Source: a virus. Taken from it: DNA of 64,000 bases. The stretch spans positions 62,001-126,000 of the IMG/VR virus record IMGVR_UViG_3300046543_000266; one strand, 5' to 3'. Numbering within the stretch: position 1 is the first letter of the stretch; every line of letters begins with the position of its first letter. A program made the position numbers and the translations under genes. Below are positions 1 to 64,000 of this stretch, piece by piece. Under the pieces are notes generated by a model. It saw only the letters and a program-made list of their open reading frames with translations. It was not told where the DNA came from and did no database searches.

Positions 1-1
1 T

Positions 2-511
2 GAGATCGCGGATGCTACCGAGCAGGGGCTGTTCAAGCAGCCTCTGCAAGACACCGACTACTGGAAGTCTATGGCTGCCGGTGGTCTGGTGCTGGCGCGT
101 GATACCAAACGGTTGCTCCTCAACAAGCGAAGTTCCAAGGTATCTGATCCGGGCCTGTGGGGTGTGTTCGGTGGGACTGTCGATTGTGGTGAAACTCCCA
201 AGAAGACGGTGCTACGGGAATTGAACGAAGAAGCCGGTCTGCCTGGAGGCAAGCCTTTCGGTGGCGGCAATACCAACGGAGCGCATCGAGTTTTCCCGAT
301 GCTCACGTACCGTAACATGGATGCAGGATTCGTCTACTACAACTTCTTGGTCGTGGTCGAGAAGGAGTTCAAGCCGGTCCTGAACTGGGAATCCGAAGCT
401 GCCGAGTGGTTCACCTACGGCAATTGGCCCAGTCCGCTGCATCCGGGCGTGACCGCGCTGTTCAACGACAAGGTATCCGTAGATACCATTCGTCATCATC
501 TTCGCAGATAG
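2..511 (+). CDS. Nudix hydrolase (5' end outside window)
   Basis: Nudix-family pyrophosphohydrolase, expected to cleave nucleoside-diphosphate-linked substrates; the substrate cannot be told from sequence. The Nudix box is complete: G-x5-E, then seven residues, then RELNEEAGL, at about nt 173-241. The frame is open to the left edge, so the gene probably starts upstream. An internal ATG at 71 has a GGAAG only 3 nt before it and is a weaker alternative start. The gene ends 7 nt before the SprT-like gene. Family call is firm; the start is unknown and the role (nucleotide pool cleaning, NAD or cap-like substrates) is open. Confidence 0.85.
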   Translation, partial: EIADATEQGLFKQPLQDTDYWKSMAAGGLVLARDTKRLLLNKRSSKVSDPGLWGVFGGTVDCGETPKKTVLRELNEEAGLPGGKPFGGGNTNGAHRVFPMLTYRNMDAGFVYYNFLVVVEKEFKPVLNWESEAAEWFTYGNWPSPLHPGVTALFNDKVSVDTIRHHLRR

Positions 512-518
512 GCATAGA

Positions 519-1787
519 ATGACAATCGCACTCAATGCGGCCGCACGTTTAACCGCGGCGATGGCCGACGAGAAGCAATCGTTGGTGTTCCTGCAGTCGC
601 TCGGGTTCAATGGCCTTCGCTACAAGAACGCGGAAGAGGATCGCATCCGCTTCCACTACACGACGTATAACGAGCAGTTCCTCATCAAGCACTTTGGCAA
701 GCCCGAAAGCATCAAGATCGGCAAAGTGTGGAAGTTCGGTACGGAAGGCGCTATCCTCGTGCGCACCACTATGAGTCTGGTGGTGCTCCGCAATGCCAAA
801 GGCAACGCCAAGCGTCGGGCACCTGCTCCAGTCGCACCCGTTGCACCTATCGAGACGCATGTTCCGGCACCGGCACCGGCTCCCGCGCCAGAGCCGAAGC
901 TTCCTCCGGCACAGGATCCGAATGTTCCAGGGGCTAAGGACAACGACGACGCGAATGTCCCGGTCACGCATTTGCCTGACAATCTGGTCAAGTTCTACAG
1001 CCGAGCCAAGGCACTGAAGGACGACCGGATATACCGTAAGCGCTTCATGGCTCTGCTGTGGCATTACCTGAACACCAACAAGTTCGGCGGTCAGTTGAAG
1101 GAACCACGCTTCAACTTGCTCAAGGATCAAGATGCGTATCGGATGCGACTGCGTGGTCGTTGGTGGCCGGGTAAGCGCGTGCTGGATATCGCGCCTCGTC
1201 TGTACAACGCACAGCAGAACTTCTTCGTCGAGATCTTCCTCCACGAGATGTGCCATCAGGCAGTGTCCGAAATCGACCACGCGGACTTCGACCCATCCGA
1301 GCGTTACCATAAGGGACACGGTCCGTACTGGCAAGACTGGATGCGCAAGGTCGGCTTGAACCCATTGCGGTTCGATCCGAATGACAACTCGACCTACATG
1401 ACCGAGGACGAGAAAGAAGAACATAAAGAACGCGTTGAACAGCGTAAAGAAGCATCGGAAGAACTGCGTGATCGGGGCATCACCCGTCTGATGTATTACG
1501 AGGGTATCACACCGGCAACCGCAGTGTGGCAGGGGAAGATCTTGGTTGGTCTGGCAGTATGCCCGACCGCCAAGAACGGTAAGGCTATCGCATTCCTCGA
1601 CATCAACGAGTTGCCCGGCAATTCGTTCAAGCTCGTAGCAGGAACCGCACTGTACAAGTTTTCGGGTACAGAAGAGCAGAAGGCCACGTTGTTGAGTGCC
1701 CCGTATCTGAGTAAGGCGAAGCGCATTGCTGATTACTACGGCGATAAGGCTCTTCTTCGTCAGCTCAAGCGGACGCGTCGTATCTAA
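519..1787 (+). CDS. SprT-like zinc metallopeptidase with N-terminal NAAARL tag
   Basis: 422 aa. The protease domain carries HEMCH (about H242, E243, H246) and a downstream GHGPYW that supplies the third zinc ligand (about H267), as in SprT/Spartan peptidases, which degrade DNA-crosslinked proteins. The N-terminus reads MTIALNAAARLTAA, a peptide shared by nine other proteins here. A Pro/Ala-rich linker (about residues 98-135) separates an N-terminal domain (about 20-97) from the peptidase. A C-terminal region (about 300-422) is unrecognised. Tag plus linker suggest a protein packaged in the head and delivered with the DNA; that role is inference, the peptidase family is not. Confidence 0.8.
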   Translation: MTIALNAAARLTAAMADEKQSLVFLQSLGFNGLRYKNAEEDRIRFHYTTYNEQFLIKHFGKPESIKIGKVWKFGTEGAILVRTTMSLVVLRNAKGNAKRRAPAPVAPVAPIETHVPAPAPAPAPEPKLPPAQDPNVPGAKDNDDANVPVTHLPDNLVKFYSRAKALKDDRIYRKRFMALLWHYLNTNKFGGQLKEPRFNLLKDQDAYRMRLRGRWWPGKRVLDIAPRLYNAQQNFFVEIFLHEMCHQAVSEIDHADFDPSERYHKGHGPYWQDWMRKVGLNPLRFDPNDNSTYMTEDEKEEHKERVEQRKEASEELRDRGITRLMYYEGITPATAVWQGKILVGLAVCPTAKNGKAIAFLDINELPGNSFKLVAGTALYKFSGTEEQKATLLSAPYLSKAKRIADYYGDKALLRQLKRTRRI

Positions 1788-1849
1788 TCAAAACACAATC
1801 ACCCACCTTCCCACACTCGTACCCCCCATAATCCATTGGAGTGCAGTGT

Positions 1850-3496
1850 ATGATATCTATCAGTAGCCCGGTTGCAGGCAGTGTCGTAAGCGGTACGGTG
1901 AACATCACCGGATCGTCCAGTCAATCAGTAAGCGCTCAGGTCGGAGCATCGGCACCCGGTACGCCGGTGGTCCTGCCTAGCGCAAGCTTCTCTGTGTCAG
2001 TCGATGTGTCCGCGAATGTTGGCCCTGTCGATCTGACGGTCACCAACAGTGCAGGCGAGTCGGCCGTCGTATCCGTAATCGCCAACATGTCCGCAGACGG
2101 CACAACGACGCCTCCGGCCGCCAAGATTGTCGACGCGTCGGGCAACCTCTGGACGGTCGATCAAGGTCACGCAGCCAAGAATGGTGCTTGGGTGTCCACG
2201 GGTTCGCCTACCGCATTCACCGAGTTGGTGTATTGGGGTGGTGTGATCTACGGTCACAACGCGACCGGTTGGGTGAAGAACACGGCTGCTCCGTGGGTTG
2301 CCACCACGGATCCGCGTCCGGCAGCACCGACCATCACGATGAGCCGACCGCTGAACAACGCGGTCTCCGGTTCGCTGTGTACGGTTTCGGGTACGACCAA
2401 CCAGACGTCGGTCACGATCAAGGACGGTTCCACAGTGTTGGCAACGGTGGTCCCGGCAGCAGACGGTACGTTCAGCAAGCAAGTACGCCTCAGCGGTGCT
2501 GGCGCACGGAACGTCAACGTAGCGGCGTCGTCAGCCACGGCATCCGCGACTGTCAACGTTGGAAGCGCATTGCCCGCGAAGATCTTCTACGGCATGAACG
2601 GTCACATGTGTTACGCCGATGGTAGCTGGTCCACCTACTCGAAGGCGTCGCAGCTCGCTTTCCTGAAGGACCTCGGCTGCACCATGTATCGTGCTGACGT
2701 AGCATCTGGCTTCATGGCCGACGTCATCAAGACGCAGTTGTCGGCTGGTGGTTCCTTCTACAACCAAGGTATCGGATTCATCCCGGTACTGAACGCTGTG
2801 TCCGCAGGTTGGACGACCGGTATGACGGAAACGGCTGCCTACAACCTTGGGAAGAGTCTGGGTGTGGCGGTAGCTACTTCGCTCAATGGTCTGGTCGATT
2901 ACATCGAGTGCGGTAACGAGCTCGACGTGCCGATCAAGATTGGTGGTAACGGAAGTCAGCCGTCGGACTGGAGCCAGACGACGTGGCCCTCGTATCGCGG
3001 CGTACTGCGTGGGATGTACGACGGCGTGAAGAGCATCAACACCGACATTCAGGTGGGCGTCAACATCGGTATCCCGATGGCGTATGGTGCGCTCATCATG
3101 CTGTGGAATGGTACGGAACCCAACGGCACGACGGGTAAACCGAAGCTGCGTTGGGACTTCACTGCCTATCACTGGTACGAGTCGAGTGGTGACATCGAGC
3201 ACGCTGGTGGACCGGCCAACGTCAACATTCCGCAACTGCTGAAAGATCAGTTCGGCGTTCCCACTATCTTCACTGAGTGGGGCTGGCAGTCCAACACAGG
3301 TAACGCACCGGCATACGTCACCAATGCGATGACGCAGTATCGCAACAGCGCCAACTTCAAGGACAAGTACGGCATCCTGTGTATCATGCAATACTGCATG
3401 ATCGACCCGACTTACGGGTTGGTTCAGGCAGACGGAGTCACCAAGAATCCGGCTTACACCACGGCGAAGAACTTCATCGCGGCTAATCCGGCGTAA
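1850..3496 (+). CDS. Virion glycoside hydrolase-like protein (clan GH-A-type barrel) with Ig-like domains
   Basis: 548 aa from the ATG at 1850, chosen because GGAG lies 8 nt upstream; an in-frame GTG at 1841 overlaps that site. Order: an Ig-like beta domain (about 1-80), a linker, a second Ig-like domain (about 160-230), then a TIM-barrel-like domain from about 245. The barrel has an N-E acid/base candidate in GNELD (about E356) and a nucleophile candidate in FTEWGW (about E476), a spacing typical of clan GH-A. A role in digesting capsule or other surface glycans is likely; substrate unknown. No N-terminal tag or signal peptide is seen. Confidence 0.65.
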   Translation: MISISSPVAGSVVSGTVNITGSSSQSVSAQVGASAPGTPVVLPSASFSVSVDVSANVGPVDLTVTNSAGESAVVSVIANMSADGTTTPPAAKIVDASGNLWTVDQGHAAKNGAWVSTGSPTAFTELVYWGGVIYGHNATGWVKNTAAPWVATTDPRPAAPTITMSRPLNNAVSGSLCTVSGTTNQTSVTIKDGSTVLATVVPAADGTFSKQVRLSGAGARNVNVAASSATASATVNVGSALPAKIFYGMNGHMCYADGSWSTYSKASQLAFLKDLGCTMYRADVASGFMADVIKTQLSAGGSFYNQGIGFIPVLNAVSAGWTTGMTETAAYNLGKSLGVAVATSLNGLVDYIECGNELDVPIKIGGNGSQPSDWSQTTWPSYRGVLRGMYDGVKSINTDIQVGVNIGIPMAYGALIMLWNGTEPNGTTGKPKLRWDFTAYHWYESSGDIEHAGGPANVNIPQLLKDQFGVPTIFTEWGWQSNTGNAPAYVTNAMTQYRNSANFKDKYGILCIMQYCMIDPTYGLVQADGVTKNPAYTTAKNFIAANPA

Positions 3497-3502
3497 TTTT
3501 AC
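3494..3502 (+). promoter_or_regulatory. Late-type motif TAATTTTAC
   Basis: Match to the recurrent YAATTTKAC intergenic motif. It overlaps the stop codon of the glycosidase-like gene, lies just before a hairpin, and is about 110 nt upstream of the dCMP deaminase. Confidence 0.35.
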
Positions 3503-3509
3503 GGTCATC

Positions 3510-3537
3510 GGTGGTGAGGCTAACACGGCTCACCACC
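3510..3537 (+). terminator. Hairpin after glycosidase-like gene
   Basis: GGTGGTGAG pairs perfectly with CTCACCACC, followed by TTCGCC. The T-run is short, so termination may be weak. Confidence 0.5.
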
Positions 3538-3577
3538 TTCGCCGCATCTACCCTCGACAAGATCATCACCGGCCAGT

Positions 3578-3585
3578 GTAAATAG
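3578..3585 (+). promoter_or_regulatory. Early/middle-type motif GTAAATAG before dCMP deaminase
   Basis: Plus-strand copy of the motif that otherwise precedes minus-strand replication genes (compare GTAAATAG at 43128-43135). It lies 25 nt before the deaminase start, the distance seen at other copies. Confidence 0.5.
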
Positions 3586-3610
3586 CAGGTATCTAACAAA
3601 GGTATCTGCT

Positions 3611-4060
3611 ATGGCACACAAATACGAAGACGACCTCATGTACCTCGACATCGCCAACCGGGTTGCCGAGCGTAGTCACGATCTGACCCACAAGGTCGGC
3701 TGCGTGATAGTGAAAGACGAAAACATTCTTGCGTATGGTTGGAATGGAATGCCCGAAGGTATGGACAACTGCATGGAGTATCCGCAGATGATGCGGCACG
3801 AGTGTGGAAGTCTGTATCTGAAGATGCGCACGCGTCCCGAAGCAGCGCACGCCGAGCTCAACGCATTGAGCAAGATTGCGCGGTCCACCAGTTCTGCGTT
3901 GAACGCCAGTCTGTACGTGACGCTGAGCCCGTGCTTGAAGTGCGCCCTACAAATCCACAAGTCAGGTATCTCAGAAGTAGTCTACGATGAACTGTACAAG
4001 GATGTCGCGGGTGTGACATTCCTTGCAGAACGTGGCCTCACTGTACGAAGGTTTGAATAA
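3611..4060 (+). CDS. dCMP (deoxycytidylate) deaminase family protein
   Basis: 149 aa, normal length for the family. The zinc-binding and catalytic motifs are intact: HAE at about residues 79-81 and PCLKC at about 107-111. dCMP deaminase converts dCMP to dUMP, feeding dTMP synthesis. AAAGG sits 7 nt before the ATG. This nucleotide-metabolism gene is embedded among plus-strand virion genes, yet carries its own early/middle-type motif at 3578, so it is probably expressed with the replication genes. A related cytidine deaminase specificity cannot be excluded. Confidence 0.85.
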   Translation: MAHKYEDDLMYLDIANRVAERSHDLTHKVGCVIVKDENILAYGWNGMPEGMDNCMEYPQMMRHECGSLYLKMRTRPEAAHAELNALSKIARSTSSALNASLYVTLSPCLKCALQIHKSGISEVVYDELYKDVAGVTFLAERGLTVRRFE

Positions 4061-4064
4061 CGAT

Positions 4065-4388
4065 ATGATGCAAGACGAGACACATAACCGGTCCCGGGAT
4101 TCCGTCCATGCAAACGCGTGGTATCACATGCGGGAGATTGTCGGGAAGCTACACCTTCCTGCAACATGGTCGCGCCAGTTCCAGCCGACATCGCTGGTAA
4201 CTCACAACCACAAACGCACCGTCTACGTGAAGGTCACGATCGGTGGCGAAGTGTATGTTGACCGGAAGCAGCGTGACTTTACCTTCCTGTCCGAGAAGCA
4301 TGTCTTCCCTCATGTGGAAGATGCTTGTCGGAAAGCCAAGGAAATCTTGCTGTTTGAAACGGGACAGGCCGTGCGAGTCTACGAGTAG
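4065..4388 (+). CDS. Hypothetical protein
   Basis: 107 aa, no family recognised. I chose the ATG at 4065 (an ATGATG pair) just after the deaminase stop; the frame extends upstream to 4023 inside the deaminase, and GAAGG at 4048-4052 is a distant ribosome site. The protein is mixed charged with a likely beta section in the middle (TVYVKVTIGGEVYVD) and a helical end. It ends before a terminator, so it appears co-transcribed with the deaminase. Confidence 0.6.
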   Translation: MMQDETHNRSRDSVHANAWYHMREIVGKLHLPATWSRQFQPTSLVTHNHKRTVYVKVTIGGEVYVDRKQRDFTFLSEKHVFPHVEDACRKAKEILLFETGQAVRVYE

Positions 4389-4404
4389 TTCATCATATCC
4401 AACG

Positions 4405-4440
4405 AGGGCGCATTCCTTAACTGGTCTGCGCCCTTTTGCG
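4405..4440 (+). terminator. Rho-independent terminator
   Basis: AGGGCGCA / TGCGCCCT stem (4405-4412 with 4427-4434) followed by a TTTT run. Ends the deaminase/hypothetical unit and sits immediately before a late-type motif. Confidence 0.8.
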
Positions 4441-4449
4441 TTTCTGGGG

Positions 4450-4458
4450 CAATTTTAC
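4450..4458 (+). promoter_or_regulatory. Late-type motif CAATTTTAC
   Basis: Copy of the YAATTTKAC motif, 32 nt upstream of the next virion gene and directly after a terminator, which is the expected place for a promoter. Confidence 0.55.
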
Positions 4459-4489
4459 GCCATGAATATTCAACCAGATCGAGGACCAT

Positions 4490-5749
4490 ATGCCGGTGCG
4501 CGAGCGTAGTAACAACCGTCTGCTACCTGCCAATGCGCGGGCGGCTGACGTCGCCGAGAAGGCAGTCAACGAGATCATCCCGATCCAGCAGCGGCGATAC
4601 TACGATGCGTTCCGTGTCCAAGGTATCGCGGCAGTTCACTACACCAATCTCAAGACTGGTCGCAAGTGCAACTGTCAGAGCAGCCAGAAGCAGATCAATG
4701 GTCTGCTGAACGAACAAGGGAAGGCCTCCGAAGGTCACATCAACGAGTTGCTGACGGCACCGAGTGGTGCAGCCAAGACCAACGGTAGCTTCTCGTTCAA
4801 CATCACGCCGTACAATCAAGATCAAGCAAAGCTCGGAGTGCCGTCCACACAGACTAGTCCGTTCGCACCAGTCAACAAGAACCAAGGTGTGTTCGACATC
4901 GTTACGCCGGACGATGACTTTGGGTTTGCTGACAACGTGGTGAGCGAGGGCTTTGGTGACAACGGTCCGGTGTCGGATCTCGATCTCGACGCAATGGTCG
5001 GTGACTTCGACGCCAGTGCCTTCGGTTACTCTGACGTGAGTTGCCCCGTCTGCTTCGGCAGCGGTTTTGTCGGCGGATACACTCCGTACCATGCGCATCG
5101 TCAAGTACTGACGGTTGCCGACATGCAGATGGATGCACACGGCGAGATCGACATGTTGAAGCGTCCGTGGGTTGCACACACCATCGGCTTCTCGGTGATC
5201 GTGATCCTTCCGCGCGGTGCTATCGGCGTCGATGCCTTCCGCCTGTGGAACATGGCTGACGTGGTCAACGTACCGATACTGCTGGATGGACAGGCGCTGA
5301 CGTCCACAACACAGCTACTCAGCAAGTGTGATGGACGCCCGCACGTTGTTAGTGTCAGCGTTCCGGCAGGTTTCTCGTTCACCCATCTCGAGATGCAGTT
5401 CAACCTGACTACCGAGTCCGTGTACTTCGAGTTCCCACGGCGTGGCTCCAGCGCAGATACGGCGTTGCTGGAACAGATGGAACCGTTCCAGATCATCGTT
5501 AGTCCCAACCTCCCGGCTATTGACTCGGAAGACGTTATCGTCGAGTCGCAGCTAGGTAAGGTTCTTCTGGTGCAGAACAGTAACCCATGGAACAGTCGCA
5601 ACCGCGCGGTTCTTGGGTGGGAAGTTCAAGTGCGGGTTATCCAACCGCAAGAGCTGTATCGCATACTCCCACGTCGTGGTCGTGTCATGACCAAGGACGC
5701 AACCACGCAGATGATTCGCGACAACGTAACAGGCCCACGTCGGACGTAA
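4490..5749 (+). CDS. Virion-associated protein with CxxC zinc-ribbon-like motif
   Basis: 419 aa, function not recognised. Two cysteine pairs are visible: CNC near residue 60 and CPVCFGSGFVGGY near residue 185, the second resembling the CxxCxGxG unit of zinc ribbons found in some phage neck and connector proteins. The stretch between them is acidic and low in complexity; the C-terminal half is beta-rich. The peptide FSFNI near residue 102 also occurs in the next gene's product. GAGGA precedes the ATG. Location after a late-type motif and among head genes suggests a structural or connector role; this is inference. Confidence 0.6.
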   Translation: MPVRERSNNRLLPANARAADVAEKAVNEIIPIQQRRYYDAFRVQGIAAVHYTNLKTGRKCNCQSSQKQINGLLNEQGKASEGHINELLTAPSGAAKTNGSFSFNITPYNQDQAKLGVPSTQTSPFAPVNKNQGVFDIVTPDDDFGFADNVVSEGFGDNGPVSDLDLDAMVGDFDASAFGYSDVSCPVCFGSGFVGGYTPYHAHRQVLTVADMQMDAHGEIDMLKRPWVAHTIGFSVIVILPRGAIGVDAFRLWNMADVVNVPILLDGQALTSTTQLLSKCDGRPHVVSVSVPAGFSFTHLEMQFNLTTESVYFEFPRRGSSADTALLEQMEPFQIIVSPNLPAIDSEDVIVESQLGKVLLVQNSNPWNSRNRAVLGWEVQVRVIQPQELYRILPRRGRVMTKDATTQMIRDNVTGPRRT

Positions 5750-5752
5750 CGA

Positions 5753-5761
5753 CAATTTGAC
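5753..5761 (+). promoter_or_regulatory. Late-type motif CAATTTGAC
   Basis: Perfect copy of YAATTTKAC, 34 nt upstream of the next ATG and directly after a stop codon. Confidence 0.55.
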
Positions 5762-5795
5762 TGGGTGCTTACCGACTTACACTTAGGAACTAAAC

Positions 5796-7145
5796 ATGGC
5801 CACGAACGCCGCTCAACGCCTCACCGCAACTGCTGCCCAACGCAAGAACCCCTCCAATACCAAGACAAAGGCTCGCGCTAACATGAACACGGAAGCAACC
5901 CGCGTGTGCGCCGTTGAACTGCCGAAGTTCCGGTACATCGACGACGTCACCCGTTTCCTCGACACGATGCGTGACGAGATCGACGAGTTGGGTCAGCTCG
6001 TGAAGGTTCAGCAACAGGCTCTGGCCTATCTGCAACGTCCGCGCGCTTTCGTGAAGGCTGCGATGGAAGTATCGGCTGCTGGCTTTTCCTTCAACATCAA
6101 CACTCCGGCCGGTGGTTCCAAGACTCACCTGAAGCGCAAGATCGACCCGGAACTTCCGAAGTTTGTGATTCCGAACATCACGAAGCTGCGCGAGCAGTAC
6201 GCGCTGTCCGAAGATCTGTATGAGAAGCATCGCATGTTGCAAGCTGTCGAGACGCAGGTTGCCATGCAGTTTCCGGAACGCAGCGGCAAGGAATACAACA
6301 ACGCAATCGGCGCGATCAAGGAACTGAAGGACAAGGTCGGTGCGCAGCTGAAGGAAGTTCTGGGCTTCCTGAACTCGGTGGCGTCGGAACACGTACCGAA
6401 GACCTTCATGAAGTACCGTGAAGCGATCATGCAGGAAATCTCCGAGCACGTGATGTTCGAGCAGTCGGAGCAGTTCATGTACGTGAATACCAGCCCGGCG
6501 AAGGAACTGGTGTTCACCAACTACATCATGCTGCAGAATGCGACCAACGACGAAGGCAAGACCACGCCGCATCTGTACATCAGCATCCAGTGGACGGTCG
6601 GCGCTGGCGTCAAGGTGCAAGTCAACCACGAGTTCGAGTTGCCCGCGCAGCTGATGAAGGAAGGCGGCACCGAAGTGGAAAGCGCTGGCGAAGCAGTGAA
6701 GGCTATCAGCCATCTGCTGGACCTCGAAGACTTCAGCACGTCGCTGGGTGTTATCCCGCTGGCAACCCAACTGCGCATGGAACCGTCGCAAATCACGCCG
6801 ACGATGTTCACGTACAAGGACTTCATCAGCCGCATCGACTTCGACACGAACAGCCTGACGTTCATCCTGCGCAAGGGCACCACCCAAGAGCAAGTCGACG
6901 AGATCAAGTATCCGCTGTACGAAGAAGTCAAGGCGCTGTTCCAGAAGGATCTGAACAAGAGCCGCAAGGCCAAGCTCAAGGCGAAGATCAGCCGCCAGAA
7001 GATCAGCTTCGAGCTCATCAACGTGGCCGAGCGTGGCGAAGTCAACAACCACGATGCTGAGTTCCTCGCCGACCGCTTCGGTCTGAACGACAGCCAACTG
7101 CGCAAGGTTGTGAACTTGCTCAACGAAGGCAACAGGGACCAGTGA
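5796..7145 (+). CDS. Tagged virion protein, unknown function
   Basis: 449 aa, no family recognised. The N-terminus MATNAAQRLTATAAQR is a variant of the NAAxRL tag and is followed by a Lys/Asn/Thr-rich flexible segment to about residue 40. Helical, charged regions occur at about 55-75 and 150-200, and a long charged helix (about 365-400) near the C-terminus. The segment SAAGFSFNINTPAG near residue 95 shares FSFNI with the upstream gene product. AGGA lies 8 nt before the ATG. The stop overlaps the next gene's start (TGATG), so the two are translationally coupled. Confidence 0.65.
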   Translation: MATNAAQRLTATAAQRKNPSNTKTKARANMNTEATRVCAVELPKFRYIDDVTRFLDTMRDEIDELGQLVKVQQQALAYLQRPRAFVKAAMEVSAAGFSFNINTPAGGSKTHLKRKIDPELPKFVIPNITKLREQYALSEDLYEKHRMLQAVETQVAMQFPERSGKEYNNAIGAIKELKDKVGAQLKEVLGFLNSVASEHVPKTFMKYREAIMQEISEHVMFEQSEQFMYVNTSPAKELVFTNYIMLQNATNDEGKTTPHLYISIQWTVGAGVKVQVNHEFELPAQLMKEGGTEVESAGEAVKAISHLLDLEDFSTSLGVIPLATQLRMEPSQITPTMFTYKDFISRIDFDTNSLTFILRKGTTQEQVDEIKYPLYEEVKALFQKDLNKSRKAKLKAKISRQKISFELINVAERGEVNNHDAEFLADRFGLNDSQLRKVVNLLNEGNRDQ

Positions 7146-7321
7146 TGAAACCGTTGCCGCGTGTGAGTCCCGCAGTTGAAGAGGTTCCCACTGGCGACGT
7201 AGGCACTCGGATTGGTATCGATCCGGTGCCTCCCACCATTCCGGTACAAGGGCAACGACAAGTCAAGTCACGCAGCGCCGTCAAGTTGAACGCTGCCCGG
7301 CGACTGGCAAAGGATAAATGA
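7145..7321 (+). CDS. Small protein with C-terminal NAARRL tag
   Basis: 58 aa. The start ATG overlaps the previous stop and the stop TGA overlaps the next start, so it lies in a tight operon. The product is Pro/Val-rich and probably unstructured; its last 15 residues, SAVKLNAARRLAKDK, are the tag seen at the N-terminus of eight other proteins. This is one of two cases with the tag at the C-terminus. No other function can be inferred. Confidence 0.65.
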   Translation: MKPLPRVSPAVEEVPTGDVGTRIGIDPVPPTIPVQGQRQVKSRSAVKLNAARRLAKDK

Positions 7322-8850
7322 TGGCCGCCCCATTCGTCTATTTCAAGGACACTGTGCAGGACACGGTGGTTCTGGCCGACATCACGTCGCTGCTGAACGC
7401 TGGCGAGACTATCTCGACTATCGTTGCCGGAACTCTGAGTCCTCAGTCCACACCCGCTCTGACGGCTATGATCACCAGTGGGATAAGCCCGCAGGTCTTG
7501 ATCGCGCTGTCCGGCGGCGTCAACAACACGAGCTACGGCTTCAAGCTGACGGTCACCACCAACGCCCGAGTGTTCCTCGTGTCGTGTGTGGTCACTGCTG
7601 CCGACAAGGAGTTCGTGCCGTACACCACGCAGAACCCAGACGCGTATCAGGATCTGGTGGACGAGGTAGAAGCAGGTAAGGCCGCAATCGGTACTGCAAT
7701 CTTCAGCTTCCCGCCGACCATCGATCCGCGGGGCGGGTTCGTTACGTGGGAGCTTCTGGCTTCCGACGGAACAGTGTACGCCGCAGGTAACGCCTACGAG
7801 TACAACGTCCAGTCTAACGGTCTGAGCAACACCGTGATCGGCAAAGCTGTTATCAGCATTCCGTCGACCGTTCCGCCGTCGCTGGATGGTCAGCGGTATC
7901 AGCTGCGATACACGTTGGAACTGCCGCAGTCGATTGGTGTGTCACCTGACCCGACAACCGGGTTGCAAGGACAGAACACCTTCTTCCAGTTCGAAGGCAT
8001 CCGCGTCGTTGGCCTGAACACGGTTCCGCTGGGAACGCAGCCTTCCGTCGAGCTCAAGGGTGTACCGGCTACGGTATCGATCGTTGTGGATCGTCCGTAC
8101 GACAACGTGACGGTCGAACTGTGGAGCGGTGGCACGCAGCTCAGTCCGCCGTCGCAGATCACCGACTTCGAGCGTACTGCGGACGGCTGGTATTACGCAG
8201 GTGTTATCGACACATCGCAGATGGAAGTCTCACTGGTCCCATACCAGATGGTGTGGAAGTATTGGGCGAGCACCAACGCAGCGATGGTGTATCAGGAGTC
8301 GGCTGATTTCTGGGTTATCAACCCGTCGATCATGAGCGCTATCTCGGATGTGAAAGCCAAAGTATCGAAGGCTCGCACCACGCTGTACGGTGCTCCAGAC
8401 CTGATCTACTCGACGCCGACGATCCTCACATGGCTGCGTCGGGGTGCCGACCAGTTCAATGGTGCCTACGGTCAGTTCACGAGCTTCACATTCACGAATG
8501 CACTCGGCGTCATCCGTGAATACTGGTTGATGTGCGCTGAGTTGTCGGCGCTGGAATCGCAGTATCTGGCGGAAGGCGAGAAAGCATTCAACTTCCAAGG
8601 CGCTGCTATCACGCTGGATGTGGACCGCACTCAGTACCTCGACAACGCGGCTTCGAAGATCCAATCCAAGTTGGACAACGAGCTCAAGTCGATCAAGGTC
8701 AATCTGATCATCAAGGGCAACACTGGCGGTGACGGTTCTGCGGATCCGAGTCGTCTGCGCGCTGGCGCTATCGGTGCAGTTGGTATCACCATCACACCCG
8801 CCTCGATGTGGGGTCGTTATGGTCCGGGTTACTTGCGAGGTCTTAGCTAA
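7321..8850 (+). CDS. Virion structural protein, unknown
   Basis: 509 aa from the second ATG of an ATGATG pair, preferred because AGGA is 6 nt upstream (3 nt for the ATG at 7318). The protein is Thr/Ser/Val/Gly-rich and mainly beta in the first two thirds, with repeated Ig-like stretches (for example near residues 145-190 and 235-290), then a helical C-terminal third. No enzyme motif or membrane segment is seen. Length and context fit a neck, tail or head-surface component. No family recognised. Confidence 0.6.
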   Translation: MAAPFVYFKDTVQDTVVLADITSLLNAGETISTIVAGTLSPQSTPALTAMITSGISPQVLIALSGGVNNTSYGFKLTVTTNARVFLVSCVVTAADKEFVPYTTQNPDAYQDLVDEVEAGKAAIGTAIFSFPPTIDPRGGFVTWELLASDGTVYAAGNAYEYNVQSNGLSNTVIGKAVISIPSTVPPSLDGQRYQLRYTLELPQSIGVSPDPTTGLQGQNTFFQFEGIRVVGLNTVPLGTQPSVELKGVPATVSIVVDRPYDNVTVELWSGGTQLSPPSQITDFERTADGWYYAGVIDTSQMEVSLVPYQMVWKYWASTNAAMVYQESADFWVINPSIMSAISDVKAKVSKARTTLYGAPDLIYSTPTILTWLRRGADQFNGAYGQFTSFTFTNALGVIREYWLMCAELSALESQYLAEGEKAFNFQGAAITLDVDRTQYLDNAASKIQSKLDNELKSIKVNLIIKGNTGGDGSADPSRLRAGAIGAVGITITPASMWGRYGPGYLRGLS

Positions 8851-8884
8851 CAAAACAAAGATGACCAATCTAGCGGGGAGTATC

Positions 8885-9328
8885 ATGTCAGCAATATGGG
8901 CTGCATTCATCAAGCTGTTAAACAATCCGATGGCGTTTGTATTGCTGATCATCGCACTGCTCGCCCTAATCGTGCTCTGGTCTATTCAGGCCAAGCGCGA
9001 CAACTTCGATCTACGCGCCCTCATCACAGATCCCCGCACGCACCAACCATCCGTCCACAAGATGGGTGAGCTGGTGGCGCTGATTGTCTCGACATGGTTG
9101 ATCGTTTATCTGGCCTTGAACGGTAAGATCGACGAGAACTACTTCGGCCTTTACATGGCAGTGTGGGCTGGAGCTCAGGTGGCAAACAACTGGGTGTCCA
9201 ACAAGTACAATCCGGCTGCCTCGACGACGGTCACCAGTTCCACGGTGTCCACGGTGGTCCCGTCCGGTGCAACGGTGGTTTCGACTGATGATAGTCAAAC
9301 CACCACGCCCGATCAGCAATCGCAGTAA
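8885..9328 (+). CDS. Small membrane protein, holin-like topology
   Basis: 147 aa from the ATG at 8885, preceded by GGGGAG and the TATC spacer common here; an in-frame ATG at 8861 lacks a ribosome site. Three hydrophobic segments are visible (about 14-35, 58-76 and 84-102), followed by a Ser/Thr/Val-rich tail. The topology resembles small phage holins or membrane-anchored lysis regulators, but it lies within the virion cluster, far from the endolysin, so a role in virion assembly or DNA entry is equally possible. Confidence 0.55.
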   Translation: MSAIWAAFIKLLNNPMAFVLLIIALLALIVLWSIQAKRDNFDLRALITDPRTHQPSVHKMGELVALIVSTWLIVYLALNGKIDENYFGLYMAVWAGAQVANNWVSNKYNPAASTTVTSSTVSTVVPSGATVVSTDDSQTTTPDQQSQ

Positions 9329-9344
9329 GACCACTCTAATCCTG

Positions 9345-9353
9345 CAATTTGAA
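9345..9353 (+). promoter_or_regulatory. Late-type motif CAATTTGAA
   Basis: Near-match to YAATTTKAC, 26 nt upstream of the PKD-domain gene, in an otherwise empty 50-nt gap. Confidence 0.45.
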
Positions 9354-9379
9354 CGTATCACTCGATAAAGGAAATCATC

Positions 9380-9865
9380 ATGGCAGCAATCACGTACGCA
9401 CAAGCCAAGACCGCTATCGTTGCGGCAGCTCTTCCGGCGTCTGCAGGTTCGGCATGGCAAGGCATCGACGACGGTTCGTATGATCAGTACGCGGCTGGCG
9501 CGTGCTACGCTGCGGGCGTCCCGTTCAACCGCAACGCTGCGCAATACGGCTTCGCGTATCCCGGTGAAATGCCGAACGCGATCGCTGGCGCAGTCAAGGG
9601 TGCTGGATACAGCGCAACGATGGCTGGCTCGCCGTTGACCGGTGCTCACCCGGCGACTGTCACCTGGACGCTGACGGAAACGAACGGCCCGGCCGATTCG
9701 TACTTCTGGGACTTCGGCGACGGCGTCACCGCAACGGTGTCGACCAACGCAGCGCAAGCACACTCGTATGCGGTGGCCGGTTCGTTCCGCGCCAAATGCA
9801 CGCCGTCGTTCAATGGCGTGGCTGACACCCAGATCATCGCCGCTGCACCGGCAGTCATCTCGTAA
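9380..9865 (+). CDS. PKD-domain protein, probable capsid decoration protein
   Basis: 161 aa. The C-terminal half contains the PKD (Ig-like) signature: YFWDFGDG at about residues 113-120, followed by HSYAVAGSF. The N-terminal half is Ala/Gly-rich and unrecognised. PKD and other Ig-like folds are frequent on phage capsid and tail surfaces, where they bind glycans or decorate the shell. The small size and late-type motif fit an abundant virion surface protein. Domain call is good; location on the particle is inference. Confidence 0.65.
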   Translation: MAAITYAQAKTAIVAAALPASAGSAWQGIDDGSYDQYAAGACYAAGVPFNRNAAQYGFAYPGEMPNAIAGAVKGAGYSATMAGSPLTGAHPATVTWTLTETNGPADSYFWDFGDGVTATVSTNAAQAHSYAVAGSFRAKCTPSFNGVADTQIIAAAPAVIS

Positions 9866-9876
9866 GGAGCGTAGCA

Positions 9877-10194
9877 ATGTGGGAACGTAGAGCCCGTTCG
9901 GGGCGCAGGAATTCACACGGTATCGCCAAGATCCGGCGAGATACGTATAACACCTCGAACGGGTTCTCCGTGAAGGCTGGATGGTGGGAGATCCGCGACA
10001 AGGTCTGGAAGCGAGACGGTGGTAAGTGCCGCTCGATGACTAGTGGCGTCTTCTGCCTGAAGCCGGGCACCGAAGTGCATCACATCATCCCGCTGTCCAA
10101 CGGCGGGACCACCACGATGGCTAACCTCATCACTCTGTGTCAGGGCTGCCACGATAAGCGTCATCGGCATCTATTCCGAGCGCGTTCCCGATAA
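9877..10194 (+). CDS. HNH endonuclease
   Basis: 105 aa. An HNH core is visible: VHHIIPLSNGG (about residues 66-76), N84-L, and CQGCHDKRH (about 89-97), with an earlier Cys that may complete a zinc site. AAGGAG is 8 nt before the ATG, directly after the PKD gene. HNH proteins in phage late regions are either free-standing homing nucleases or packaging co-factors for terminase. No terminase is seen nearby, so I cannot decide between these. Confidence 0.8.
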   Translation: MWERRARSGRRNSHGIAKIRRDTYNTSNGFSVKAGWWEIRDKVWKRDGGKCRSMTSGVFCLKPGTEVHHIIPLSNGGTTTMANLITLCQGCHDKRHRHLFRARSR

Positions 10195-10210
10195 CCAAAC
10201 CACCACGACT

Positions 10211-10573
10211 ATGACCGTAAAACTCCACGCGGGAATGCGCCTCCTGGCTGACAGCAATGAAGCCGGAGTGGCACTCACTGCCATCAAGAAGATCATCGGC
10301 CCCCACTTCGTCACCGACGAGGACCACGCAGAACAACGCATCCTGTGGCGTAGCAGCAAGATCCAAGCCGAGCTCGACTTGACGCTCGACGACGAAGACA
10401 TGCTGCTGTTCAGCTTCCGCACCCGAGGCTTTGCCGGCGGATTTGACGCTGAGGGCCACACGGCGCACGAGCTGTTCGCCGACATCCGCAAGCAAGTGAC
10501 CGAGTATCAGCCGTCGGGTCGCGTACCCAACGACATCGCGGCTCTGCGCAAGCGGTTTGCCAACATCCGATAA
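10211..10573 (+). CDS. Tagged small protein
   Basis: 120 aa. The N-terminus MTVKLHAGMRLLADS is a variant of the NAAxRL tag. The remainder is a mixed alpha/beta sequence, acidic in the middle (LTLDDEDMLLFSF), with no recognised family. No strong ribosome site is visible. It lies 16 nt after the HNH gene and 9 nt before another tagged protein. Confidence 0.6.
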   Translation: MTVKLHAGMRLLADSNEAGVALTAIKKIIGPHFVTDEDHAEQRILWRSSKIQAELDLTLDDEDMLLFSFRTRGFAGGFDAEGHTAHELFADIRKQVTEYQPSGRVPNDIAALRKRFANIR

Positions 10574-10582
10574 AGGACAACC

Positions 10583-11020
10583 ATGGATAAGCAGCAACTC
10601 CAAGAACTGATCGCGGCGTTTCTGAAAGTGAATCCGACGCCGACGGACGATCAGGTACATGCGCTGGCTGGCGCAGTCAACCTCGACCACGAGACGTTCG
10701 AAGCCGTTATGTACGAGATGCTGGCCGAGTCGGACGAAGTCAACGCCACATCCGAGCATACCGACGCTGAGAAGGTTCTCGACGGCGAGTACGACCCGAA
10801 CACCACGACGACCGACGATCTGGTGCTGAACGACGGAGCACCGGAAGGTACCTCCAGCCAACAGCAAGTGCAAGACTCGACGTTGGACGACGGTGTAGCA
10901 CCGGACGACGTTGGCCTCGACGTGAACTCGGACCAGTCGGCACTTCTGGACGATGGCGAAGTGATTCGCAGTCTGGCTGCAGTCAAGGTGAACGCGGCTG
11001 CTCGTCTGAAGGCAAACTGA
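10583..11020 (+). CDS. Acidic protein with C-terminal NAAARL tag
   Basis: 145 aa, strongly acidic. The first 60 residues look helical; residues 60-125 are Asp/Glu/Thr/Ser-rich and probably unstructured. The last residues, AAVKVNAAARLKAN, are the tag at the C-terminal end. AAAGGA lies 7 nt before the ATG. Acidic, flexible and tagged are features of internal head or scaffold-associated proteins; function is otherwise unknown. Confidence 0.65.
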   Translation: MDKQQLQELIAAFLKVNPTPTDDQVHALAGAVNLDHETFEAVMYEMLAESDEVNATSEHTDAEKVLDGEYDPNTTTTDDLVLNDGAPEGTSSQQQVQDSTLDDGVAPDDVGLDVNSDQSALLDDGEVIRSLAAVKVNAAARLKAN

Positions 11021-11021
11021 C

Positions 11022-11729
11022 ATGGCCCATCCTTTCCTCTCGAATCTAGGGGTCGACGCTCTGGCACAGGGCCGGAGCCCCACGACGCAGACGTTCCCGT
11101 TGGCGTTCAATCAGAACAACGCCAGTGACTGGGCTGCTGCAGTCAATAAGACTGTGATGGGTGCCGACCCCACGGAGGATTGGGGTGCGGTCATCAAAGA
11201 GTACATTCATCTGTGTGCTCAGCGCGGCGTGTATCCGTTCCAGAACCTGCACGAGTCGAAGAACGATCAGATCGTCGACTTCCTGCGCGAGCGTCGTCGT
11301 GCATTCGTGCACTTCGTCAACATCACGGACTTCTTCCGCACGCTTACGCTGCGCGCTACTCATCGGCGCGTGACTGCTACGGAAAGCGGGTTTGTGCTCA
11401 CGGTGTATGCGCATACGCTCAACACCGACCCGTCGTTTGTTAAGTGGTTGATTGAAAGCCCGTTCCCGCGTTTCGATTTGGTACGCAAGAACGGTCGTTA
11501 CACCAAGCGCCTGATGCACGGCCTCGACGTCTTCGTTGAAAACGACTACGCCGACAACATGAAGGATCGGTGGGTCGTGGGGTACGACATCCACTGTCCG
11601 ATGTATCCGGATCTTCCTACCAACCACACTCCGTCCAAAGCAGAAATCGAACGATTCGTACTGGACGTGTGTTGGATGCCCCTACTGCGCGCGATGAGAC
11701 CACTTCGCACCACCCATCGCCTCATCTGA
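11022..11729 (+). CDS. Hypothetical virion-region protein
   Basis: 235 aa, no family recognised. It has a mixed alpha/beta composition with many aromatic and basic residues and no membrane segment. It starts 1 nt after the preceding stop; GAAGG is about 9 nt upstream. The compact placement suggests co-translation with the tagged acidic protein. A connector or tail-completion role is possible but unsupported by any motif I can name. Confidence 0.55.
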   Translation: MAHPFLSNLGVDALAQGRSPTTQTFPLAFNQNNASDWAAAVNKTVMGADPTEDWGAVIKEYIHLCAQRGVYPFQNLHESKNDQIVDFLRERRRAFVHFVNITDFFRTLTLRATHRRVTATESGFVLTVYAHTLNTDPSFVKWLIESPFPRFDLVRKNGRYTKRLMHGLDVFVENDYADNMKDRWVVGYDIHCPMYPDLPTNHTPSKAEIERFVLDVCWMPLLRAMRPLRTTHRLI

Positions 11730-11757
11730 GGCAACAATAACGCAAGAGGAGTATCAA

Positions 11758-12060
11758 ATGGATTATCTGTCGTTGGCTAGTGAACTGTGGAAAGCTATCG
11801 TGGCTGTCCCGGCGTTCGGTGTCGGCATCGCTGTTGGTGCCGTCGGTTACAAGTATCTCCTGAAGAAGAATCCGGTGATGCTCAACAAACTGGTGGCTCT
11901 GGCAGAAGCGGAACTGCAAAAGGTTGCACTCGCGGCGGTTGCAAAAGCTGGTGCTGTCCCGTCGCCGGTTGCCACGTCGGCGGCTCTGGTTGTGGGCCTC
12001 GCTGAGGACGTCCAAAAAGAGGTCACAGTGGCTCCCGCAGTCGCACCTGTCACCAAGTAG
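11758..12060 (+). CDS. Small membrane-anchored protein
   Basis: 100 aa. One hydrophobic segment (about residues 13-32, with GVGIAVGAVGY) is followed by a Lys/Ala-rich helix and a Val/Ala/Pro-rich tail. GAGGAGTATCAA precedes the ATG, an example of the extended GGAGTATC ribosome site used across this region. No family recognised; a small inner-membrane protein acting in late infection is plausible. Confidence 0.6.
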   Translation: MDYLSLASELWKAIVAVPAFGVGIAVGAVGYKYLLKKNPVMLNKLVALAEAELQKVALAAVAKAGAVPSPVATSAALVVGLAEDVQKEVTVAPAVAPVTK

Positions 12061-12117
12061 GCGTTGTTTTTACGCAACACCGGGTATGTTATGATAGTGG
12101 TAACTCCGGGCGTGCTA

Positions 12118-12125
12118 GTAAATAG
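12118..12125 (+). promoter_or_regulatory. Early/middle-type motif GTAAATAG
   Basis: Plus-strand match to the motif found before replication genes, here directly upstream of a terminator hairpin. No obvious gene follows within its reach. Confidence 0.3.
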
Positions 12126-12142
12126 GTGGTAAGTCACAAGGC

Positions 12143-12182
12143 AGGGTTCCCCGGGTTAGTAATCTCGGGGAACCCTTTCTTC
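12143..12182 (+). terminator. Rho-independent terminator
   Basis: AGGGTTCCCCG pairs with CGGGGAACCCT (12143-12153 with 12166-12176), followed by TTCTTC. Ends the virion operon that finishes at 12060. Confidence 0.85.
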
Positions 12183-12202
12183 GTTCGTGTCTTAGCATCT
12201 TG

Positions 12203-12211
12203 CAATTTTAG
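12203..12211 (+). promoter_or_regulatory. Late-type motif CAATTTTAG
   Basis: Match to YAATTTKAC with G in the last position, directly after a terminator and about 100 nt upstream of the helicase gene. Confidence 0.45.
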
Positions 12212-12263
12212 CCGTGAACCGCAGATATTGTGCGCGTTGACTCAACTAGCCGCGAGGACCCAC

Positions 12264-12320
12264 ATGAAACGTGGAACAGTTACCAAACATCAACATAACA
12301 AGGTCATCTATTATGGCTGA
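12264..12320 (+). CDS. Possible leader peptide of helicase gene
   Basis: 18 codons (MKRGTVTKHQHNKVIYYG) with GAGGA 6 nt upstream, overlapping the helicase start ATG by 8 nt. The ribosome site here is better than the one before the helicase ATG, so the helicase may be translated by coupling. Equally, the same site could serve an in-frame GTG at 12271 of the helicase. A small basic peptide; function unknown. Confidence 0.35.
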   Translation: MKRGTVTKHQHNKVIYYG

Positions 12321-15300
12321 ACTCCGCCCAACAACCAATCTCGTGATTCCGGAAGATCTGATGCTTCCGAAGCGCGAGTGGAAGAACAAGTTTCTGTTCG
12401 TCTACAACAAGGGATACGTTGGCTCGCCGTCGGCATTCATGACGAAGCTCTGGGCTTCCGTACTTTTCCCGTCGCTTGCGCACGACCCGAAGTTCGGTAG
12501 CGTCAAGGGTAAGGCGGCGGCGAAGGCGCTGGCAGAAGTTACTCCGTACGGATATCTGCGTCTGAAGAAAGTGCTCGACCCCAAGAACCCGCACTTCGTC
12601 GTTAGCGTCCCGCTGTATAGTGGCCCGAAGTCGAACGGTCTGGGCGCGATGTCATTCCTGTCGAACTGGTTCCTTGGTGGGAACAAGATGAAGAACCCGC
12701 CGGAGCCGACTGCTGAAACGATCAGCGAACTCCGCGAGTTCCAGTCCAAGCTGACCGCAGAAGGTAGTCCCGACGAGATCCGCGACCAAGTGATCTCGGT
12801 TGATCGTGCAGTGCAAGCAATGCGTCTGCCGGCCGATCAAGCCCTCCAGCTGAAGTCCACGCTGCTCGGCATCCGGGTGCAGACCAAGGGTTATCTGGGC
12901 ATCATCTTCGCGGATTTCAAGATCACGAAGGAAGAAGCACAGCAGCTGACAACCACGCCGTGGACGGAACTGCGCGACATCGATCTGTATCCGCTGCTGC
13001 TCCAATGGGTCAAGACGACCTACGGCGAACGTGGCCCGGCTCCGATGACGAGCTTCCCGATCTCGAAGATCGCCATGACGCTGCCGCCTACGCATTCCGC
13101 GGACGCGCGCATCAACGAGAACAACATCTCGATCGGTCCGAAGGGCACGCCGTTCTACCTGCCGAAGGAACTGCCGAAGACTACCACGATCGACTACGAA
13201 GATCGCTACACGCAAGCGGGCGCGCGTGAAGACGGCAGCTTCTGTCTGTTCGATATCAACCAAGGCGCTCAGGCCATGTCTTCGGGCGCGAACCTGAAGA
13301 ACAACCTGCCGGTCAACATGCCGGTTCTGGTTGACTGGGTGAACCTGAAGTATGCGTACACCATGACGAATGGTGCGATGGAAGTGCTGGACCTCACGCG
13401 TTTCCGCGCTGCTGACGTCACCCACATCCGCAATCTGGTGGACGACACGGTCGTTACTCTGGAACTCATCGATCTGATGACTCGCATGGGTGAAGCCGCT
13501 GGTTGCCCCGCGTCGTCGCTGGCCCCGATCCCCACCGATCTGGAAGGTCTGCAGTTGGGTCCGGTTCTTGAACGTCAGTTCGAAGATGCCAAGCGTCCGC
13601 AAGACTGGTTCAAGGTCGCGGTTCTGGCCTACAAGAAGCTCGAAGAGCAAGACCGCATCACCATCGCCGACATCAACACCATCGGCTTTGGCCCGTTCCG
13701 TACGCTGGCTCGCTACTTCAAGCAAGTCGAGGCAACGGTTCGTGACAACATCGATCCGGTGTACAACAAGTATTCCGTGGCTACCGTCATCGAGGCAATG
13801 CCGTGGCTCGTGTTGATCGCCAAGTACACCGACGACATGCCGGGTCTGCGCGCATCGGACGTGGCGAACCGCAAGGCAGCCATCGATCAGGAAGTGGATC
13901 CGAACTGGAAGCCGCCTGCAATCCCGCTGTTGTCCGATCAGATTGGCTTCTTGCCGCACCAGTCGAAGGTGCGCAATCTGCTGAAAGATAGCCCGGACTT
14001 CGCAATGCTGCCGGTTCAAGCTGGTGGCGGCAAATCGATCCTGTTGTTGACCGACATCCTGTACGAGATCAAGGCCAATCGCAGCAACCCGTATCTGGTC
14101 CTGTGTCCGGGCCACTTGGTCGCCAACTACGTGAAGGAAGTGGTGTACTTCACGCAGGGTAAGCTCAACGTCGTAGCCATCTCGCGATTTGCTATCCGCC
14201 AGAATGGTTGGGCGCGTCTGCGGGCTATCCTGGAAGCGGCTCCGCGCAACACGGTGGTTGTCGCTGAGTACGATTGTTTGGCTTACCGTCAGCAGTCTGT
14301 GTGCTACGGCACGACGCCGGTGGAAGTGTTCCCGGTCATCGACTTCCTGCGCCAGTTCAAGTTCGGCTACGTCGCACTGGACGAATCGCATTTGGTCAAG
14401 AACGCTACCTCGCGTTCGAAGTCGACGGCAACGTTGATCACCGACATCCCGAAGAAGCGTCTGGCTTCGGGTACGATGGTTCACGACAGCCCTTCCGACT
14501 TGGCAATGCAGGTCTCCATGATGGACCCGACGCTGTTCGGCGATCGTGACAAGTTCAACGAGACGTACGGCGAAGTGGTTCGGGGTGGTCGCGTGGTCAA
14601 GTGGCGTGACGACGCACCGCAGAAGATTCAGCAGCGCATCCAAGGCCGTATCGTGTATGCGAAGGCTATGCGTAAGGAGTGGGCTGCCCTCTTGCCTACC
14701 AAGCGCGAATGGCTCGGTGGTGTTGAGCTGACCGAAGCTCAGCAGAATCTGTACAACGACATCTTGGACGACACGGTTGAGAAGATCACCGAGAAGGCCA
14801 AGAAGGGCAACAAGAACCTGCAGAAGTTCCTGGGTCTTGGTAAGAAGCCCGCAGTCAAGTCGGATGACGACGAAGACAACGGCGACGAGATCGTTGACGA
14901 GGACAACGAGGAAGAAGATGCAGCGGACGAAAGCGCAGGTGAAAGCGTCGAGAACGCACTGCGTCCGTACTTGCAGCGCCTCGAAACCTTCCTGATCGCT
15001 CCAGGTCGTGACGACGTGGGCAAGAACCTGCTGAAGGGCGACGATCTTATCAGCCCGAAGGCACTGGCAGTGTTGCGTCGTGCAGAAGCCCACATCTTCG
15101 GTGGTCAAGAAGAAAACGGCGATACCGGTCAGCTGGAAGCCTACGGTCCGTTCCCCGGCAAGGTGCTGATTTTCACGAACAACATCAAGTCGGCTGAAGA
15201 ACTGTGGGAACGTGCCAGCCCGCGTATGCGTGCCTGTGGTCTGCTGTATAAGGCCGCCCGCAAGATGGAAGACGGTTCCAAGTTCGAAAAGGATCCGAAG

Positions 15301-17004
15301 GTCAAGTGGATGGTTGGTGTTTCGTCGTCCATGGAAACCGGCCTCAACTTCCAGTTCGCCTCGCGCCTGATTCGTACGGAAGGTGTGTGGAATCCGGGTA
15401 CGCTGGAGCAAGGTAACAGCCGTATCAACCGCCCGGAACTGAAGGCAGAAGAGACCCGCAAGGAAATCTTCTTCGATACTATCGTGGCTAACCACACGAT
15501 CGATATCACGAAGGCAGCACGTCTGATCTCGAAGGTGATCGCGGCGGCGAAGTTCGAAAACGCCGAGAACTCTGAGTTCAAGACGATTCCCGACGTGGAA
15601 ATCATCAACATGTCGCTGCCGTCGATCCGGAACTTCAACTCGTGGCATGGTGATGGCACCGACGAGAACCCCGGCCTGAAGTCGTACGCCATTGCACAGG
15701 CGAAGTACGAAGATGTGCGGAACCGCGACTACGAGGAGTACAAGCAAGCGTACATCGAGAAGCATGGTTCGGGTCCTGTCAAGCAGTCGATCCCGGTGGC
15801 CCCGGTTCCGGCAGATGCAAAGTTGTTGAAGCGTGTCCCGTATGCTCCGGGTCTCGACATCTACAACGCCAAGGAAATGGGTCTGGTGCGCGTCGACGAG
15901 TACCTCAATCTGTCGTCCAGCAATGGCGACGACGAGGACGACGACACCAACGGTGGTGAAGAGGAAGAAAACGGCACGGACGCAGCGGCTGCAGAACTCG
16001 CAGCTCAAGCGGCAGCCCTGTCGGGTCGTCTGGTCCACACCGAGTTTGGCGAAGGGTACGTGCAGAAGTGCAGCCCGACCAATCCGTTTATCAGCGTCAA
16101 CCTGCTGAACGGCTATGCCATGACGGTGCGCAAGTCGCAGTGCTTCTTGGTGACCCGTGGTGAAACGTCAACCAAGGACATCCGCAATCAGCTGCTGAAG
16201 AGCGTGGGTGTTAAGAACATCGCCGATCCGGTGGATGTTCCGGCTGAGAAGTGGCGGCCGATGCGCAAGAGCATCAAGGAGCAGATTCAGCGCGAGAAGG
16301 AAGAGAAGGTTGTCCAACAGAAGAAGGTACGCGAGGAAGAAACCAAGTCCGCGCTGTCCGTCGAGTTGGCAGTCGTGCTGGTCAACGGCTTCTTGGGTCT
16401 CGACTACATCGTCGACGAGTCGAATCACAAGGCGATGCAAGCGCTGTCGGCAGTGGGCTTCCGCCCGACGCCGCAGTTCTACTACGCTCGTGTGGTCAAC
16501 GACAAGGCGCTGGTCAACCAGATGAAGCTGTGGAAGGAGCTGGGTCTGCGTCCGGATCCGGTGGTCATCAAGCAGAACATCCCGGCTGCGTTCGCTGAGC
16601 TGCTCGCCCTGTTGAAGAGCGGTCAGATCAAGAGCCACCACGCGACGTACAAAGCTGCAATGAACGCCAACATCGTGAATTTCTATCGCCTGACGCACAA
16701 GGCGTCGAACGACAAGATGTTGTTCAAGCCGTATCCGATTATCCAGGACGGTCAAGCGTACATCGCACTGCCGCTCGGTCAAGCTGGTACGAAGACTGCA
16801 ATGTCGCCGAAGTTCAAGCGGCCGTCGTACAAGTGGGCGCTGTCCGAACACTCGCTGTCGTATTACGGCACGATGCAGCAAGTGAACGGGATGATCAAGA
16901 AGCTGCAAGCGGCTGGCGTTCAGATCATGAACCTCGACGAGTTGAACGAGGAACTTGGTGCTCTGAAGAAGGCTAAGGTTCGCGCACCGTCCGAAGACAT
17001 CTGA
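12313..17004 (+). CDS. Giant SNF2-like SF2 helicase/ATPase
   Basis: 1563 aa from the ATG at 12313 (AAGG 9 nt upstream; in-frame GTG at 12271). Helicase motifs lie centrally: Walker A QAGGGKS at about residue 568, DESH at about 689, SGTMVHDSP near 717, VLIFTN near 952, and motif VI GNSRINRPE near 1034, the SNF2-type arrangement. About 550 residues precede the ATPase and 500 follow it, none recognised. Acidic spacers occur at about 850-876 and 1205-1225. It is in the virion block behind a late-type motif, not with the replication genes, so it may be packaged and act on incoming DNA like other giant phage virion helicases. That role is inference. Confidence 0.75.
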   Translation: MAELRPTTNLVIPEDLMLPKREWKNKFLFVYNKGYVGSPSAFMTKLWASVLFPSLAHDPKFGSVKGKAAAKALAEVTPYGYLRLKKVLDPKNPHFVVSVPLYSGPKSNGLGAMSFLSNWFLGGNKMKNPPEPTAETISELREFQSKLTAEGSPDEIRDQVISVDRAVQAMRLPADQALQLKSTLLGIRVQTKGYLGIIFADFKITKEEAQQLTTTPWTELRDIDLYPLLLQWVKTTYGERGPAPMTSFPISKIAMTLPPTHSADARINENNISIGPKGTPFYLPKELPKTTTIDYEDRYTQAGAREDGSFCLFDINQGAQAMSSGANLKNNLPVNMPVLVDWVNLKYAYTMTNGAMEVLDLTRFRAADVTHIRNLVDDTVVTLELIDLMTRMGEAAGCPASSLAPIPTDLEGLQLGPVLERQFEDAKRPQDWFKVAVLAYKKLEEQDRITIADINTIGFGPFRTLARYFKQVEATVRDNIDPVYNKYSVATVIEAMPWLVLIAKYTDDMPGLRASDVANRKAAIDQEVDPNWKPPAIPLLSDQIGFLPHQSKVRNLLKDSPDFAMLPVQAGGGKSILLLTDILYEIKANRSNPYLVLCPGHLVANYVKEVVYFTQGKLNVVAISRFAIRQNGWARLRAILEAAPRNTVVVAEYDCLAYRQQSVCYGTTPVEVFPVIDFLRQFKFGYVALDESHLVKNATSRSKSTATLITDIPKKRLASGTMVHDSPSDLAMQVSMMDPTLFGDRDKFNETYGEVVRGGRVVKWRDDAPQKIQQRIQGRIVYAKAMRKEWAALLPTKREWLGGVELTEAQQNLYNDILDDTVEKITEKAKKGNKNLQKFLGLGKKPAVKSDDDEDNGDEIVDEDNEEEDAADESAGESVENALRPYLQRLETFLIAPGRDDVGKNLLKGDDLISPKALAVLRRAEAHIFGGQEENGDTGQLEAYGPFPGKVLIFTNNIKSAEELWERASPRMRACGLLYKAARKMEDGSKFEKDPKVKWMVGVSSSMETGLNFQFASRLIRTEGVWNPGTLEQGNSRINRPELKAEETRKEIFFDTIVANHTIDITKAARLISKVIAAAKFENAENSEFKTIPDVEIINMSLPSIRNFNSWHGDGTDENPGLKSYAIAQAKYEDVRNRDYEEYKQAYIEKHGSGPVKQSIPVAPVPADAKLLKRVPYAPGLDIYNAKEMGLVRVDEYLNLSSSNGDDEDDDTNGGEEEENGTDAAAAELAAQAAALSGRLVHTEFGEGYVQKCSPTNPFISVNLLNGYAMTVRKSQCFLVTRGETSTKDIRNQLLKSVGVKNIADPVDVPAEKWRPMRKSIKEQIQREKEEKVVQQKKVREEETKSALSVELAVVLVNGFLGLDYIVDESNHKAMQALSAVGFRPTPQFYYARVVNDKALVNQMKLWKELGLRPDPVVIKQNIPAAFAELLALLKSGQIKSHHATYKAAMNANIVNFYRLTHKASNDKMLFKPYPIIQDGQAYIALPLGQAGTKTAMSPKFKRPSYKWALSEHSLSYYGTMQQVNGMIKKLQAAGVQIMNLDELNEELGALKKAKVRAPSEDI

Positions 17005-17022
17005 TCGTCTGACGACAATCTG

Positions 17023-17031
17023 TAATTTGAC
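17023..17031 (+). promoter_or_regulatory. Late-type motif TAATTTGAC
   Basis: Perfect YAATTTKAC match between the helicase stop and a terminator hairpin that begins at its last bases; next gene starts about 50 nt on. Confidence 0.5.
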
Positions 17032-17067
17032 GGGGAGGCCGGGAAACTGGCACTCCCCTTTCTTTTC
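17032..17067 (+). terminator. Terminator hairpin after helicase
   Basis: GGGGAGGCC pairs with GGCACTCCCC across a short loop (one bulged base), followed by TTTCTTTT. It lies directly downstream of the late-type motif, so transcripts from that motif would have to read through it. Confidence 0.75.
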
Positions 17068-17079
17068 TCAGGAGTAGAT

Positions 17080-17736
17080 ATGAGCTTCAACTATCAAGCA
17101 ATCAAAGACGCCCTCAAAGAAGCTGGTCATCTCGTGTCCGAAGGCGAAGCGTGGGTGGCATCGGACTTCAGCGCGCTGTACCAGTTCGCGAAAGACAAGT
17201 TCGGCCTTCTGCATGACAAGGTCGCGTACGGTCTGGCCTTCCCGTCGGAACTGCCCACGGATTTCCCGGGCCATCCGAACGCCGGTGAAGAAGTCGTGGC
17301 CGTCGACACGAGCAAGCAAATCCAGCCGGTAGTCGTTCCGGCGGCGTCGACTGGTGTTACGTCGGTCGTGGACACCACGGACGCCAGCGTTCACGCAGCC
17401 ATCCTCGAAGCGCGCGTCGCTGCGGGTGTGCCGACTGGTCCGGCACCGGAAGCTGAAGCTGAAGAAGCCGCTCCGGTTGCTGACGAAGCTCCGGTTGCTG
17501 AAGAAGCCGCGGAACCCGTAGTCGAGCAACCGGCACCGGAAGTGAAGCAAGAAGCCGCTCCCGCTCCCGAAGTCAAGGAAGAAGTGAAGCAAGAAGCTGC
17601 TCCCGAAGTGAAGCAAGAAGCCGCTCCCGCTCCTGCTCCCGGAGTGAAGCAAGAAGCTGCTCCCACCCCACCCCCGGAAGTGAAGCAAGAAGCCGAGCAA
17701 GAGCAAGCTCCGTCCGACGACAAAGCGGCTGAGTAA
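17080..17736 (+). CDS. Repetitive Ala/Glu/Pro/Lys-rich protein
   Basis: 218 aa. The first 75 residues look like a folded helical domain rich in aromatics. From about residue 120 the protein is low-complexity, and from about 150 it consists of degenerate repeats built on PEVKQEAAPAP. Such extended, charged tails occur in phage internal and scaffold-type proteins and in cell-envelope spanners; no signal peptide or membrane segment is present. GGAGTAGAT precedes the ATG. Located just upstream of the head maturation genes. Confidence 0.6.
   Translation: MSFNYQAIKDALKEAGHLVSEGEAWVASDFSALYQFAKDKFGLLHDKVAYGLAFPSELPTDFPGHPNAGEEVVAVDTSKQIQPVVVPAASTGVTSVVDTTDASVHAAILEARVAAGVPTGPAPEAEAEEAAPVADEAPVAEEAAEPVVEQPAPEVKQEAAPAPEVKEEVKQEAAPEVKQEAAPAPAPGVKQEAAPTPPPEVKQEAEQEQAPSDDKAAE
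17534..17697 (+). repeat. Degenerate tandem coding repeat
   Basis: Five or so copies of a unit around GAAGTGAAGCAAGAAGC, coding for EVKQEA and separated by Ala/Pro codons. The copies alternate GCC and GCT synonymously, so the repeat is maintained at protein level. Confidence 0.8.
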
Positions 17737-17756
17737 TCCACCTGGAGTATAACAAC

Positions 17757-18149
17757 ATGGCAGTTAAGCTCATGAGTAATCGTGGGTCTTACTACCGTAA
17801 CGGCGTAGATGGGATCGGCGGGCGTAATCTGCCCGACGGCCTCATCTCGTGGATAGGCCTCACCGGGAAAGCCGGTGATGTTGCCTATCTGTCCGCTGCG
17901 GACTGTACGACTTCGAATAAGGTTGACCAAGGCTATTACTTCCAGTCGGTGGGTAGCTCGGTCACGGTAGATCGCACGCTACAGAACATCGGCATGGCCT
18001 GTGATCCGGATCCGGCTGTTCAGGCGGGCGTTCATTGGGTCAGCCCGACGGTGGTCGCACCCGGCGCAATCGTGCAGACGGCGGTCGCATTCGCAGCCAT
18101 CCGTATCACCTTTGCTGCGGACGGCGAATTCTACATCGTCGCACGCTAA
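17757..18149 (+). CDS. Hypothetical virion protein
   Basis: 130 aa, Gly/Ala/Val-rich and mainly beta by eye, with no recognised motif. The N-terminus MAVKLMSNRGSYY starts like the tag family (VKL) but lacks the AAxRL core, so I do not count it. TGGAGTATAACAAC precedes the ATG. Its place directly upstream of the prohead protease and its size fit a small head or decoration protein. Confidence 0.55.
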   Translation: MAVKLMSNRGSYYRNGVDGIGGRNLPDGLISWIGLTGKAGDVAYLSAADCTTSNKVDQGYYFQSVGSSVTVDRTLQNIGMACDPDPAVQAGVHWVSPTVVAPGAIVQTAVAFAAIRITFAADGEFYIVAR

Positions 18150-18159
18150 GGAGTAGGTC

Positions 18160-19017
18160 ATGCCACTACACGTTCCGAAGGCGTTTCAAAACGCGGGCGT
18201 CTCCACGTCCAAATCACAAGAGCGCGATCGCGTCTCGTACAACAAGAACCGTCTGCGGGCCAACGAACAAGGTATCGCGGATGCACTGAACACCAACGCA
18301 GTCGACACTCCGGTAACACAGGCACTCGAGACGTTCGAAGCCGAGAAGGAAATGGGTCGGATGAATGGCCTCGACTACGAGACGTGGTTGCCGTTCGCTG
18401 CCAAGCTGTACAAGATCAGCCCGCGCATCGAGGACTACATCATTGTCAACACGATGATCTGCCCGTCGGACATTCCGAATCGTAACGGCATCGCGTTCCC
18501 GGCCACGGAGCTCGCGAAGTTCCAGCCGCCGCCCACCAATCGCATGGCGTACAAAGCGTGGGCTGGCTGTCCTGTCCATCTCGAGCACGACAACGAAGTT
18601 CACGAGAAAGCCTATGGCGTGATTCTCGACGCCGCATTGACGAAAGTCTCGGGCTACGGTGGTGGCAAGCTGTGGAAGGTCATGGGGTTGCAGGCAATCG
18701 ACAAGAACAAGTATCCCGACATGGCGCAGAAGGTGTTGACGAAGGAAATCAACACCTACTCGATGGGAGCTCTGGTCGATTACTTCACGTGCGGCTACTG
18801 CGGACAGGAATGCAGCAGCAAGCGGGTGTGCGGTCACATCTCCAGTCCGGCTAACGTCAACTGGAAACAGTACCGTGACTTCGACGGTTCGTCGCATTTG
18901 GCGTTCCTGAACGCTCATGGCATTCAGCCGATCGAATGTTCCATCGTTGCTGACCCGGCGTGGGCTCCTGCTCTGTCCGACGAAGTCTTCGATCCGTGGG
19001 CCAACACCGGAGGCTAG
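18160..19017 (+). CDS. Prohead maturation protease
   Basis: 285 aa. The sequence fits the herpesvirus/T4-gp21-like prohead protease group: a His in CPVHLEHD (about H140) and a Ser in TYSMGA (about S200) are 60 residues apart, close to the His-Ser spacing in T4 gp21, and a Cys cluster CGYCGQEC...CGHI follows the serine as in several large-phage proteases. A further acidic candidate lies in IVADPAW near the C-terminus. It would process scaffold and head proteins before DNA packaging. AAGGAG precedes the ATG. The position before scaffold and capsid genes supports the call. Confidence 0.72.
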   Translation: MPLHVPKAFQNAGVSTSKSQERDRVSYNKNRLRANEQGIADALNTNAVDTPVTQALETFEAEKEMGRMNGLDYETWLPFAAKLYKISPRIEDYIIVNTMICPSDIPNRNGIAFPATELAKFQPPPTNRMAYKAWAGCPVHLEHDNEVHEKAYGVILDAALTKVSGYGGGKLWKVMGLQAIDKNKYPDMAQKVLTKEINTYSMGALVDYFTCGYCGQECSSKRVCGHISSPANVNWKQYRDFDGSSHLAFLNAHGIQPIECSIVADPAWAPALSDEVFDPWANTGG

Positions 19018-19018
19018 C

Positions 19019-19669
19019 ATGGTCAAGCTCAATGCTGCGGCGCGACTCATTAACGCCGCAGGTCCGCATCCGGCTGCTACGCAATTCGCCGAGAAGCACG
19101 GCATTCCCATCTACAACGTGGACAACGCGATTGCTGCCAGCCGATTCGGGCTGGTAGTTGCCGAGATCGATAAGGCAGTACAATCGCTGTACGCTCGCGG
19201 GGTTCCCCGCAAGTCCATAAACGTCCACGAGATCAAGTTGATAAAGGGTAAGTCGTTCCCTGCCAACGGTTGGGATGCAGGTGGATTGTTTGAGGATCAC
19301 GACGGTTACGGAATCGTGTCTCTGGCTGCTGGCCAGAAGTTCGGTGACAGTCCGGTGCTCAAACCCGGTGGATGGGCAATAGCGGGCGCGTACATGAACG
19401 ATTCGGTACGCCACGAATTCGGTCATGGTCTGGTCCGATCGTTGATGACGTTCGGTGAAAACCCGACGATGCTTCGGAACGCGTATGTCCGCGAGAAGAG
19501 AGAACCGGGCGGTATCCAACCCAGACTGTCCAAGTACGCTGCTGAGAATGAGTACGAGTACTTCGCGGAAGCGTTTGCTGCGTTCATGCATCCGAAGTTC
19601 AAGACCAGCGGCATCAAGATCTACCCGCCGTTACTAGAAGTGTTCGAGAAACACTTCGGCGTCAAGTAA
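19019..19669 (+). CDS. Zinc metallopeptidase (HEFGH) with NAAARL tag
   Basis: 216 aa. Zinc-binding HEFGH lies at about residues 132-136 and a downstream EYFAEAFAAF (about 181-190) supplies a likely glutamate third ligand, the gluzincin-like pattern of lethal-factor-type and related toxin peptidases. The N-terminus MVKLNAAARLINAAG is the best match to the shared tag. No signal peptide. GGAGG is 5 nt before the ATG. A protease stored in the head and injected to cleave a host protein is an attractive reading; target unknown. Confidence 0.75.
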   Translation: MVKLNAAARLINAAGPHPAATQFAEKHGIPIYNVDNAIAASRFGLVVAEIDKAVQSLYARGVPRKSINVHEIKLIKGKSFPANGWDAGGLFEDHDGYGIVSLAAGQKFGDSPVLKPGGWAIAGAYMNDSVRHEFGHGLVRSLMTFGENPTMLRNAYVREKREPGGIQPRLSKYAAENEYEYFAEAFAAFMHPKFKTSGIKIYPPLLEVFEKHFGVK

Positions 19670-19695
19670 CAGTTGTTCCACCACGAAGTTCAAAC

Positions 19696-19731
19696 AGCCC
19701 CGCCCGACATCCCAGTCCGGCGGGGCTTTTG
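19696..19731 (+). terminator. Rho-independent terminator
   Basis: AGCCCCGCC pairs with GGCGGGGCT, followed by TTT. The rest of the 240-nt gap (19670-19911) holds no gene I can support and a late-type motif variant near 19835. Confidence 0.9.
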
Positions 19732-19834
19732 ACGTTCTGGCTTCAAATCCGCGCAGCACAAACCCCTCGGTCGTTCTGACCACGCAGCACAATCCCACCC
19801 CCTGCAACCTGCAAACCCACAGTTCCCGCAATCG

Positions 19835-19846
19835 CCATTTTAATGG
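19835..19846 (+). promoter_or_regulatory. Late-type motif variant CCATTTTAATGG
   Basis: A variant with the ATTTTA core and palindromic CCAT/ATGG flanks, 65 nt before the scaffold gene. It resembles CCAATTTAATGG before the holin gene at 54507. Confidence 0.35.
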
Positions 19847-19911
19847 CTGAGCGAGTTTAGTTAGGACCGGTCCTTCATAAACTTGTTTCTTAACATCTCA
19901 GCGAGGAATCT

Positions 19912-21450
19912 ATGGCGATCGTCACCAAGAAGCGGAAAGTCGCAGCAGCGCGCGAAAGCACGTCGTTGCACTTTTCGAACGAAACCACCAAGGCGGTGGA
20001 AGAGAGCAAGCAGCCGCTGCTCAACCATCAAACGGCTGACACTCTGATCGATCCGGAAGACACGACGGACGATCAAGGTTCGACGCACTTCACGAACGAC
20101 ACGAAGTACAGCAAGAAGACGAATCGTCTGCACACCACTGCCGCGAAGAAGCCGGTTCTGGCGCTGGAAGTTCCCGAAGCGTTCGGCAAGAAGGTGCCGA
20201 AGGACGAGGCTCCGGCCGACGAAGCAACGGAAGCATCGCTCGACGACGTGGCTGCTGAAGACGACGGTTGCGAAACCGGTCTGCAAGACACGCAGCACAT
20301 GCCGAACGACATCGATCCGACGGAAGGCTACCTGACGACGGGTTCGGAAGAAGGCGACGACGAGTTCGACGAAGACCTCGAAGACGACGAAGACGAAATC
20401 GACGCCAGCGCCGAATTCGAAGAAGGCACCGGCACGAATCCCCAGTCACTGCTCGAAGCAGACGACGAAGAATGGGATCCGGACTCGGCAGTCGTTGCTG
20501 AATTCGGCGACGAAGACGGCGAAGACGAGTTCTCGGAAGAAGATGAATCGGAAGGCGAAGCTGAAGTCGAAGCCGCTCCGGCATCGGACGACGACATGTC
20601 GGTGGTCGACGTGGACGGTACGGACGACGAAGGCGACGACGTTGTGTTCGCATCGATCGGCCTGCAACTGCACGCCATCAAAGCCAACCGCATCATCGCA
20701 TCGATCGGCAAGAAGCGCGCGATCAAGGCCGGTCACGGCGACGTGTATCTGTCGGATCAGTTCCAAGACGTAGTGGGCGTCGAGATGTCGAAGCACGGTC
20801 TGCGCGCTGGTCTGCAGAAGATGGGCTTCGCACTCGCAACGTTCAACGTGGCGAAGAACGAAGTCGTGAACAAGCGCGTCGAAGCGAAGGCTGCCAAGGT
20901 CACGTCGGCTGTCCGTCGCACCACGCATCAGTCGAACGAAGCACTCGGCCAGTGCTTGGCGATCGCCGCTGTCGGTATCAACCGTCAGTACTTCAAGGAC
21001 GCACGCAACGAACTGCGCGCATCGCTCGAAGAAGAACTCGAAGCGGCTGGCGTTCGTGGCGCGTCGCGTCTCGTGCGCAAGGTGTTCGCATCGAAGGGCG
21101 TCGACTACGCGAAGGCGATTCTCACGCTGGCAAACAAGCTGGTGAACATGCCGGAAACGACGCGTAACCAGTTCGCGGCCGCTCTCGACATGACCAACGA
21201 CGGCGAGATCGAAGACGACGAAGACCTGTTCGCTGAACCGTCGGATCCGGAATTCGTTACGGCCGAAGGCGAAGACGAAGAATTCGACGACGAGTTCGAA
21301 GACGAAAACGACGCACCGAGTTCGGTCCAAGCTGCGCTGGCTCGCCCGGCAAGCAAGGTCCAACGCCGTGAGATCAACGCTGCGAAGACCGGTTACTCGG
21401 TCACCGCAATGGCGATCCTGTCGGGCAAAGCACCGCTGCCGTTCGCCTAA
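19912..21450 (+). CDS. Acidic scaffold/prohead core-like protein
   Basis: 512 aa. Residues about 100-245 are extremely Asp/Glu-rich; a basic/helical domain (about 245-425) follows, then a second acidic stretch (about 430-470) and a basic C-terminus containing REINAAKTGYSVTAMAIL, a partial echo of the tag. Position between protease and capsid gene matches the scaffold in T4-like head clusters, and the charge pattern is typical of prohead core proteins. GAGGAA precedes the ATG. An internal segment near residue 245 (SIGLQLHAIKANRII) may also be a processing or docking site. Confidence 0.6.
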   Translation: MAIVTKKRKVAAARESTSLHFSNETTKAVEESKQPLLNHQTADTLIDPEDTTDDQGSTHFTNDTKYSKKTNRLHTTAAKKPVLALEVPEAFGKKVPKDEAPADEATEASLDDVAAEDDGCETGLQDTQHMPNDIDPTEGYLTTGSEEGDDEFDEDLEDDEDEIDASAEFEEGTGTNPQSLLEADDEEWDPDSAVVAEFGDEDGEDEFSEEDESEGEAEVEAAPASDDDMSVVDVDGTDDEGDDVVFASIGLQLHAIKANRIIASIGKKRAIKAGHGDVYLSDQFQDVVGVEMSKHGLRAGLQKMGFALATFNVAKNEVVNKRVEAKAAKVTSAVRRTTHQSNEALGQCLAIAAVGINRQYFKDARNELRASLEEELEAAGVRGASRLVRKVFASKGVDYAKAILTLANKLVNMPETTRNQFAAALDMTNDGEIEDDEDLFAEPSDPEFVTAEGEDEEFDDEFEDENDAPSSVQAALARPASKVQRREINAAKTGYSVTAMAILSGKAPLPFA

Positions 21451-21500
21451 TCCCCAGCCGGGTTTTAGCGCGGTTGCACAATCCGTACTTTTATAGTGAC

Positions 21501-21535
21501 GGTCCAGCGTAGTGGTTAAATCCTAACGCTGGACC
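21501..21535 (+). other. Intergenic hairpin without T-run
   Basis: GGTCCAGCGT pairs perfectly with ACGCTGGACC across a 15-nt loop. No T-run follows, so an mRNA processing or stability element fits better than a terminator. Confidence 0.65.
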
Positions 21536-21566
21536 GCACGCAAAACTTCCAATTGGAGAAGCACAC

Positions 21567-22268
21567 ATGTCTCTGTATCTTCCTTTCACGAAAGCAGTCG
21601 ACAGCACGGAAATGCTGACGGCTCCGGGTGCAGTCTTCACCGCTGAAGGTCAAGCACTCGTTCGCGCAGCCAGCGCTCCTGCTGCTGGCGTTCTTCCGGG
21701 CACTGGCGTTGCTGCCAACGACATCTTCGCGGGCTTCGCTCTCGCAGGTACGTCGGCACTGCCGTTCCCGGAATCGTACACCAACAAGGTGGAACAGTTC
21801 CTGGTTCCGGTGACGGGCGTGGTTACGCTGTCGCTCACGCCGGTGGCTGGTCAAGTGTTCCTGCATGACGACACGGCGGGCACCGCCAACACGGCACCGA
21901 CGGTGTCGGGCAAGCAAGTGACCGGTCTCACGGCTGGCAACCAAGTCACCATCACGTACAAGTACGCAGTCAGCGTCGTGCAAGCTCGCGCGCTGTTCGG
22001 CGACGTGCAACCGGGCGGTTACGTCGGCGCATACGTCGGCCAAATCGGCGTGGTCACGCGTGGCTCGATCTGGACGTCGGAATTCGACTCGTCGGCAAAC
22101 TGGGCGATCGCTGGTTCGGACGCATCGCATCAGATCGTCGTCGGCGCAAACGGCCAGCTCAAGCTCGGCACGGTCGGCACGAACGGCGTTGCAGTTCCGG
22201 GCGCATACGTGATCGGCGTTCCGGGTCAAGACGTGCCGTTCCTCGGCATCCGCTTCTCGGCTGCGTAA
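21567..22268 (+). CDS. Probable capsid decoration/head protein
   Basis: 233 aa, Ala/Gly/Val/Thr-rich and predicted largely beta, no enzyme motifs. It has an Ig-like middle part (about residues 80-130), then a segment resembling head-fibre or decoration proteins (GSIWTSEFDSSANWAI). TTGGAGAAG precedes the ATG. It lies between scaffold and major capsid genes, is flanked by hairpins and uses the strongly biased codons of the capsid gene, which suggests high expression. The exact role is inferred from context. Confidence 0.55.
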   Translation: MSLYLPFTKAVDSTEMLTAPGAVFTAEGQALVRAASAPAAGVLPGTGVAANDIFAGFALAGTSALPFPESYTNKVEQFLVPVTGVVTLSLTPVAGQVFLHDDTAGTANTAPTVSGKQVTGLTAGNQVTITYKYAVSVVQARALFGDVQPGGYVGAYVGQIGVVTRGSIWTSEFDSSANWAIAGSDASHQIVVGANGQLKLGTVGTNGVAVPGAYVIGVPGQDVPFLGIRFSAA

Positions 22269-22285
22269 GCAACCAACAAGGCTTC

Positions 22286-22334
22286 TTAGTCCGGACGCGC
22301 ACTTCAGCATAACGCTACCGCGCATCCGGGCTAA
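22286..22334 (+). other. Intergenic hairpin before capsid gene
   Basis: TTAGTCCGGACGCGC pairs with GCGCATCCGGGCTAA with one mismatch and one G-T pair. No T-run follows; 28 nt before the capsid start. Confidence 0.65.
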
Positions 22335-22361
22335 TCACAAAACACGAAACGGAGTATCAAG

Positions 22362-23453
22362 ATGCGTACAAAAGTTAAGGTTCGTGCGTCCAAGACGCCG
22401 ATGGTGGCAGCCAGCGAGTATCGCTTCGACGGCGCGCTGACGGGTGAACGTGCAATCGGTCGCAACGGCGAAATCAACGCCAGCAACAAGCGTGACCTCA
22501 TCAACCGCCAAATGGCTTTCGTGCAAGCTGCTTCGAACGGCCAAGTCGCCGGCGATGCAGTGTTCGCTTCGGCAGAACAAGCAACGAAGGCTTCGAAGGA
22601 ACTCATCGCTGCTGCGTTCAACGACGGCGAAGCTCACCGCGTTCTGGGCGAGCGCATGGCTGATTCGCTGTACATCACGGCGAATCGCCAAGGCTTCATG
22701 CGCAAGTACCTGACCAAGATCACGGTCGAGCAGGGCGCAATCCCCCGCTTCCCGCTGCGCACGAAGAACGTGACGGCTGTGTACTCGACGTCGCCGACGA
22801 AGATCCAGTCGCAAATCACGCGCGACAAGTGGTTCACGCCGCCGGAACTGCAAGTGGTCACCCGTCCGTTCATTCCGATGAACGAACTGAACCAGTCGGC
22901 TGGCGACGTGCTGCAAGAAAAGTACGTGGAAGCAACGGAAGCCATCATGGTCGGTGAAGACCGCCTGTGGTACAACCAAGTGAACCAGATCGTCGGCGTG
23001 GACAACCCCCTGTCGATCATCTCTGGTCAGCTGACGCCGTACACGTTCGCGCAAGTCATGACCAACGTCACGCGTTGGGGCCTGAAGGCACCGCACGTCC
23101 TGATCGCCACGGACATCTATCAGGACATCATCGGTAACGCGGACTTCTTCAACGCGATCGATCCGGTTGCTCGCCACGAACTGCTGTTGACCGGCGAACT
23201 CGGCGTGATGTACGGTTGCACGATCACGTCGGACGCGTACCGTCACCCGGAGCACAAGGTGCTGAACCAAGGCGAATTCTTCGTGATCGCCGACGCTCTG
23301 AACCACGGCGCGTACTCGGATCGCGGCGGTCTGCAATCGCAGCCGACCGACATCTCGGTCGAGAAGATCCCGGGTCGCGGTTGGGTGATGTTCGAATCGC
23401 TCGCCGTGTCGGTTGCCAACAGCCGCTCGGTAGCAAAGGGCCTCCGTATCTAA
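22362..23453 (+). CDS. Major capsid protein
   Basis: 363 aa. The order protease, scaffold, decoration, this gene, then connector and tail genes is that of T4-like head clusters. The body reads like an HK97-fold capsid protein: an N-terminal arm rich in Ala/Asn/Lys, a central domain, and a C-terminal region with HVLIATDIYQDIIG and GCTITSDAY, both common in large-phage capsid proteins. The N-terminus KVKVRASKTPMVAASEY could be removed by the protease (an MVAA site resembles the RLxA end of the tags). ACGGAGTATCAAG precedes the ATG. Codon bias suggests high expression. Confidence 0.8.
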   Translation: MRTKVKVRASKTPMVAASEYRFDGALTGERAIGRNGEINASNKRDLINRQMAFVQAASNGQVAGDAVFASAEQATKASKELIAAAFNDGEAHRVLGERMADSLYITANRQGFMRKYLTKITVEQGAIPRFPLRTKNVTAVYSTSPTKIQSQITRDKWFTPPELQVVTRPFIPMNELNQSAGDVLQEKYVEATEAIMVGEDRLWYNQVNQIVGVDNPLSIISGQLTPYTFAQVMTNVTRWGLKAPHVLIATDIYQDIIGNADFFNAIDPVARHELLLTGELGVMYGCTITSDAYRHPEHKVLNQGEFFVIADALNHGAYSDRGGLQSQPTDISVEKIPGRGWVMFESLAVSVANSRSVAKGLRI

Positions 23454-23473
23454 TACGGGAACGTCGAGTGATG

Positions 23474-23517
23474 CAGTATCAGGTAGCCGCATAAATGCAA
23501 AGTGCTACCTGATACTG
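23474..23517 (+). other. Perfect 14-bp hairpin after capsid gene
   Basis: CAGTATCAGGTAGC pairs without mismatch with GCTACCTGATACTG, loop 16 nt, followed by TGTCTATC. Strong but without a T-run; likely 3'-end protection or partial termination of the capsid mRNA. Confidence 0.7.
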
Positions 23518-23546
23518 TGTCTATCAAACGCACACAAGGAAACATG

Positions 23547-23999
23547 ATGAAGACATACAATCGTGCTCTCGACTTCATGGCACTGGCTGCAGTCCAGTTC
23601 ACCAAGGGTCGTCCGCAAGTTGCAGCAAAGCTGATGGTCAAGGCCACGGCAAGCTCGGACTTCGCACAAGCCATCGCGATCATCGAAGCGTCGAACGGTC
23701 AAGCGTTCGCAGCCAAGGAAGCTGAAAAGGCCCGTCTGGCAGCCGCAGCCAAGAAGGTCGCAGCGAAGAAGAAGGTGAAGGCTTCGGAAGAAGACGAAGC
23801 CCTCGAATCGCTGGTCGGTGACCTCGACGAACTCGACACCGACGCGGGTGACGCAGTCGAAGACGAAGTTGAACTCGACGAAGTCGAAGCATCGGATGAA
23901 ACGGACGAGGAAGAAGACGCTGGCGACGACGAAGTCGAAGCACCGTCGGAAGCTTTCGCCTCGGCGCTGGCCTCGATGGTCAAGCGCGCCGCCAAGTAA
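23547..23999 (+). CDS. Small basic/acidic head-associated protein
   Basis: 150 aa from the second ATG (AGGA 6 nt upstream; the ATG at 23544 has only 3 nt). The N-terminal 60 residues are Ala/Met-rich and helical, then a Lys-rich patch (AAAAKKVAAKKKVKA), a long Asp/Glu tract (about 75-125) and a short basic end. This bipolar composition is typical of scaffold helpers or internal head proteins. It follows the capsid gene and shares its codon bias. No family recognised. Confidence 0.6.
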   Translation: MKTYNRALDFMALAAVQFTKGRPQVAAKLMVKATASSDFAQAIAIIEASNGQAFAAKEAEKARLAAAAKKVAAKKKVKASEEDEALESLVGDLDELDTDAGDAVEDEVELDEVEASDETDEEEDAGDDEVEAPSEAFASALASMVKRAAK

Positions 24000-24023
24000 G
24001 TTCGCGCACGCGCAGTAAAAGAC

Positions 24024-24060
24024 AGAGGCCCGCCGGTGATTGTGCCGCCGGGCCTCTTCC
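24024..24060 (+). terminator. Hairpin terminator
   Basis: AGAGGCCCG pairs with CGGGCCTCT (24024-24032 with 24049-24057), followed by TCCGTTT. A weak to moderate terminator after the head genes. Confidence 0.65.
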
Positions 24061-24090
24061 GTTTGTGCGGTATATTCCGGAGCTCTTCCT

Positions 24091-24759
24091 ATGTCGGAAA
24101 TGCAGGCAATCCAGACAATCGATCACATGGTGCTTGCTGGATTCCAACAGCGTTTCCAGCAAGTGTTCAACTGCCCCTGCCTGTTCATCAACGCTAACGA
24201 TAAGACGCGCATCCTGCAGAAGGTGTTTGGCGAAGGTCAGCCGATCACGTATCCGTATGCGTACTTCGTCGTTCAGTCGATGGGCGCTAACAATGAGTCC
24301 TACAACGCGCACGTGATGGCACGCCGCGGACTGGTTGTGAACGTAGCAGCGAATGACCTACTGCAGACGGTTCGGGTTGTGCCTACGAACTTCGTTATCG
24401 AGGTATCGTATGTCACCAACAAGTTCGAGTCGGTGGAACAGGGTTCGGTGTTAGCGTTCGTGCGTCGGTGGTTGCTGGCGCGACGGGTGGGTTACCTGAA
24501 GTTCAGCATCAACTACGGGCGACTGCAGTTTGGTATCAGTCACACGCTGGAAGAATCTGTGAACATCCCCCAACGGGAGAATGTCACTGAGAGCGAAACG
24601 TCTTACGTCATTACCACCTCCGTCACCACTCACGGTTACGTAAGTGAGCCGGTCCTTGGCCGACAAGGCAAGGTGACGGAAATCCGGCAGAACACCTCGG
24701 TTGGACTGCCCGGAACGGTAGTGTCCACGCAGTTTTCCGAGTTCCCGAAACAGTCCTAG
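24091..24759 (+). CDS. Possible tail terminator/connector protein
   Basis: 222 aa from the ATG at 24091 (CCGGAG 7 nt upstream). It is a mixed alpha/beta protein with a beta-rich middle (RGLVVNVAANDLLQ, FVIEVSYVTN) and a C-terminal extension rich in Ser/Thr. It lies between the head genes and the sheath, where tail-terminator and neck proteins usually sit, and the size fits. No diagnostic motif is seen, so the role rests on position. Confidence 0.5.
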   Translation: MSEMQAIQTIDHMVLAGFQQRFQQVFNCPCLFINANDKTRILQKVFGEGQPITYPYAYFVVQSMGANNESYNAHVMARRGLVVNVAANDLLQTVRVVPTNFVIEVSYVTNKFESVEQGSVLAFVRRWLLARRVGYLKFSINYGRLQFGISHTLEESVNIPQRENVTESETSYVITTSVTTHGYVSEPVLGRQGKVTEIRQNTSVGLPGTVVSTQFSEFPKQS

Positions 24760-24770
24760 GAGTAAATCGC

Positions 24771-25088
24771 ATGGCTACGAAGGTTATCAATACCGGCCGT
24801 GTTCCTCTTCAAGTCGGCATCATTCTGGAAGACGGCACCAAGTCGTCTATCCGTGTGATGGGTCGCGGTCGTCCTGATCTGGCGGAAGGTGTGACCGTCG
24901 ATCCGAACTGGCTGGTACTGCACGGCGGCGACGTCCGTGTGGTGGAAGAGAAGTCGATTCAAGTGGCCGAAGTCGCCACGCAGATCGACAACACGAAGAA
25001 AGAAACGGCCCCGGCAGCAACGACTGCCACGCCGTCCACCGTCGAAACCCCGGCTGCGACCGTCACTGCTAAGGAGGACAAGCAATGA
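24771..25088 (+). CDS. Small connector-region protein
   Basis: 105 aa. A short beta-rich N-terminal domain (about residues 1-60) is followed by an Ala/Thr/Pro/Glu-rich tail that looks unstructured. TAGGAGTAAATCGC precedes the ATG. The stop overlaps the sheath start by 4 nt (ATGA), so translation is coupled to the sheath. Function unknown. Confidence 0.55.
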   Translation: MATKVINTGRVPLQVGIILEDGTKSSIRVMGRGRPDLAEGVTVDPNWLVLHGGDVRVVEEKSIQVAEVATQIDNTKKETAPAATTATPSTVETPAATVTAKEDKQ

Positions 25089-27022
25089 CTATCTCGGCAA
25101 AGCAAGGTTCGAAGGTAATCGTACAGGAAATCAACCTGTCGCAAGTGATCACCAGTGCTTCCACCTCGGTGGTTGCTCAAGTGGTCGTCGCCAAACAAGG
25201 CCGTACCATCCCGGTCCAGTTCACCAACGCGCAAGACTATCTGGCGGAGTACGGTAATCCGAACGCTCAGGTCAGCTTCGACGTGTATTGCGGACTCGAC
25301 TACTTCGGCGAAGGCAATCAGCTGTGGGGTCTGCGCGTTGCTGGCACGGGCGCTCTGTACTCGGCACTGCTGATGTACACCGACGGTTCGGCTACGCATC
25401 TGCTGCCGATCGCCGCAGGTGTGGTTGACCCGACCAAGCCCAACTGGACGGCCATCCTCCCGAGCGGCGCGCAGAACGAAGCAATCGCGTTGTTCTACCC
25501 GAACAAGGGTCCGGGTTCGTACGGCGACAACGTAGCGCTGTCGATCACCAGCAACAATATCGCGACGCCGACGGGTTTCGCCGTGACCTCGGCAGCGACG
25601 GGCGGTACGCTGGTTCCGGCCACGTATCAGTACCAGATCTCCAGCGTGTCGCTCACGGGCGAGACTCTGGCAACCAATCCGGCGCAAGTCGTGATCGGCG
25701 GCGCGGCAGTAACGAACGTCGTGAATCTGTCGTGGACAGCGGATCCGCAAGCAATCGGGTACAACATCTACGGTCGCGTAGGTGCGGGCGTTGGCCTACT
25801 CGCTCAAGTTGGTCAGGGCGTGACCACGTTCACGGATACCGGCGCGCTGACTCCGGATACCACCAAGACTCCGGTGGTGAGCCCGGCTAACGCAGCACAG
25901 CCGCTCCCGACGTTCGGCCTCAACGTGTTCGACACGACGCAGTCCACGTCGTACCCGGTGGAACAGTTCAGCGTGTCGCTGGATGACTTCACCGACAGCA
26001 CGGGCACCGAAACGGAACTGGAACAACGCATCAACCCGTTCTCGACGTACATCCAAGTGACCTCGAATGTGCCGGCTCTGCTGGACACACCGGCAGTCAC
26101 GACGACGTCGCTGACTTCGATGAAGGGCGGTGACAGCGGTGCGGCTCCGACGAGCTTCCAAGTTGCGGCAGCGTGGAACACCTTCAGCAACAAGCAACTG
26201 TACGCGGTCAACATCCTGCTCAACTCGGGTCACGCAGATCCGACGGTGCAGTTGGCGATGGATACGTTGGCGCAGAAGCGTGGTGACTGCGTGGCAATGC
26301 TCGACATCCCGTCGGCAAGCCAACAGTTCCAGCAAGCGATCAACTACCGGAACCTCAACCTGAATCTGAATTCCACGTACTCGGCGCTGTTCGCACCCGA
26401 CGTGCTGGAAGCGGATACGATCAACGGCAAGCAACAGTATGTGCCGTTCTCGGGATGGGCGGCAGCACTGTGCGCTCGTACCGATCGGGTTGCCAACCCG
26501 TCGTTCTCGATCGCTGGTCTGAATCGCGGTTTGCTCAACGTGCTGAAGACGCGCTACACCTACGACGACGGCCAAGCGGACGCTCTGTTCAACGCGCAAG
26601 TCAACTACACCAAGACCTTCATCGGTCAAGGTATCGCGCTGTGGGAACAACAGACGTGTGCTGCGCAGTTCTCGGCGCTGTCGTGGGTTTCGGTTCGCCG
26701 TATCGTCAACGTGATCAAGGTCGCGCTGTATCAGTTCTTGCTGTATTCGCTGCAAGAGCCGAACGACGACTTCCTGGGTCGCCAGATCGTTAGCTCGTGC
26801 TCGGATTATCTGCAGTCGATCCAGAACGCGCGCGGCATCTCGAGCTACACGGTGATCTCCGACAGCCAGAACAACTCGGCGCAGGACTTCAACAGCGGCG
26901 TCCGTAACGTGACGGTCATCATCGTCCCGACGATCCCGACGCACATCATCAACTTGCAAGTCGTGATCAGCAAGCAAGGTGTGTCGTTCACGGAAGCCCT
27001 GTCGCAAGTCAATCCGGGCTAA
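25085..27022 (+). CDS. Tail sheath protein
   Basis: 645 aa. Typical myovirus sheath features: an N-terminal domain with VPVQFTNAQDYLAEYG-like geometry, the AGTGALYSALL segment, and a conserved C-terminal domain (about 480-645) with KTRYTYDDGQADALFN, WVSVRRIVNVIK and a final two-strand exchange region. A segment of about 100 residues (about 160-270) resembles a fibronectin-III/Ig-like domain (YQYQISSVSLTGET...AIGYNIYGR) inserted in the variable region, probably displayed on the sheath surface. The tube gene follows downstream. Confidence 0.9.
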   Translation: MTISAKQGSKVIVQEINLSQVITSASTSVVAQVVVAKQGRTIPVQFTNAQDYLAEYGNPNAQVSFDVYCGLDYFGEGNQLWGLRVAGTGALYSALLMYTDGSATHLLPIAAGVVDPTKPNWTAILPSGAQNEAIALFYPNKGPGSYGDNVALSITSNNIATPTGFAVTSAATGGTLVPATYQYQISSVSLTGETLATNPAQVVIGGAAVTNVVNLSWTADPQAIGYNIYGRVGAGVGLLAQVGQGVTTFTDTGALTPDTTKTPVVSPANAAQPLPTFGLNVFDTTQSTSYPVEQFSVSLDDFTDSTGTETELEQRINPFSTYIQVTSNVPALLDTPAVTTTSLTSMKGGDSGAAPTSFQVAAAWNTFSNKQLYAVNILLNSGHADPTVQLAMDTLAQKRGDCVAMLDIPSASQQFQQAINYRNLNLNLNSTYSALFAPDVLEADTINGKQQYVPFSGWAAALCARTDRVANPSFSIAGLNRGLLNVLKTRYTYDDGQADALFNAQVNYTKTFIGQGIALWEQQTCAAQFSALSWVSVRRIVNVIKVALYQFLLYSLQEPNDDFLGRQIVSSCSDYLQSIQNARGISSYTVISDSQNNSAQDFNSGVRNVTVIIVPTIPTHIINLQVVISKQGVSFTEALSQVNPG

Positions 27023-27036
27023 AGCTGTAACCAACG

Positions 27037-27066
27037 AGGCGACAGTGCTAGTACAGGCTGTCGCCT
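27037..27066 (+). other. Hairpin after sheath gene
   Basis: AGGCGACAG pairs with CTGTCGCCT across a 12-nt loop, no T-run. Fits the series of processing-type hairpins that follow the abundant structural genes. Confidence 0.6.
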
Positions 27067-27088
27067 TGTAGACTAAGAGGTGACTCAG

Positions 27089-27469
27089 ATGGGATTCAAA
27101 CTCAACGCAGCAACGCGCCTTAGTGCTGATACCGAAACCAGCAAGGACGGTAAAGCAGTCAGCCCGGCGAATGGTTTCCGCGAGCAGAACGAGGACAACC
27201 TGAAGGACCGACAGCAAGACAGCCAGAAGTCGGTCGATGAAAAGCCCAAAGCCGAAACCACGGCGGATGCTGAGGGTGACGACGGCGCGAGCACTGGTGA
27301 TACAACTATCACCCTGGACATTCCGCAGGACAACGACGACGATATGAGCTCGATCGACGCTGTGGTAACGGCCGCAGTTAAACGACTGCACGCTGAGCAA
27401 GAAGTCGAAGCGGACGCCGACCCGAAGCTCTTCAACATGGCAAACCAACCGATGGGGCCAATGGCATGA
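27089..27469 (+). CDS. Tagged acidic protein
   Basis: 126 aa from the ATG at 27089 (AGAGGTGA 6 nt upstream). The N-terminus MGFKLNAATRLSADTE is a strong tag match. The rest is hydrophilic, Asp/Glu/Lys/Ser-rich and probably unstructured, with a short helix near residues 85-105. Located between sheath and tube; its stop overlaps the next gene's start. No family recognised; an internal or scaffold-bound protein fits. Confidence 0.65.
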   Translation: MGFKLNAATRLSADTETSKDGKAVSPANGFREQNEDNLKDRQQDSQKSVDEKPKAETTADAEGDDGASTGDTTITLDIPQDNDDDMSSIDAVVTAAVKRLHAEQEVEADADPKLFNMANQPMGPMA

Positions 27470-27774
27470 TCATCAATGCGGCTACCCGCCTCAAGGCGTC
27501 GGAATACGAGGTCAAGCTGCACAAAGCTTCTGATCTATTCACCCGATTGAACGCGGTCTTCCGCAACAAGCTGTCGCTGAACAAAGTCGACGCTTCGATC
27601 TGCGTGAAGGACGTCAGCGTGGTGCTGGTCCTCAAAGCGTTGCAGCGCATGGGTTACGACCTACGTGCTCGCGGCGACAGTGAAGCGGCACACATCTTGT
27701 CGCTCAACGGCACGCCTGAACTGCAAGTACAATCGCCCCGCGAGGATTGGGACCCGGTTATCAGTTTCGTCTGA
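27466..27774 (+). CDS. Tagged small protein
   Basis: 102 aa. It starts with MIINAATRLKASEYE, another tag match, and overlaps the preceding tagged gene by 4 nt. The body looks alpha/beta (LNKVDASICVKDVSVVLVLKALQRMGYD) with no recognised family. Two tagged genes in a translationally coupled pair suggest joint packaging or assembly. Confidence 0.65.
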   Translation: MIINAATRLKASEYEVKLHKASDLFTRLNAVFRNKLSLNKVDASICVKDVSVVLVLKALQRMGYDLRARGDSEAAHILSLNGTPELQVQSPREDWDPVISFV

Positions 27775-27792
27775 GACCCGTTGCAGCAATCC

Positions 27793-27801
27793 CAATTTGA
27801 C
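27793..27801 (+). promoter_or_regulatory. Late-type motif CAATTTGAC
   Basis: Perfect YAATTTKAC copy, 38 nt upstream of the tail tube gene, in a 65-nt intergenic gap. Confidence 0.55.
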
Positions 27802-27839
27802 GGTGTCTTCGACAAACAGACATACTAAGGAGTATCACA

Positions 27840-28346
27840 ATGGCTCGTTCCAGCTTGTATGATGCACAAGCAGTGGCGGACCCGGCTCAGAGTTGGAACT
27901 TCGACTTGTTCCTTCCGGCAATCCCGGGTTCGTCGGATACCCGTGCTCTCACGTGGAAGTGCATGTCCACGGGTCTGCCCGGTTTCCAAATCGAAAAGGT
28001 CGCAGTTCCGCTGCACGGCGTGGAGTTGCAGTACGCTGGCCGCAAGACCTTCAGCCACAGCTTCCAGTCGGTGTTCATGGAAGCCTCGGACTGGTCGACC
28101 CGTTCACAGTTCTACGCTTGGTCCGAAGCTACTCGCTCCTGGGTCAACAACAGCGGCACGTTCGCCAGCGCCTACAAGGTGAATGCGCAGATCGTGGTCT
28201 ACAACGACCTGCCGCAAGTCGCACGCACGATCAACGTGTGGGGTCTGTGGCCCGAACAGATCGCTGACGTAGCGCTGGACGGTGCGAACTCGACGCTGGT
28301 CACGCTCGACATCACGTGGTCGTTCGACTACGTAACGGATGCTTGA
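27840..28346 (+). CDS. Tail tube protein (T4 gp19-like)
   Basis: 168 aa, the usual length for contractile-tail tube proteins. The fold markers are present: an N-terminal strand region with SWNFDLFLPAIPG, the loop LTWKCMSTGLPGFQIEKVAVPLHG and the C-terminal strands ending LVTLDITWSFDYV. AAGGAGTATCAC precedes the ATG and a late-type motif lies upstream. It follows the sheath with two tagged genes between. Stacked hexamers form the DNA conduit. Confidence 0.88.
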   Translation: MARSSLYDAQAVADPAQSWNFDLFLPAIPGSSDTRALTWKCMSTGLPGFQIEKVAVPLHGVELQYAGRKTFSHSFQSVFMEASDWSTRSQFYAWSEATRSWVNNSGTFASAYKVNAQIVVYNDLPQVARTINVWGLWPEQIADVALDGANSTLVTLDITWSFDYVTDA

Positions 28347-28348
28347 TC

Positions 28349-28558
28349 ATGATCGTCACCTCGGCGGCATCCCGTCTGGTGGCGGCAACCCACTCGTTTG
28401 CGTTTGAAGTGCGTATCCTTGACGACAACGGCCAGCACGGCGTTTTCCGAAAGACTGTAGACGCAGCAACGCGCGGAGCCGCCTGGATAAAGCTGACCAA
28501 GGATCTCAAGAGTATGAAGGTCCTGGAGTCGGTCTACCAAATCACGAGCACACCATGA
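28349..28558 (+). CDS. Tagged very small protein
   Basis: 69 aa. It starts 2 nt after the tube stop with MIVTSAASRLVAATHS, a divergent tag in which Ser replaces Asn. The rest is a small alpha/beta sequence (FEVRILDDNGQHGVFRKTV). Its stop overlaps the next tagged gene's start. No other features. Confidence 0.6.
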   Translation: MIVTSAASRLVAATHSFAFEVRILDDNGQHGVFRKTVDAATRGAAWIKLTKDLKSMKVLESVYQITSTP

Positions 28559-29331
28559 AAACCCGACTGCACGCTGCACGTCGGTTGGTAGTTGCAGAAG
28601 GGGAGTGGTTCCACGCGATGGAACCCGAGATGCAGAAGCAGTATCTGGAAGAGCATCCGGGTAGTAAGTACGCGAAGGATCACACGTCAACGGCACCGGC
28701 CAATCCGAAGGCGCTACCTGCGCCCACTCAGAAACCGAAGTCTGAAGTAAAACCTGCTAGTCCGAAGCCGACGCCCGAAGAAGTCAAGAAGGTGTCACCG
28801 AAGGCGAAGGCCGCAGGTAGCAAGGAACGTGTTGACAGCGCTAAGAAGCTGAAGGCAACAGCTCCTGGTCTGGCGTCCCAGTTGATCGGCGGCGTCAAGG
28901 ATTTCGGCCACGATCTGAGTGCAGTTGGCAACTTCCTGAATGGTCACCCCGAGCATGGTGACATGAAGCGTGTTGGTTCGATGCTGGTCACACTTCTAGG
29001 CACGGGCGCAATGATGACGGCTCTGGGTGCAACTGGCCCCGTCGGCTTTCTGGCGTTCATGGCACTGAAGAAGTTGGCGCTTCCCGAGTTGGTTGGATGC
29101 GCGAAGAGCGTGTACAAGGGAACCAAGCGTCAGTTCGCACCTGCGGATCGGTCCAAGATGTTGCCGGAGTATCAGGATGCGTGTGTTCGTTTGCTGGCTG
29201 CTTCTAAGCAAGATCAAGAAACGTTGCTGGAACTGATTGAGCTTCTCGCTGACATGGTTGCTCACGGGGAAATCCCGCAATCGGCTCTCGACGAAGCGCA
29301 AGCAGAACTGGAAGCCACGCACAAGAAGTAA
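28555..29331 (+). CDS. Tagged protein with Pro/Lys linker and hydrophobic segment
   Basis: 258 aa. N-terminal tag MKTRLHAARRLVVAEG is followed by WFHAMEPEMQKQYLEEHPGSKYA, a Gln-Tyr-Leu...His-Pro-x-Ser element that I associate from memory with internal virion proteins of large phages. A Lys/Pro/Ala linker (about 45-100) follows, then a hydrophobic stretch (about 140-180, LVTLLGTGAMMTALGATG) and a helical C-terminus. Tag, linker and a possible membrane-interacting segment suggest an ejected protein that might help DNA cross the inner membrane. This is inference. Confidence 0.62.
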   Translation: MKTRLHAARRLVVAEGEWFHAMEPEMQKQYLEEHPGSKYAKDHTSTAPANPKALPAPTQKPKSEVKPASPKPTPEEVKKVSPKAKAAGSKERVDSAKKLKATAPGLASQLIGGVKDFGHDLSAVGNFLNGHPEHGDMKRVGSMLVTLLGTGAMMTALGATGPVGFLAFMALKKLALPELVGCAKSVYKGTKRQFAPADRSKMLPEYQDACVRLLAASKQDQETLLELIELLADMVAHGEIPQSALDEAQAELEATHKK

Positions 29332-29337
29332 TTTGAA
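29329..29337 (+). promoter_or_regulatory. Late-type motif TAATTTGAA
   Basis: Near-match to YAATTTKAC that overlaps the stop codon of the tagged protein; next gene starts 76 nt downstream. Confidence 0.4.
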
Positions 29338-29413
29338 GTTACACCCAATGAGTGCGATCCCGTGCTCTAGAGGTTCACAATCGCAATCCACCTTTCTCAA
29401 TAAGGACAGTATC

Positions 29414-30166
29414 ATGCAAACCGTAGCTCTTACCGATTTCGAAATGAAGAGCGAGACGCTCGCCAAGGTGATGGTCTCGTTCACGGGCCGCTTCAACAAG
29501 GACAGCATCCGTGCTGCTCTGCTCGAAAAGCTGAACGGTCTGGCAGCTCCCGTCGAGAACAGCTTCCGCATGGTGAAGGCACACAGCGCGGGCGGCGTGG
29601 CCGTGGGCTTCCTTCGCGCCAACAAGGAAGTTCGTGTGGTCGAGAACGAAAACGAACTGCGCGCATCGTACCGCGTGATGAGCTCGAACATCCTGATGGA
29701 CAACGCAGACAAGTCGCTGTGGGCTGTCAAGGAAGGTCGCGCTGGTAAGTACCTCGCACGCCACGGCAACGAAGATCTGTCGGAACTCGTGAGCGCCAGC
29801 CTCAATCGCCGCGCCGATGTGCCGGGTCTGCGTCATCTGTCGGTTGCCAAGGCAGCAGCCGGTGAGTTCGTAGCATTCGTCGGCAAGACTGGCGACATGG
29901 ACTACGGCTTCGCAGTGCGCGCCAACGCCGACAAGGTGCAAGTCATCAGCCACACGACGCACACCCCGATGGTTGTTTCGTACGACATGGTCGCTTCGAT
30001 CTGTCAAGTGCCGGTGCCGCGTGAGTTCGCGAAGCAGATGACGAAGGCTGGCATCAGCCGCGCGGACAAGGACCAAGCCAACGAATACTGGCGCAAGCTG
30101 TATTCGTACGACACGGCGTACATGAACGACGTGATCGAGCAAGTCAACGAAGACACCGTCGCGTAA
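29414..30166 (+). CDS. Hypothetical, probably highly expressed virion-region protein
   Basis: 250 aa from the ATG at 29414 (TAAGGACAGTATC upstream); the frame stays open back into the previous gene, but no ribosome site exists there. Alpha/beta mixed, basic, no motif recognised, no tag. Codon choice matches capsid and sheath genes and it has its own late-type motif and a strong terminator, so it is probably an abundant late protein. Last gene of the plus-strand virion block. Confidence 0.6.
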   Translation: MQTVALTDFEMKSETLAKVMVSFTGRFNKDSIRAALLEKLNGLAAPVENSFRMVKAHSAGGVAVGFLRANKEVRVVENENELRASYRVMSSNILMDNADKSLWAVKEGRAGKYLARHGNEDLSELVSASLNRRADVPGLRHLSVAKAAAGEFVAFVGKTGDMDYGFAVRANADKVQVISHTTHTPMVVSYDMVASICQVPVPREFAKQMTKAGISRADKDQANEYWRKLYSYDTAYMNDVIEQVNEDTVA

Positions 30167-30186
30167 TCCGAAAGCGCACCAACGTC

Positions 30187-30224
30187 AAAAGCCCCGCCAG
30201 ACTAATCATCTGAGCGGGGCTTTT
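30187..30224. terminator. Bidirectional rho-independent terminator
   Basis: AAAAGCCCCGC pairs with GCGGGGCTTTT, giving a T-run on both strands. It separates the converging plus-strand virion block and minus-strand replication block. Confidence 0.9.
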
Positions 30225-30227
30225 GAT

Positions 30228-30467
30228 TTACTGCAGTCGGTCCCAGAATTCCTGACCATACTGCTCGACGAAGGCTTCCTTCTGTGCATCGTACAGCTTG
30301 TCGGCACGCTTGCGATCACGGTTCTCGAGAGCCTCATGCAACATCGTACCGGGACCTACTGCCAGTCCACGATACAGATAGCCGTTCTTGATACGAGGGT
30401 GACGTGCGATCGGATGGGGTTGTGCCTTCCGTACTCGCTCCGCCTCGGCCGTTTGAACATCATCCAT
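30228..30467 (-). CDS. Small hypothetical protein
   Basis: 79 aa from the ATG at 30467, which has GGAG 6 nt upstream; an ATG six codons earlier (30485) lacks one. Basic and acidic helical protein rich in Arg, Glu and Tyr, no family recognised. A motif variant GCTAAAATAG is about 55 nt upstream. Last gene before the bidirectional terminator. Confidence 0.55.
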   Translation of the reverse strand: MDDVQTAEAERVRKAQPHPIARHPRIKNGYLYRGLAVGPGTMLHEALENRDRKRADKLYDAQKEAFVEQYGQEFWDRLQ

Positions 30468-30520
30468 AAACACTCCGTTTTCCATGTGATGGTCGGCTCA
30501 TGGGCAAACACCCATTTGAG

Positions 30521-30530
30521 CTATTTTAGC
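30521..30530 (-). promoter_or_regulatory. Early/middle-type motif variant GCTAAAATAG
   Basis: Resembles GTAAATAG with an extra A. About 55 nt upstream of the small minus-strand gene, in the 100-nt gap after the helicase stop. Confidence 0.3.
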
Positions 30531-30580
30531 GTTGTCACGCATAGACAGGGACGTCCTCAGCGTGACGCTGTGACCGCTAT

Positions 30581-31969
30581 TCAGACATCCGCCTCGGCCA
30601 AGTTGGGTATGTTCCGTTTCTTGGGGCGCTGCGTCTTATCCGAGTAGTCGGAACCCTTACCGCTCTTGCCGCCTTCAGGCTTCTTCTCGTCATCAGCGGC
30701 ACCAAGGCTATCGTCCTGCGGCATGTCCTCCACCCGCATGTACTCGTAGACCATCTTGACGCGGAACGGGAAGGCCAAGCTGTTACGCGACTTGGGTTGT
30801 TCGACCAGCGTCTCGCCAGTTTCCTTCGACTCCTTGGTCGCCACCCAGATCCACGAGTTGGAACTGTGCTCGGAGATCGCCCGGCTGTACCGGATCTTGC
30901 CGTCGTCAGCCACCTGACACAGCAGGATGTTCACCCGGTTCTCGACTTCGGCGTTGATCTTCGAGTATCGGGCAACCGCACCCAACGCCCGCCACATATC
31001 GTCGCCATCCACGCCCTTCAGCAGTGAGATGTAGTCGATGATAGTGACGTCGCAGTCATACGCGCTAGTTGCCGCGTACACTTCCTCGATCGTCATATCT
31101 TCCTGCGGCTTGAAGATAGTGAAGCGTCCACCCTTGGCGAACACCTTCTTCTCCCACATCCGCTGCCGCTTGTACACCAGATCCTTCTCGCCAGTAGCTA
31201 GGCGCTGCAACAGGATCTTCGTGAGATTGGTCTTCGTGACGTTAGCCATGATACGACCAGTCATCTCACGCTTACTCATTTCCAACGGAACCAGCAGGAC
31301 CTTGTAACCCATAGCCGCCATGTTGACGGCCATCGCCGCAGCCAACGTGGACTTACCGCCGCCGGAGTTAGCGCCGATGGTGACCAGCGATCCGCGTGCG
31401 AATCCACCACTCACCGTGTCGAACGCCTTGATGCCTGTCGGAATCACCTGCTCCGAGTTGTCCTCATACAGGATCGACTTGACCAGCGAGCTGCTGTTGT
31501 TATTGCGGCCGAAGTGCAGGAAGGCGTCTTGGTTGGACTTCTTCGAACGAACCACGTTGAACGCAGTGGCCGTCTCTTCAAGCAGTTCATCGATGCTGAC
31601 CTTGGAACCCTGTACCTTCTGATTGATGTGGGCTGCCAGATTGAAAAGACCGCGCGTCTGCCGGTACTTGTTAAGAATGCGCGCCGCTTTGTTGGCGTCG
31701 TCGACCGACTGGACGGTAGCTACGCTATCGCGGAAATGGGAACGCGCATCCTCGGACAGGTCCGGGTCTTCGACCATCAAGCGGAACGACGGACTCGACC
31801 CACTGTCTTTCATCTGGCGCTTGATGCCGTCATAGATCTCACGACTTTCGTCGCTGAAGAAGTACGACTCGTCAACCTGCGCCAGTAGCGCACCGGCGAT
31901 CTTCTTGTCCTTGTGGCACATTCCCCGTAGAACCGCGAGCTCCGCGCGGGGAGAAACGATCTTCGCCAT
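30581..31969 (-). CDS. DnaB-like replicative helicase
   Basis: 462 aa, normal size for this family. The C-terminal RecA-like domain has Walker A GANSGGGKS (about residues 198-206), then LLVPLEMSKREM, a typical DnaB motif, and Walker B VTIIDYISLL (about 310). An N-terminal domain resembles the DnaB/gp41 all-helical domain. It would unwind DNA at the phage fork. The C-terminal 50 residues are charged and unstructured. GAGGAAAC precedes the ATG and a GTAAATAAG motif is 32 nt upstream. Confidence 0.88.
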   Translation of the reverse strand: MAKIVSPRAELAVLRGMCHKDKKIAGALLAQVDESYFFSDESREIYDGIKRQMKDSGSSPSFRLMVEDPDLSEDARSHFRDSVATVQSVDDANKAARILNKYRQTRGLFNLAAHINQKVQGSKVSIDELLEETATAFNVVRSKKSNQDAFLHFGRNNNSSSLVKSILYEDNSEQVIPTGIKAFDTVSGGFARGSLVTIGANSGGGKSTLAAAMAVNMAAMGYKVLLVPLEMSKREMTGRIMANVTKTNLTKILLQRLATGEKDLVYKRQRMWEKKVFAKGGRFTIFKPQEDMTIEEVYAATSAYDCDVTIIDYISLLKGVDGDDMWRALGAVARYSKINAEVENRVNILLCQVADDGKIRYSRAISEHSSNSWIWVATKESKETGETLVEQPKSRNSLAFPFRVKMVYEYMRVEDMPQDDSLGAADDEKKPEGGKSGKGSDYSDKTQRPKKRNIPNLAEADV

Positions 31970-32000
31970 GTTTCCTCTTATGCTTTGTGATCAGTGTGAC

Positions 32001-32009
32001 CTTATTTAC
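32001..32009 (-). promoter_or_regulatory. Early/middle-type motif GTAAATAAG
   Basis: Minus-strand copy about 31 nt upstream of the DnaB-like gene, overlapping the stop codon of the upstream lipoprotein gene. Confidence 0.5.
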
Positions 32010-32310
32010 TGTCGGCCTGAATGACAGTAGTGGCGTGTCCACACTTAGTAAACTCACCGGTGCCGGTCTTCTTGTTGGTGCTGATGTACGGTGTGACGTT
32101 GCGGATCCCGAAGAAGTACAGGTATCCGTCCAAGCACATGAACTCCTTGGGTGACACTGTCGTATCCACCAGCAAGGGGTTGGATTTGGTATTGTAGTCG
32201 ACGCCCGGAATGCCATACTCGTGCAGCTTGTTTGAGATGCTGGCCTGAACGTCAGCCTTGCTGCAGGATGCCAGTGCAATGACACTAGCTAGAATGAGTG
32301 CTGTCTTCAT
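32002..32310 (-). CDS. Phage lipoprotein
   Basis: 102 aa from the ATG at 32310 (an upstream ATG at 32328 is in frame). MKTALILASVIALASCSKAD is a type II signal peptide with a clear lipobox (L-A-S-C), so the mature protein should be a lipid-anchored 85-residue domain, Asp at +4 excepted. The mature part contains two further cysteines and no known domain. Lipoproteins expressed early by phages often block a receptor or restrict superinfection; here that is a guess. It overlaps the gene upstream by 26 nt. Confidence 0.75.
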   Translation of the reverse strand: MKTALILASVIALASCSKADVQASISNKLHEYGIPGVDYNTKSNPLLVDTTVSPKEFMCLDGYLYFFGIRNVTPYISTNKKTGTGEFTKCGHATTVIQADSK

Positions 32311-32506
32311 GTTCTGGTGATTGCGCAATAGGGTGCTCGTGGCACTTGAGGTTGAACTCGATTTCCCAGTCGCGACCCCACAAGCGGTGGACGTCGCTGA
32401 TGCGCATCGCCCAGAACGCTGTGTGGGATTCGTCCGACCCTGACGGGGCTTGAGTGTAAGTGCGAATGCGTTTACGGCTGGAGGTTCGACGTTGTCGACT
32501 GTTCAT
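32285..32506 (-). CDS. Small basic hypothetical protein
   Basis: 73 aa. AAGGAAAC lies 6 nt before the ATG, which directly follows the stop of the small membrane protein gene (TAGATG). The N-terminus is Arg-rich (RQRRTSSRKRIRT), the rest mixed. The 3' end overlaps the lipoprotein start, suggesting coupled translation. No family recognised. Confidence 0.55.
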   Translation of the reverse strand: MNSRQRRTSSRKRIRTYTQAPSGSDESHTAFWAMRISDVHRLWGRDWEIEFNLKCHEHPIAQSPEHEDSTHSS

Positions 32507-32617
32507 CTATAGTTTCCTTATCAATGTGACGATGCCCCAAACGGTGAATAGAACGACGAACATGCCAACCCCATTCAGGATGTGCACGACGCCCAAACCA
32601 ATCTCGGAGCAGCCCAT
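32507..32617 (-). CDS. 36-residue membrane peptide
   Basis: Reads MGCSEIGLGVVHILNGVGMF and continues with a hydrophobic VVLFTVWGIVTLI and a basic RKL end. A strong AGGAGG is 7 nt before the ATG, and its stop abuts the next start, so it is probably real. One transmembrane segment with a positive C-terminus. Adjacent to the lipoprotein gene; the group may act at the host envelope. Confidence 0.6.
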   Translation of the reverse strand: MGCSEIGLGVVHILNGVGMFVVLFTVWGIVTLIRKL

Positions 32618-32636
32618 GATGATACCTCCTAACGCG

Positions 32637-33401
32637 TCATAGAACTTCTACGCGCTTCTTGACGAGGCTTTCGCTGAAATACGCCACACCGTTCACTGGT
32701 ACATACAGACGAGTGGTGAGAAACGACATCGGATCTTCACCTGCCGCCACGATAACGCGTGGGATATCAGCAAAGCGTTCGAGCAAGTCACGCGCCTTCT
32801 CCAGCTTTACGCCGGTACTGTTGGGCGTCAAATTGCTGAGCACGAGCATGGTAGGTGCAGTCTTACCGTCGATCTCGTCGTACTCCTTGAGGATCTTATT
32901 GTCGAATCCGCCGTACAGCGTGTGCCACAGGACGTTGCCTTTGACCGGACCGAGGCACGTCATGTGTAAGTGCGCCAGATAGGCTGCAAAGAACTTGGCT
33001 TTGCTGTCATCCGGATTGCCAGTCACCCCGTAGATCAGAGGTAGTGTCGGATCGGCACTGAACATAGCAAGGCTGTTACGCTGCACCTTCTCTTCGATGA
33101 TGCGGTCTTCGAGCTTCTCGCTCTCAGCCACGAACGCCAGCGGATCCCACTTGAACGCACCTTGCTTCCACACGCTGCCGGGAATCATGGCGCGCAGTTG
33201 TGCCGACGGATGACGTATCTCGATGCGACCCACTTCTTCAGGCGTCGGGCTGCGCTGTGTCGGCTGCTTTGCTGTGCGCTGTACTGCCTGAAGATCCTCT
33301 GCGGTGGCTTCATCCGCCGGATCGTATCTAGGGGTGGTCTTCTTGGCGGCGAACGGCGGCTGACGGCGACGTCCGTTGGCATTGGCTTTGATTTCTCGCA
33401 T
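32637..33401 (-). CDS. Possible helicase loader with degenerate P-loop
   Basis: 254 aa from the ATG at 33401; an in-frame GTG further upstream overlaps a promoter motif. The N-terminal 80 residues are basic and flexible. The C-terminal part resembles a DnaC/IstB-type ATPase: a GVTGNPDDSKAKF segment sits where Walker A would be but lacks GKT, and MLVLSNLTPNSTG plus RVIVAAGEDP fit later motifs. Loss of the P-loop lysine implies it does not bind ATP in the usual way. The DnaB-like gene is five genes downstream. Role is inferred from context. Confidence 0.4.
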   Translation of the reverse strand: MREIKANANGRRRQPPFAAKKTTPRYDPADEATAEDLQAVQRTAKQPTQRSPTPEEVGRIEIRHPSAQLRAMIPGSVWKQGAFKWDPLAFVAESEKLEDRIIEEKVQRNSLAMFSADPTLPLIYGVTGNPDDSKAKFFAAYLAHLHMTCLGPVKGNVLWHTLYGGFDNKILKEYDEIDGKTAPTMLVLSNLTPNSTGVKLEKARDLLERFADIPRVIVAAGEDPMSFLTTRLYVPVNGVAYFSESLVKKRVEVL

Positions 33402-33428
33402 GGGCTTAGAGACTCCTTGTTTGTACCT

Positions 33429-33437
33429 CTTATTTAC
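33429..33437 (-). promoter_or_regulatory. Early/middle-type motif GTAAATAAG
   Basis: 28 nt upstream of the loader-like gene. TTGGGA lies 17 nt before TAAATA, so a sigma-70-like reading is possible at this copy. Confidence 0.5.
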
Positions 33438-33464
33438 GCAAGACACACCACAGTCCCAAAAGCA

Positions 33465-33497
33465 AAGGGCCGTATCCCATTACAGAATACGGCCCTT
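33465..33497 (-). terminator. Terminator hairpin
   Basis: AAGGGCCGTAT pairs with ATACGGCCCTT (11 bp). On the minus strand it is followed by TGCTTTTG. Ends the operon that includes the UvsW-like helicase. Confidence 0.75.
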
Positions 33498-33506
33498 CGA
33501 TTGTGA

Positions 33507-33749
33507 CTAACACGGTTCAACGAGCGGCATCCTCGACAGTCTGCCACTATCCCGCTGAAGTAGGTTCGGTTCCTTTTGGGTGACGCCGGTGCAAGCTCGG
33601 TGCAACGCCATCTCCATCGTATCACCATCCCCACTTCCCAACACGATCGAACGATTGGGGCCAGTGTCACGAACGATCTGCGCCGTGAAGTAGGTTCCCA
33701 TGTCGTACATGTCCAGCCTGAAGCTGTTCACCATTTCTGCTGCCACCAT
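33507..33749 (-). CDS. Small hypothetical protein
   Basis: 80 aa; AGGAGG lies directly before the ATG. No family recognised. Mixed alpha/beta, with a Met/Ala-rich start and two Cys near the C-terminus. It follows the UvsW-like helicase gene by 9 nt and precedes a terminator. Confidence 0.55.
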   Translation of the reverse strand: MVAAEMVNSFRLDMYDMGTYFTAQIVRDTGPNRSIVLGSGDGDTMEMALHRACTGVTQKEPNLLQRDSGRLSRMPLVEPC

Positions 33750-33758
33750 AGCCTCCTG

Positions 33759-35288
33759 TTAGAATTCTACTTTTGCGACCTTGTCCTTGTTGGCGAAGTA
33801 ACCCTTCAACACTTCTGAGTCACGCTCACTTATCACCGGCCGGAACTTGGGGCTGACGCATTGGAAGTACTCGTTACGCAAACAGTTACGACGCACGTTC
33901 ATGTCGTCGAGGAAGAAGCGTAGCACTGGCGTCGGCTTGTCATCCCACGGTGTCAGGATACGAGAGGTACGCTGTTCACAGTTCTCCATGTTGGAGCTCA
34001 TGGTCACATCGTACAGCGCACTCGCCCGCGGGATGTTGGTGCCGGTACTCAGCAGCTTGATGTTGCCGACCAGAATCTTGGCCTTGTACTTCCGGGCCCA
34101 CTCGATGTAGTCGTCACGTTGCTGCTTCTTCAAGCCGCCGTAGAACGGATACGCCAGTGTTTCACCGGCCAGCTTGTTGATAGCCAGTACCAACGCCTTG
34201 ATAGGTGTGATCTGTGAGAAGGGTATGAGAACCATGTGACCGGCCTTCGCATCCTTGATCGCCCACTGCGCAATCAGCTTCAAGCGCTTCGGATCCTTCT
34301 CCAGACTCGACACCATCCGAACCCAAGGCACCTGTCCCTTGTAGTTCTGGACATACGCAGTACGGACCAATCGTACATGCGGACGCAAGCGCTCCACCTT
34401 GATGTCGGCTACCAACGGACCGATGAGGTTGCGCATCAGGATGTATCGACCATCCTTACGTGACGGCGTACCTGACAGGCCAATCTTGTAGCGACAATTG
34501 ATGTTGCTGATAACCGTCGCGTACTTTGGGGCCGCACCAGTGTGCACTTCATCGATGAAGATGCACTCGAACATGTCCCGCACTTTGCGCAACAGCTTCT
34601 GGCCGTTCTCAGACCAGAACGTCTGGGTAGTGACCAAGCAGATGTCGTACTTCAGGAAGTCCGCGTACGTCTTGGCGATACCGATCTGGTCCGGACGACA
34701 GTTGGTCAGTGCCGTCTGCGTGGGACTACCGACGAACGTTTCCTTGAAGCCCAATAGCCACTCACGCTGCGACGCCATGATCATGGTCTTCCGACCAATC
34801 TTGCAAATGGCGGCACTCGCCATCACCGTCTTACCACTTCGCGGAGGCGCACGCAGCACGCCGCGCTGCTTCTCGATGATGGCGCTGACCGCAGCAGGTT
34901 GATAATCCTTCAGAGTGCCTGTGAACTTGATAGGCCGCTTGAACTTCTTAACCGGGAACCGATCCTTGATGCGGTACTCGATGTCGTGGTTGTCCAACAC
35001 CTTGAGCAAGCCTGACTCGTCGCCGATCGGTGTCTTGATGTAAGTGTTGTCGCCGACCTTTACGTTGGAAGCCAGTTCAGCCCCGCCCTTGAACGCCGCG
35101 CAGTTATCACACACGCCTTCCACGAGACCCGTCGGACTAGCCTTCTTCTCGTCGTTGAACTCACACTTACCGCACGCCTTGTCCTCGAAGAAGAGGAACT
35201 TGTACTTGTTCAGCAGTCCCTTGCGCAGCTTGATTGGAAGGCTATCCTTCCGTATATAAAACGCTTCACGCGCATTGATAGTTATCAT
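33759..35288 (-). CDS. SF2 DNA helicase, UvsW-like
   Basis: 509 aa. It starts with a zinc-finger-like region (CGKC...CDNC, about residues 38-65), then the helicase core: Walker A PPRSGKT (about 146-152), DEVH (about 235), SGTPSRKDG (about 263), and a second RecA domain ending with a motif VI (ENCEQRTSRI, about 440). T4 UvsW-type helicases remodel branched DNA in recombination and origin control; the N-terminal Cys motif is an addition I do not associate with T4 UvsW. It overlaps the upstream gene by 4 nt. Confidence 0.8.
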   Translation of the reverse strand: MITINAREAFYIRKDSLPIKLRKGLLNKYKFLFFEDKACGKCEFNDEKKASPTGLVEGVCDNCAAFKGGAELASNVKVGDNTYIKTPIGDESGLLKVLDNHDIEYRIKDRFPVKKFKRPIKFTGTLKDYQPAAVSAIIEKQRGVLRAPPRSGKTVMASAAICKIGRKTMIMASQREWLLGFKETFVGSPTQTALTNCRPDQIGIAKTYADFLKYDICLVTTQTFWSENGQKLLRKVRDMFECIFIDEVHTGAAPKYATVISNINCRYKIGLSGTPSRKDGRYILMRNLIGPLVADIKVERLRPHVRLVRTAYVQNYKGQVPWVRMVSSLEKDPKRLKLIAQWAIKDAKAGHMVLIPFSQITPIKALVLAINKLAGETLAYPFYGGLKKQQRDDYIEWARKYKAKILVGNIKLLSTGTNIPRASALYDVTMSSNMENCEQRTSRILTPWDDKPTPVLRFFLDDMNVRRNCLRNEYFQCVSPKFRPVISERDSEVLKGYFANKDKVAKVEF

Positions 35289-35743
35289 TTCTGGTTGATC
35301 GTCAGCGTTAGGTCGGTCGCCGCTGCCAGTTGCTTGATACCCTGGATGTTCATACCGGCGAAGCGAACCTTATTTACGCCACCCTCCGTGATGGTACTGG
35401 CTTCTACAACGAAATCCATGGTGGCGATCAGCTCGCCGATCAGACCGGCGGATACTATCCCGGCGTTCAGCGACAGGGCAAACACCAGCGCGTCCGTATC
35501 GTGCAGAGCGACCGGAGCCTTGTTGAATTGCTTCGAGACTGCGGCGATGAAGTTGAGCACCGCTGTGAACGTATCAGGCAGCGCCAGATTGTCGTTCAGG
35601 CCCATCTGAATGTTCTTCGAGACGTTGGGTGCGAACATCACGTTGCACACCGGCTTCAGAGTATCAGTGTTGAACAACAGCAGATACTTGGCATCCGACT
35701 TGGTGACTGATAGCGCGGGGCCGCTGAGGATTACGGAATTCAT
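35285..35743 (-). CDS. Hypothetical replication-block protein
   Basis: 152 aa, no family recognised. Hydrophobic alpha/beta protein with many Ala/Val/Leu, no membrane segment. The start overlaps the stop of the preceding gene, and the stop overlaps the UvsW-like start, so all three are coupled. A GTAAATAAG lies inside it (35369-35377), 81 nt before the helicase start, possibly an internal promoter. Confidence 0.55.
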   Translation of the reverse strand: MNSVILSGPALSVTKSDAKYLLLFNTDTLKPVCNVMFAPNVSKNIQMGLNDNLALPDTFTAVLNFIAAVSKQFNKAPVALHDTDALVFALSLNAGIVSAGLIGELIATMDFVVEASTITEGGVNKVRFAGMNIQGIKQLAAATDLTLTINQK

Positions 35744-36198
35744 TGTGCTTCCTTATCAAGTTTATGAGTCACGTCCACGGCCGTGATCCGGGTTATGCTG
35801 TGCTCTTTGGAATTGCCGAACCGATCGATACGCTCCACTACACCCTCAGCGTTATACGCCTTCACGTCGACGTTGACCACCCCAATGAAGCCCTGGAAGC
35901 CTTGCCCGAATACCTCGATCCGCATCTTACCGTCGGGGTGGTTCTCGAGGAAGTACGGACACGCGAACGACATCAGGTAGGCAGCGTGCCGGTACACGCG
36001 ATGATCGGTCGTCTGTGCGATGAGCAACGACAACTGACCTGTTGGTGGCACGCTCTGCAACACGACTGCCGAGCCAACGAACGAGATCTCTTCCCGATTG
36101 CCGAGCTTGGTTTCGTAGACACTGTATTTCCACAGGCCGTGGATGGCTTTGTCATTCGTGCTGTGGAAGTATTCGTAGAAGTCGTGTAGCGAATGCAT
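35740..36198 (-). CDS. Hypothetical protein
   Basis: 152 aa, no family recognised. It starts MHSLHDFYEYF and is rich in aromatic residues, with a beta-rich middle and a helical C-terminus. Coupled to the next gene by a 4-nt overlap. An accessory role in replication is suggested only by context. Confidence 0.55.
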   Translation of the reverse strand: MHSLHDFYEYFHSTNDKAIHGLWKYSVYETKLGNREEISFVGSAVVLQSVPPTGQLSLLIAQTTDHRVYRHAAYLMSFACPYFLENHPDGKMRIEVFGQGFQGFIGVVNVDVKAYNAEGVVERIDRFGNSKEHSITRITAVDVTHKLDKEAQ

Positions 36199-36204
36199 GA
36201 TTGG

Positions 36205-36582
36205 TTATACCTCGATGATGGGTGCATCAAACGCGTTCAGACTGGCCGTCTTCAGCGTACACTTCAAGACTTCGCGAGTCTCAGTGTACTTCCCGACCTT
36301 GCTTCGTGCGACTTCCCACACCGCCATCAGGTGAGTGCGGTTTTGCAGGAGAGTGGGTGTGAGCAGCGCCCCCAGATAACAGGCAACATCAACCCGGTCT
36401 TTGCGCACCTGAAGATGTGCGACCGGCACGAACCCGCGATGTTCGATCAACGCATCCAGGACAAGCTTCGCCCGGTCAGCGCCCATGAGCAGCGGAATTC
36501 CGACCGGCGAATCCGTGAACGGCGCACCGTTGTACTGGTCCGCTGCGGTTTCAATCATTCTGGCGAGTTCGGCGCTTGTCAT
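36205..36582 (-). CDS. Hypothetical protein
   Basis: 125 aa, no family recognised. A helical N-terminus (MTSAELARMIETAADQY) precedes a mixed domain with two Cys. Spaced 6 nt from the preceding start and 10 nt from the next gene, so part of the same operon. Confidence 0.55.
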   Translation of the reverse strand: MTSAELARMIETAADQYNGAPFTDSPVGIPLLMGADRAKLVLDALIEHRGFVPVAHLQVRKDRVDVACYLGALLTPTLLQNRTHLMAVWEVARSKVGKYTETREVLKCTLKTASLNAFDAPIIEV

Positions 36583-36592
36583 ACTGTGTCCC

Positions 36593-37156
36593 CTAGAGTA
36601 CGCGGCCCTTCGAGCCGTCGAGTAGTTTCAACGATTCCATCATGTTTCTGAGGGAGTGCCCGGCCTGATCGATATCCTTGATGATATGGTCGAGCATCTC
36701 CAACAGTTCCTTTCCTTCTTGCGCCAGATCCCGAGCACTACCCTGCACCCGCTGAACCAACGCATTACGCTGCGACTCGTTGCTGTACTTCCGAATCTCG
36801 TCGTTGTACGTCGTGACCATGTGACGCTTCATGGCGTCCATCGCCTCGTCGAGCAAGCCTAGATGATAACTGGCCTTCACTCGGATCTCTACCAAGCGCG
36901 CACGCGCCGACAGATCCTTCAGTGAAGCATCCATCAGAGCTTTCGGGCTGTACTGCGCTTTGCCGTGCAGAGTACGGGACGTACGCGACGCGTGCAACGC
37001 AAACGCCTCGTTACGGTCTGCATCTAGGTTCAAGCGTGACTGGGTGTTCTGAACGATGTTGCGGAACTTCTTGTACTTCGGGTCTACCTTGACGTCGTTG
37101 AGCAGACCACGCAAGTCCACTTCGTCATCGTCGTCTCTACGTCGGCGAGTCGCCAT
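36593..37156 (-). CDS. Coiled-coil hypothetical protein
   Basis: 187 aa. The N-terminus is Arg/Asp-rich (MATRRRRDDDDEVD). From residue 80 onward it is almost wholly helical with heptad-like spacing (for example MDAMKRHMVTTYNDEIRKY and ALVQRVQGSARDLAQEGKEL), so a coiled coil is likely. A structural or single-stranded-DNA-associated role in recombination is possible; no family recognised. Confidence 0.55.
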   Translation of the reverse strand: MATRRRRDDDDEVDLRGLLNDVKVDPKYKKFRNIVQNTQSRLNLDADRNEAFALHASRTSRTLHGKAQYSPKALMDASLKDLSARARLVEIRVKASYHLGLLDEAMDAMKRHMVTTYNDEIRKYSNESQRNALVQRVQGSARDLAQEGKELLEMLDHIIKDIDQAGHSLRNMMESLKLLDGSKGRVL

Positions 37157-37186
37157 GTTATTGTTCCTGGGAAGGGTTCACTTAAA

Positions 37187-37618
37187 CTATTGTTCTTCGA
37201 AGATTGTGCGCACGTCGTCACCGACTACCGGGCACACTGCCAGCGTGCCGCGATTGGTGTAGTGGTAGACGACGAGGTCAGGGGTCTTCAACAGCACTTC
37301 CACGTTAGATGCCTTGCCGACACCCCGGTTCATGTACGTGGCAAGGAAGCCACCACTATTTACCACGTGGAACTGCGACTCGAAGTAGAACCCGACCTTC
37401 GCGCCATTCAATACCAGCCAGTGCATCTGGAACATACACGAGACTGGGATGCGCTCGCCAACCGTAATCACCGCACCCTTCGCAATCTTCGTGAGGAACA
37501 ACGCGTGCCCCTCGTCGAGAGTGTAGAACAGGTGCGGTTCAGCATCCAAGGTAACTTGCAGATACTGCGACTCGATCGTAGAGTTGGGATTCACACGGGA
37601 GTCGAATAGGTTTGTCAT
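37187..37618 (-). CDS. Hypothetical protein downstream of clamp
   Basis: 143 aa from the ATG at 37618, which overlaps the sliding-clamp stop by 4 nt. Beta-rich, with repeated short strands (HLFYTLDEGHALFLTKI, WLVLNGAKVGFYFESQ). No family recognised. Its tight coupling to the clamp suggests a clamp- or replisome-associated role. Confidence 0.55.
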   Translation of the reverse strand: MTNLFDSRVNPNSTIESQYLQVTLDAEPHLFYTLDEGHALFLTKIAKGAVITVGERIPVSCMFQMHWLVLNGAKVGFYFESQFHVVNSGGFLATYMNRGVGKASNVEVLLKTPDLVVYHYTNRGTLAVCPVVGDDVRTIFEEQ

Positions 37619-38706
37619 TCGCTGGCCCCTTCGTCCTGATTCAGCGCTACCAGCAGACTGGTTCCCTTGGTCTTGAACATCAGGAACGAATCGGCCACTA
37701 GCTTCATCAGCACTTGATCGCCACACTTGCGAACAGCTTCATCGAAGAACTCGTAGTCGATCTTGAACTTCACTGCCTTCTTGATCGAGCACTTCATGTA
37801 CGTCTTGACGATACCGTTGGTGGTCGCCACTTCGAACCGTACCTTGCCCGGCTCTGTTACCACCGACAGTTCCGGCCTCTCCTTGGTTGCCACACTGCGG
37901 CAGTTGTCCAGGAACGCCGACACGTCCTTCTTGTCGAGCTCGATCGCCAGACCATCCGCACGGGATGCTTCCTTGGCTTTCTCCAGCACCAGATCCGGCG
38001 ACAGTGCCGCATCATCGTTGACTTCGGGAAGCGCCAGCGATACGTTGACCAGCTTGTTCTTGACGATAAGCGAGCTGTTCGTCACCGTCATCGTACATGC
38101 CAACTTGTTGAACGTATCCAACACTGCAGTCAGCGTTTCGATCGGCAGCGTGAGCTCCATATCACCGTTCACCTCCTTGGAGTTGATGAACGCCATGTGC
38201 TGTTGGTCATAACAAGCAACAAAAGCTGACTTAGAAGTCAGCTTCACCGAGACCGGCATGAACGTCGTGATGTTCTGCGTGGGCTTCAGAGCCACGGCTG
38301 CGACTGCCGACTTCAGCCATTGCAACTGATCCACGGTAAGGTCCCACGACTGACCTTTGGCTTCTTCGGCCGCGTCCGACTCTTCGACCTGCAACGCGTC
38401 CACTGTCGTCAGGCTGGCCTTGTAGCGACCGCCTTTCATATTGAGCATCGTCTTGTCGTATGCCATCTCCAGCGAGGCGTGCCCCTTGGAGGCAGCCGCC
38501 AGACTGTCGGTCGGAATGGCGAACAGGGCTTTTCCGGTAACGGCACACGGGATAAGCACCGAGCAGCGGGACAACTCGGCTGCTGAGTGCAGATGCAGGT
38601 TCTTCCCGTCCGAGTGCAGCGTCACGTTGCCGGTGACCGGCGGGCTCAGGCGCAGCGATACCCGGATAGCTTCCTGCAGGATTTCTGTATCGATGGTTGC
38701 GTTCAT
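37615..38706 (-). CDS. DnaN-like sliding clamp
   Basis: 363 aa, close to the length of bacterial beta clamps (about 366) rather than T4 gp45 (about 228). The sequence follows the three-domain beta-clamp pattern: LLQEAIRVSLRL-type start, HLHSAAELSRCSVLIPC, GKALFAIPTDSLAAASKG and a YDKTMLNMKGGRYKASL segment typical of domain I. It would tether the polymerase to DNA. A GTAAATAAG motif lies 27 nt upstream. Clamp loader and helicase genes are in the same block. Confidence 0.8.
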   Translation of the reverse strand: MNATIDTEILQEAIRVSLRLSPPVTGNVTLHSDGKNLHLHSAAELSRCSVLIPCAVTGKALFAIPTDSLAAASKGHASLEMAYDKTMLNMKGGRYKASLTTVDALQVEESDAAEEAKGQSWDLTVDQLQWLKSAVAAVALKPTQNITTFMPVSVKLTSKSAFVACYDQQHMAFINSKEVNGDMELTLPIETLTAVLDTFNKLACTMTVTNSSLIVKNKLVNVSLALPEVNDDAALSPDLVLEKAKEASRADGLAIELDKKDVSAFLDNCRSVATKERPELSVVTEPGKVRFEVATTNGIVKTYMKCSIKKAVKFKIDYEFFDEAVRKCGDQVLMKLVADSFLMFKTKGTSLLVALNQDEGASE

Positions 38707-38732
38707 AGTTGATTGGGAAGGGTGTGGGTATG

Positions 38733-38741
38733 CTTATTTAC
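38733..38741 (-). promoter_or_regulatory. Early/middle-type motif GTAAATAAG
   Basis: 27 nt upstream of the clamp gene. It separates this early gene from the virion-like genes upstream on the same strand, which carry a different motif. Confidence 0.5.
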
Positions 38742-38760
38742 GCAGACTGCGCGCGCCGTC

Positions 38761-39594
38761 TTATACGACGGTCAGGGTAAGCACCGCAGGGGTGGACTGG
38801 CCGAGGTTGTCGGACACCGAGAAGTTGAAGGTGTAAGTTCCAGCAGTCGGATCAGCCAAGCGCAGGACGCGAACCGTGTTGAACATCACGCCGCCGCCCG
38901 GAACGATGACCTGACCGCCGTCACCCTGAAGCACGCTTGCTTTGAAGACACCACCGGCCGGGTTGGACACAGTTGCCAGCGACAGCGGAACCACGCCGTT
39001 GCCGTATGCCTTCGGATCTGCTTGAACGCTTGCCGCGAACAGCGTATCCCAGCGGAAGTCGAAGAACGAGCAGTCTTCAGCGAACGACTGCAGATTCATG
39101 GTACATGCCCACGTCAGCGTCTTCGGCGTGCTGACTGTCGGAGGATTCTGACTCGGCATTGCCGCCCCGGTGTTGAAGTTCGCCATGCCGACCGTCATCG
39201 AATCAAGGAACACGCCCTTGGCGAAGTGACGGAACCACCCGTTGACAGGCATCGACCACCATGCGTAATGGCCGATGTCGTTGGGGTTCTCCACCGAGAC
39301 CAATTCCGCGTAACCGCGCCACGGAGCTTGACTGGCGGTCGATTGCGGGAACACCGCAGCCATGAACTGCTGGACGCGCTGTTCACCGTAGACGTTGGTG
39401 GAAACCTTCGGAGGCAACGTCACACTCTGGATGGCAACCGAACCGCTTGCCAATGCGAACGTCGTTTCTGCACCCGTGAAGGTGGTGGACGCGATCGGGA
39501 AGAATCCGTACACGCGACCACTCGGGGTCATGACCGGCAGAAGCGTCTGCTTGGACGGGGCAACAAGTGCCAGTCCGTATTGATTGCTACTCAT
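38761..39594 (-). CDS. Virion-like surface protein
   Basis: 277 aa. Gly/Ser/Thr/Ala-rich, mainly beta, ending with an Ig-like strand pattern (AGTYTFNFSVSDNLGQSTPAVLTLTVV) typical of phage fibre and decoration proteins. AAGGAG lies 5 nt before the ATG. Together with the next gene it forms an isolated structural pair within the replication block, under a minus-strand late-type motif. Receptor binding or head decoration is possible. Confidence 0.55.
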   Translation of the reverse strand: MSSNQYGLALVAPSKQTLLPVMTPSGRVYGFFPIASTTFTGAETTFALASGSVAIQSVTLPPKVSTNVYGEQRVQQFMAAVFPQSTASQAPWRGYAELVSVENPNDIGHYAWWSMPVNGWFRHFAKGVFLDSMTVGMANFNTGAAMPSQNPPTVSTPKTLTWACTMNLQSFAEDCSFFDFRWDTLFAASVQADPKAYGNGVVPLSLATVSNPAGGVFKASVLQGDGGQVIVPGGGVMFNTVRVLRLADPTAGTYTFNFSVSDNLGQSTPAVLTLTVV

Positions 39595-39607
39595 GGAAAC
39601 TCCTTAG

Positions 39608-39991
39608 TTATGCGGATACCGTGGTGTCCACGTTCGAGACCTTCGCGTAGGCCAGTTCCGTACCCATGCAGGTGATGCCACAGACACATGAACCATCCGT
39701 CGGATCGACCGCGGCGATTACGTTTTGGTTGGGGAAATCGTCAGTACCTACAGGCTCCCGCCAGCAGACGCGCACTTCGTTGAGCGTTGCACTGTCCAGG
39801 TGAACTGCGGCTTGATCAGCGCTGAACGGCGTGAAGTCGAAGCTCGCGGGGATGCTGTGCACCGTGATCGTCTTGGCGCTCTGAACCGGAACGAACGCGT
39901 TGTCCGATAAGATCAGTGCTTCTTTGTCCACGTCGATGACTTGTTGGGTGCCGTTGGGGGAGGGTACAAGATACAGACGGATGAAGGCCAT
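39608..39991 (-). CDS. Virion-like small protein
   Basis: 127 aa. Beta-rich with a Cys pair (CVCGITC). AGAGG lies before the ATG and a late-type motif is about 80 nt upstream. Probably co-transcribed with the downstream virion-like gene. No family recognised. Confidence 0.5.
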   Translation of the reverse strand: MAFIRLYLVPSPNGTQQVIDVDKEALILSDNAFVPVQSAKTITVHSIPASFDFTPFSADQAAVHLDSATLNEVRVCWREPVGTDDFPNQNVIAAVDPTDGSCVCGITCMGTELAYAKVSNVDTTVSA

Positions 39992-40069
39992 TTGCTAAAA
40001 CCTCTGATGAGTGTTTTGTTGATTTGTGATTCCGGTTTGGTCTACTCGCTGATGTAGCAGTCCAGCCGG

Positions 40070-40078
40070 GTAAAATTG
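40070..40078 (-). promoter_or_regulatory. Late-type motif CAATTTTAC on the minus strand
   Basis: The only perfect late-type copy found on the minus strand. It lies 79 nt upstream of the virion-like pair and 5 nt after the stop of the preceding early gene, so class rather than strand predicts the motif. Confidence 0.55.
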
Positions 40079-40082
40079 CCAA

Positions 40083-40805
40083 TTAGGCTTTTGATTTCTC
40101 GAAGGAACGCAGCACATACAAGATTTCAAACTGCTCAAATCCAGTTTCATGCGCGACGATTTCGACGTTATCGCGACGCGCACGACCCACGGCTTCCCGC
40201 AGTTCCCGAGCCTTTTCGCTGTCCATCAACGTCAGTAGCTGGTCCAGCTTGTGCGACGACTTCAGTTTGCGCTTCAAGGCCGTGATGCTGACGCTACCCG
40301 CCAGATAGGCCACGCACATCAGGTTGACTTCCTTGCGCAGATTGTACGGGGTGATGCGGTACATGGCCGACTGCACATGATTAAAGAACGACGGCTTGGT
40401 TGCGATGTTGACGTAGTCCTCGATAGTCGGCTCGTTGACAACGATCTGCCAGTCGTGAGTAAGTGAGTTCGCGGCGATCAGCGCTTGCTTGACTGCCGCG
40501 GTGACCTCCATCAATCCACGATGCTCCGGCCACAGTACCTGACTGATGTTGGACGTGGACAGCGCGGCTCGTGCGTCACACACGAAGTACACTGCTCGGC
40601 CCATGTCCACCCGCACCTTCGGGACGTTGCGTACCCGATCGACAATGATCGGCCACACAGGTTGTTCTTTGCACAGACCGTTCACTGTCATGTGCAGGGT
40701 TCGAACCAAACCACCCACTAGTGAGTGGCTCATGTTCAGGCTTTTCAGGACGGTCGACAGTTGATGCGGCGAGACGTCGACCAGCCCGTATGAGGCTAAG
40801 ATCAT
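40083..40805 (-). CDS. Hypothetical protein
   Basis: 240 aa, no family recognised. Mixed alpha/beta, no membrane segment. The C-terminus is helical and basic (RELREAVGRARRDNVEIV). It follows the Rad50-like gene by about 33 nt, suggesting a role in the recombination operon, but no nuclease motif of an SbcD/Mre11 partner is seen. Confidence 0.5.
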   Translation of the reverse strand: MILASYGLVDVSPHQLSTVLKSLNMSHSLVGGLVRTLHMTVNGLCKEQPVWPIIVDRVRNVPKVRVDMGRAVYFVCDARAALSTSNISQVLWPEHRGLMEVTAAVKQALIAANSLTHDWQIVVNEPTIEDYVNIATKPSFFNHVQSAMYRITPYNLRKEVNLMCVAYLAGSVSITALKRKLKSSHKLDQLLTLMDSEKARELREAVGRARRDNVEIVAHETGFEQFEILYVLRSFEKSKA

Positions 40806-40838
40806 TGATGGGTTCCTCGGGTAAGATGTAGTTATCTG

Positions 40839-43094
40839 TTATTTGACTTGGTGCGGGAAGCCTTCAACAATAGAGGCCACCCCTTGATTCTTCACAACAG
40901 TGAACGGCTTGGCACCTTCGTAGATTTCGTCGCTCTTCGGAGTAACGATGATCACTGACGGGATAAGCGCGTTCAGTACCGGCAGCAGGTCCTGGAAGGA
41001 CTGCGTCATTTCCTTCGAGAGGTTAGCGGTAGGTTCGTCGAGTATCAGCATGGAACAACGCTTGTGACTCGGAACGAACGCGAGAAGCGCCAACACCAGC
41101 ACGATGGTAAACAGCTTCGACTCGGCGCCCGACAGCTTGCGTACATCCGAAGTCAGCGTCTTCTTACCGTATCGACGATGGACCATCAACGATACCTGCG
41201 TGCCCCATTCGAACTCGAAGCGGTACGTCTCGGGGAAAACTTGTGACGAATACTTGTTGACGAGTGCCATCAAGCGCTGGCTGATTGCTTCCACCGCCAT
41301 CTTCTTGATGTTCTTGTCCTGATACCCCTGCACCAACAGACGCAGCGGTTCTTCGTCGCGGAGCTCACGCTTCATCTCAACCAGACGATCACGCATCTCG
41401 GTAACACGCACGCTGATGGTCTGATGCACTTCCAGCTTGGCACTGACCTTCGACAACCGTTCCTGAATCGTGTTCATCTTCGATGACAAACCACTGGCGT
41501 TCTTGGCCTTGAGCTTGTCAGCCTTCGTCAGCTGCAGATACTCCAGAATGGTTTCGACGTGCGGACGCATTGCCTCTAGCATAGCCCTACGTTCATACAG
41601 TTCTTCGAGCATCCGCTTGAGCACCACCGTCTGTAGCTTCTTGCCCTCGAACTTCTTGGGCTTCTTCGGCAGATCCTGAAGTTCTTCGTCGATGGCTACC
41701 CACGGCTGCACGTTGGACAGTTCGGCAGTGAGCTTCGTGATCTCGGCGTCGGCGGCTTCCAGCTTGACTCGCAGCTTCTTCTGCTCACCACGCGCGGCTT
41801 TGTACTCGGCATACGCTCGATGTTGCTTGGCCTGTGCCGTCAGCTTCTTGACTCGCGCTTGCAACACCTTCGGATCTTTGATCTGCACGACTTGCCCGCA
41901 CGTCTCGCACTTACCTTCCGCGAACTGTTCGGCGTGTTCCAGCTGATGCTTGTAGGCGCGCAACGCCGTCAACACATCCTCTTCTTCGCCAGAAGGCATA
42001 TCTACCTTCTCGACCTCGATGTCCTTGAGCTGATCGTTCAGCAAGTCCCGATCACCCTTCAGCTCCGCCAGCTCATTCTTGATGCGACGCGCTTCCCTAG
42101 CTTCCGTGGTGGCCGTGCTACGAGCAGCGGACAATCCATGTTCGGTTACGGCCTCGCGCGTTGACGCACTCAGCTTCTTGGTAGCCTCGATGTATGCTGC
42201 GTTGTCCTTCTGATAACGATCCCACGCTTCGGAATCTTCAAGATCAGCCTTGACCTTGTTGAGTTCCCACGTGTTGTCCTTGACGGCACGCTCGAACTCT
42301 TCCTGCGTGATGGTTCCACCCAGAGCCTTCGCCAGTTCCGCGATCTGCGGTGCAGCACTGGTAGCATACTGGACGAGGCGTATCGTGTCCTGTACCGCCT
42401 GGAACTCGTCTTGCAGTTGCGACAGCTGGAGCTTGTAGCCCTTCGCCTTCTTGCGCATGACTGCGAAGGTTTCGTCGTCGAGCAGATCTTCCTTGCTCTT
42501 GTTGTACTGCGCACGCAACTCGTTGAACGCCGCCTTGATCTTCGACAGCTTGGACAGCGCGGCAGCAAACAGCTTGCGCTCCGTATCCATCTTGTCCAGA
42601 CCGAAGAACGAAGTGAAGAAGCGCTTGCGTTCAGCACTCGACCCCATGACAAGCGGGTGGGGAACCCGGCTGTCGATGTGGACGTAGGTGTTATACTCTT
42701 CTTGCGAGATGGGGAATGATTTGCGCAGATAGGCCCGAGCGAACGTCGGGGTACGCAATTGCTTGTCCTTGCCGTTGACCTTGATGGCGATCTTCTCGGT
42801 CTTGCCGCGCATCGACCGATTGACCACTACCTTGTGACCGTAGGCATTCGTGTAAGACAGCGCGCGAGTGCCTTGCTTCAGACGGTCGGCCTTCTCACCG
42901 ACGATAGGTTCGTCGTAGAGGATCTCCGCAGGTTGGCTTGTCAGCAGCGACTTGCCAACTGCGTTGGAGTTCTTCGAAGCCTTTCCACCTGCGCGATTCA
43001 GCCCGTACACCACGCTGACACCCTTCGGGATTTTGAAGACTACGTTTTCGAAAGGACCTACATCCTTAAGAGCGATGGCGTGAATGATGTTCAT
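40839..43094 (-). CDS. Rad50/SbcC-like recombination ATPase (T4 gp46-like)
   Basis: 751 aa. Walker A is split by an insertion: GLN, then RAGGKASKNS, then NAVGKS (about residues 31-50). Long coiled coils flank a zinc-hook CETCGQ at about residue 397. The signature LSGAES and Walker B SMLILDEP lie near residues 655 and 685. It would form an SMC-type complex with an Mre11/SbcD nuclease to process DNA ends. No partner nuclease is recognisable in the window, so it is probably encoded elsewhere. A GTAAATAG motif lies 34 nt upstream. Confidence 0.85.
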   Translation of the reverse strand: MNIIHAIALKDVGPFENVVFKIPKGVSVVYGLNRAGGKASKNSNAVGKSLLTSQPAEILYDEPIVGEKADRLKQGTRALSYTNAYGHKVVVNRSMRGKTEKIAIKVNGKDKQLRTPTFARAYLRKSFPISQEEYNTYVHIDSRVPHPLVMGSSAERKRFFTSFFGLDKMDTERKLFAAALSKLSKIKAAFNELRAQYNKSKEDLLDDETFAVMRKKAKGYKLQLSQLQDEFQAVQDTIRLVQYATSAAPQIAELAKALGGTITQEEFERAVKDNTWELNKVKADLEDSEAWDRYQKDNAAYIEATKKLSASTREAVTEHGLSAARSTATTEAREARRIKNELAELKGDRDLLNDQLKDIEVEKVDMPSGEEEDVLTALRAYKHQLEHAEQFAEGKCETCGQVVQIKDPKVLQARVKKLTAQAKQHRAYAEYKAARGEQKKLRVKLEAADAEITKLTAELSNVQPWVAIDEELQDLPKKPKKFEGKKLQTVVLKRMLEELYERRAMLEAMRPHVETILEYLQLTKADKLKAKNASGLSSKMNTIQERLSKVSAKLEVHQTISVRVTEMRDRLVEMKRELRDEEPLRLLVQGYQDKNIKKMAVEAISQRLMALVNKYSSQVFPETYRFEFEWGTQVSLMVHRRYGKKTLTSDVRKLSGAESKLFTIVLVLALLAFVPSHKRCSMLILDEPTANLSKEMTQSFQDLLPVLNALIPSVIIVTPKSDEIYEGAKPFTVVKNQGVASIVEGFPHQVK

Positions 43095-43127
43095 GGCTGA
43101 GTGCTGAAGGGTTAGTTGCTGACACTG

Positions 43128-43135
43128 CTATTTAC
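43128..43135 (-). promoter_or_regulatory. Early/middle-type motif GTAAATAG
   Basis: 34 nt upstream of the Rad50-like gene; nearly identical in extended sequence (GTAAATAGCAG) to the plus-strand copy before dCMP deaminase. Confidence 0.5.
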
Positions 43136-43178
43136 TTGCTGACGCAGAGCGTGGCGCTCGTGGATGTTGTCCACCAGA

Positions 43179-43454
43179 CTAGCTCCAGTTGAGCAACAAG
43201 CGATCCCACCAGTTCAGCGGCTTGACTGCCATGATGATGTGCCACTCCTTCATACCATAGCTATCATCAGCCAGGATATACGTGACTTTGACCGCCACGC
43301 TGCGTCCCGTGTAGTTGGTGCCGTTCCACTCGTTGAGGATTAGAACGTCACCGACTTGGTAGTCGCGGTCGTTCTTGCGAATCTCGAACGACTTGATCCC
43401 GTCGAGGGACGGGCCGAACACTTCCTGCGCTTGTTTCAAGTGATGTGTTATCAC
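43179..43454 (-). CDS. DUF3850/ASCH-like domain protein
   Basis: 91 aa. The pattern HHLKQAQEVF...GIKSFEIRKNDRDYQVGDVLIL, then the NYTGR strand and a final VTYIL element match the ASCH/DUF3850 group of PUA-fold proteins. ASCH domains bind RNA or modified nucleotides. Overlaps the clamp-loader gene by 4 nt (ATGA). Function in phage replication unknown. Confidence 0.75.
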   Translation of the reverse strand: MITHHLKQAQEVFGPSLDGIKSFEIRKNDRDYQVGDVLILNEWNGTNYTGRSVAVKVTYILADDSYGMKEWHIIMAVKPLNWWDRLLLNWS

Positions 43455-44584
43455 GCCGCGATCTCCTTGATCAGATAGTAGAGCTCGGACGACAGCAACT
43501 CTGTGGCCGGAACTTGGAACTGCGTGGCTTGCGACTGGATGCGGACGATCCTGGCGTTGACCGCAGCCAACGTACCCAACGTCAGCTTCTGCTCTTTCGT
43601 TGCTGCCATCACTTCACGCGCGGCCGCACTCGCCCACACCTTCGGATGACGCGCGCCATTGAGCACGGCGTTGTTCAGCATGTACGAGCTGATGTAGCCG
43701 AGCTTCTTGACGAACATGAACTGGTCCGACACGTCGAGTAGCGCCTTCACGACCTGAGCATACTTCAGATTGTAGACGCCGGACATCACTGCGGCAGCCA
43801 GCTTGTCGTCCGACGATTCGGTGCTCGACAGGACCGTGGACAACTGCTCCTTGGTCAGCAACTCCGGCTTGTCCTTCATGCCGTCGTAATACTGCTGAGC
43901 CGACTGCATCAGGTTGGCGAGCGTTCGCATTTCCTGATTGGAGTTCTTGACGATGGTCTTCAGCAGCGCCTTGTCTTCGGTGAGCAGATAGTTCATGCCC
44001 TCACCCTTGGCGATACGCACGGCTTGCTTCAGCAGATCGACGTTGGAATGCGGCTCCAACACAAACTGCGTGCATCGCGACAGGATAGCCTTGCCTACCG
44101 TAGAGCTGAACTTGGCGGGCTCCATCGAACAGATGATGAACATCGTGTCTTTCGAGGGCTCTTCTAATGTCTTCAGCAGGGTTTGTGCTGCGGCATTGTT
44201 GCTCACCAGCTGATGCGCTTCGTCGATCATGATGATGCGCTTCTTCAACATAGGCTTGAACTTCGAGACCTTGATGAGCTCGCGCACATCGTCGATGCCT
44301 CGCTCGTCAGCCGCGTTGATCTCACGGAAATCTTGCTGCTGATTGTGAGGCTTGCCGTTGATCTCGTTGGCCAGGATGCGAGCAAACGTGGTCTTGCCAG
44401 CCGACGGCGGGCCAAAGAAGGCAATGGCCGATGGGATCTTCCCGCCTTCGAGGATACCGCGCAGACGGGTGGTTGCTGCTTCCTGACCGATCACACGATC
44501 CAGCGACGTCGGACGATACTTGGTGTGGAGTGCGTTCTGATCGAGCTCGACGGCTGTGGGAGTGGGTGCTTTCTTGGTTGCCAT
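43451..44584 (-). CDS. Clamp loader AAA+ ATPase subunit (RFC/DnaX/gp44-like)
   Basis: 377 aa. It starts with the RFC-like box KYRPTSLDRVIGQE, Walker A GPPSAGKTT (about residues 59-67), Walker B IMIDEAHQL (about 117-125), then TLEEPS and the SRC sensor element (about 170). Clamp loaders open the sliding clamp onto primed DNA using ATP. The C-terminal half has a collar-like helical composition. The small clamp-loader subunit (gp62/delta-like) is not recognised here. Confidence 0.85.
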   Translation of the reverse strand: MATKKAPTPTAVELDQNALHTKYRPTSLDRVIGQEAATTRLRGILEGGKIPSAIAFFGPPSAGKTTFARILANEINGKPHNQQQDFREINAADERGIDDVRELIKVSKFKPMLKKRIIMIDEAHQLVSNNAAAQTLLKTLEEPSKDTMFIICSMEPAKFSSTVGKAILSRCTQFVLEPHSNVDLLKQAVRIAKGEGMNYLLTEDKALLKTIVKNSNQEMRTLANLMQSAQQYYDGMKDKPELLTKEQLSTVLSSTESSDDKLAAAVMSGVYNLKYAQVVKALLDVSDQFMFVKKLGYISSYMLNNAVLNGARHPKVWASAAAREVMAATKEQKLTLGTLAAVNARIVRIQSQATQFQVPATELLSSELYYLIKEIAA

Positions 44585-44603
44585 TGTGTCGGTTGGTTAT
44601 TAG

Positions 44604-44891
44604 TTAGGCCAGGACTTCGATCACTGCGTTCGCCGCCGGAGCGTTGTCGAACAAGCGCGAGAAGAAGCCTTGTCGATTGGTTGCCTCGTCGAGTGACTTC
44701 GAGAAGGTGTGTGCCGCGAGATACATCGCATACGGATGTGCGAACGTCAGCGACAGTGCCTTGCCATTACGATCGTGACGAGCGCGGAAGGGCTTACCAG
44801 TTTCGGCTTGAACGACCAGTAACTTGTCGAGGATCTCGGGATGGTAGTGCAGGAAGGTGCGGCAGCGATTACCACGGGATGCGAGCTTCAT
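44604..44891 (-). CDS. Small hypothetical protein
   Basis: 95 aa, no family recognised. A short basic start, then a mixed domain with an SFSK-like helix and hydrophobic C-terminus. Ends 19 nt before the clamp-loader start. Confidence 0.5.
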   Translation of the reverse strand: MKLASRGNRCRTFLHYHPEILDKLLVVQAETGKPFRARHDRNGKALSLTFAHPYAMYLAAHTFSKSLDEATNRQGFFSRLFDNAPAANAVIEVLA

Positions 44892-44897
44892 GATGGA

Positions 44898-45098
44898 TTA
44901 CTCCGGTCGAGTGAATTCGCGCTTCAGCCAGATCTGCACGCCCGGCTTGTGATTGCCGGTTGCCAGCGGTTGAGCAGGACGGCGCGTGACTTCGAAGTTC
45001 AGACCCACGCTATTGGCGAACGCGACTAGCTGTTCTACCTTGTACGTGATGATCTCGCAGTACTCTTCCATCTGTTCGGGAGTGGGTTTGATTGCCAT
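44898..45098 (-). CDS. Small hypothetical protein
   Basis: 66 aa from the ATG at 45098, which has AAGGAAG 6 nt upstream; the longer frame back to 45161 overlaps the preceding gene. A helical N-terminal half and a beta-rich end. No family recognised. Confidence 0.5.
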   Translation of the reverse strand: MAIKPTPEQMEEYCEIITYKVEQLVAFANSVGLNFEVTRRPAQPLATGNHKPGVQIWLKREFTRPE

Positions 45099-45099
45099 G

Positions 45100-45363
45100 T
45101 TAGTCTTCCTTATTCCATCGATCATGTTCGTTGTTGAGATACCGGACAACTGCTTTGGCACAGCGATTGTACATTTCGGTACGGACCTCTGCTACGTCGT
45201 CACCTTCTTGCAGTGTGTACGTCTCCGACACGCTGACTACCACCGGTTCGAACTGGACAACTTGAAGCGTCTTCTGCACCGACACGGTAACGCTGTCAGG
45301 CTGCCTTTCGCTTGTGGGTTGTCGCTTCTTCGTCTTCGTCTTGAGGCCGATTGGATTCACCAT
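45100..45363 (-). CDS. Small hypothetical protein overlapping its neighbour
   Basis: 87 aa from the ATG at 45363 (GGAG about 11 nt upstream; the frame stays open to 45501). The N-terminal 30 residues are basic and polar, followed by a Val/Gln/Glu-rich segment. The first 68 nt overlap the upstream gene in another frame, so this stretch codes for two proteins. Moderate confidence because the ribosome site is distant. Confidence 0.5.
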   Translation of the reverse strand: MVNPIGLKTKTKKRQPTSERQPDSVTVSVQKTLQVVQFEPVVVSVSETYTLQEGDDVAEVRTEMYNRCAKAVVRYLNNEHDRWNKED

Positions 45364-45520
45364 TTGAATATCGCTCCATGAACTGTTGGAATTCGTCTTT
45401 CCATCGTGTTTCAGGTAGGAACTTGGTCCGGGCTTTACCTGTCTTAACCAGATGAAGCCAGTGGTGCTCGAAGTCCTTGAGTATCTGAACCTGATCAGCA
45501 ATGAATTCGTCTAACTTCAT
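45296..45520 (-). CDS. Small hypothetical protein
   Basis: 74 aa from the ATG at 45520, with AAGAGG 6 nt upstream. Helical, acidic/basic mix; the C-terminus is KRKAA. The motif GTAAATAAG at 45529-45537 overlaps this ribosome site. Its 3' end overlaps the next gene. Confidence 0.5.
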   Translation of the reverse strand: MKLDEFIADQVQILKDFEHHWLHLVKTGKARTKFLPETRWKDEFQQFMERYSNGESNRPQDEDEEATTHKRKAA

Positions 45521-45528
45521 TGACACCT

Positions 45529-45537
45529 CTTATTTAC
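45529..45537 (-). promoter_or_regulatory. Early/middle-type motif GTAAATAAG
   Basis: Only about 9 nt before the start codon, with the ribosome site overlapping it. If it is a promoter element the transcript would be nearly leaderless, which makes this copy the least typical. Confidence 0.35.
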
Positions 45538-45562
45538 TGTTGATGATTTAGTCGACAAAATA

Positions 45563-46495
45563 TTAAGCTGCAATCTTCAGTTTTGCCCTCTTCTTGGCTT
45601 GTTCTGCCATTCCACGCTCTGCGAGCTCTCGGAGGGGTAGGTGTCCTGCTTGTTTGCCGAGTTTGTAGGCGTGCTTGATCTTGTCCTTCAGGGAAGATTC
45701 AGACAATTTACAAGTTTGGCAGTACGGATTGGCACATCGACCCCAGTCACGAAGAGCCAGTGCTTCACGCAACGATCCAGCGTCGAGAGTTGCACGATGT
45801 GCCTTCTTGTACTTGGACAGCCGAATCTTCACCCTGCGGCGCATGTCGTCGGTCATCGGACGCGCCCACACAACCGGATCCTTCTTCGGGTTGTCACGCA
45901 AGATGAATGCGTCCATGATACCCTCGATCTTGATTCCGTACTGAAGTTCCAGCAACACACCGTAGACTTCGATCTGCTCGATGTACACAATCCCAGGATT
46001 CTTTTTCTTCGAGGCAGCACCGGCGACGCTGGTTGTCTTGAAGTCGAGAATCCACAGTTTGCCTTTCTTGTCGCGATAGATAGCGTCGATGTGACCCTTC
46101 ACGCCTTTGTAGTCGATGAGAGCTTCGTGATACTGCGTCGGCACATCGCAGCATTCATACTTGTAGGACATGCGATGCCACGTCCCACATTCCTTGCAGT
46201 GGTAGTCGGCAAGCAGACGGCCGCTACGACACAAGAAGTTCTGAAGCACTTCGTGGACGGTGGTGCCGACGCTAGTGTAGTAAGCGCCCGCCATGTCGAG
46301 GTGACCGGTGAGTCCGCGCATCGCATGGTTGACGAAGAACTGGACAGCACAGAAGGGCATCTGTGAAGGTCGAAGATACAAGAGTCGCGTTGGGTCTGAC
46401 TTCCCGACCACGATCTGATGTTCCATAGTGTTGCGATACACCTGTACGAAATCTGCAGATATGTTGTGGCTACTCAGAGGCTTTAGGATTTCCAT
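45563..46495 (-). CDS. Cas4/RecB-like PD-(D/E)XK nuclease with Fe-S cysteines
   Basis: 310 aa. Nuclease motifs: GTTVHEVLQ (about residues 75-83), then GHID (about 133) and LDFKTT (about 148), the D-x-K core of PD-(D/E)XK enzymes. One Cys near the N-terminus (PFCAVQFF) and three near the C-terminus (CANPYCQTC) match the four-Cys Fe-S pattern of Cas4/AddB-type nucleases. A second Cys-rich segment (HCKEC...ECC, about 100-116) could bind zinc. Probable exonuclease in phage recombination. First gene of the minus-strand replication block. Confidence 0.75.
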   Translation of the reverse strand: MEILKPLSSHNISADFVQVYRNTMEHQIVVGKSDPTRLLYLRPSQMPFCAVQFFVNHAMRGLTGHLDMAGAYYTSVGTTVHEVLQNFLCRSGRLLADYHCKECGTWHRMSYKYECCDVPTQYHEALIDYKGVKGHIDAIYRDKKGKLWILDFKTTSVAGAASKKKNPGIVYIEQIEVYGVLLELQYGIKIEGIMDAFILRDNPKKDPVVWARPMTDDMRRRVKIRLSKYKKAHRATLDAGSLREALALRDWGRCANPYCQTCKLSESSLKDKIKHAYKLGKQAGHLPLRELAERGMAEQAKKRAKLKIAA

Positions 46496-46535
46496 GCAGG
46501 TCTATTCCGTTTGATTTATGCCTGGACCAATTGGC

Positions 46536-46544
46536 TAATTTTAC
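46536..46544 (+). promoter_or_regulatory. Late-type motif TAATTTTAC
   Basis: 43 nt upstream of the first fibre gene, in the 90-nt divergent gap between the nuclease gene (minus) and the fibre gene (plus). Confidence 0.55.
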
Positions 46545-46586
46545 ACAGTACGAGATGTCCATAATCAAATTCGCAAGGACGAAAAC

Positions 46587-48878
46587 ATGAACGTTCAAAT
46601 CACGAACGCTGGTGCAGCACTGCTCGCGGCGAACAGTGGTCCCATCACGCTCACATCATACAAACTCGGTTCGGCATACGGATACGTACCTGCGTTGGGC
46701 GACACTGGCATTCACGGGACGCTCGTCTATCAGGGTGTGCCCTCGGCACCGGTTGCCAGTAACGCCAACGTCGTCAAGTACAGTGCGTACCTCGACTACG
46801 ATCTCGGCTCGTTCGCCTTTGGTGAGATCGGCTTCTACACGAGCACTGGAGTGCTGTTCGCACTCGGATGTGGTAACGAACTTATTTACAAGCTGGCGCT
46901 GACGTCGATTGCCGCTGGCAACAGCATCCGCCTCGACATGTACCTGTCGATGGTCGGCACCAACTACGAGATGTGGTTGGACTTGGCTGAATCGAACAAT
47001 GAGTTCCGCATGGCGGTTCTCGGAAGCGTCGATCAGATTCCCCCGCCGCAGAACGCAACGCCGAACGCGTACATCATCAGCGGCGCGGCTGGCAATCAGT
47101 CGGCGTTCATGGCCTACACTGACCGCAGCGGTATGTGGGGCTTCGATGCCTATGAGTTCGCCAATCAGGCAAGCGCTACGATCACGGCGCGGGACAGCAT
47201 GTCGGTGACCATCGCACTGGCCGACTACGTTCCGGGTATGAGCCCGTCGTACTTCGGTCAGATCATCCTGGAGTTCTCGACGGGTGCTCTGTTCGGTATC
47301 TGCCGTTACGTCAAGACTGCGGTGATCAGCGGCGGTACGGTGACTCTCGGGTTCAACAATCCGTTGATGATCCTCCCGACGGTTGGCGACAAGTTCGTAG
47401 TGTTCGGCCGTCAAGCGCTGTCCACTACGATCCCGGGCATTCCCATCGCCAGCGACACGCGTCTGGGTGCAGTCATTGTTGGCAACACGCTGACGGTCGA
47501 TGCGTCTGGTCTGATCAACGTGAAGACCTCGTCGTACCCGGTGTCTAGCGTCAACAACAAGACTGGCGACGTTCATCTGGTGGCTGGTGATATCCCAGGC
47601 TTTGCCGCGGTCGCTACGTCGGGCAACTACAACGACCTGTCCAACCGTCCGGCAGTGTACAGTCTTCCCATCGCGGACACCAGCACGCTCGGTGGTGTGA
47701 AAGAACCGACGACCGGCAACATCGCGATCGCTGGTGACGGTACGATTGATCTGACGTACATCCCAGTCAAGACGGTGAACGGTGTAACGCCGGACGCTGG
47801 AACGGGTAACGTGGACGTTGTCTACAATCTGCCGGTAGCATCGATGTCCACGCTTGGTGGCGTGAAGTCGTCGTCGGACATCACGGTTAGCGAGGATGGT
47901 ACGCTCGGTCTGGGCTTTGCCAAGGTGTTGACGGTCAACGGCGGAGCACCTGATGGAAGCGGTAACGTAACCGTGACGATCCCGCCGGTCATCGGTCTGG
48001 TTGCTCCGGCGAAGCTGGCGAGCTTGAACCTCAACACGGTACAAACGGCCGGTCTATACTTCGTGCTGGATTCGGACGCAGCGTCGGTTGTCAACCTGCC
48101 GAGCGCTTCGGGTGGCACGCTGGACGTTGAACCGCTGACGACCACGGCTTCTGGCGGCGACGTCATGCAGCGCTATCAGACGGCGACCAGTCTGTACTTC
48201 CGTCGTTACACTCAGACACTCAACACGTGGAGCACATGGGTTGCAGTGACGACAACGGCAAGCCTTCCGCTGGCAACTACCTCGTCGGTCGGTGTAGTGA
48301 AGGTTGGAAGCGGTCTGTCGGTGGACGGTACGGGTAACCTGACGGCTAACGTAGCGTCGGTCAACGGTCACTCCAACACCAACATCACGCTGAACGCAGC
48401 TGACGTCGGTGCGGTGGATGCCAACACAGTTGGAATGCCGGGCGGAGTTGCTCAGCTGGACAACACGGTGGTCACGCCAATCCCGGCAACGGACCCGTTC
48501 ACCTACGGTCGCCTGCCGTTCAACCAGAACACACTCGGTGTGTGGTGGAACGCTGGTCTGTGGGATGCCAACGCCAATCACGTTCACCAGACGGCAGTTG
48601 CTGGAACCACGCCGGATACGTCGACGTCGTTGCTGGCTAACGGACAGCAGATCATCGACATCACGTATGGTGGTTACATCACGGACAGCGGAGCAGCTCC
48701 GAACTACCAGACGGTAAGCGCGGAAGGCAACGTGTACCGCGTGACGGTTGCAGGCACCACGTCGCTGGACGGCATAGCGCAGTGGGATGTGGGTGATCTG
48801 GTGGTCGCCGTTGCTGGCAAGTGGACGAAGGTCACGGTGAACTTCTCGAACATCGTGATGGGCGCCGGTACATTCTAA
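46587..48878 (+). CDS. Tail fibre protein
   Basis: 763 aa. The N-terminal 140 residues (ITNAGAALLAAN, YKLG) resemble the phage tail-collar/fibre attachment domain. From about residue 300 on the protein is a chain of short modules: VNNKTGDV, GNYNDLSNRP, TLGGVK, GDGTIDL and NGVTPDAGTGNVDV, repeated with variations and shared with later fibre genes. The C-terminus ends with a beta-rich domain. It would bind the host surface. A late-type motif and a divergent gap precede it. Confidence 0.75.
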   Translation: MNVQITNAGAALLAANSGPITLTSYKLGSAYGYVPALGDTGIHGTLVYQGVPSAPVASNANVVKYSAYLDYDLGSFAFGEIGFYTSTGVLFALGCGNELIYKLALTSIAAGNSIRLDMYLSMVGTNYEMWLDLAESNNEFRMAVLGSVDQIPPPQNATPNAYIISGAAGNQSAFMAYTDRSGMWGFDAYEFANQASATITARDSMSVTIALADYVPGMSPSYFGQIILEFSTGALFGICRYVKTAVISGGTVTLGFNNPLMILPTVGDKFVVFGRQALSTTIPGIPIASDTRLGAVIVGNTLTVDASGLINVKTSSYPVSSVNNKTGDVHLVAGDIPGFAAVATSGNYNDLSNRPAVYSLPIADTSTLGGVKEPTTGNIAIAGDGTIDLTYIPVKTVNGVTPDAGTGNVDVVYNLPVASMSTLGGVKSSSDITVSEDGTLGLGFAKVLTVNGGAPDGSGNVTVTIPPVIGLVAPAKLASLNLNTVQTAGLYFVLDSDAASVVNLPSASGGTLDVEPLTTTASGGDVMQRYQTATSLYFRRYTQTLNTWSTWVAVTTTASLPLATTSSVGVVKVGSGLSVDGTGNLTANVASVNGHSNTNITLNAADVGAVDANTVGMPGGVAQLDNTVVTPIPATDPFTYGRLPFNQNTLGVWWNAGLWDANANHVHQTAVAGTTPDTSTSLLANGQQIIDITYGGYITDSGAAPNYQTVSAEGNVYRVTVAGTTSLDGIAQWDVGDLVVAVAGKWTKVTVNFSNIVMGAGTF

Positions 48879-48888
48879 GGACACAAGA

Positions 48889-49536
48889 ATGGCAAAGATT
48901 CAGCATCTCTATTCAACGACTCCGGGTAATGTTCCCGGGTCGTTGGTGCGGGGTCAGGTAGCCATCAACATCCCGGACAAGATCGTGTACGCTAACGATC
49001 CGTTCGGGAATGTGGCACCGATCTCGAACGGTAATCCGGGAGTCGCCAACGCTGGTTCATTGGTTGGCTCCCACATCCCGGTTCAGTTCCATCCGGTCGC
49101 GCAGTTCGGTGTTGGAATGACGGAAGCGCAACTCACCGCGCTGTTCACCGACAACGGTACGACTGCGACTTTGCAGCCTGTGAAGGTGTTTGCATTGGGA
49201 CGCGTCTGGTACACTCCAGTACTGACGTGTCCGCATGTGAGCGCAGGTGCGTATCAGCTGAACCTGAACGCTTCGGCACGTACCGTCTCGATCTCGGGCC
49301 TGACCCTCCCGCACACTGGCAGTGGCAGCGTCAACGTTTCCACGAGCTCATGCAATCTGGTGTTCTACTCGGACAGCCATATCTATCCGTGGTTCTACCT
49401 ACCGGAAAGCTATGGGGCGGCAAACAGTGCGGCTACTCTGTACCGCATTTCACCGTATCCGACCTTCGGGGCTATCCCAGTCTCGACCGGATTCGCAGGG
49501 GCTAACGCCGCTACCTATTGGGGACACTACCCATGA
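48889..49536 (+). CDS. Short tail fibre-associated protein
   Basis: 215 aa. The beginning matches the fibre N-terminal module (PGSLVRGQVAINIPDKIVY), comparable to GQLAINFVDRKLW in the 57873 gene. The remainder is beta-rich and aromatic (WFYLPESYGA). It ends with a 4-nt overlap into the next gene. Probably a fibre tip or adaptor. Confidence 0.6.
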   Translation: MAKIQHLYSTTPGNVPGSLVRGQVAINIPDKIVYANDPFGNVAPISNGNPGVANAGSLVGSHIPVQFHPVAQFGVGMTEAQLTALFTDNGTTATLQPVKVFALGRVWYTPVLTCPHVSAGAYQLNLNASARTVSISGLTLPHTGSGSVNVSTSSCNLVFYSDSHIYPWFYLPESYGAANSAATLYRISPYPTFGAIPVSTGFAGANAATYWGHYP

Positions 49537-50144
49537 TCTTTAAACATCTGGTTCCCCTCAGCACGTTCGGTATCAGCCCGGCTCTGTCGTCGGTACAGGG
49601 TTCGCTGATCGTGCAAGACGCCGAGCGTGCTATCTACGCACAGGTATCCGCCAGTCCTACTCCGGCAACGAAGGTCGGCTTCATCCCTGCGACGTCAGAT
49701 GGGTTTGGCGGCATCACGCAGTTGGCCCGCGACCTAGACGTGCGCTGCTACTCGCAGATGACGGCAATCGGCGGATTCAGTACCGCTCTGGTAGGCACCA
49801 CGCTCACGGTGTATTACCCGAACACCGATGTGATGTGGGACGGAGTGGTGCGCACGCTGGCGATCGGCTCGATCAGTGGCACGGTATCCACTGGGACATA
49901 CAGTCTCGTCGTGGGTTACAACTGGGGATTGACGCAAGTCCAGCTGCTCCCAACCGCATCGGTCACGTCCAACGGTGCTTACGTAGAACTCTGCCAGATT
50001 GCTGTGAACACCACGACGGTATCTGCAGTGGTATCACCGGGGCGGATCAACACGAAGTTCCTGCAGACGTATGTGGTGCGCGGCGACACTTCCACGGCGT
50101 ACAGCATCTCAGTGTCCGACGGCAGCGGTAACATCACATGGTGA
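49533..50144 (+). CDS. Tail fibre-associated protein
   Basis: 203 aa from the ATG at 49533, which overlaps the previous stop. Gly/Ser/Thr/Val-rich beta composition with no enzyme motif. It is separated from the giant fibre gene by 4 nt. A fibre adaptor or chaperone-like role is possible; no family recognised. Confidence 0.5.
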   Translation: MIFKHLVPLSTFGISPALSSVQGSLIVQDAERAIYAQVSASPTPATKVGFIPATSDGFGGITQLARDLDVRCYSQMTAIGGFSTALVGTTLTVYYPNTDVMWDGVVRTLAIGSISGTVSTGTYSLVVGYNWGLTQVQLLPTASVTSNGAYVELCQIAVNTTTVSAVVSPGRINTKFLQTYVVRGDTSTAYSISVSDGSGNITW

Positions 50145-50148
50145 TTAC

Positions 50149-53100
50149 ATGACACAATACAAATATCAAACCAACTCTTCCCTGTTGATCGAGGGTGAGC
50201 TCGGTGTGACTGGCGGTCAACTGCTGACGAAGGACGGGTCGAACAACGTCGTGGTTGTCGGCAATCCGACGGGCAGCACCGCAGTATCCGACCTCACTCC
50301 TAGCTACGCCGAAGAGGCGATGGACATCTCGACGGCCAAGACACTCGGCACCGGCTTCGTGTTCCTGAACGGTACGTCCTTCGACGCGATGGGTAGCTCG
50401 GACTATGAGTTCGAGGAACCCGACGGTCGAGTGTTCGGCCTGTACGGTCGCACCGACGGCATGGGACAGCAGATCTATTACGCTGGAGCCGCCAACAATC
50501 AGCAGGATTTGCAGTTCACGACCGTTCCGTATGTGCCGCCCTTCCTGTCCAGCTCCGTGTGGCAAGTCGCAGCGGTGTGCGGTGGCGACGTGTACGGATT
50601 CACGGTGGCATTGCGCGATACCAGCGGCGTGTCACTCGGCTTGCGCTATCTGTACATCAAGCATGGCGGAACGCTCATCAACACGGCAGGTCATCAGTAC
50701 GTGGAGATCACGCAGTTGGTGAACTCGTACGCCACGACTGCGGCGATGGACGCTGGCACCATTCCACGGGTCGTCCGCGTTGGCGCGTACTTCTTCATCG
50801 CGGCGTCGTCATGGACACAAGCGAAGGTGTGGATCGGCGGCTGGAACGCACAGGACGGGACGTACCCGTTCTCGACCTCTGCACTCGCAGGATCGGCACC
50901 GTCATACGCACCGACTACGTTCACAATCCAGACAGTCAACTGGCCGGGAACGTCGGGAACGTCAACCGCAGCACAGATTCCGGTGGTGCTCGGCAACTCG
51001 TTGGGTGGCAATCAGCATTGCAGTCAGATGTTCCGTATCCTGGACGTGACGACCAATACGCTGACCCAACCGGTCAACGGTAACTATCCGCTGCCTCCTA
51101 TTGTGCAGTGGGTCACATCGTCGCCGGTGTATCTGGACGGTGAGGTCGACGGGTCGGGTAACGTGTTCCTGGCGTTCGGCACACAAGGTCAAGCAGCGGA
51201 TTCGAATGCCAACAGCGGTTTGTTCCAGTTGGTGTATTCACTGAGCGTTCAGTTCACGGCCGGTTCCGCAGGTTCGTACACCAATGCGCAGCTGACTTAC
51301 AACACGCCCGGAACCAACGGCACAGATCTGCTGCACTGTCAGCCGTGGCCGTTCGTCGTTAGCTATAATGCCTACGACGCGTTGCCGAACGAAGCAGTCA
51401 ACTCGAACGCTGGAGTTCCCTCCACGTGCGTGAACAAGCTGCCGATCGCGAGTGCGTGGCTCGGGTACACCGCGAACGGCGGTGGTGGAACCGGAATGAC
51501 ATTCAACTGGTTCTACAGCGGATACGGATCGATCGTGCGATGTGGTGGTAACGTGTTGGTCCGTGGCAAGGCCAAGATGCAGAGTGGTGCGAATCTCGGA
51601 AGTGCTGCGGCAACACAGCTGAACAAGCTGGCGACCATCTATCCGATGTTCAACGTGAATCCGCGTGCGAACCTGAGTACTACGAGCGGGACGCCGTCCA
51701 GTCTAGCCAAGGTGCAGCCTTCCGGTGTGTTGACTACGATCTTCAGTGGTATGATGATCGCGGCAGATACGATCCTGAGTACTGGACTCGACATCAACCG
51801 TAGGGGTGTATGGACGGTATCCAAGCTTCCATCGAACGCAACGCTGAGTGCGTCGTACAATCGAGGCGGTACGCTTGTTCCGGGTATGCCAGCGCGTGTT
51901 GCTGAATATCCGACTACGCTGTCTACAGCTACCTACAGCTCGTTGTCCAGCATGGTGAACGTGTGGCCGGTTGGAATCTCGAACATCAAGAATCCGGTGA
52001 ACGTGTTCCTGCCTGCCTTGGCAACGTCGTCGATCAACTCACCGAATCCGAACAGCCAGAACATCGGCGTTGGTTCCTGGACGTTGAGTGGTGGATCGTA
52101 TGCACCTCCGTCGACTACATGGACGACGAGCTCCTCACTGAGCACTCAGTTGGCTGCGCTCAAGTCCAGCGTGTTTGCGGCGGCCCTGTCACCGTATCCG
52201 GATCGATTCGGCAACGCGATGGCTTGTGAAGTAGTTCCGCTGCTGAACAGTGCAGGCACCGGCGTCGCGGCCGCGCTCGGAGCGCTATGGGTTGTTGACG
52301 CAGTAGGTTCTTCTGGTACGTCGGTGCAGGTTTACTTCTTCACGACGCCCGCGACTATCAGTGGTGGCGTGTTCAGCTTGACCAACACTGCGTCGGTCAC
52401 GTTCCTCAACCGCTGTGTTGGTTCGGGGCTGCAAGGGATTCCGGGCACCAATCCGAACAACGATACGTATCCGGGCCGGCTCAATCACGTGTATCTGGAC
52501 GCAACCAATCAGTTGGTGCAGTGGACACCGGCGAACGGTCTACTGGTGAATGGTGATGACTGGACGTGTTGCCTTGTTGCCAAGCTGAGCGGCACGTCGG
52601 CTACGTCGTCAGCGTCGATCATCGCTTCGGTCAGTCGCGGCTTCTTCGGCGTACATCCGCAGACTCAGGGATTGTACTGGAGCCCGCAGTTCGGTGTATC
52701 CGAACCGCAAGCGGACATTCCGATCTCGCGATACAGTACGAGTGCAGTCAGCGTCGTGTCTGATTTCACTGCGGGTTTCACGCAAGCGATAACCGACATA
52801 ACCAATGCCGCTGGCGCTGGTTACGGTGGCAAGAATATCGCTGAGTTGATGACGTTGCAGGCTATCAACAACAATTTCTTGTTGCAGCTCGGGGCAGTGA
52901 ACGGCCGTTTGAATCACAAGCAATACAATCTGCCGTCCACGTTCCTGGACATGACGAGCTTTGCCGTCGGCACCTACTACCTGTATCTGACGGACACTGG
53001 GACTAGTGGAATTCAGTTGCAAGTGGACAGTGTCCAACGTGCGGAGACCGCGACCAACATGTACTTCGGGAAGTTTGATAGGACGTCTGGAGGCTTTGCC

Positions 53101-53214
53101 AACGAGACGTCGATCGCGGAGTGTCTGAGGTTTGGAACTGCACGGCTCGTTTCCGGTAGTGCTGGAGTGGCCGTGCAGGGATCGTCGATCCGGATTGGGT
53201 CGTACGTCGGCTGA
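50149..53214 (+). CDS. Large tail fibre/virion protein
   Basis: 1021 aa from the ATG at 50149, no ribosome site, so probably coupled to the upstream stop at 50144. The start MTQYKYQTNSSLLIEGELG resembles fibre N-termini. The body is long, beta-rich, Gly/Ser/Asn/Thr-heavy with little charge. No catalytic motif is obvious. Its stop TGA abuts the stop of the convergent exonuclease gene (palindrome GGCTGATCAGCC) with no room for a terminator. Confidence 0.6.
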   Translation: MTQYKYQTNSSLLIEGELGVTGGQLLTKDGSNNVVVVGNPTGSTAVSDLTPSYAEEAMDISTAKTLGTGFVFLNGTSFDAMGSSDYEFEEPDGRVFGLYGRTDGMGQQIYYAGAANNQQDLQFTTVPYVPPFLSSSVWQVAAVCGGDVYGFTVALRDTSGVSLGLRYLYIKHGGTLINTAGHQYVEITQLVNSYATTAAMDAGTIPRVVRVGAYFFIAASSWTQAKVWIGGWNAQDGTYPFSTSALAGSAPSYAPTTFTIQTVNWPGTSGTSTAAQIPVVLGNSLGGNQHCSQMFRILDVTTNTLTQPVNGNYPLPPIVQWVTSSPVYLDGEVDGSGNVFLAFGTQGQAADSNANSGLFQLVYSLSVQFTAGSAGSYTNAQLTYNTPGTNGTDLLHCQPWPFVVSYNAYDALPNEAVNSNAGVPSTCVNKLPIASAWLGYTANGGGGTGMTFNWFYSGYGSIVRCGGNVLVRGKAKMQSGANLGSAAATQLNKLATIYPMFNVNPRANLSTTSGTPSSLAKVQPSGVLTTIFSGMMIAADTILSTGLDINRRGVWTVSKLPSNATLSASYNRGGTLVPGMPARVAEYPTTLSTATYSSLSSMVNVWPVGISNIKNPVNVFLPALATSSINSPNPNSQNIGVGSWTLSGGSYAPPSTTWTTSSSLSTQLAALKSSVFAAALSPYPDRFGNAMACEVVPLLNSAGTGVAAALGALWVVDAVGSSGTSVQVYFFTTPATISGGVFSLTNTASVTFLNRCVGSGLQGIPGTNPNNDTYPGRLNHVYLDATNQLVQWTPANGLLVNGDDWTCCLVAKLSGTSATSSASIIASVSRGFFGVHPQTQGLYWSPQFGVSEPQADIPISRYSTSAVSVVSDFTAGFTQAITDITNAAGAGYGGKNIAELMTLQAINNNFLLQLGAVNGRLNHKQYNLPSTFLDMTSFAVGTYYLYLTDTGTSGIQLQVDSVQRAETATNMYFGKFDRTSGGFANETSIAECLRFGTARLVSGSAGVAVQGSSIRIGSYVG

Positions 53215-54153
53215 TCAGCCGAAGAGACCCTTGCTCTTTGGATAGAGCCAGTTGTGATAGTCGTGGTAGCGTGCCGAGAGGAAGGGGTTCTTGCTCTTGA
53301 CTTTCGGCAGCTTCCATTCCGACAGTTCGTTCGGAGGTGGGCACTCCTTGCTGAGTTCCACCAGCTTTCGGTTACGGCGAAGGGCTTCGAGTTGGGACGT
53401 TATGAATACCTTCTCGTCGCCCTTCGCCTTCTTATACCAGTTCGACAGTGTGCCGAACTCGGCCAGTATCTTCTTGGCGCGTGCCGCTTTGATATCCTTG
53501 ATATTAGGCACGCAATCGCCAGCATCGCCCACCAGAGTTTGATAATCCAGCATCTGATGCACCGGAACACCGAAGCGCTTCTCAGCATCTGCAGCCTTGA
53601 TGTAGCGCCCGCTCTTCTTGGTCTTCAGATTCTTGTAGGAAGCATCGTACAGAATGACGCTGTTGTCGTGAGTCAGATACTGATACGCGTCCTTATCCTG
53701 CGTACCGCCGATCACAATGTAGTCGCCACCGTACTTGTGAGCGACAGAGCGCAGCACATCGTCAGCCTCGAACGTCTTGGGCTGATAGAACACGATGCCT
53801 ACTTCCGAGAACAGTGTGAAGATGTATGGCAAGAACTCGTAGATGCTGACAGTCGGGACCGCGTTCTCTTGGTCAGCACCTTCGCCAGCAACTCCTTCCC
53901 GATGCTTCTTCTCTCCGCGATCCGATTTGTACTTCGGATACACCTTGTATCGGAAGACCTTCGGACCGTCGAAGGCAACCGCTATGTATGTGGAGCGGGT
54001 GTCGAGTGCATCCTTGATCACCATACCGAGCAGCTTGTATGGGATGACGTCTTCGATCGGGCGGTTGGTTTGCAACGTAGACATCGCACGATGGAGGTAC
54101 CAGTTTCCGTCAACGATGAGGATGCGTTCTTTGGTTGTTGATTTGGCTTTCAT
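53215..54153 (-). CDS. 5'-3' exonuclease / flap endonuclease (RNase H-like)
   Basis: 312 aa. The FEN-family order is present: LIVDGNWYLHR (about residues 11-21), VAFDGPKVFRYKVYPKYKSDR, FEADDVLR (about 129), GGTQDKDAYQYL (about 150) and the helix-hairpin-helix region LVGDAGDCVPNI (about 207). These phage enzymes remove RNA primers and flaps. No polymerase is fused. It lies in a two-gene minus-strand island between fibre and lysis genes. Confidence 0.85.
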   Translation of the reverse strand: MKAKSTTKERILIVDGNWYLHRAMSTLQTNRPIEDVIPYKLLGMVIKDALDTRSTYIAVAFDGPKVFRYKVYPKYKSDRGEKKHREGVAGEGADQENAVPTVSIYEFLPYIFTLFSEVGIVFYQPKTFEADDVLRSVAHKYGGDYIVIGGTQDKDAYQYLTHDNSVILYDASYKNLKTKKSGRYIKAADAEKRFGVPVHQMLDYQTLVGDAGDCVPNIKDIKAARAKKILAEFGTLSNWYKKAKGDEKVFITSQLEALRRNRKLVELSKECPPPNELSEWKLPKVKSKNPFLSARYHDYHNWLYPKSKGLFG

Positions 54154-54446
54154 CAGTGGATCTGCGTGGAGTGGACGTCAAGGGTATTGACGAAGAGGAT
54201 GAGGTTGATGCTGTCACGGTCAGCGTCTTGCTGCAAGTCAGCATCGAAGAACGTCACGTAGTACGAGTTGCCGAAGCGCGAGGCCAGAGCCTTATCAATG
54301 TCCGGCTTCATTTCCAACAGGGACAGGTGCTCACGACCTAGACCTGCTTGAGTGAAGTAGCTCTCAACGAACAGTCCGAGCGCCTTGCCGTTAGGAGCTC
54401 GCATCTGGGCTTCAGGTGTCACGTAGAATCCTAACAAAGTCTGCAT
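54153..54446 (-). CDS. Small hypothetical protein upstream of exonuclease
   Basis: 97 aa from the ATG at 54446, with AGGAG 7 nt upstream. Mixed alpha/beta, no family recognised. Its stop overlaps the exonuclease start by 1 nt (TGATG), so the two are coupled. A GTAAATAT motif lies 20 nt upstream. Confidence 0.55.
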   Translation of the reverse strand: MQTLLGFYVTPEAQMRAPNGKALGLFVESYFTQAGLGREHLSLLEMKPDIDKALASRFGNSYYVTFFDADLQQDADRDSINLILFVNTLDVHSTQIH

Positions 54447-54465
54447 GGTGGTTCTCCTTTGCCTC

Positions 54466-54473
54466 ATATTTAC
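54466..54473 (-). promoter_or_regulatory. Early/middle-type motif GTAAATAT
   Basis: Minus-strand copy 20 nt upstream of the small protein/exonuclease pair, back to back with a late-type variant on the plus strand. Confidence 0.45.
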
Positions 54474-54506
54474 AACACGAAATAAAATTCTGCACACGGG
54501 TCCCCG

Positions 54507-54518
54507 CCAATTTAATGG
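54507..54518 (+). promoter_or_regulatory. Late-type motif variant CCAATTTAATGG
   Basis: Variant with the AATTTA core, 44 nt before the holin start, inside a CCCGCCA/TGGCGGG inverted repeat (about 54502-54531). Similar in extended form to 19835. Confidence 0.45.
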
Positions 54519-54561
54519 AGTAGTGGCGGGTAACTAAGTAGTGGGTTATGGAGTTAATGAT

Positions 54562-54948
54562 ATGATCGAAAATAAAGATCCGTTTGGATACCCGCTCAGT
54601 ACGTATGCGTGGGTGTTCGCGATCGCGTTGACCGGAGGGTTGGTGAAGTACCTGAACCACACGGGAAGGTTCAGTGTATTCGGTCTAGTGCGCGATCTTG
54701 TGACGGCGGGGTTTGCCGGACTTCTCACGTTCTGGCTTTGCGAGTGGACCAATATAAATGGGCCGTTGTCCGCAGTTTTGATTGCGACATCCGGACTCAT
54801 GGGCACAAGGGCACTGAAGGAAATTGAAAACCTATACCGTCTGCGGATGGGGCTTCCAATTGAAAAAGAGGATGCTCCAATCAAAGACGTTCCTCCTTCT
54901 GCACCTTTGACTTCAACGGAAAATACAGCGAAGACCGAAGGGGAGTAA
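54562..54948 (+). CDS. Holin, LydA/class III-like
   Basis: 128 aa from the ATG at 54562, with GGAG 8 nt upstream; a GTG at 54541 is in frame. Three hydrophobic segments (about 15-32, 45-65 and 74-92) match the LydA-type holin family (LTGGLVKYL, DLVTAGFAGLLTFWLCEW). The C-terminus is charged and Pro-rich. It would form the inner-membrane lesion that lets the endolysin out. Next two genes complete the lysis cassette. Confidence 0.75.
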   Translation: MIENKDPFGYPLSTYAWVFAIALTGGLVKYLNHTGRFSVFGLVRDLVTAGFAGLLTFWLCEWTNINGPLSAVLIATSGLMGTRALKEIENLYRLRMGLPIEKEDAPIKDVPPSAPLTSTENTAKTEGE

Positions 54949-54950
54949 CC

Positions 54951-55421
54951 GTGATTCTCAGTTCGAAAATCCAACATAGCGATGGGTGGAAGCATGTAAC
55001 CAGCGTTCTCATGAAGGTGTATTCGTCGGCGTCTGTGATTGCGCTGGTGATGCTGATAAGCGTCTCAGTAGTATGGGCGTTTGAGAAAGCACCGTCACAG
55101 ACGTTTGTCAATGTGCAGAACATCGTTCATACCCATGTGGGCGACCGTATCAAGTTGAGCAGCAACGTTCGTGTTCATACTGATGCGGTTCGCGCAGTCT
55201 ATCGCATGTGGTTGACGGACTCAGATAATGAGTCCGTCTATGTTTTTCCGGACCGCGCTGTAATCGATCCGTCCGATTTCATTCTTGAACCGGATAACAT
55301 TCGCGTACCGCCCGGTCTAAAGCCGGGTGAGTACACGTTTCATGCGCAGGTTATTTATCCGTTCAATCCTTTCAAGAATGGAAGCATCAACATGACGTTG
55401 GCAACACTGTACGTCAATTAA
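54951..55421 (+). CDS. Lysis-cassette membrane protein (GTG start)
   Basis: 156 aa. GTG start with GGGGAG 5 nt upstream and only 2 nt after the holin stop. One transmembrane segment (about residues 27-44, VIALVMLISVSVVWAF), then a periplasmic-looking beta domain (about 60-156). It may be a spanin-like or holin-antagonist protein, but no lipobox partner or coiled coil is seen. Function inferred from position. Confidence 0.55.
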   Translation: MILSSKIQHSDGWKHVTSVLMKVYSSASVIALVMLISVSVVWAFEKAPSQTFVNVQNIVHTHVGDRIKLSSNVRVHTDAVRAVYRMWLTDSDNESVYVFPDRAVIDPSDFILEPDNIRVPPGLKPGEYTFHAQVIYPFNPFKNGSINMTLATLYVN

Positions 55422-55431
55422 GGAGTTAGAC

Positions 55432-56088
55432 ATGTCATTCAAAATCACGAACACTCAGTTGGCGAAGTTAGCACCTACTCTCGATCAAGCAACCGTGAAT
55501 GCCTTGGTGGCGTCGATCAATGACACTACCGCGCGCTTTGGGATCGATACTACGGCGCGGCGTGTTCGCTATTTTGTGGCCCAGTCTTTCTTCGAAACTC
55601 AAAGCTACACGAAGTGGTCGGAAAACCTAGTGTACACAACTCCGCAACGATTGGTGACTGTGTGGCCCCATCGCTTCACAATGGATAAGTCACAAACCAA
55701 TCTAGCCTATGCCCCAGACTACGTCAACAACGCACAGAAGCTCGCGAACCTGACGTATGCCAATCGGTATGGTAACGGGAATGAAGCCTCGGGCGACGGT
55801 TGGAAATACCGTGGTCGTGGTGGATTCCATCTGACATTCAAGAACAACTACCAGAAGTTCAGTATGGACACGTACAAGGACGGCCGGATTGTGTCGAATC
55901 CGGATCTGGTATCCCAACCGCAAGACGCGATGTTGAGCGCAGGTTGGTTCTGGACCAGCAATGGTCTCTCAGCACTGGCAGATACAGATTCGTTCACACG
56001 CGCCACTGAAGTGATAAACGGAAGTGCGGAAACGGTGCCCGCGCGGCTGCCGGTCTTGACGAAAGTCAATTCGCTCTTTACATGGTAA
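55432..56088 (+). CDS. Endolysin, GH19 chitinase/lysozyme-like
   Basis: 218 aa. GH19-like pattern: RVRYFVAQSFFETQSY (catalytic Glu about residue 51; the usual HE is FE here), SENLVY, then GWKYRGRGGFHLTFKNNY (about 124-141) and AMLSAGWFW. GH19 phage endolysins cleave peptidoglycan glycan strands. No signal peptide, so export depends on the holin. AAGGAG precedes the ATG. Confidence 0.8.
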   Translation: MSFKITNTQLAKLAPTLDQATVNALVASINDTTARFGIDTTARRVRYFVAQSFFETQSYTKWSENLVYTTPQRLVTVWPHRFTMDKSQTNLAYAPDYVNNAQKLANLTYANRYGNGNEASGDGWKYRGRGGFHLTFKNNYQKFSMDTYKDGRIVSNPDLVSQPQDAMLSAGWFWTSNGLSALADTDSFTRATEVINGSAETVPARLPVLTKVNSLFTW

Positions 56089-56105
56089 TAACCTAGGATA
56101 GTTCA

Positions 56106-57857
56106 ATGGACAGCCCATTTCTCTATAAGATGACGCTTCACCAAGGCGCTAACACAGGCACGGTGACTGCGTCGTGGGTTCAGAAACTCCCTCTGATCCA
56201 GCAAGTAACAGACCAAGTAGTGGTCATGCCGAACACGGAAGGCGGCGCCATTCCAGGTGTGTACGTATGGTCCGGGACCCGCTGGCGATTCCTGCTTCCG
56301 TACGTTGAAATCGCACAGGCAATCATCGACGGTTCGACCATCGACGTGTTCTACAACATGGCGGCGGACTTCACCGATCTATCGCACGCCGCAGTTCTGT
56401 GGCGGAACGGTACGCCTGCGAGTGGTACGACGGTCGTCGCCGGTGGGGACGCCGTGTGGTGTGGCGTCACTAAGAAGCAGAGTGGCGACGTGGCGTCAGT
56501 CAACGGTGTGCAGCCGGATGAGTTCGGCAACGTCGTGATCCCGTCCAGTGGTTTGAAGACAGTCAGCAGCCAGTCTCCGGACGTCAACGGTAACGTCGTC
56601 ATCAAGGCACAAGATGCAAACGGCGCGACAGGCACTTCGCTTATCGTCGGTGACGGTAGCGGAACTGGCGTCGTCCGTCTGAAGACCATCGTCGCGGGCG
56701 TCAACGTGACTATGACCTCGGACGTGAACGGCAACATCGTTCTGAACGCTGCCGGTGGTGGCGGCAGTGGCGGTGGTCTGGCCGCAGTCGTCAACGAAGG
56801 AACCGGGACTTCGTTGGTAGACAACGACGGCACGACGGGTGGTATCGCAACTATCAAATCCCTGCAAGCTGGCGCGGGTATCACGATCACACCGTCTGGC
56901 GACAACAAGACGCTGAACCTGACGGCTGTATCGACCTACGTGTTGCCGGTCGCAACCTCCACCGTTCTGGGTGGTGTGAAGCAAGGTCTCGGTGTGACGA
57001 TCGCTGGGGACGGTACTATCACGGCGCTCGGTTCGGTAACTGCAGTCGGTGCAGGTACTTCGATCATCAATGACGACGGTTCGACGACTCACGCAGCCAA
57101 GCTGAAGACGCTGGTTGCTGGCACGGGCGTGACACTGAGCTCCGACGCGAACACTGTGACGATCAACGCGAGCTCTGCCTACACGTTGCCGACGGCAAGC
57201 GCTACGGTTCTGGGTGGCGTGAAGGTCGGTGCTGGTCTGGCGATCGACGGTTCGGGTGTGCTCAGCGCAACTGGCGGTGGCGGTGCAGTGACCTCGGTCA
57301 ACACCAAGACGGGCGCGGTCAGCATCACAGGTAGCACCTACATCAACGTTGACAATTCGGGTTCAAACATCGTCATCAGCCTGCTAGGGGCTATCGCGGA
57401 TGCGCCGAACGACGGAACGCTGTATGGCCGCCAGAACATGGCTTGGACGGCAATCCCGGACATCGGCACGGCCATCACGTCGGTTACTGGTCAGGTAGGT
57501 GCGTCGGCAATCAAGCTCGTTGAAGATAATCCGCCTGCGCACTCGGCGATCATCAAGAGCCTGATTGCTGGTAACAACGTGAGCATCACCGAGATCAACG
57601 GTCTGGTAACCATCACGGCGTCTATCCCGTCGGGTACGGTAGCTACGGTCAACAGCAAGGCACCGGACGTCAACGGTAACGTGGTGATCAACTCTTCGGA
57701 TGTTGGCGCGTTACCGCTCGCCGGTGGAACCATGCAGGGTGCGATAGCGATGGCTGGCTTCAAGGTCAGCGGGTTGCCTACCCCGACAGTTGCGGGTGAC
57801 GCGGTTCCTCTGTCGTATCTGCAGGGACTCACAATCGATAACGGAACCTACGCCTGA
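56106..57857 (+). CDS. Tail fibre protein with repeated modules
   Basis: 583 aa. After a unique N-terminal 130 residues, modules repeat: VASVNGVQPDEFGNVVI, VSSQSPDVNGNVVIKAQD, LVVGDGSGTGV-type loops, VLGGVK-x-GLGVTIAGDGTI, TKTGAVSITG and SKAPDVNGNVVINSSDVGALP. A poly-Gly hinge (about 217-224) separates two repeat blocks. The C-terminus ends with QGLTIDNGTYA. It shares modules with the genes at 46587 and 57873. No enzyme motif. Confidence 0.7.
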   Translation: MDSPFLYKMTLHQGANTGTVTASWVQKLPLIQQVTDQVVVMPNTEGGAIPGVYVWSGTRWRFLLPYVEIAQAIIDGSTIDVFYNMAADFTDLSHAAVLWRNGTPASGTTVVAGGDAVWCGVTKKQSGDVASVNGVQPDEFGNVVIPSSGLKTVSSQSPDVNGNVVIKAQDANGATGTSLIVGDGSGTGVVRLKTIVAGVNVTMTSDVNGNIVLNAAGGGGSGGGLAAVVNEGTGTSLVDNDGTTGGIATIKSLQAGAGITITPSGDNKTLNLTAVSTYVLPVATSTVLGGVKQGLGVTIAGDGTITALGSVTAVGAGTSIINDDGSTTHAAKLKTLVAGTGVTLSSDANTVTINASSAYTLPTASATVLGGVKVGAGLAIDGSGVLSATGGGGAVTSVNTKTGAVSITGSTYINVDNSGSNIVISLLGAIADAPNDGTLYGRQNMAWTAIPDIGTAITSVTGQVGASAIKLVEDNPPAHSAIIKSLIAGNNVSITEINGLVTITASIPSGTVATVNSKAPDVNGNVVINSSDVGALPLAGGTMQGAIAMAGFKVSGLPTPTVAGDAVPLSYLQGLTIDNGTYA

Positions 57858-57872
57858 GTAGAGGAAACATAA

Positions 57873-59102
57873 ATGGCCGCACTCAATATTCCGGTGCAAC
57901 ACCCTCGGTCCGCGGTATCCGCCGCGAAACCGACCAGTGCACAGATTCTGCAAGGACAGCTTGCAATCAACTTCGTCGACCGCAAGCTATGGACATTGGA
58001 CAACACTGGAGCAATCATCCAGATCGGCGTAGCACTGTCCGATCTGGCAACGGTAGCACAGACCGGCAACTACAACGACCTAGCGAACAAGCCCAATCTG
58101 TCCGCAACGTACACGCTTCCGGCAGCACAGCCCACGACGTTGGGCGGCGTGATGATTCCAGCAAGCTCTGGTCTGTCCGTCGACGGTAGCGGCAATCTGA
58201 CGGCAGCCGTGAAGTCCGTAGCTGGACGGACCGGCATCGTCGTGCTAACTGCAACCGACGTGGGTCTGCCAACCGATCTGTTGTCGGGTCCGTCGACTAC
58301 GCTGGCTTCGAAGTATCTGCCGGCGTCGGTCACGGGCGCGTTGAACTATCAAGGCCAGTGGAACGCTTCGACCAATACTCCGACGTTGACGTCGAGTACC
58401 GGCACGAAGGGTAACTACTATGTCGTGAGCGTCGCAGGTACGACCAACCTGAACGGCAATGCTTCGTGGAACGTCGGCGACTACGCGATCTTCAACGGCA
58501 CGACGTGGGATCGTCTGCAACAAGCGGCCGCTGCAGTCCAGTCGGTGAACGGCAATACGGGAACCGTGGTGGTGAACGCCGCGAACCTGCCGAACCTGTC
58601 GCAGGTCGGTAAGGACAATCTGTACAGTTCGCTGACCGGTATCCCGTCGACGTTCGCGCCGTCGGCACACACGCAGCCCGCTTCGTCAATCACTGGTCTG
58701 GCAACGGTAGCGACCACGGGTGCTTACGCAGATCTGACTGGAAAGCCTTCCAATCCGGATGTAGCGCGCTTGCCGGTGAACGTTCAGGGCAATCCGAACG
58801 TGATCAACGAAGTGTATTACGACTTCGCACAGGGTTGCCAGTTCCCGCAGAACTTCGCGGCTTCGGTAGTGACTGCCAAGCTCATCAGCGGCACCACCGC
58901 AACGATTCGTATCATGCAGTACAACGCTGCGAATCCGAGTGGTGTGCAGGTGGGGACTATCAACATCGACACGGTTGGTGGCAACACATTCACCTCGGTG
59001 GGATCCTCGACGACTTACGTGCCCGGTGATGAACTGTCGTATCAGTTCGTGACCACTAACATCTCGCGATTCACGGTGACCCTTATGGGTACGTGGCAGT
59101 GA
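57873..59102 (+). CDS. Tail fibre protein
   Basis: 409 aa. The N-terminus (ILQGQLAINFVDRKLW) is the standard fibre attachment module. It has three copies of the tVAxTGxYxDL element (AQTGNYNDLANKP, and ATTGAYADLTGKP plus a weaker one), plus an LGGVMIPASSGLSVDGSGNL module, then a C-terminal beta domain. GAGGAAACATAA precedes the ATG. Likely part of the receptor-binding apparatus. Confidence 0.7.
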   Translation: MAALNIPVQHPRSAVSAAKPTSAQILQGQLAINFVDRKLWTLDNTGAIIQIGVALSDLATVAQTGNYNDLANKPNLSATYTLPAAQPTTLGGVMIPASSGLSVDGSGNLTAAVKSVAGRTGIVVLTATDVGLPTDLLSGPSTTLASKYLPASVTGALNYQGQWNASTNTPTLTSSTGTKGNYYVVSVAGTTNLNGNASWNVGDYAIFNGTTWDRLQQAAAAVQSVNGNTGTVVVNAANLPNLSQVGKDNLYSSLTGIPSTFAPSAHTQPASSITGLATVATTGAYADLTGKPSNPDVARLPVNVQGNPNVINEVYYDFAQGCQFPQNFAASVVTAKLISGTTATIRIMQYNAANPSGVQVGTINIDTVGGNTFTSVGSSTTYVPGDELSYQFVTTNISRFTVTLMGTWQ

Positions 59103-59122
59103 ACAGGATAGGGGAATAGAAA

Positions 59123-60265
59123 ATGGCAGTAGCACAATTCATTGCGGGCGCGGAAGGCTTCGACATCTACGGGTCCGGGAACATCCCGGCAAACTACCCG
59201 TGGTTCGTTACCGACGCCACACGTCAGGGTCAGATCAACCCGACGGCTGGTGCGTTTGGTGGTTCGGCCCTGACCTTCCCGATGAGCGGGTTGAGCGCCA
59301 GTCTGGCATCGGGGTTCGAGTATCAGTTCCCGTCGTCGCTGGTTATGACACGCGGAAACACGGCGGCCAACGGCAAAGGCGTGTTCGCCATCAATGGCTG
59401 GTTGAACGTCAGTTCGATGACCACCGGAAGCGGTACGTTGCTCGGACTGGGAACAGCCGGTGCGACCGGGGTGGCATACCCGCTCCTGAACATCTCGCAG
59501 TCCGCGACGGCTGGCACCAACCTCCAGTTTGTGACCAATATCAACAGTCCGTCCAGCGCGCCGTACAACTTCAACATCCAGCTGAACACGTACTATTGGA
59601 TCTCGATGCAGTTCGCCTTCTACTCGACGAGTTCGGCCACGAGTTCGGCTGTTCTGCTGGCGACGTACACCATAAACGGCACGACTATCCAGCAGGATAT
59701 CCCGGTAACATGGGGTGGCGACGTGTTCACGTCGGTGCAGTTTGCAAACCGTCTGAAGTTCTACGCATCCAACTTCATCACGCACTTCTGGGATGACGTG
59801 GTTGTTCAGGCAGTGAGTGGTGCGGACACGAACTGGCCGCTGGCCGGTGGTGTGAATCCGACGCCGGAAGCCGTTCCGACTATCAGCGCACGTCGTATCT
59901 ACGCAGTGTCGGCAAGCGCCAACGGTTCGCTGTCACAGTGGACGCCGAGTGGTGCACAACCGAACTGGCAATCGGCTACCGATCCGACTGGTGCGAACTA
60001 CGTGACAGCAACCGATACGGCGCTGACCGACACGTACAAGTGGAGTGCTCCGGCGGTATCTGATGTTCGAGCCGTCGTTATCCGTGGCAACAGCAATCGG
60101 TTCCAGAACGTCAACGGCAGCTTCAAGGCTTCGGGTGGTGCATTGACGCAGATGCCTACCAACAATGGGCCTTCGCGGTACATCGGTGTCTGTGAAAACG
60201 ACGGCACCAACGCGTGGACGCAAACGTCCATCAACGCCGCTGAGTTCGGACAAACATCTAAGTAA
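59123..60265 (+). CDS. Fibre-associated protein, lectin-like N-terminal half
   Basis: 380 aa. The N-terminal 230 residues look like a beta-sandwich of the concanavalin type (FNIQLNTYYWISMQFAFYS, TWGGDVFTSVQFANRLKFY), then a C-terminal Trp/Ser-rich domain (SQWTPSGAQPNWQ) that could bind carbohydrate. GGGGAATAG precedes the ATG. Receptor or decoration role is inferred. Confidence 0.6.
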   Translation: MAVAQFIAGAEGFDIYGSGNIPANYPWFVTDATRQGQINPTAGAFGGSALTFPMSGLSASLASGFEYQFPSSLVMTRGNTAANGKGVFAINGWLNVSSMTTGSGTLLGLGTAGATGVAYPLLNISQSATAGTNLQFVTNINSPSSAPYNFNIQLNTYYWISMQFAFYSTSSATSSAVLLATYTINGTTIQQDIPVTWGGDVFTSVQFANRLKFYASNFITHFWDDVVVQAVSGADTNWPLAGGVNPTPEAVPTISARRIYAVSASANGSLSQWTPSGAQPNWQSATDPTGANYVTATDTALTDTYKWSAPAVSDVRAVVIRGNSNRFQNVNGSFKASGGALTQMPTNNGPSRYIGVCENDGTNAWTQTSINAAEFGQTSK

Positions 60266-60276
60266 AGGACATGGCA

Positions 60277-62508
60277 ATGTCATTACCATTCTTCAACGGG
60301 TTTGACACATGCGCCGCCGACTCGGATCTCCGAGCTCAGGGTTGGGTGAACGGTCCGACTGTTCGACCGGCGGCGTTCGTACCGAGCCTCTCGTCGTTCA
60401 GCGGCAAAGCACTGGCTTTGGTCGGTGCATCCGCAGTAGGTAACGCGACGGCGCCGGGTGCCGCTGGTGCCAAGGACGTCGGCTACAAAGCCACTGGATT
60501 CACGGTGCGACAAGCGTGGGACGCAGGTGGTGCGACGCTCGGTATGGCCGCTCGCTTCAACTCGGGACAATCCGCAAGTTACGCTTCCGGTCAGGCGGGC
60601 AGCAACTTCGGGGTAGCCCACGACGGTACTCGCTATTGGGCGCTGCGCAACATCGCCGGTGCGTTTGCTATCTGCACTTCGACCGACCTCGCCAACTGGA
60701 CGGCGACCCCGACTCAGCCGAGCGGCGCAGTGTTGAACATCACAACCACAATCAGTCACATGGGTTCTGGGCTGATCGCAGTGATTCCGACCAAGGCGGC
60801 GCTCCAGCTGGTGGTTTACTACACGTCTGATCAAGGCACGACGTGGAACACGATGAACCTCGGCGGCACGGGAGCCTCAACCTACACTGTAGCCGTTGGA
60901 TGTGCGACAGGTAACGCGACGTATCCCCACGCGTTCGTCGCCATTTCATACATCAACGGTAGTACCGCCTCGTGGTACGCGACTTACGTAGGGACCGTCG
61001 GAGGCACTACGTTCGGCCCGGTCAATGGTACAGCCAACGCAACGGCAGCCTCCGTAGGTAAGCCGCGGATCCTCGGGAACATCCTGTTCCTGCTGGGTCA
61101 GCATTTCAACCAGCGAATCTTCTGCGCTAACGTGACGGGTGGCTCGTTCAACGTTGGTGCCGGGTGGGTCAACGGTGTATCCACCAACGTTGGTGGGCTG
61201 CTAGACATCGCGTATGTGGCGTCTTCGAACCTGTACGTGGTGGTCAACTCCATCGGGATTTGGACTATTCCAAATTCGAACGGTTCGTCAGGAACGCCGG
61301 CCAATCTGCCCGCCAGCTTTACGGCAACGCAGCGATACTCGACAGTAGGTATGAACAACGTCTGGTGGAACAGTGCGGCTTCGTTGCTGGTCGCCACCGG
61401 TGCTTCAGGTCACATCGTTACGTCACCCGATGGTATCACCTGGACGGAGCTCGGGCCCAAGATCCTTCCGGTAGGTATCTCGGGTACGGATTGGCGCGTC
61501 TCGATCTATGACGGTAGCAAGTATGCGCTGTTCTCGGATTCGGGCTCAGGTATCGTCGCTGTGTCCCCCGATCTGCTGACTGGATACGAGTGCAAGTACG
61601 CGACGGAATACGGTGAGTCTACGTCGGGTGCGCAGTCGAGCCTCGGCTTTGTGGGCGTCAGTGGCGGTACACTAGCCTCGACGTTTACCATCGCGGGTGG
61701 CGTGGGAGTCGTGGCTGGTGCTATCAATGGCACCGATCGCCCGATCAACGTCTACTCGTATGCGAGTCCGGCCAGTGGGATGTTTGTGTCGCCGTTCAAC
61801 GTATCGACGGTGACTCCGACAAGCTTCTATCCGAATCCGCTAACGCATTACTACGAGGTTCAGCTGGTCAAGGATCCGGCCACGGTCAACAACTTCTTCG
61901 TCGCTTTGTACGTCGATGGTTCGTTGCTCGGTCAGACCGCGGCATCCACCCCTATTGGTACTGGGACGTCGGATACAACCACGACACTGGCGATTCAGGT
62001 TCCGCGTTCAAACCAGTGGACGGTATTCGACGACATGTACTGCACGCTGGATGACGGCACAGGCACGGTTGGTCCGGTTGGTCCTTCATATATGGTGGTG
62101 CGTCGCCCGACGTCGGATACTACGGCTCAGTGGACGAAAGACGGGGCAGAAGCGTCGAATGCAGCGGCTGTATCGGCGCTGGCATTGTCGTCGACCAATG
62201 GTTACGTGCAGACGACTACCGACGGTGCGAAAGATGTGTACGCGTCGACGGATACGCTCCCAGCCTCGGGATACCGAGTCAAGGGTGTGGCAGTCGAAGG
62301 TTACTTCGCCCGCATGAGCGCAGGTTCGCCGGTAGTTACGATTGGCGCTACGATCAGTGGGGTTGAAGTTGACAGTGCCAATATCACGGTGTCGTCTGCA
62401 GCCTATACGTTCGCCCAGAAGATCCTGGAAAAGAATCCGAATGGCAACGTGAACTGGACAACCACTACGGCGGCGCAAGTCTCTTCGGTGATCAACAAAC
62501 TGAGCTAA
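60277..62508 (+). CDS. Asp-box beta-propeller fibre protein
   Basis: 743 aa from the ATG at 60277, with AAAGGAC 8 nt upstream; the ATG at 60271 is too close to it. Asp-box/BNR-type repeats (S/T-x-D-x-G-x-T-W) occur, including TSDQGTTWN and TSPDGITWTEL, suggesting a sialidase-like propeller domain. The N-terminus has FDTCAADSDLRAQGWVNGP, shared with the gene at 62859. No catalytic signature of sialidases is complete. It probably binds or modifies surface glycans. Confidence 0.65.
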   Translation: MSLPFFNGFDTCAADSDLRAQGWVNGPTVRPAAFVPSLSSFSGKALALVGASAVGNATAPGAAGAKDVGYKATGFTVRQAWDAGGATLGMAARFNSGQSASYASGQAGSNFGVAHDGTRYWALRNIAGAFAICTSTDLANWTATPTQPSGAVLNITTTISHMGSGLIAVIPTKAALQLVVYYTSDQGTTWNTMNLGGTGASTYTVAVGCATGNATYPHAFVAISYINGSTASWYATYVGTVGGTTFGPVNGTANATAASVGKPRILGNILFLLGQHFNQRIFCANVTGGSFNVGAGWVNGVSTNVGGLLDIAYVASSNLYVVVNSIGIWTIPNSNGSSGTPANLPASFTATQRYSTVGMNNVWWNSAASLLVATGASGHIVTSPDGITWTELGPKILPVGISGTDWRVSIYDGSKYALFSDSGSGIVAVSPDLLTGYECKYATEYGESTSGAQSSLGFVGVSGGTLASTFTIAGGVGVVAGAINGTDRPINVYSYASPASGMFVSPFNVSTVTPTSFYPNPLTHYYEVQLVKDPATVNNFFVALYVDGSLLGQTAASTPIGTGTSDTTTTLAIQVPRSNQWTVFDDMYCTLDDGTGTVGPVGPSYMVVRRPTSDTTAQWTKDGAEASNAAAVSALALSSTNGYVQTTTDGAKDVYASTDTLPASGYRVKGVAVEGYFARMSAGSPVVTIGATISGVEVDSANITVSSAAYTFAQKILEKNPNGNVNWTTTTAAQVSSVINKLS

Positions 62509-62518
62509 GGAGAGACTA

Positions 62519-62848
62519 ATGTCGAGCAGTAATCAACCGAAAGCTCGGGCGATAGCTCAGCAGGTGATGCTGGCTCCAGGCACTGATCCGGTGAACAAGG
62601 CTGGAGCCACAGCAGTCGGGCTCCAGACCTTCCTCCAACCCGCACCGAACGTCCAAGACTTCGGTGTGAAGTTGGAGGTTCTGGGTCGAGGCCTGATTCC
62701 GGTGCAGCTAGCCAAGGTGGTGATGGAAGTCATAAGCGGTGTGCCCTACGCTGTCCCTGACTCAAAGGTAACTATGGAAGTCGTGGCAGCAACCACTCAG
62801 ACTCCCGCCAAACCCATGCAACGGATTGTGTGGTTCATGCCTAATTAG
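62519..62848 (+). CDS. Small fibre-region protein
   Basis: 109 aa. Pro/Val/Ala-rich beta protein, no family recognised. It lies between two paralogous propeller genes with 10-nt gaps on either side and GGAGAGAC before the ATG. Perhaps an adaptor for one of them. Confidence 0.55.
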   Translation: MSSSNQPKARAIAQQVMLAPGTDPVNKAGATAVGLQTFLQPAPNVQDFGVKLEVLGRGLIPVQLAKVVMEVISGVPYAVPDSKVTMEVVAATTQTPAKPMQRIVWFMPN

Positions 62849-62858
62849 GAAAATACAA

Positions 62859-64000
62859 ATGACTCTCAAATACGCTCAGGGATTCGAGACCATGCGCGAT
62901 GACACCGACCTGCGTGCGCAAGGCTGGGTCAATGGTCCGGTGTCCCGATCCTGCGGTTTCGTTCCGTCGGCGAATGGTAGCGGCACCGGATACGCGATGG
63001 CTCTTATGGGAGCAAATCGTGTAGGAACTTCAGGATACGCAGGGGGTTCCGGCGTTACTGACCCCGCGTATTTCAACCTCGGTGTTACCATCAACTCGTT
63101 GTGGAATGCGGGCGGGTTCACGCTTGGCGCCTCTGGTAAGCTCAATGCCGGGGCTGCGAATGCTCCAGGTGCTGGCTCGTCCAATCAGTTGGCCTTTGAC
63201 GGCACCAAGTACTGGACTATCCTGCGCAACTTGACGACAAGTTCGGCAAACGTTGCCACGTCGACCGACCTGATCAACTGGACGGTAACTCCGGCACAGC
63301 CGTCGAACGCAGGTGTCTACGCAGGATTGGCTGTTCTCGGTAGTGGACTGGTCGCAGTCATCGGTATCGACAGTTCGACAAGCGTCCAGTATTACTACTC
63401 CACGAACTCGGGTGCTACGTGGAACCAGAAGGTCCTGTACACGACGGCGTCAACCGCTGGCGCAGTTACAGGACACGTCATCAACACCGGCAACTCATCG
63501 TTCCCGCACGCGCTGATCATCTCCAGCAACTCCTCGGGAGCAACGGGTACGAACAACGGCGTCTGGATCGGTGACATCACAGGCACCATGACCAACGTCA
63601 CAGGTGCTGGCGCAGGCAACATCTACTTCTGCCCGTGGCGAATCACGAACGGCTATCTAAATGTGATTGGGAACGGCTTCGTCTATTCGGCGCTTGCCAA
63701 TAACGTAGCACTCAACACAGCGGGTGCGTGGTCGAAGTCAACAACCACGCTGACCGGCGGGGCCAGTGACTTCGTGTTCTTCCCGGCAGGCAATCTCTGG
63801 GTTGCGAGCACTCAGTCGGGTATCTCCACGACGCCGAACACCGGTACGGTAGGAGCTCCGATTCCTCCGACTGGATCGTTCACCTGGACCAGTCGTTACA
63901 GCACGCTTGCCGTCTATAGGTTGGCAGTTGACGGAAGCAACATCTACGCCTTCTGTGCGAACGGCACGGTGGTCACGTCAACCGATGGTCTTACGTGGAC
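62859..64000 (+). CDS. Asp-box propeller fibre protein, paralogue (3' end outside window)
   Basis: Open from the ATG at 62859 to the right edge (380 codons visible). The start carries DTDLRAQGWVNGP, which matches DSDLRAQGWVNGP of the gene at 60277, and the layout is parallel: STDLINWTVTPAQPS here and STDLANWTATPTQPS there, then Asp-box elements STNSGATWN and TSTDGLTWT. The two genes are tandem paralogues with diverged sequence. The C-terminal part is outside the window. Confidence 0.7.
   Translation, partial: MTLKYAQGFETMRDDTDLRAQGWVNGPVSRSCGFVPSANGSGTGYAMALMGANRVGTSGYAGGSGVTDPAYFNLGVTINSLWNAGGFTLGASGKLNAGAANAPGAGSSNQLAFDGTKYWTILRNLTTSSANVATSTDLINWTVTPAQPSNAGVYAGLAVLGSGLVAVIGIDSSTSVQYYYSTNSGATWNQKVLYTTASTAGAVTGHVINTGNSSFPHALIISSNSSGATGTNNGVWIGDITGTMTNVTGAGAGNIYFCPWRITNGYLNVIGNGFVYSALANNVALNTAGAWSKSTTTLTGGASDFVFFPAGNLWVASTQSGISTTPNTGTVGAPIPPTGSFTWTSRYSTLAVYRLAVDGSNIYAFCANGTVVTSTDGLTW

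Follow-up and report, generated by a model that had tools for sequence, protein, structure and literature searches.

A recurrent 11-12-residue peptide on dozens of unrelated proteins encoded beside the head genes of a family of giant bacteriophages: most likely a head-loading label, by analogy with phage T4

Results

Tagged genes of the head block

The DNA analyzed here (the window) is a 64,000-nucleotide stretch of a 217.6-kb phage genome, which was read as overlapping pieces. Its features are listed in Table 1. The gene order protease-scaffold-structural protein-capsid is that of Sarumanvirus/Moturavirus-related jumbo phages, and the capsid protein is 82.7% identical to that of BcepSauron and 62.4% identical to that of Motura. 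The prohead protease, which an earlier note on this DNA had considered likely, was confirmed (phrog_18299, E=6e-87).

Table 1. Genes and terminal peptides of the region, in window coordinates
Feature	Position	Strand	Evidence and remarks
NUDIX hydrolase	1..511	+	phrog_1198 4e-21; true start G000:61954
NUDIX N-terminal tag VKLTALTRLLL	just outside window	+	translation; orthologues in three relatives tagged
SprT-like metallopeptidase	519..1787	+	Pfam PF10263 1.8e-9; N-terminal tag IALNAAARLTA 525-557
Conserved 449-aa head-block protein	5796..7145	+	N-terminal tag MATNAAQRLTA 5796-5828, disordered linker, then body
Small protein	7145..7321	+	C-terminal tag VKLNAARRLAK 7280-7312
Head-tail connector protein, untagged	7318..8850	+	phrog_17327 1.5e-88
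120-aa protein	10211..10573	+	N-terminal tag VKLHAGMRLLA 10217-10249
Acidic protein	10583..11020	+	C-terminal tag VKVNAAARLKA 10982-11014
Head maturation (prohead) protease, untagged	18160..19017	+	phrog_18299 6.3e-87
HExxH metallopeptidase-like protein	19019..19669	+	N-terminal tag VKLNAAARLIN 19022-19054
Scaffold-like core protein between protease and capsid gene	19912..21450	+	N-terminus KVAAAR
Virion structural protein, untagged	21567..22268	+	phrog_16710 5.8e-54
Major capsid protein	22362..23453	+	N-terminal half-motif VKVRASK 22374-22394
Acidic protein between sheath and tube genes	27089..27469	+	N-terminal tag FKLNAATRLSA 27095-27127
102-aa protein	27466..27774	+	N-terminal tag MIINAATRLKA 27466-27498
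69-aa protein	28349..28558	+	N-terminal tag IVTSAASRLVA 28352-28384
258-aa protein	28555..29331	+	N-terminal tag TRLHAARRLVV 28561-28593

The earlier note had described a peptide with the core NAAxRL on ten otherwise unrelated proteins, and we found all ten copies in their places, 8 at N-termini and 2 at C-termini, although two of them, HAGMRL (10211) and SAASRL (28349), are looser than that core. The list of ten was incomplete, since three more peptides occur in the same genome, one on the NUDIX gene and two on a single gene at 127.7 kb. The NUDIX gene, which had been read as 71-511, has its true start at 61954 of the genome, which is 47 bases ahead of the window, and this start carries MTVKLTALTRLLL. 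The other gene, which is DUF3175-like and lies beyond the window, has an N-terminal tag, MMKLHASKRLMA, at 127729 and a C-terminal tag, LNASNRLLA*, at 128155. In the aggregate, the terminal pattern [NHST]A[AGSL]xRL was observed 13 times, as against 0.19 times expected by chance in ~263 genes.

The two other features ascribed to the set also held: the tagged bodies show no similarity outside the tag, each falling in its own blastp cluster, and the minus strand and fibre region of this genome contain zero tags scoring >=15. When 11 tagged genes were known, 10 of them belonged to the head block, which has 30 genes (p = 8e-10). Connector, sheath, tube and protease, all known structural proteins, lack the tag. 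Tagged payloads include SprT and other peptidases, a NUDIX hydrolase, a kinase, a dehydrogenase and many small proteins, and no function is recognised in most tagged bodies. The product of 19019..19669 contains RHEFGHG and gave a weak PF07737 match, below cutoff; that of 28555..29331 belongs to the largest tagged family (18 members), and its model has a pLDDT of 63. The AlphaFold2 model of the 5796 protein (mean pLDDT 66) gave no PDB match below E 0.001. Scans of the window for tRNA and Rfam families gave zero matches, and PADLOC gave weak matches only. Two proteins in relatives were read by eye as possible ADP-ribosyltransferases, and the reading stays a tentative lead: Motura gp162 matched only PF12120 at E=0.18, and a protein of relative G002 had no match.

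Recurrence of the peptide in related phages

A motif scan of the whole genome and of related phages, which the earlier note had proposed, yielded more tags in both. A profile trained only on this genome detected 20, 18, 6 and 3 strong tags in four held-out relatives, whereas permuted control profiles gave 0-0.1 strong matches (about 0.05) and reversed profiles 0 in the same four. On these comparisons, together with the count of 13 versus 0.19, a chance origin of the tags was rejected. A search that used no motif returned the tag as the top cluster in this genome (G000), in G002 and G005, and in Achromobacter phage Motura, whose genes bear a drifted form, MxIQAxARLxA, at positions where the tag starts match the annotated gene starts. 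About 13 Motura gene products are tagged (gp158-164, gp168, gp170, gp171, gp175-177, gp197).

We collected 155 distinct tags on ~78 protein families (78 body clusters). The consensus, which is degenerate and 11-12 residues long, is roughly (M/V/I)-K-(L/I)-(N/Q/H)-A-A-x-R-L-x-A. The tag is N-terminal in 143 of the 155, and among these R8 occurs in 143/143, L9 in 141/143 and A5 in 140/143; A predominates at position 11 (106/143), with E there in 8/143. Conservation ends at residues 12-13, and the P1' residue is not fixed. Each genome has its own consensus, in that tags resemble each other more within a genome than between genomes (permutation p<=0.0005), the consensus of a given phage shifting in concert on its unrelated proteins; VKLNAATRLAA and MEIQARARLAA exemplify two such dialects. 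We detected no recurrent tag in four more distant relatives, Erwinia Y3, Vibrio GR7B, Pseudomonas Aura and Xanthomonas PhiXhv-12, from which it appears that only the nearer clade has it; nor was one found in the 50 kb of PaBG that was searched. Among the papers searched, none gives an account of this motif or reports virion proteomics for a tagged phage.

The signal is in the peptide

Every copy in the window is at a gene boundary, as would be seen if a junction element acting as DNA or RNA, or a stretch of DNA copied recently, were translated by accident. Yet codon identity at the conserved residues was 0.22 in this genome, versus 0.25 expected from codon usage, and 0.22-0.28 versus 0.22-0.25 expected in four genomes; copies also occur internally and in linkers, and Rfam gave no match. 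Since the tag codons are random, the signal is at the peptide level and the DNA is not conserved; the random synonymous codons effectively rule out a DNA element or recent copying.

Tags are placed at N-termini, at C-termini, at both ends or in linkers, and they are gained or lost among orthologues whose bodies are unchanged, as in the 5796 and 10583 families. In the former, the tag is missing in two orthologues and in Motura gp157; in the latter, the C-terminal tag is kept at the C-terminus of four orthologues. Motura gp157 and gp180 are conserved members of the block without a tag, which indicates that the tag is not essential on those proteins.

Half of the motif recurs at the N-termini of the major capsid and scaffold proteins. 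In counts drawn from related sequences, the best half-motif window fell within the first 16 residues in 20/33 capsid proteins (4.5% expected) and 7/21 scaffold proteins (3.1% expected), the resemblance being partial. In the scaffold-like protein, KVAAAR is similar to the tag's first half, and relatives have full internal tags.

Discussion

The earlier note had taken the peptide for a packaging or maturation tag analogous to that of T4, usable at either terminus and possibly cut after RLxA. That it is a tag is strongly supported by its held-out and motif-free rediscovery, its modular gain and loss, the conserved C-terminal copies, the genome-specific consensus and the head-gene neighbourhood; packaging is the function best fitted by analogy to T4. 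On this sequence evidence, the peptide is probably a short linear capsid-targeting signal, similar in function to the T4 capsid-targeting sequence (CTS), unrelated to it in sequence and not bound to one terminus.

The T4 CTS, which is found on IPI, IPII, IPIII and Alt, is likewise a short N-terminal peptide on diverse, fast-changing internal proteins; T4 encodes a prohead protease, and its payloads act on the host or its defence (PMC9026906, PMC3012670, PMC9391042). Ten residues of IPIII suffice for targeting, with diverse bodies (PMC9026906, PMC3012670), and the residues for its processing are 8 and 10 (PMC9026906). Here, too, a short terminal peptide is common to proteins with otherwise unrelated bodies, and a prohead protease and scaffold are encoded alongside the capsid gene. 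In contrast to T4, C-terminal, dual and internal copies also occur, R8-L9 is invariant, position 11 is seldom E, the residue that T4 has at its cut site (residue 10 in IPIII), and ~10-25 proteins per genome carry the tag. DarB of P1, which is defence-related, is likewise brought into the head of a myovirus by an N-terminal signal, but the authors of that work found no consensus among Dar proteins (PMC9024508), whereas here there is a clear consensus over ~78 families. The ejection proteins of SPN3US and phiKZ are giant-phage head proteins with N-terminal propeptides, and gp53 and gp54 of this type are identical in their first 15 residues (PMC5694885). Such propeptides differ from the present tag in that they are mostly long, have A-x-E cut sites and include no short tag common to dozens of proteins; an A-x-E (or S-x-E) cleavage motif was sought in the tag consensus and was absent. 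Outside viral heads, encapsulins and bacterial microcompartments load cargo into protein shells by short N- or C-terminal peptides, which are apparently unrelated to the tag in sequence.

We envisage that a single receptor encoded by the phage, most likely the scaffold/core or the capsid-core lattice, would bind the tag while the prohead assembles and would trap the proteins that bear it inside. The reason why capsid and scaffold have half of the motif may be that both meet the same partner as the tag. Afterwards the prohead protease may remove the tags, and the tagged proteins would then leave the head together with the DNA and act at an early stage on the host, like the internal proteins of T4.

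Removal of the tag could also be its main purpose, the motif being a recognition or cut site of the prohead protease (a maturation propeptide) and targeting being secondary. The protease is encoded in the same block, RL-x-A (RL-x-E in 8/143) resembles T4-type L-x-E sites, and in PaBG, a related phage, ~20% of the mass of the capsid protein is lost (PMC7412058). However, connector, sheath and tube are untagged, the residue after position 11-12 is not fixed, and C-terminal copies cut after RLxA would retain the tag; from the last two points, cleavage is probably not the sole job of the motif, and we consider this explanation unlikely. Somewhat less probable still is that the tag brings proteins to a chaperone or another assembly factor rather than to the head interior in particular. 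The late, structural character of the block fits this, as does the half-motif common to capsid and scaffold N-termini, and there is a precedent among the references of PMC10052503, as cited there, in which the N-terminus of the T4 head protein directs the protein to GroEL; yet sheath, tube and connector also need folding help and are untagged, and the tag is frequent at C-termini and on small payload-like proteins. The positive charge (K2, R8), the helix propensity and a weak helix in the model would suit a helix that binds membrane or DNA, or a signal for some other compartment, but A5/R8/L9 are fixed, a specificity beyond what general charge needs, and the hydrophobic moment is no higher than that of shuffled tags (mean z -0.27). 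We regard this explanation as improbable; the moment, not being high, does not support an amphipathic membrane helix, nor is the tag a simple amphipathic docking helix.

If the peptide is a capsid-targeting signal, it may be part of a terminus-free targeting code, a proposal that we hold at rather less than even confidence. One prohead receptor would read the motif at N-termini, at C-termini, in linkers and in half form on capsid and scaffold, and receptor and tags would drift together, giving each lineage its dialect; with the double tags and the tags between duplicated domains, this would amount to general multivalent cargo loading in the clade.

The tag reading offers a way to list the small proteins that jumbo phages of this family may bring into bacteria in the particle. 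Should the tag direct head loading, its motif would by itself be enough to pick out the cargo by search (~12 genes here, >=20 in relatives, ~78 families), and these families would be good candidates for roles in early takeover of the host or in counter-defence. The peptide could then serve, at either end of a chosen protein, as a small portable means of loading it into phage heads, and the system would be a natural example of dozens of ligands that drift along with their receptor. In a blind scan of 2.9 M viral contigs by DNA pattern, we recovered 22 stretches, and 18/22 contain homologues of this phage's proteins.

Head block and source genome

The virus record, which is uncultivated, comprises 217,605 bases, with the window at its positions 62001-126000. 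Its major capsid protein is 82.7% identical to those of Burkholderia phages BcepSauron and BcepSaruman, 62.4% to that of Achromobacter phage Motura, and 34-42% to those of Erwinia, Dickeya, Vibrio and Pseudomonas jumbo phages. The first 30 kb of the window forms the head and tail block, whose gene order matches that of BcepSauron; the sheath and tube were identified through this order and orthologue alignment. The block also encodes a very large helicase-like protein (12313-17001; phrog_62, E=2.5e-112), which may be a virion protein too, since a 221-kDa RuvB-helicase-like protein of the related phage PaBG has been reported in virions (PMC7412058 Table 1).

Head-block proteins (window coordinates) and tagged proteins with a family match (window start, or genome: G000, under study; G001, G002 and G005, relatives)
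Feature	Location	Remark
Head-tail connector	7318-8850	
Prohead protease	18160-19017	
Scaffold-like protein	19912-21450	
Structural protein	21567-22268	
Major capsid protein	22362-23453	
SprT-like peptidase, tagged	519	recognised body
Second HExxH peptidase, tagged	19019	weak family match
NUDIX, tagged	G000, G001, G002, G005	recognised body
Kinase-like protein, tagged	G002	phrog_15752, E=3e-6
Saccharopine-dehydrogenase-like, tagged	G001, G002	recognised body
DUF3175, tagged		recognised body

Occurrence and anatomy of the tag

All ten copies of a short peptide tag that the earlier note had claimed in the window were found. Its proposed scan of the whole genome and of related phages yielded three more in G000, one on a NUDIX gene straddling the window start and two, N-terminal and C-terminal, on a single gene at 127.7 kb; chance alone would yield about 0.2 terminal matches in the ~263 genes. 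The 11 tagged genes first counted all lie on the plus strand, 10 of them within the 30-gene head block (p = 8e-10; such enrichment values are approximate because genes were counted with a simple codon-usage caller). No tag is present on the connector, sheath, tube or protease, and most tagged bodies are small and of no recognised function.

A profile built solely from the 12 confident G000 tags gave 20, 18, 6 and 3 matches scoring at least 18 in four relatives; at this threshold 30 column-permuted profiles averaged 0-0.1 matches and the reversed profile gave none. A motif-free search for any recurrent N-terminus ranked the tag first in G000, G002 (23 starts) and G005 (18 starts), and recovered a drifted form in Motura (MxIQAxARLxA / xIQAAxRLxA) at annotated gene starts in the head block; no recurrent terminus of this type was found in four more distant phages. 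When 2.9 million viral contigs were scanned with a degenerate DNA pattern for N-terminal MK(L/I/V)NAAxRL, 22 stretches were obtained, 18 with homologues of G000 phage proteins. The literature searched contained no description of the tag. We conclude that the observation is real, strong and under-described.

At the threshold used, 155 distinct tags were collected (143 N-terminal, 6 C-terminal, 6 internal). Among the N-terminal tags R8 is invariant (143/143), with L9 in 141 and A5 in 140; hydrophobic residues occupy position 1, K predominates at 2, and A at 6 and 11; position 3 is L/I/V and position 4 N/Q/E/H. Information content falls to background beyond residue 12-13. The structural model of the 5796 protein predicts the tag, with low confidence, to be helical; a disordered linker separates it from the folded body.

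Modularity and selection

The tag is a modular element. In five phages it forms the C-terminus of the 10583 protein; orthologues at three other loci (L036, L038, L125) end at the body, that of L125 having a tag-like QVNANARLGA in a linker. In L126, BcepSauron and Motura the 5796 orthologue begins at the body, and NUDIX orthologues bear an N-terminal tag or one at each end. DUF3175-like proteins are tagged at both ends in the G000 phage and BcepSauron, where a one-domain form ends in the tag; in G001 and G005 (loci L099 and L089) the tag lies between two tandem domains, which suggests that genes have fused or split at this point. The C-tagged 7145 protein and N-tagged proteins of G001 and G005 have only a short VQG-containing stretch in common, so that movement of the tag between protein ends is here a suggestion only.

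Could the repeats be a DNA or RNA element, or recent copies of one another? In four genomes, codon variety at conserved tag residues equals that predicted from genome usage, which rules out both; selection acts on the amino acids. Tag identity is 0.62 within and 0.51 between genomes (permutation p <= 0.0005, treating tags as independent, an assumption that shared orthologues partly violate), despite unrelated codons. Within a phage, tags on unrelated proteins have thus changed in concert, a pattern that a single co-evolving receptor reading them all would be expected to produce.

Relation to known targeting signals

The nearest precedent is T4, in which ten N-terminal IPIII residues suffice for packaging, the bodies of packaged proteins vary freely, and these proteins are ejected and counter host defences (PMC9026906; PMC3012670; PMC9391042); a comparable signal is present in P1 DarB (PMC9024508). 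Processing of the capsid protein has been reported in PaBG (PMC7412058). We infer that the tag is a targeting signal working like the T4 capsid targeting sequence: a prohead component would bind it and so load proteins into the head. Cleavage is possible. Because the tag differs from the T4 signal in sequence and terminus restriction, we do not class it as one.

In this clade, KVxAA-like stretches stand at the start of scaffolds, and capsid proteins start with (V/I)(K/Q)(V/I)xA(A/S/T)(K/R)TP; some scaffolds contain full internal tags. For 20 of 33 capsid proteins, against an expectation of 4.5%, and for 7 of 21 scaffolds, against 3.1%, the best match to the first seven tag columns fell within residues 1-16; the sequences are related, which makes these counts indicative only. 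Most of ten other proteins tested were near expectation, and capsid proteins of the four more distant, tagless phages lacked the half-motif.

Other tagged proteins

A 2.9-kb locus (L128) comprises six consecutive small tagged ORFs (MKLQAATRLQV type) and has no homologue in the G000 phage. Tagged Motura gp162 (L164:13056-13580) has an LYHGTT stretch reminiscent of ADP-ribosyltransferases, an assignment that a family search did not confirm. The acidic 27089-27469 protein, encoded between sheath and tube, has a conserved C-terminus (DADPKLFNxxxQPLG) and, in some relatives, a second, internal tag. The saccharopine-dehydrogenase-like enzyme (L102:14163-15608; G002 near 35792) is possibly a phage-carried polyamine enzyme. 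In the largest tagged family (28555-29331 and relatives), a second motif, EW(W/F)..L....(K/Q).Y..EHP.SKYA, directly follows the tag, and it sometimes occurs on bodies that otherwise differ.
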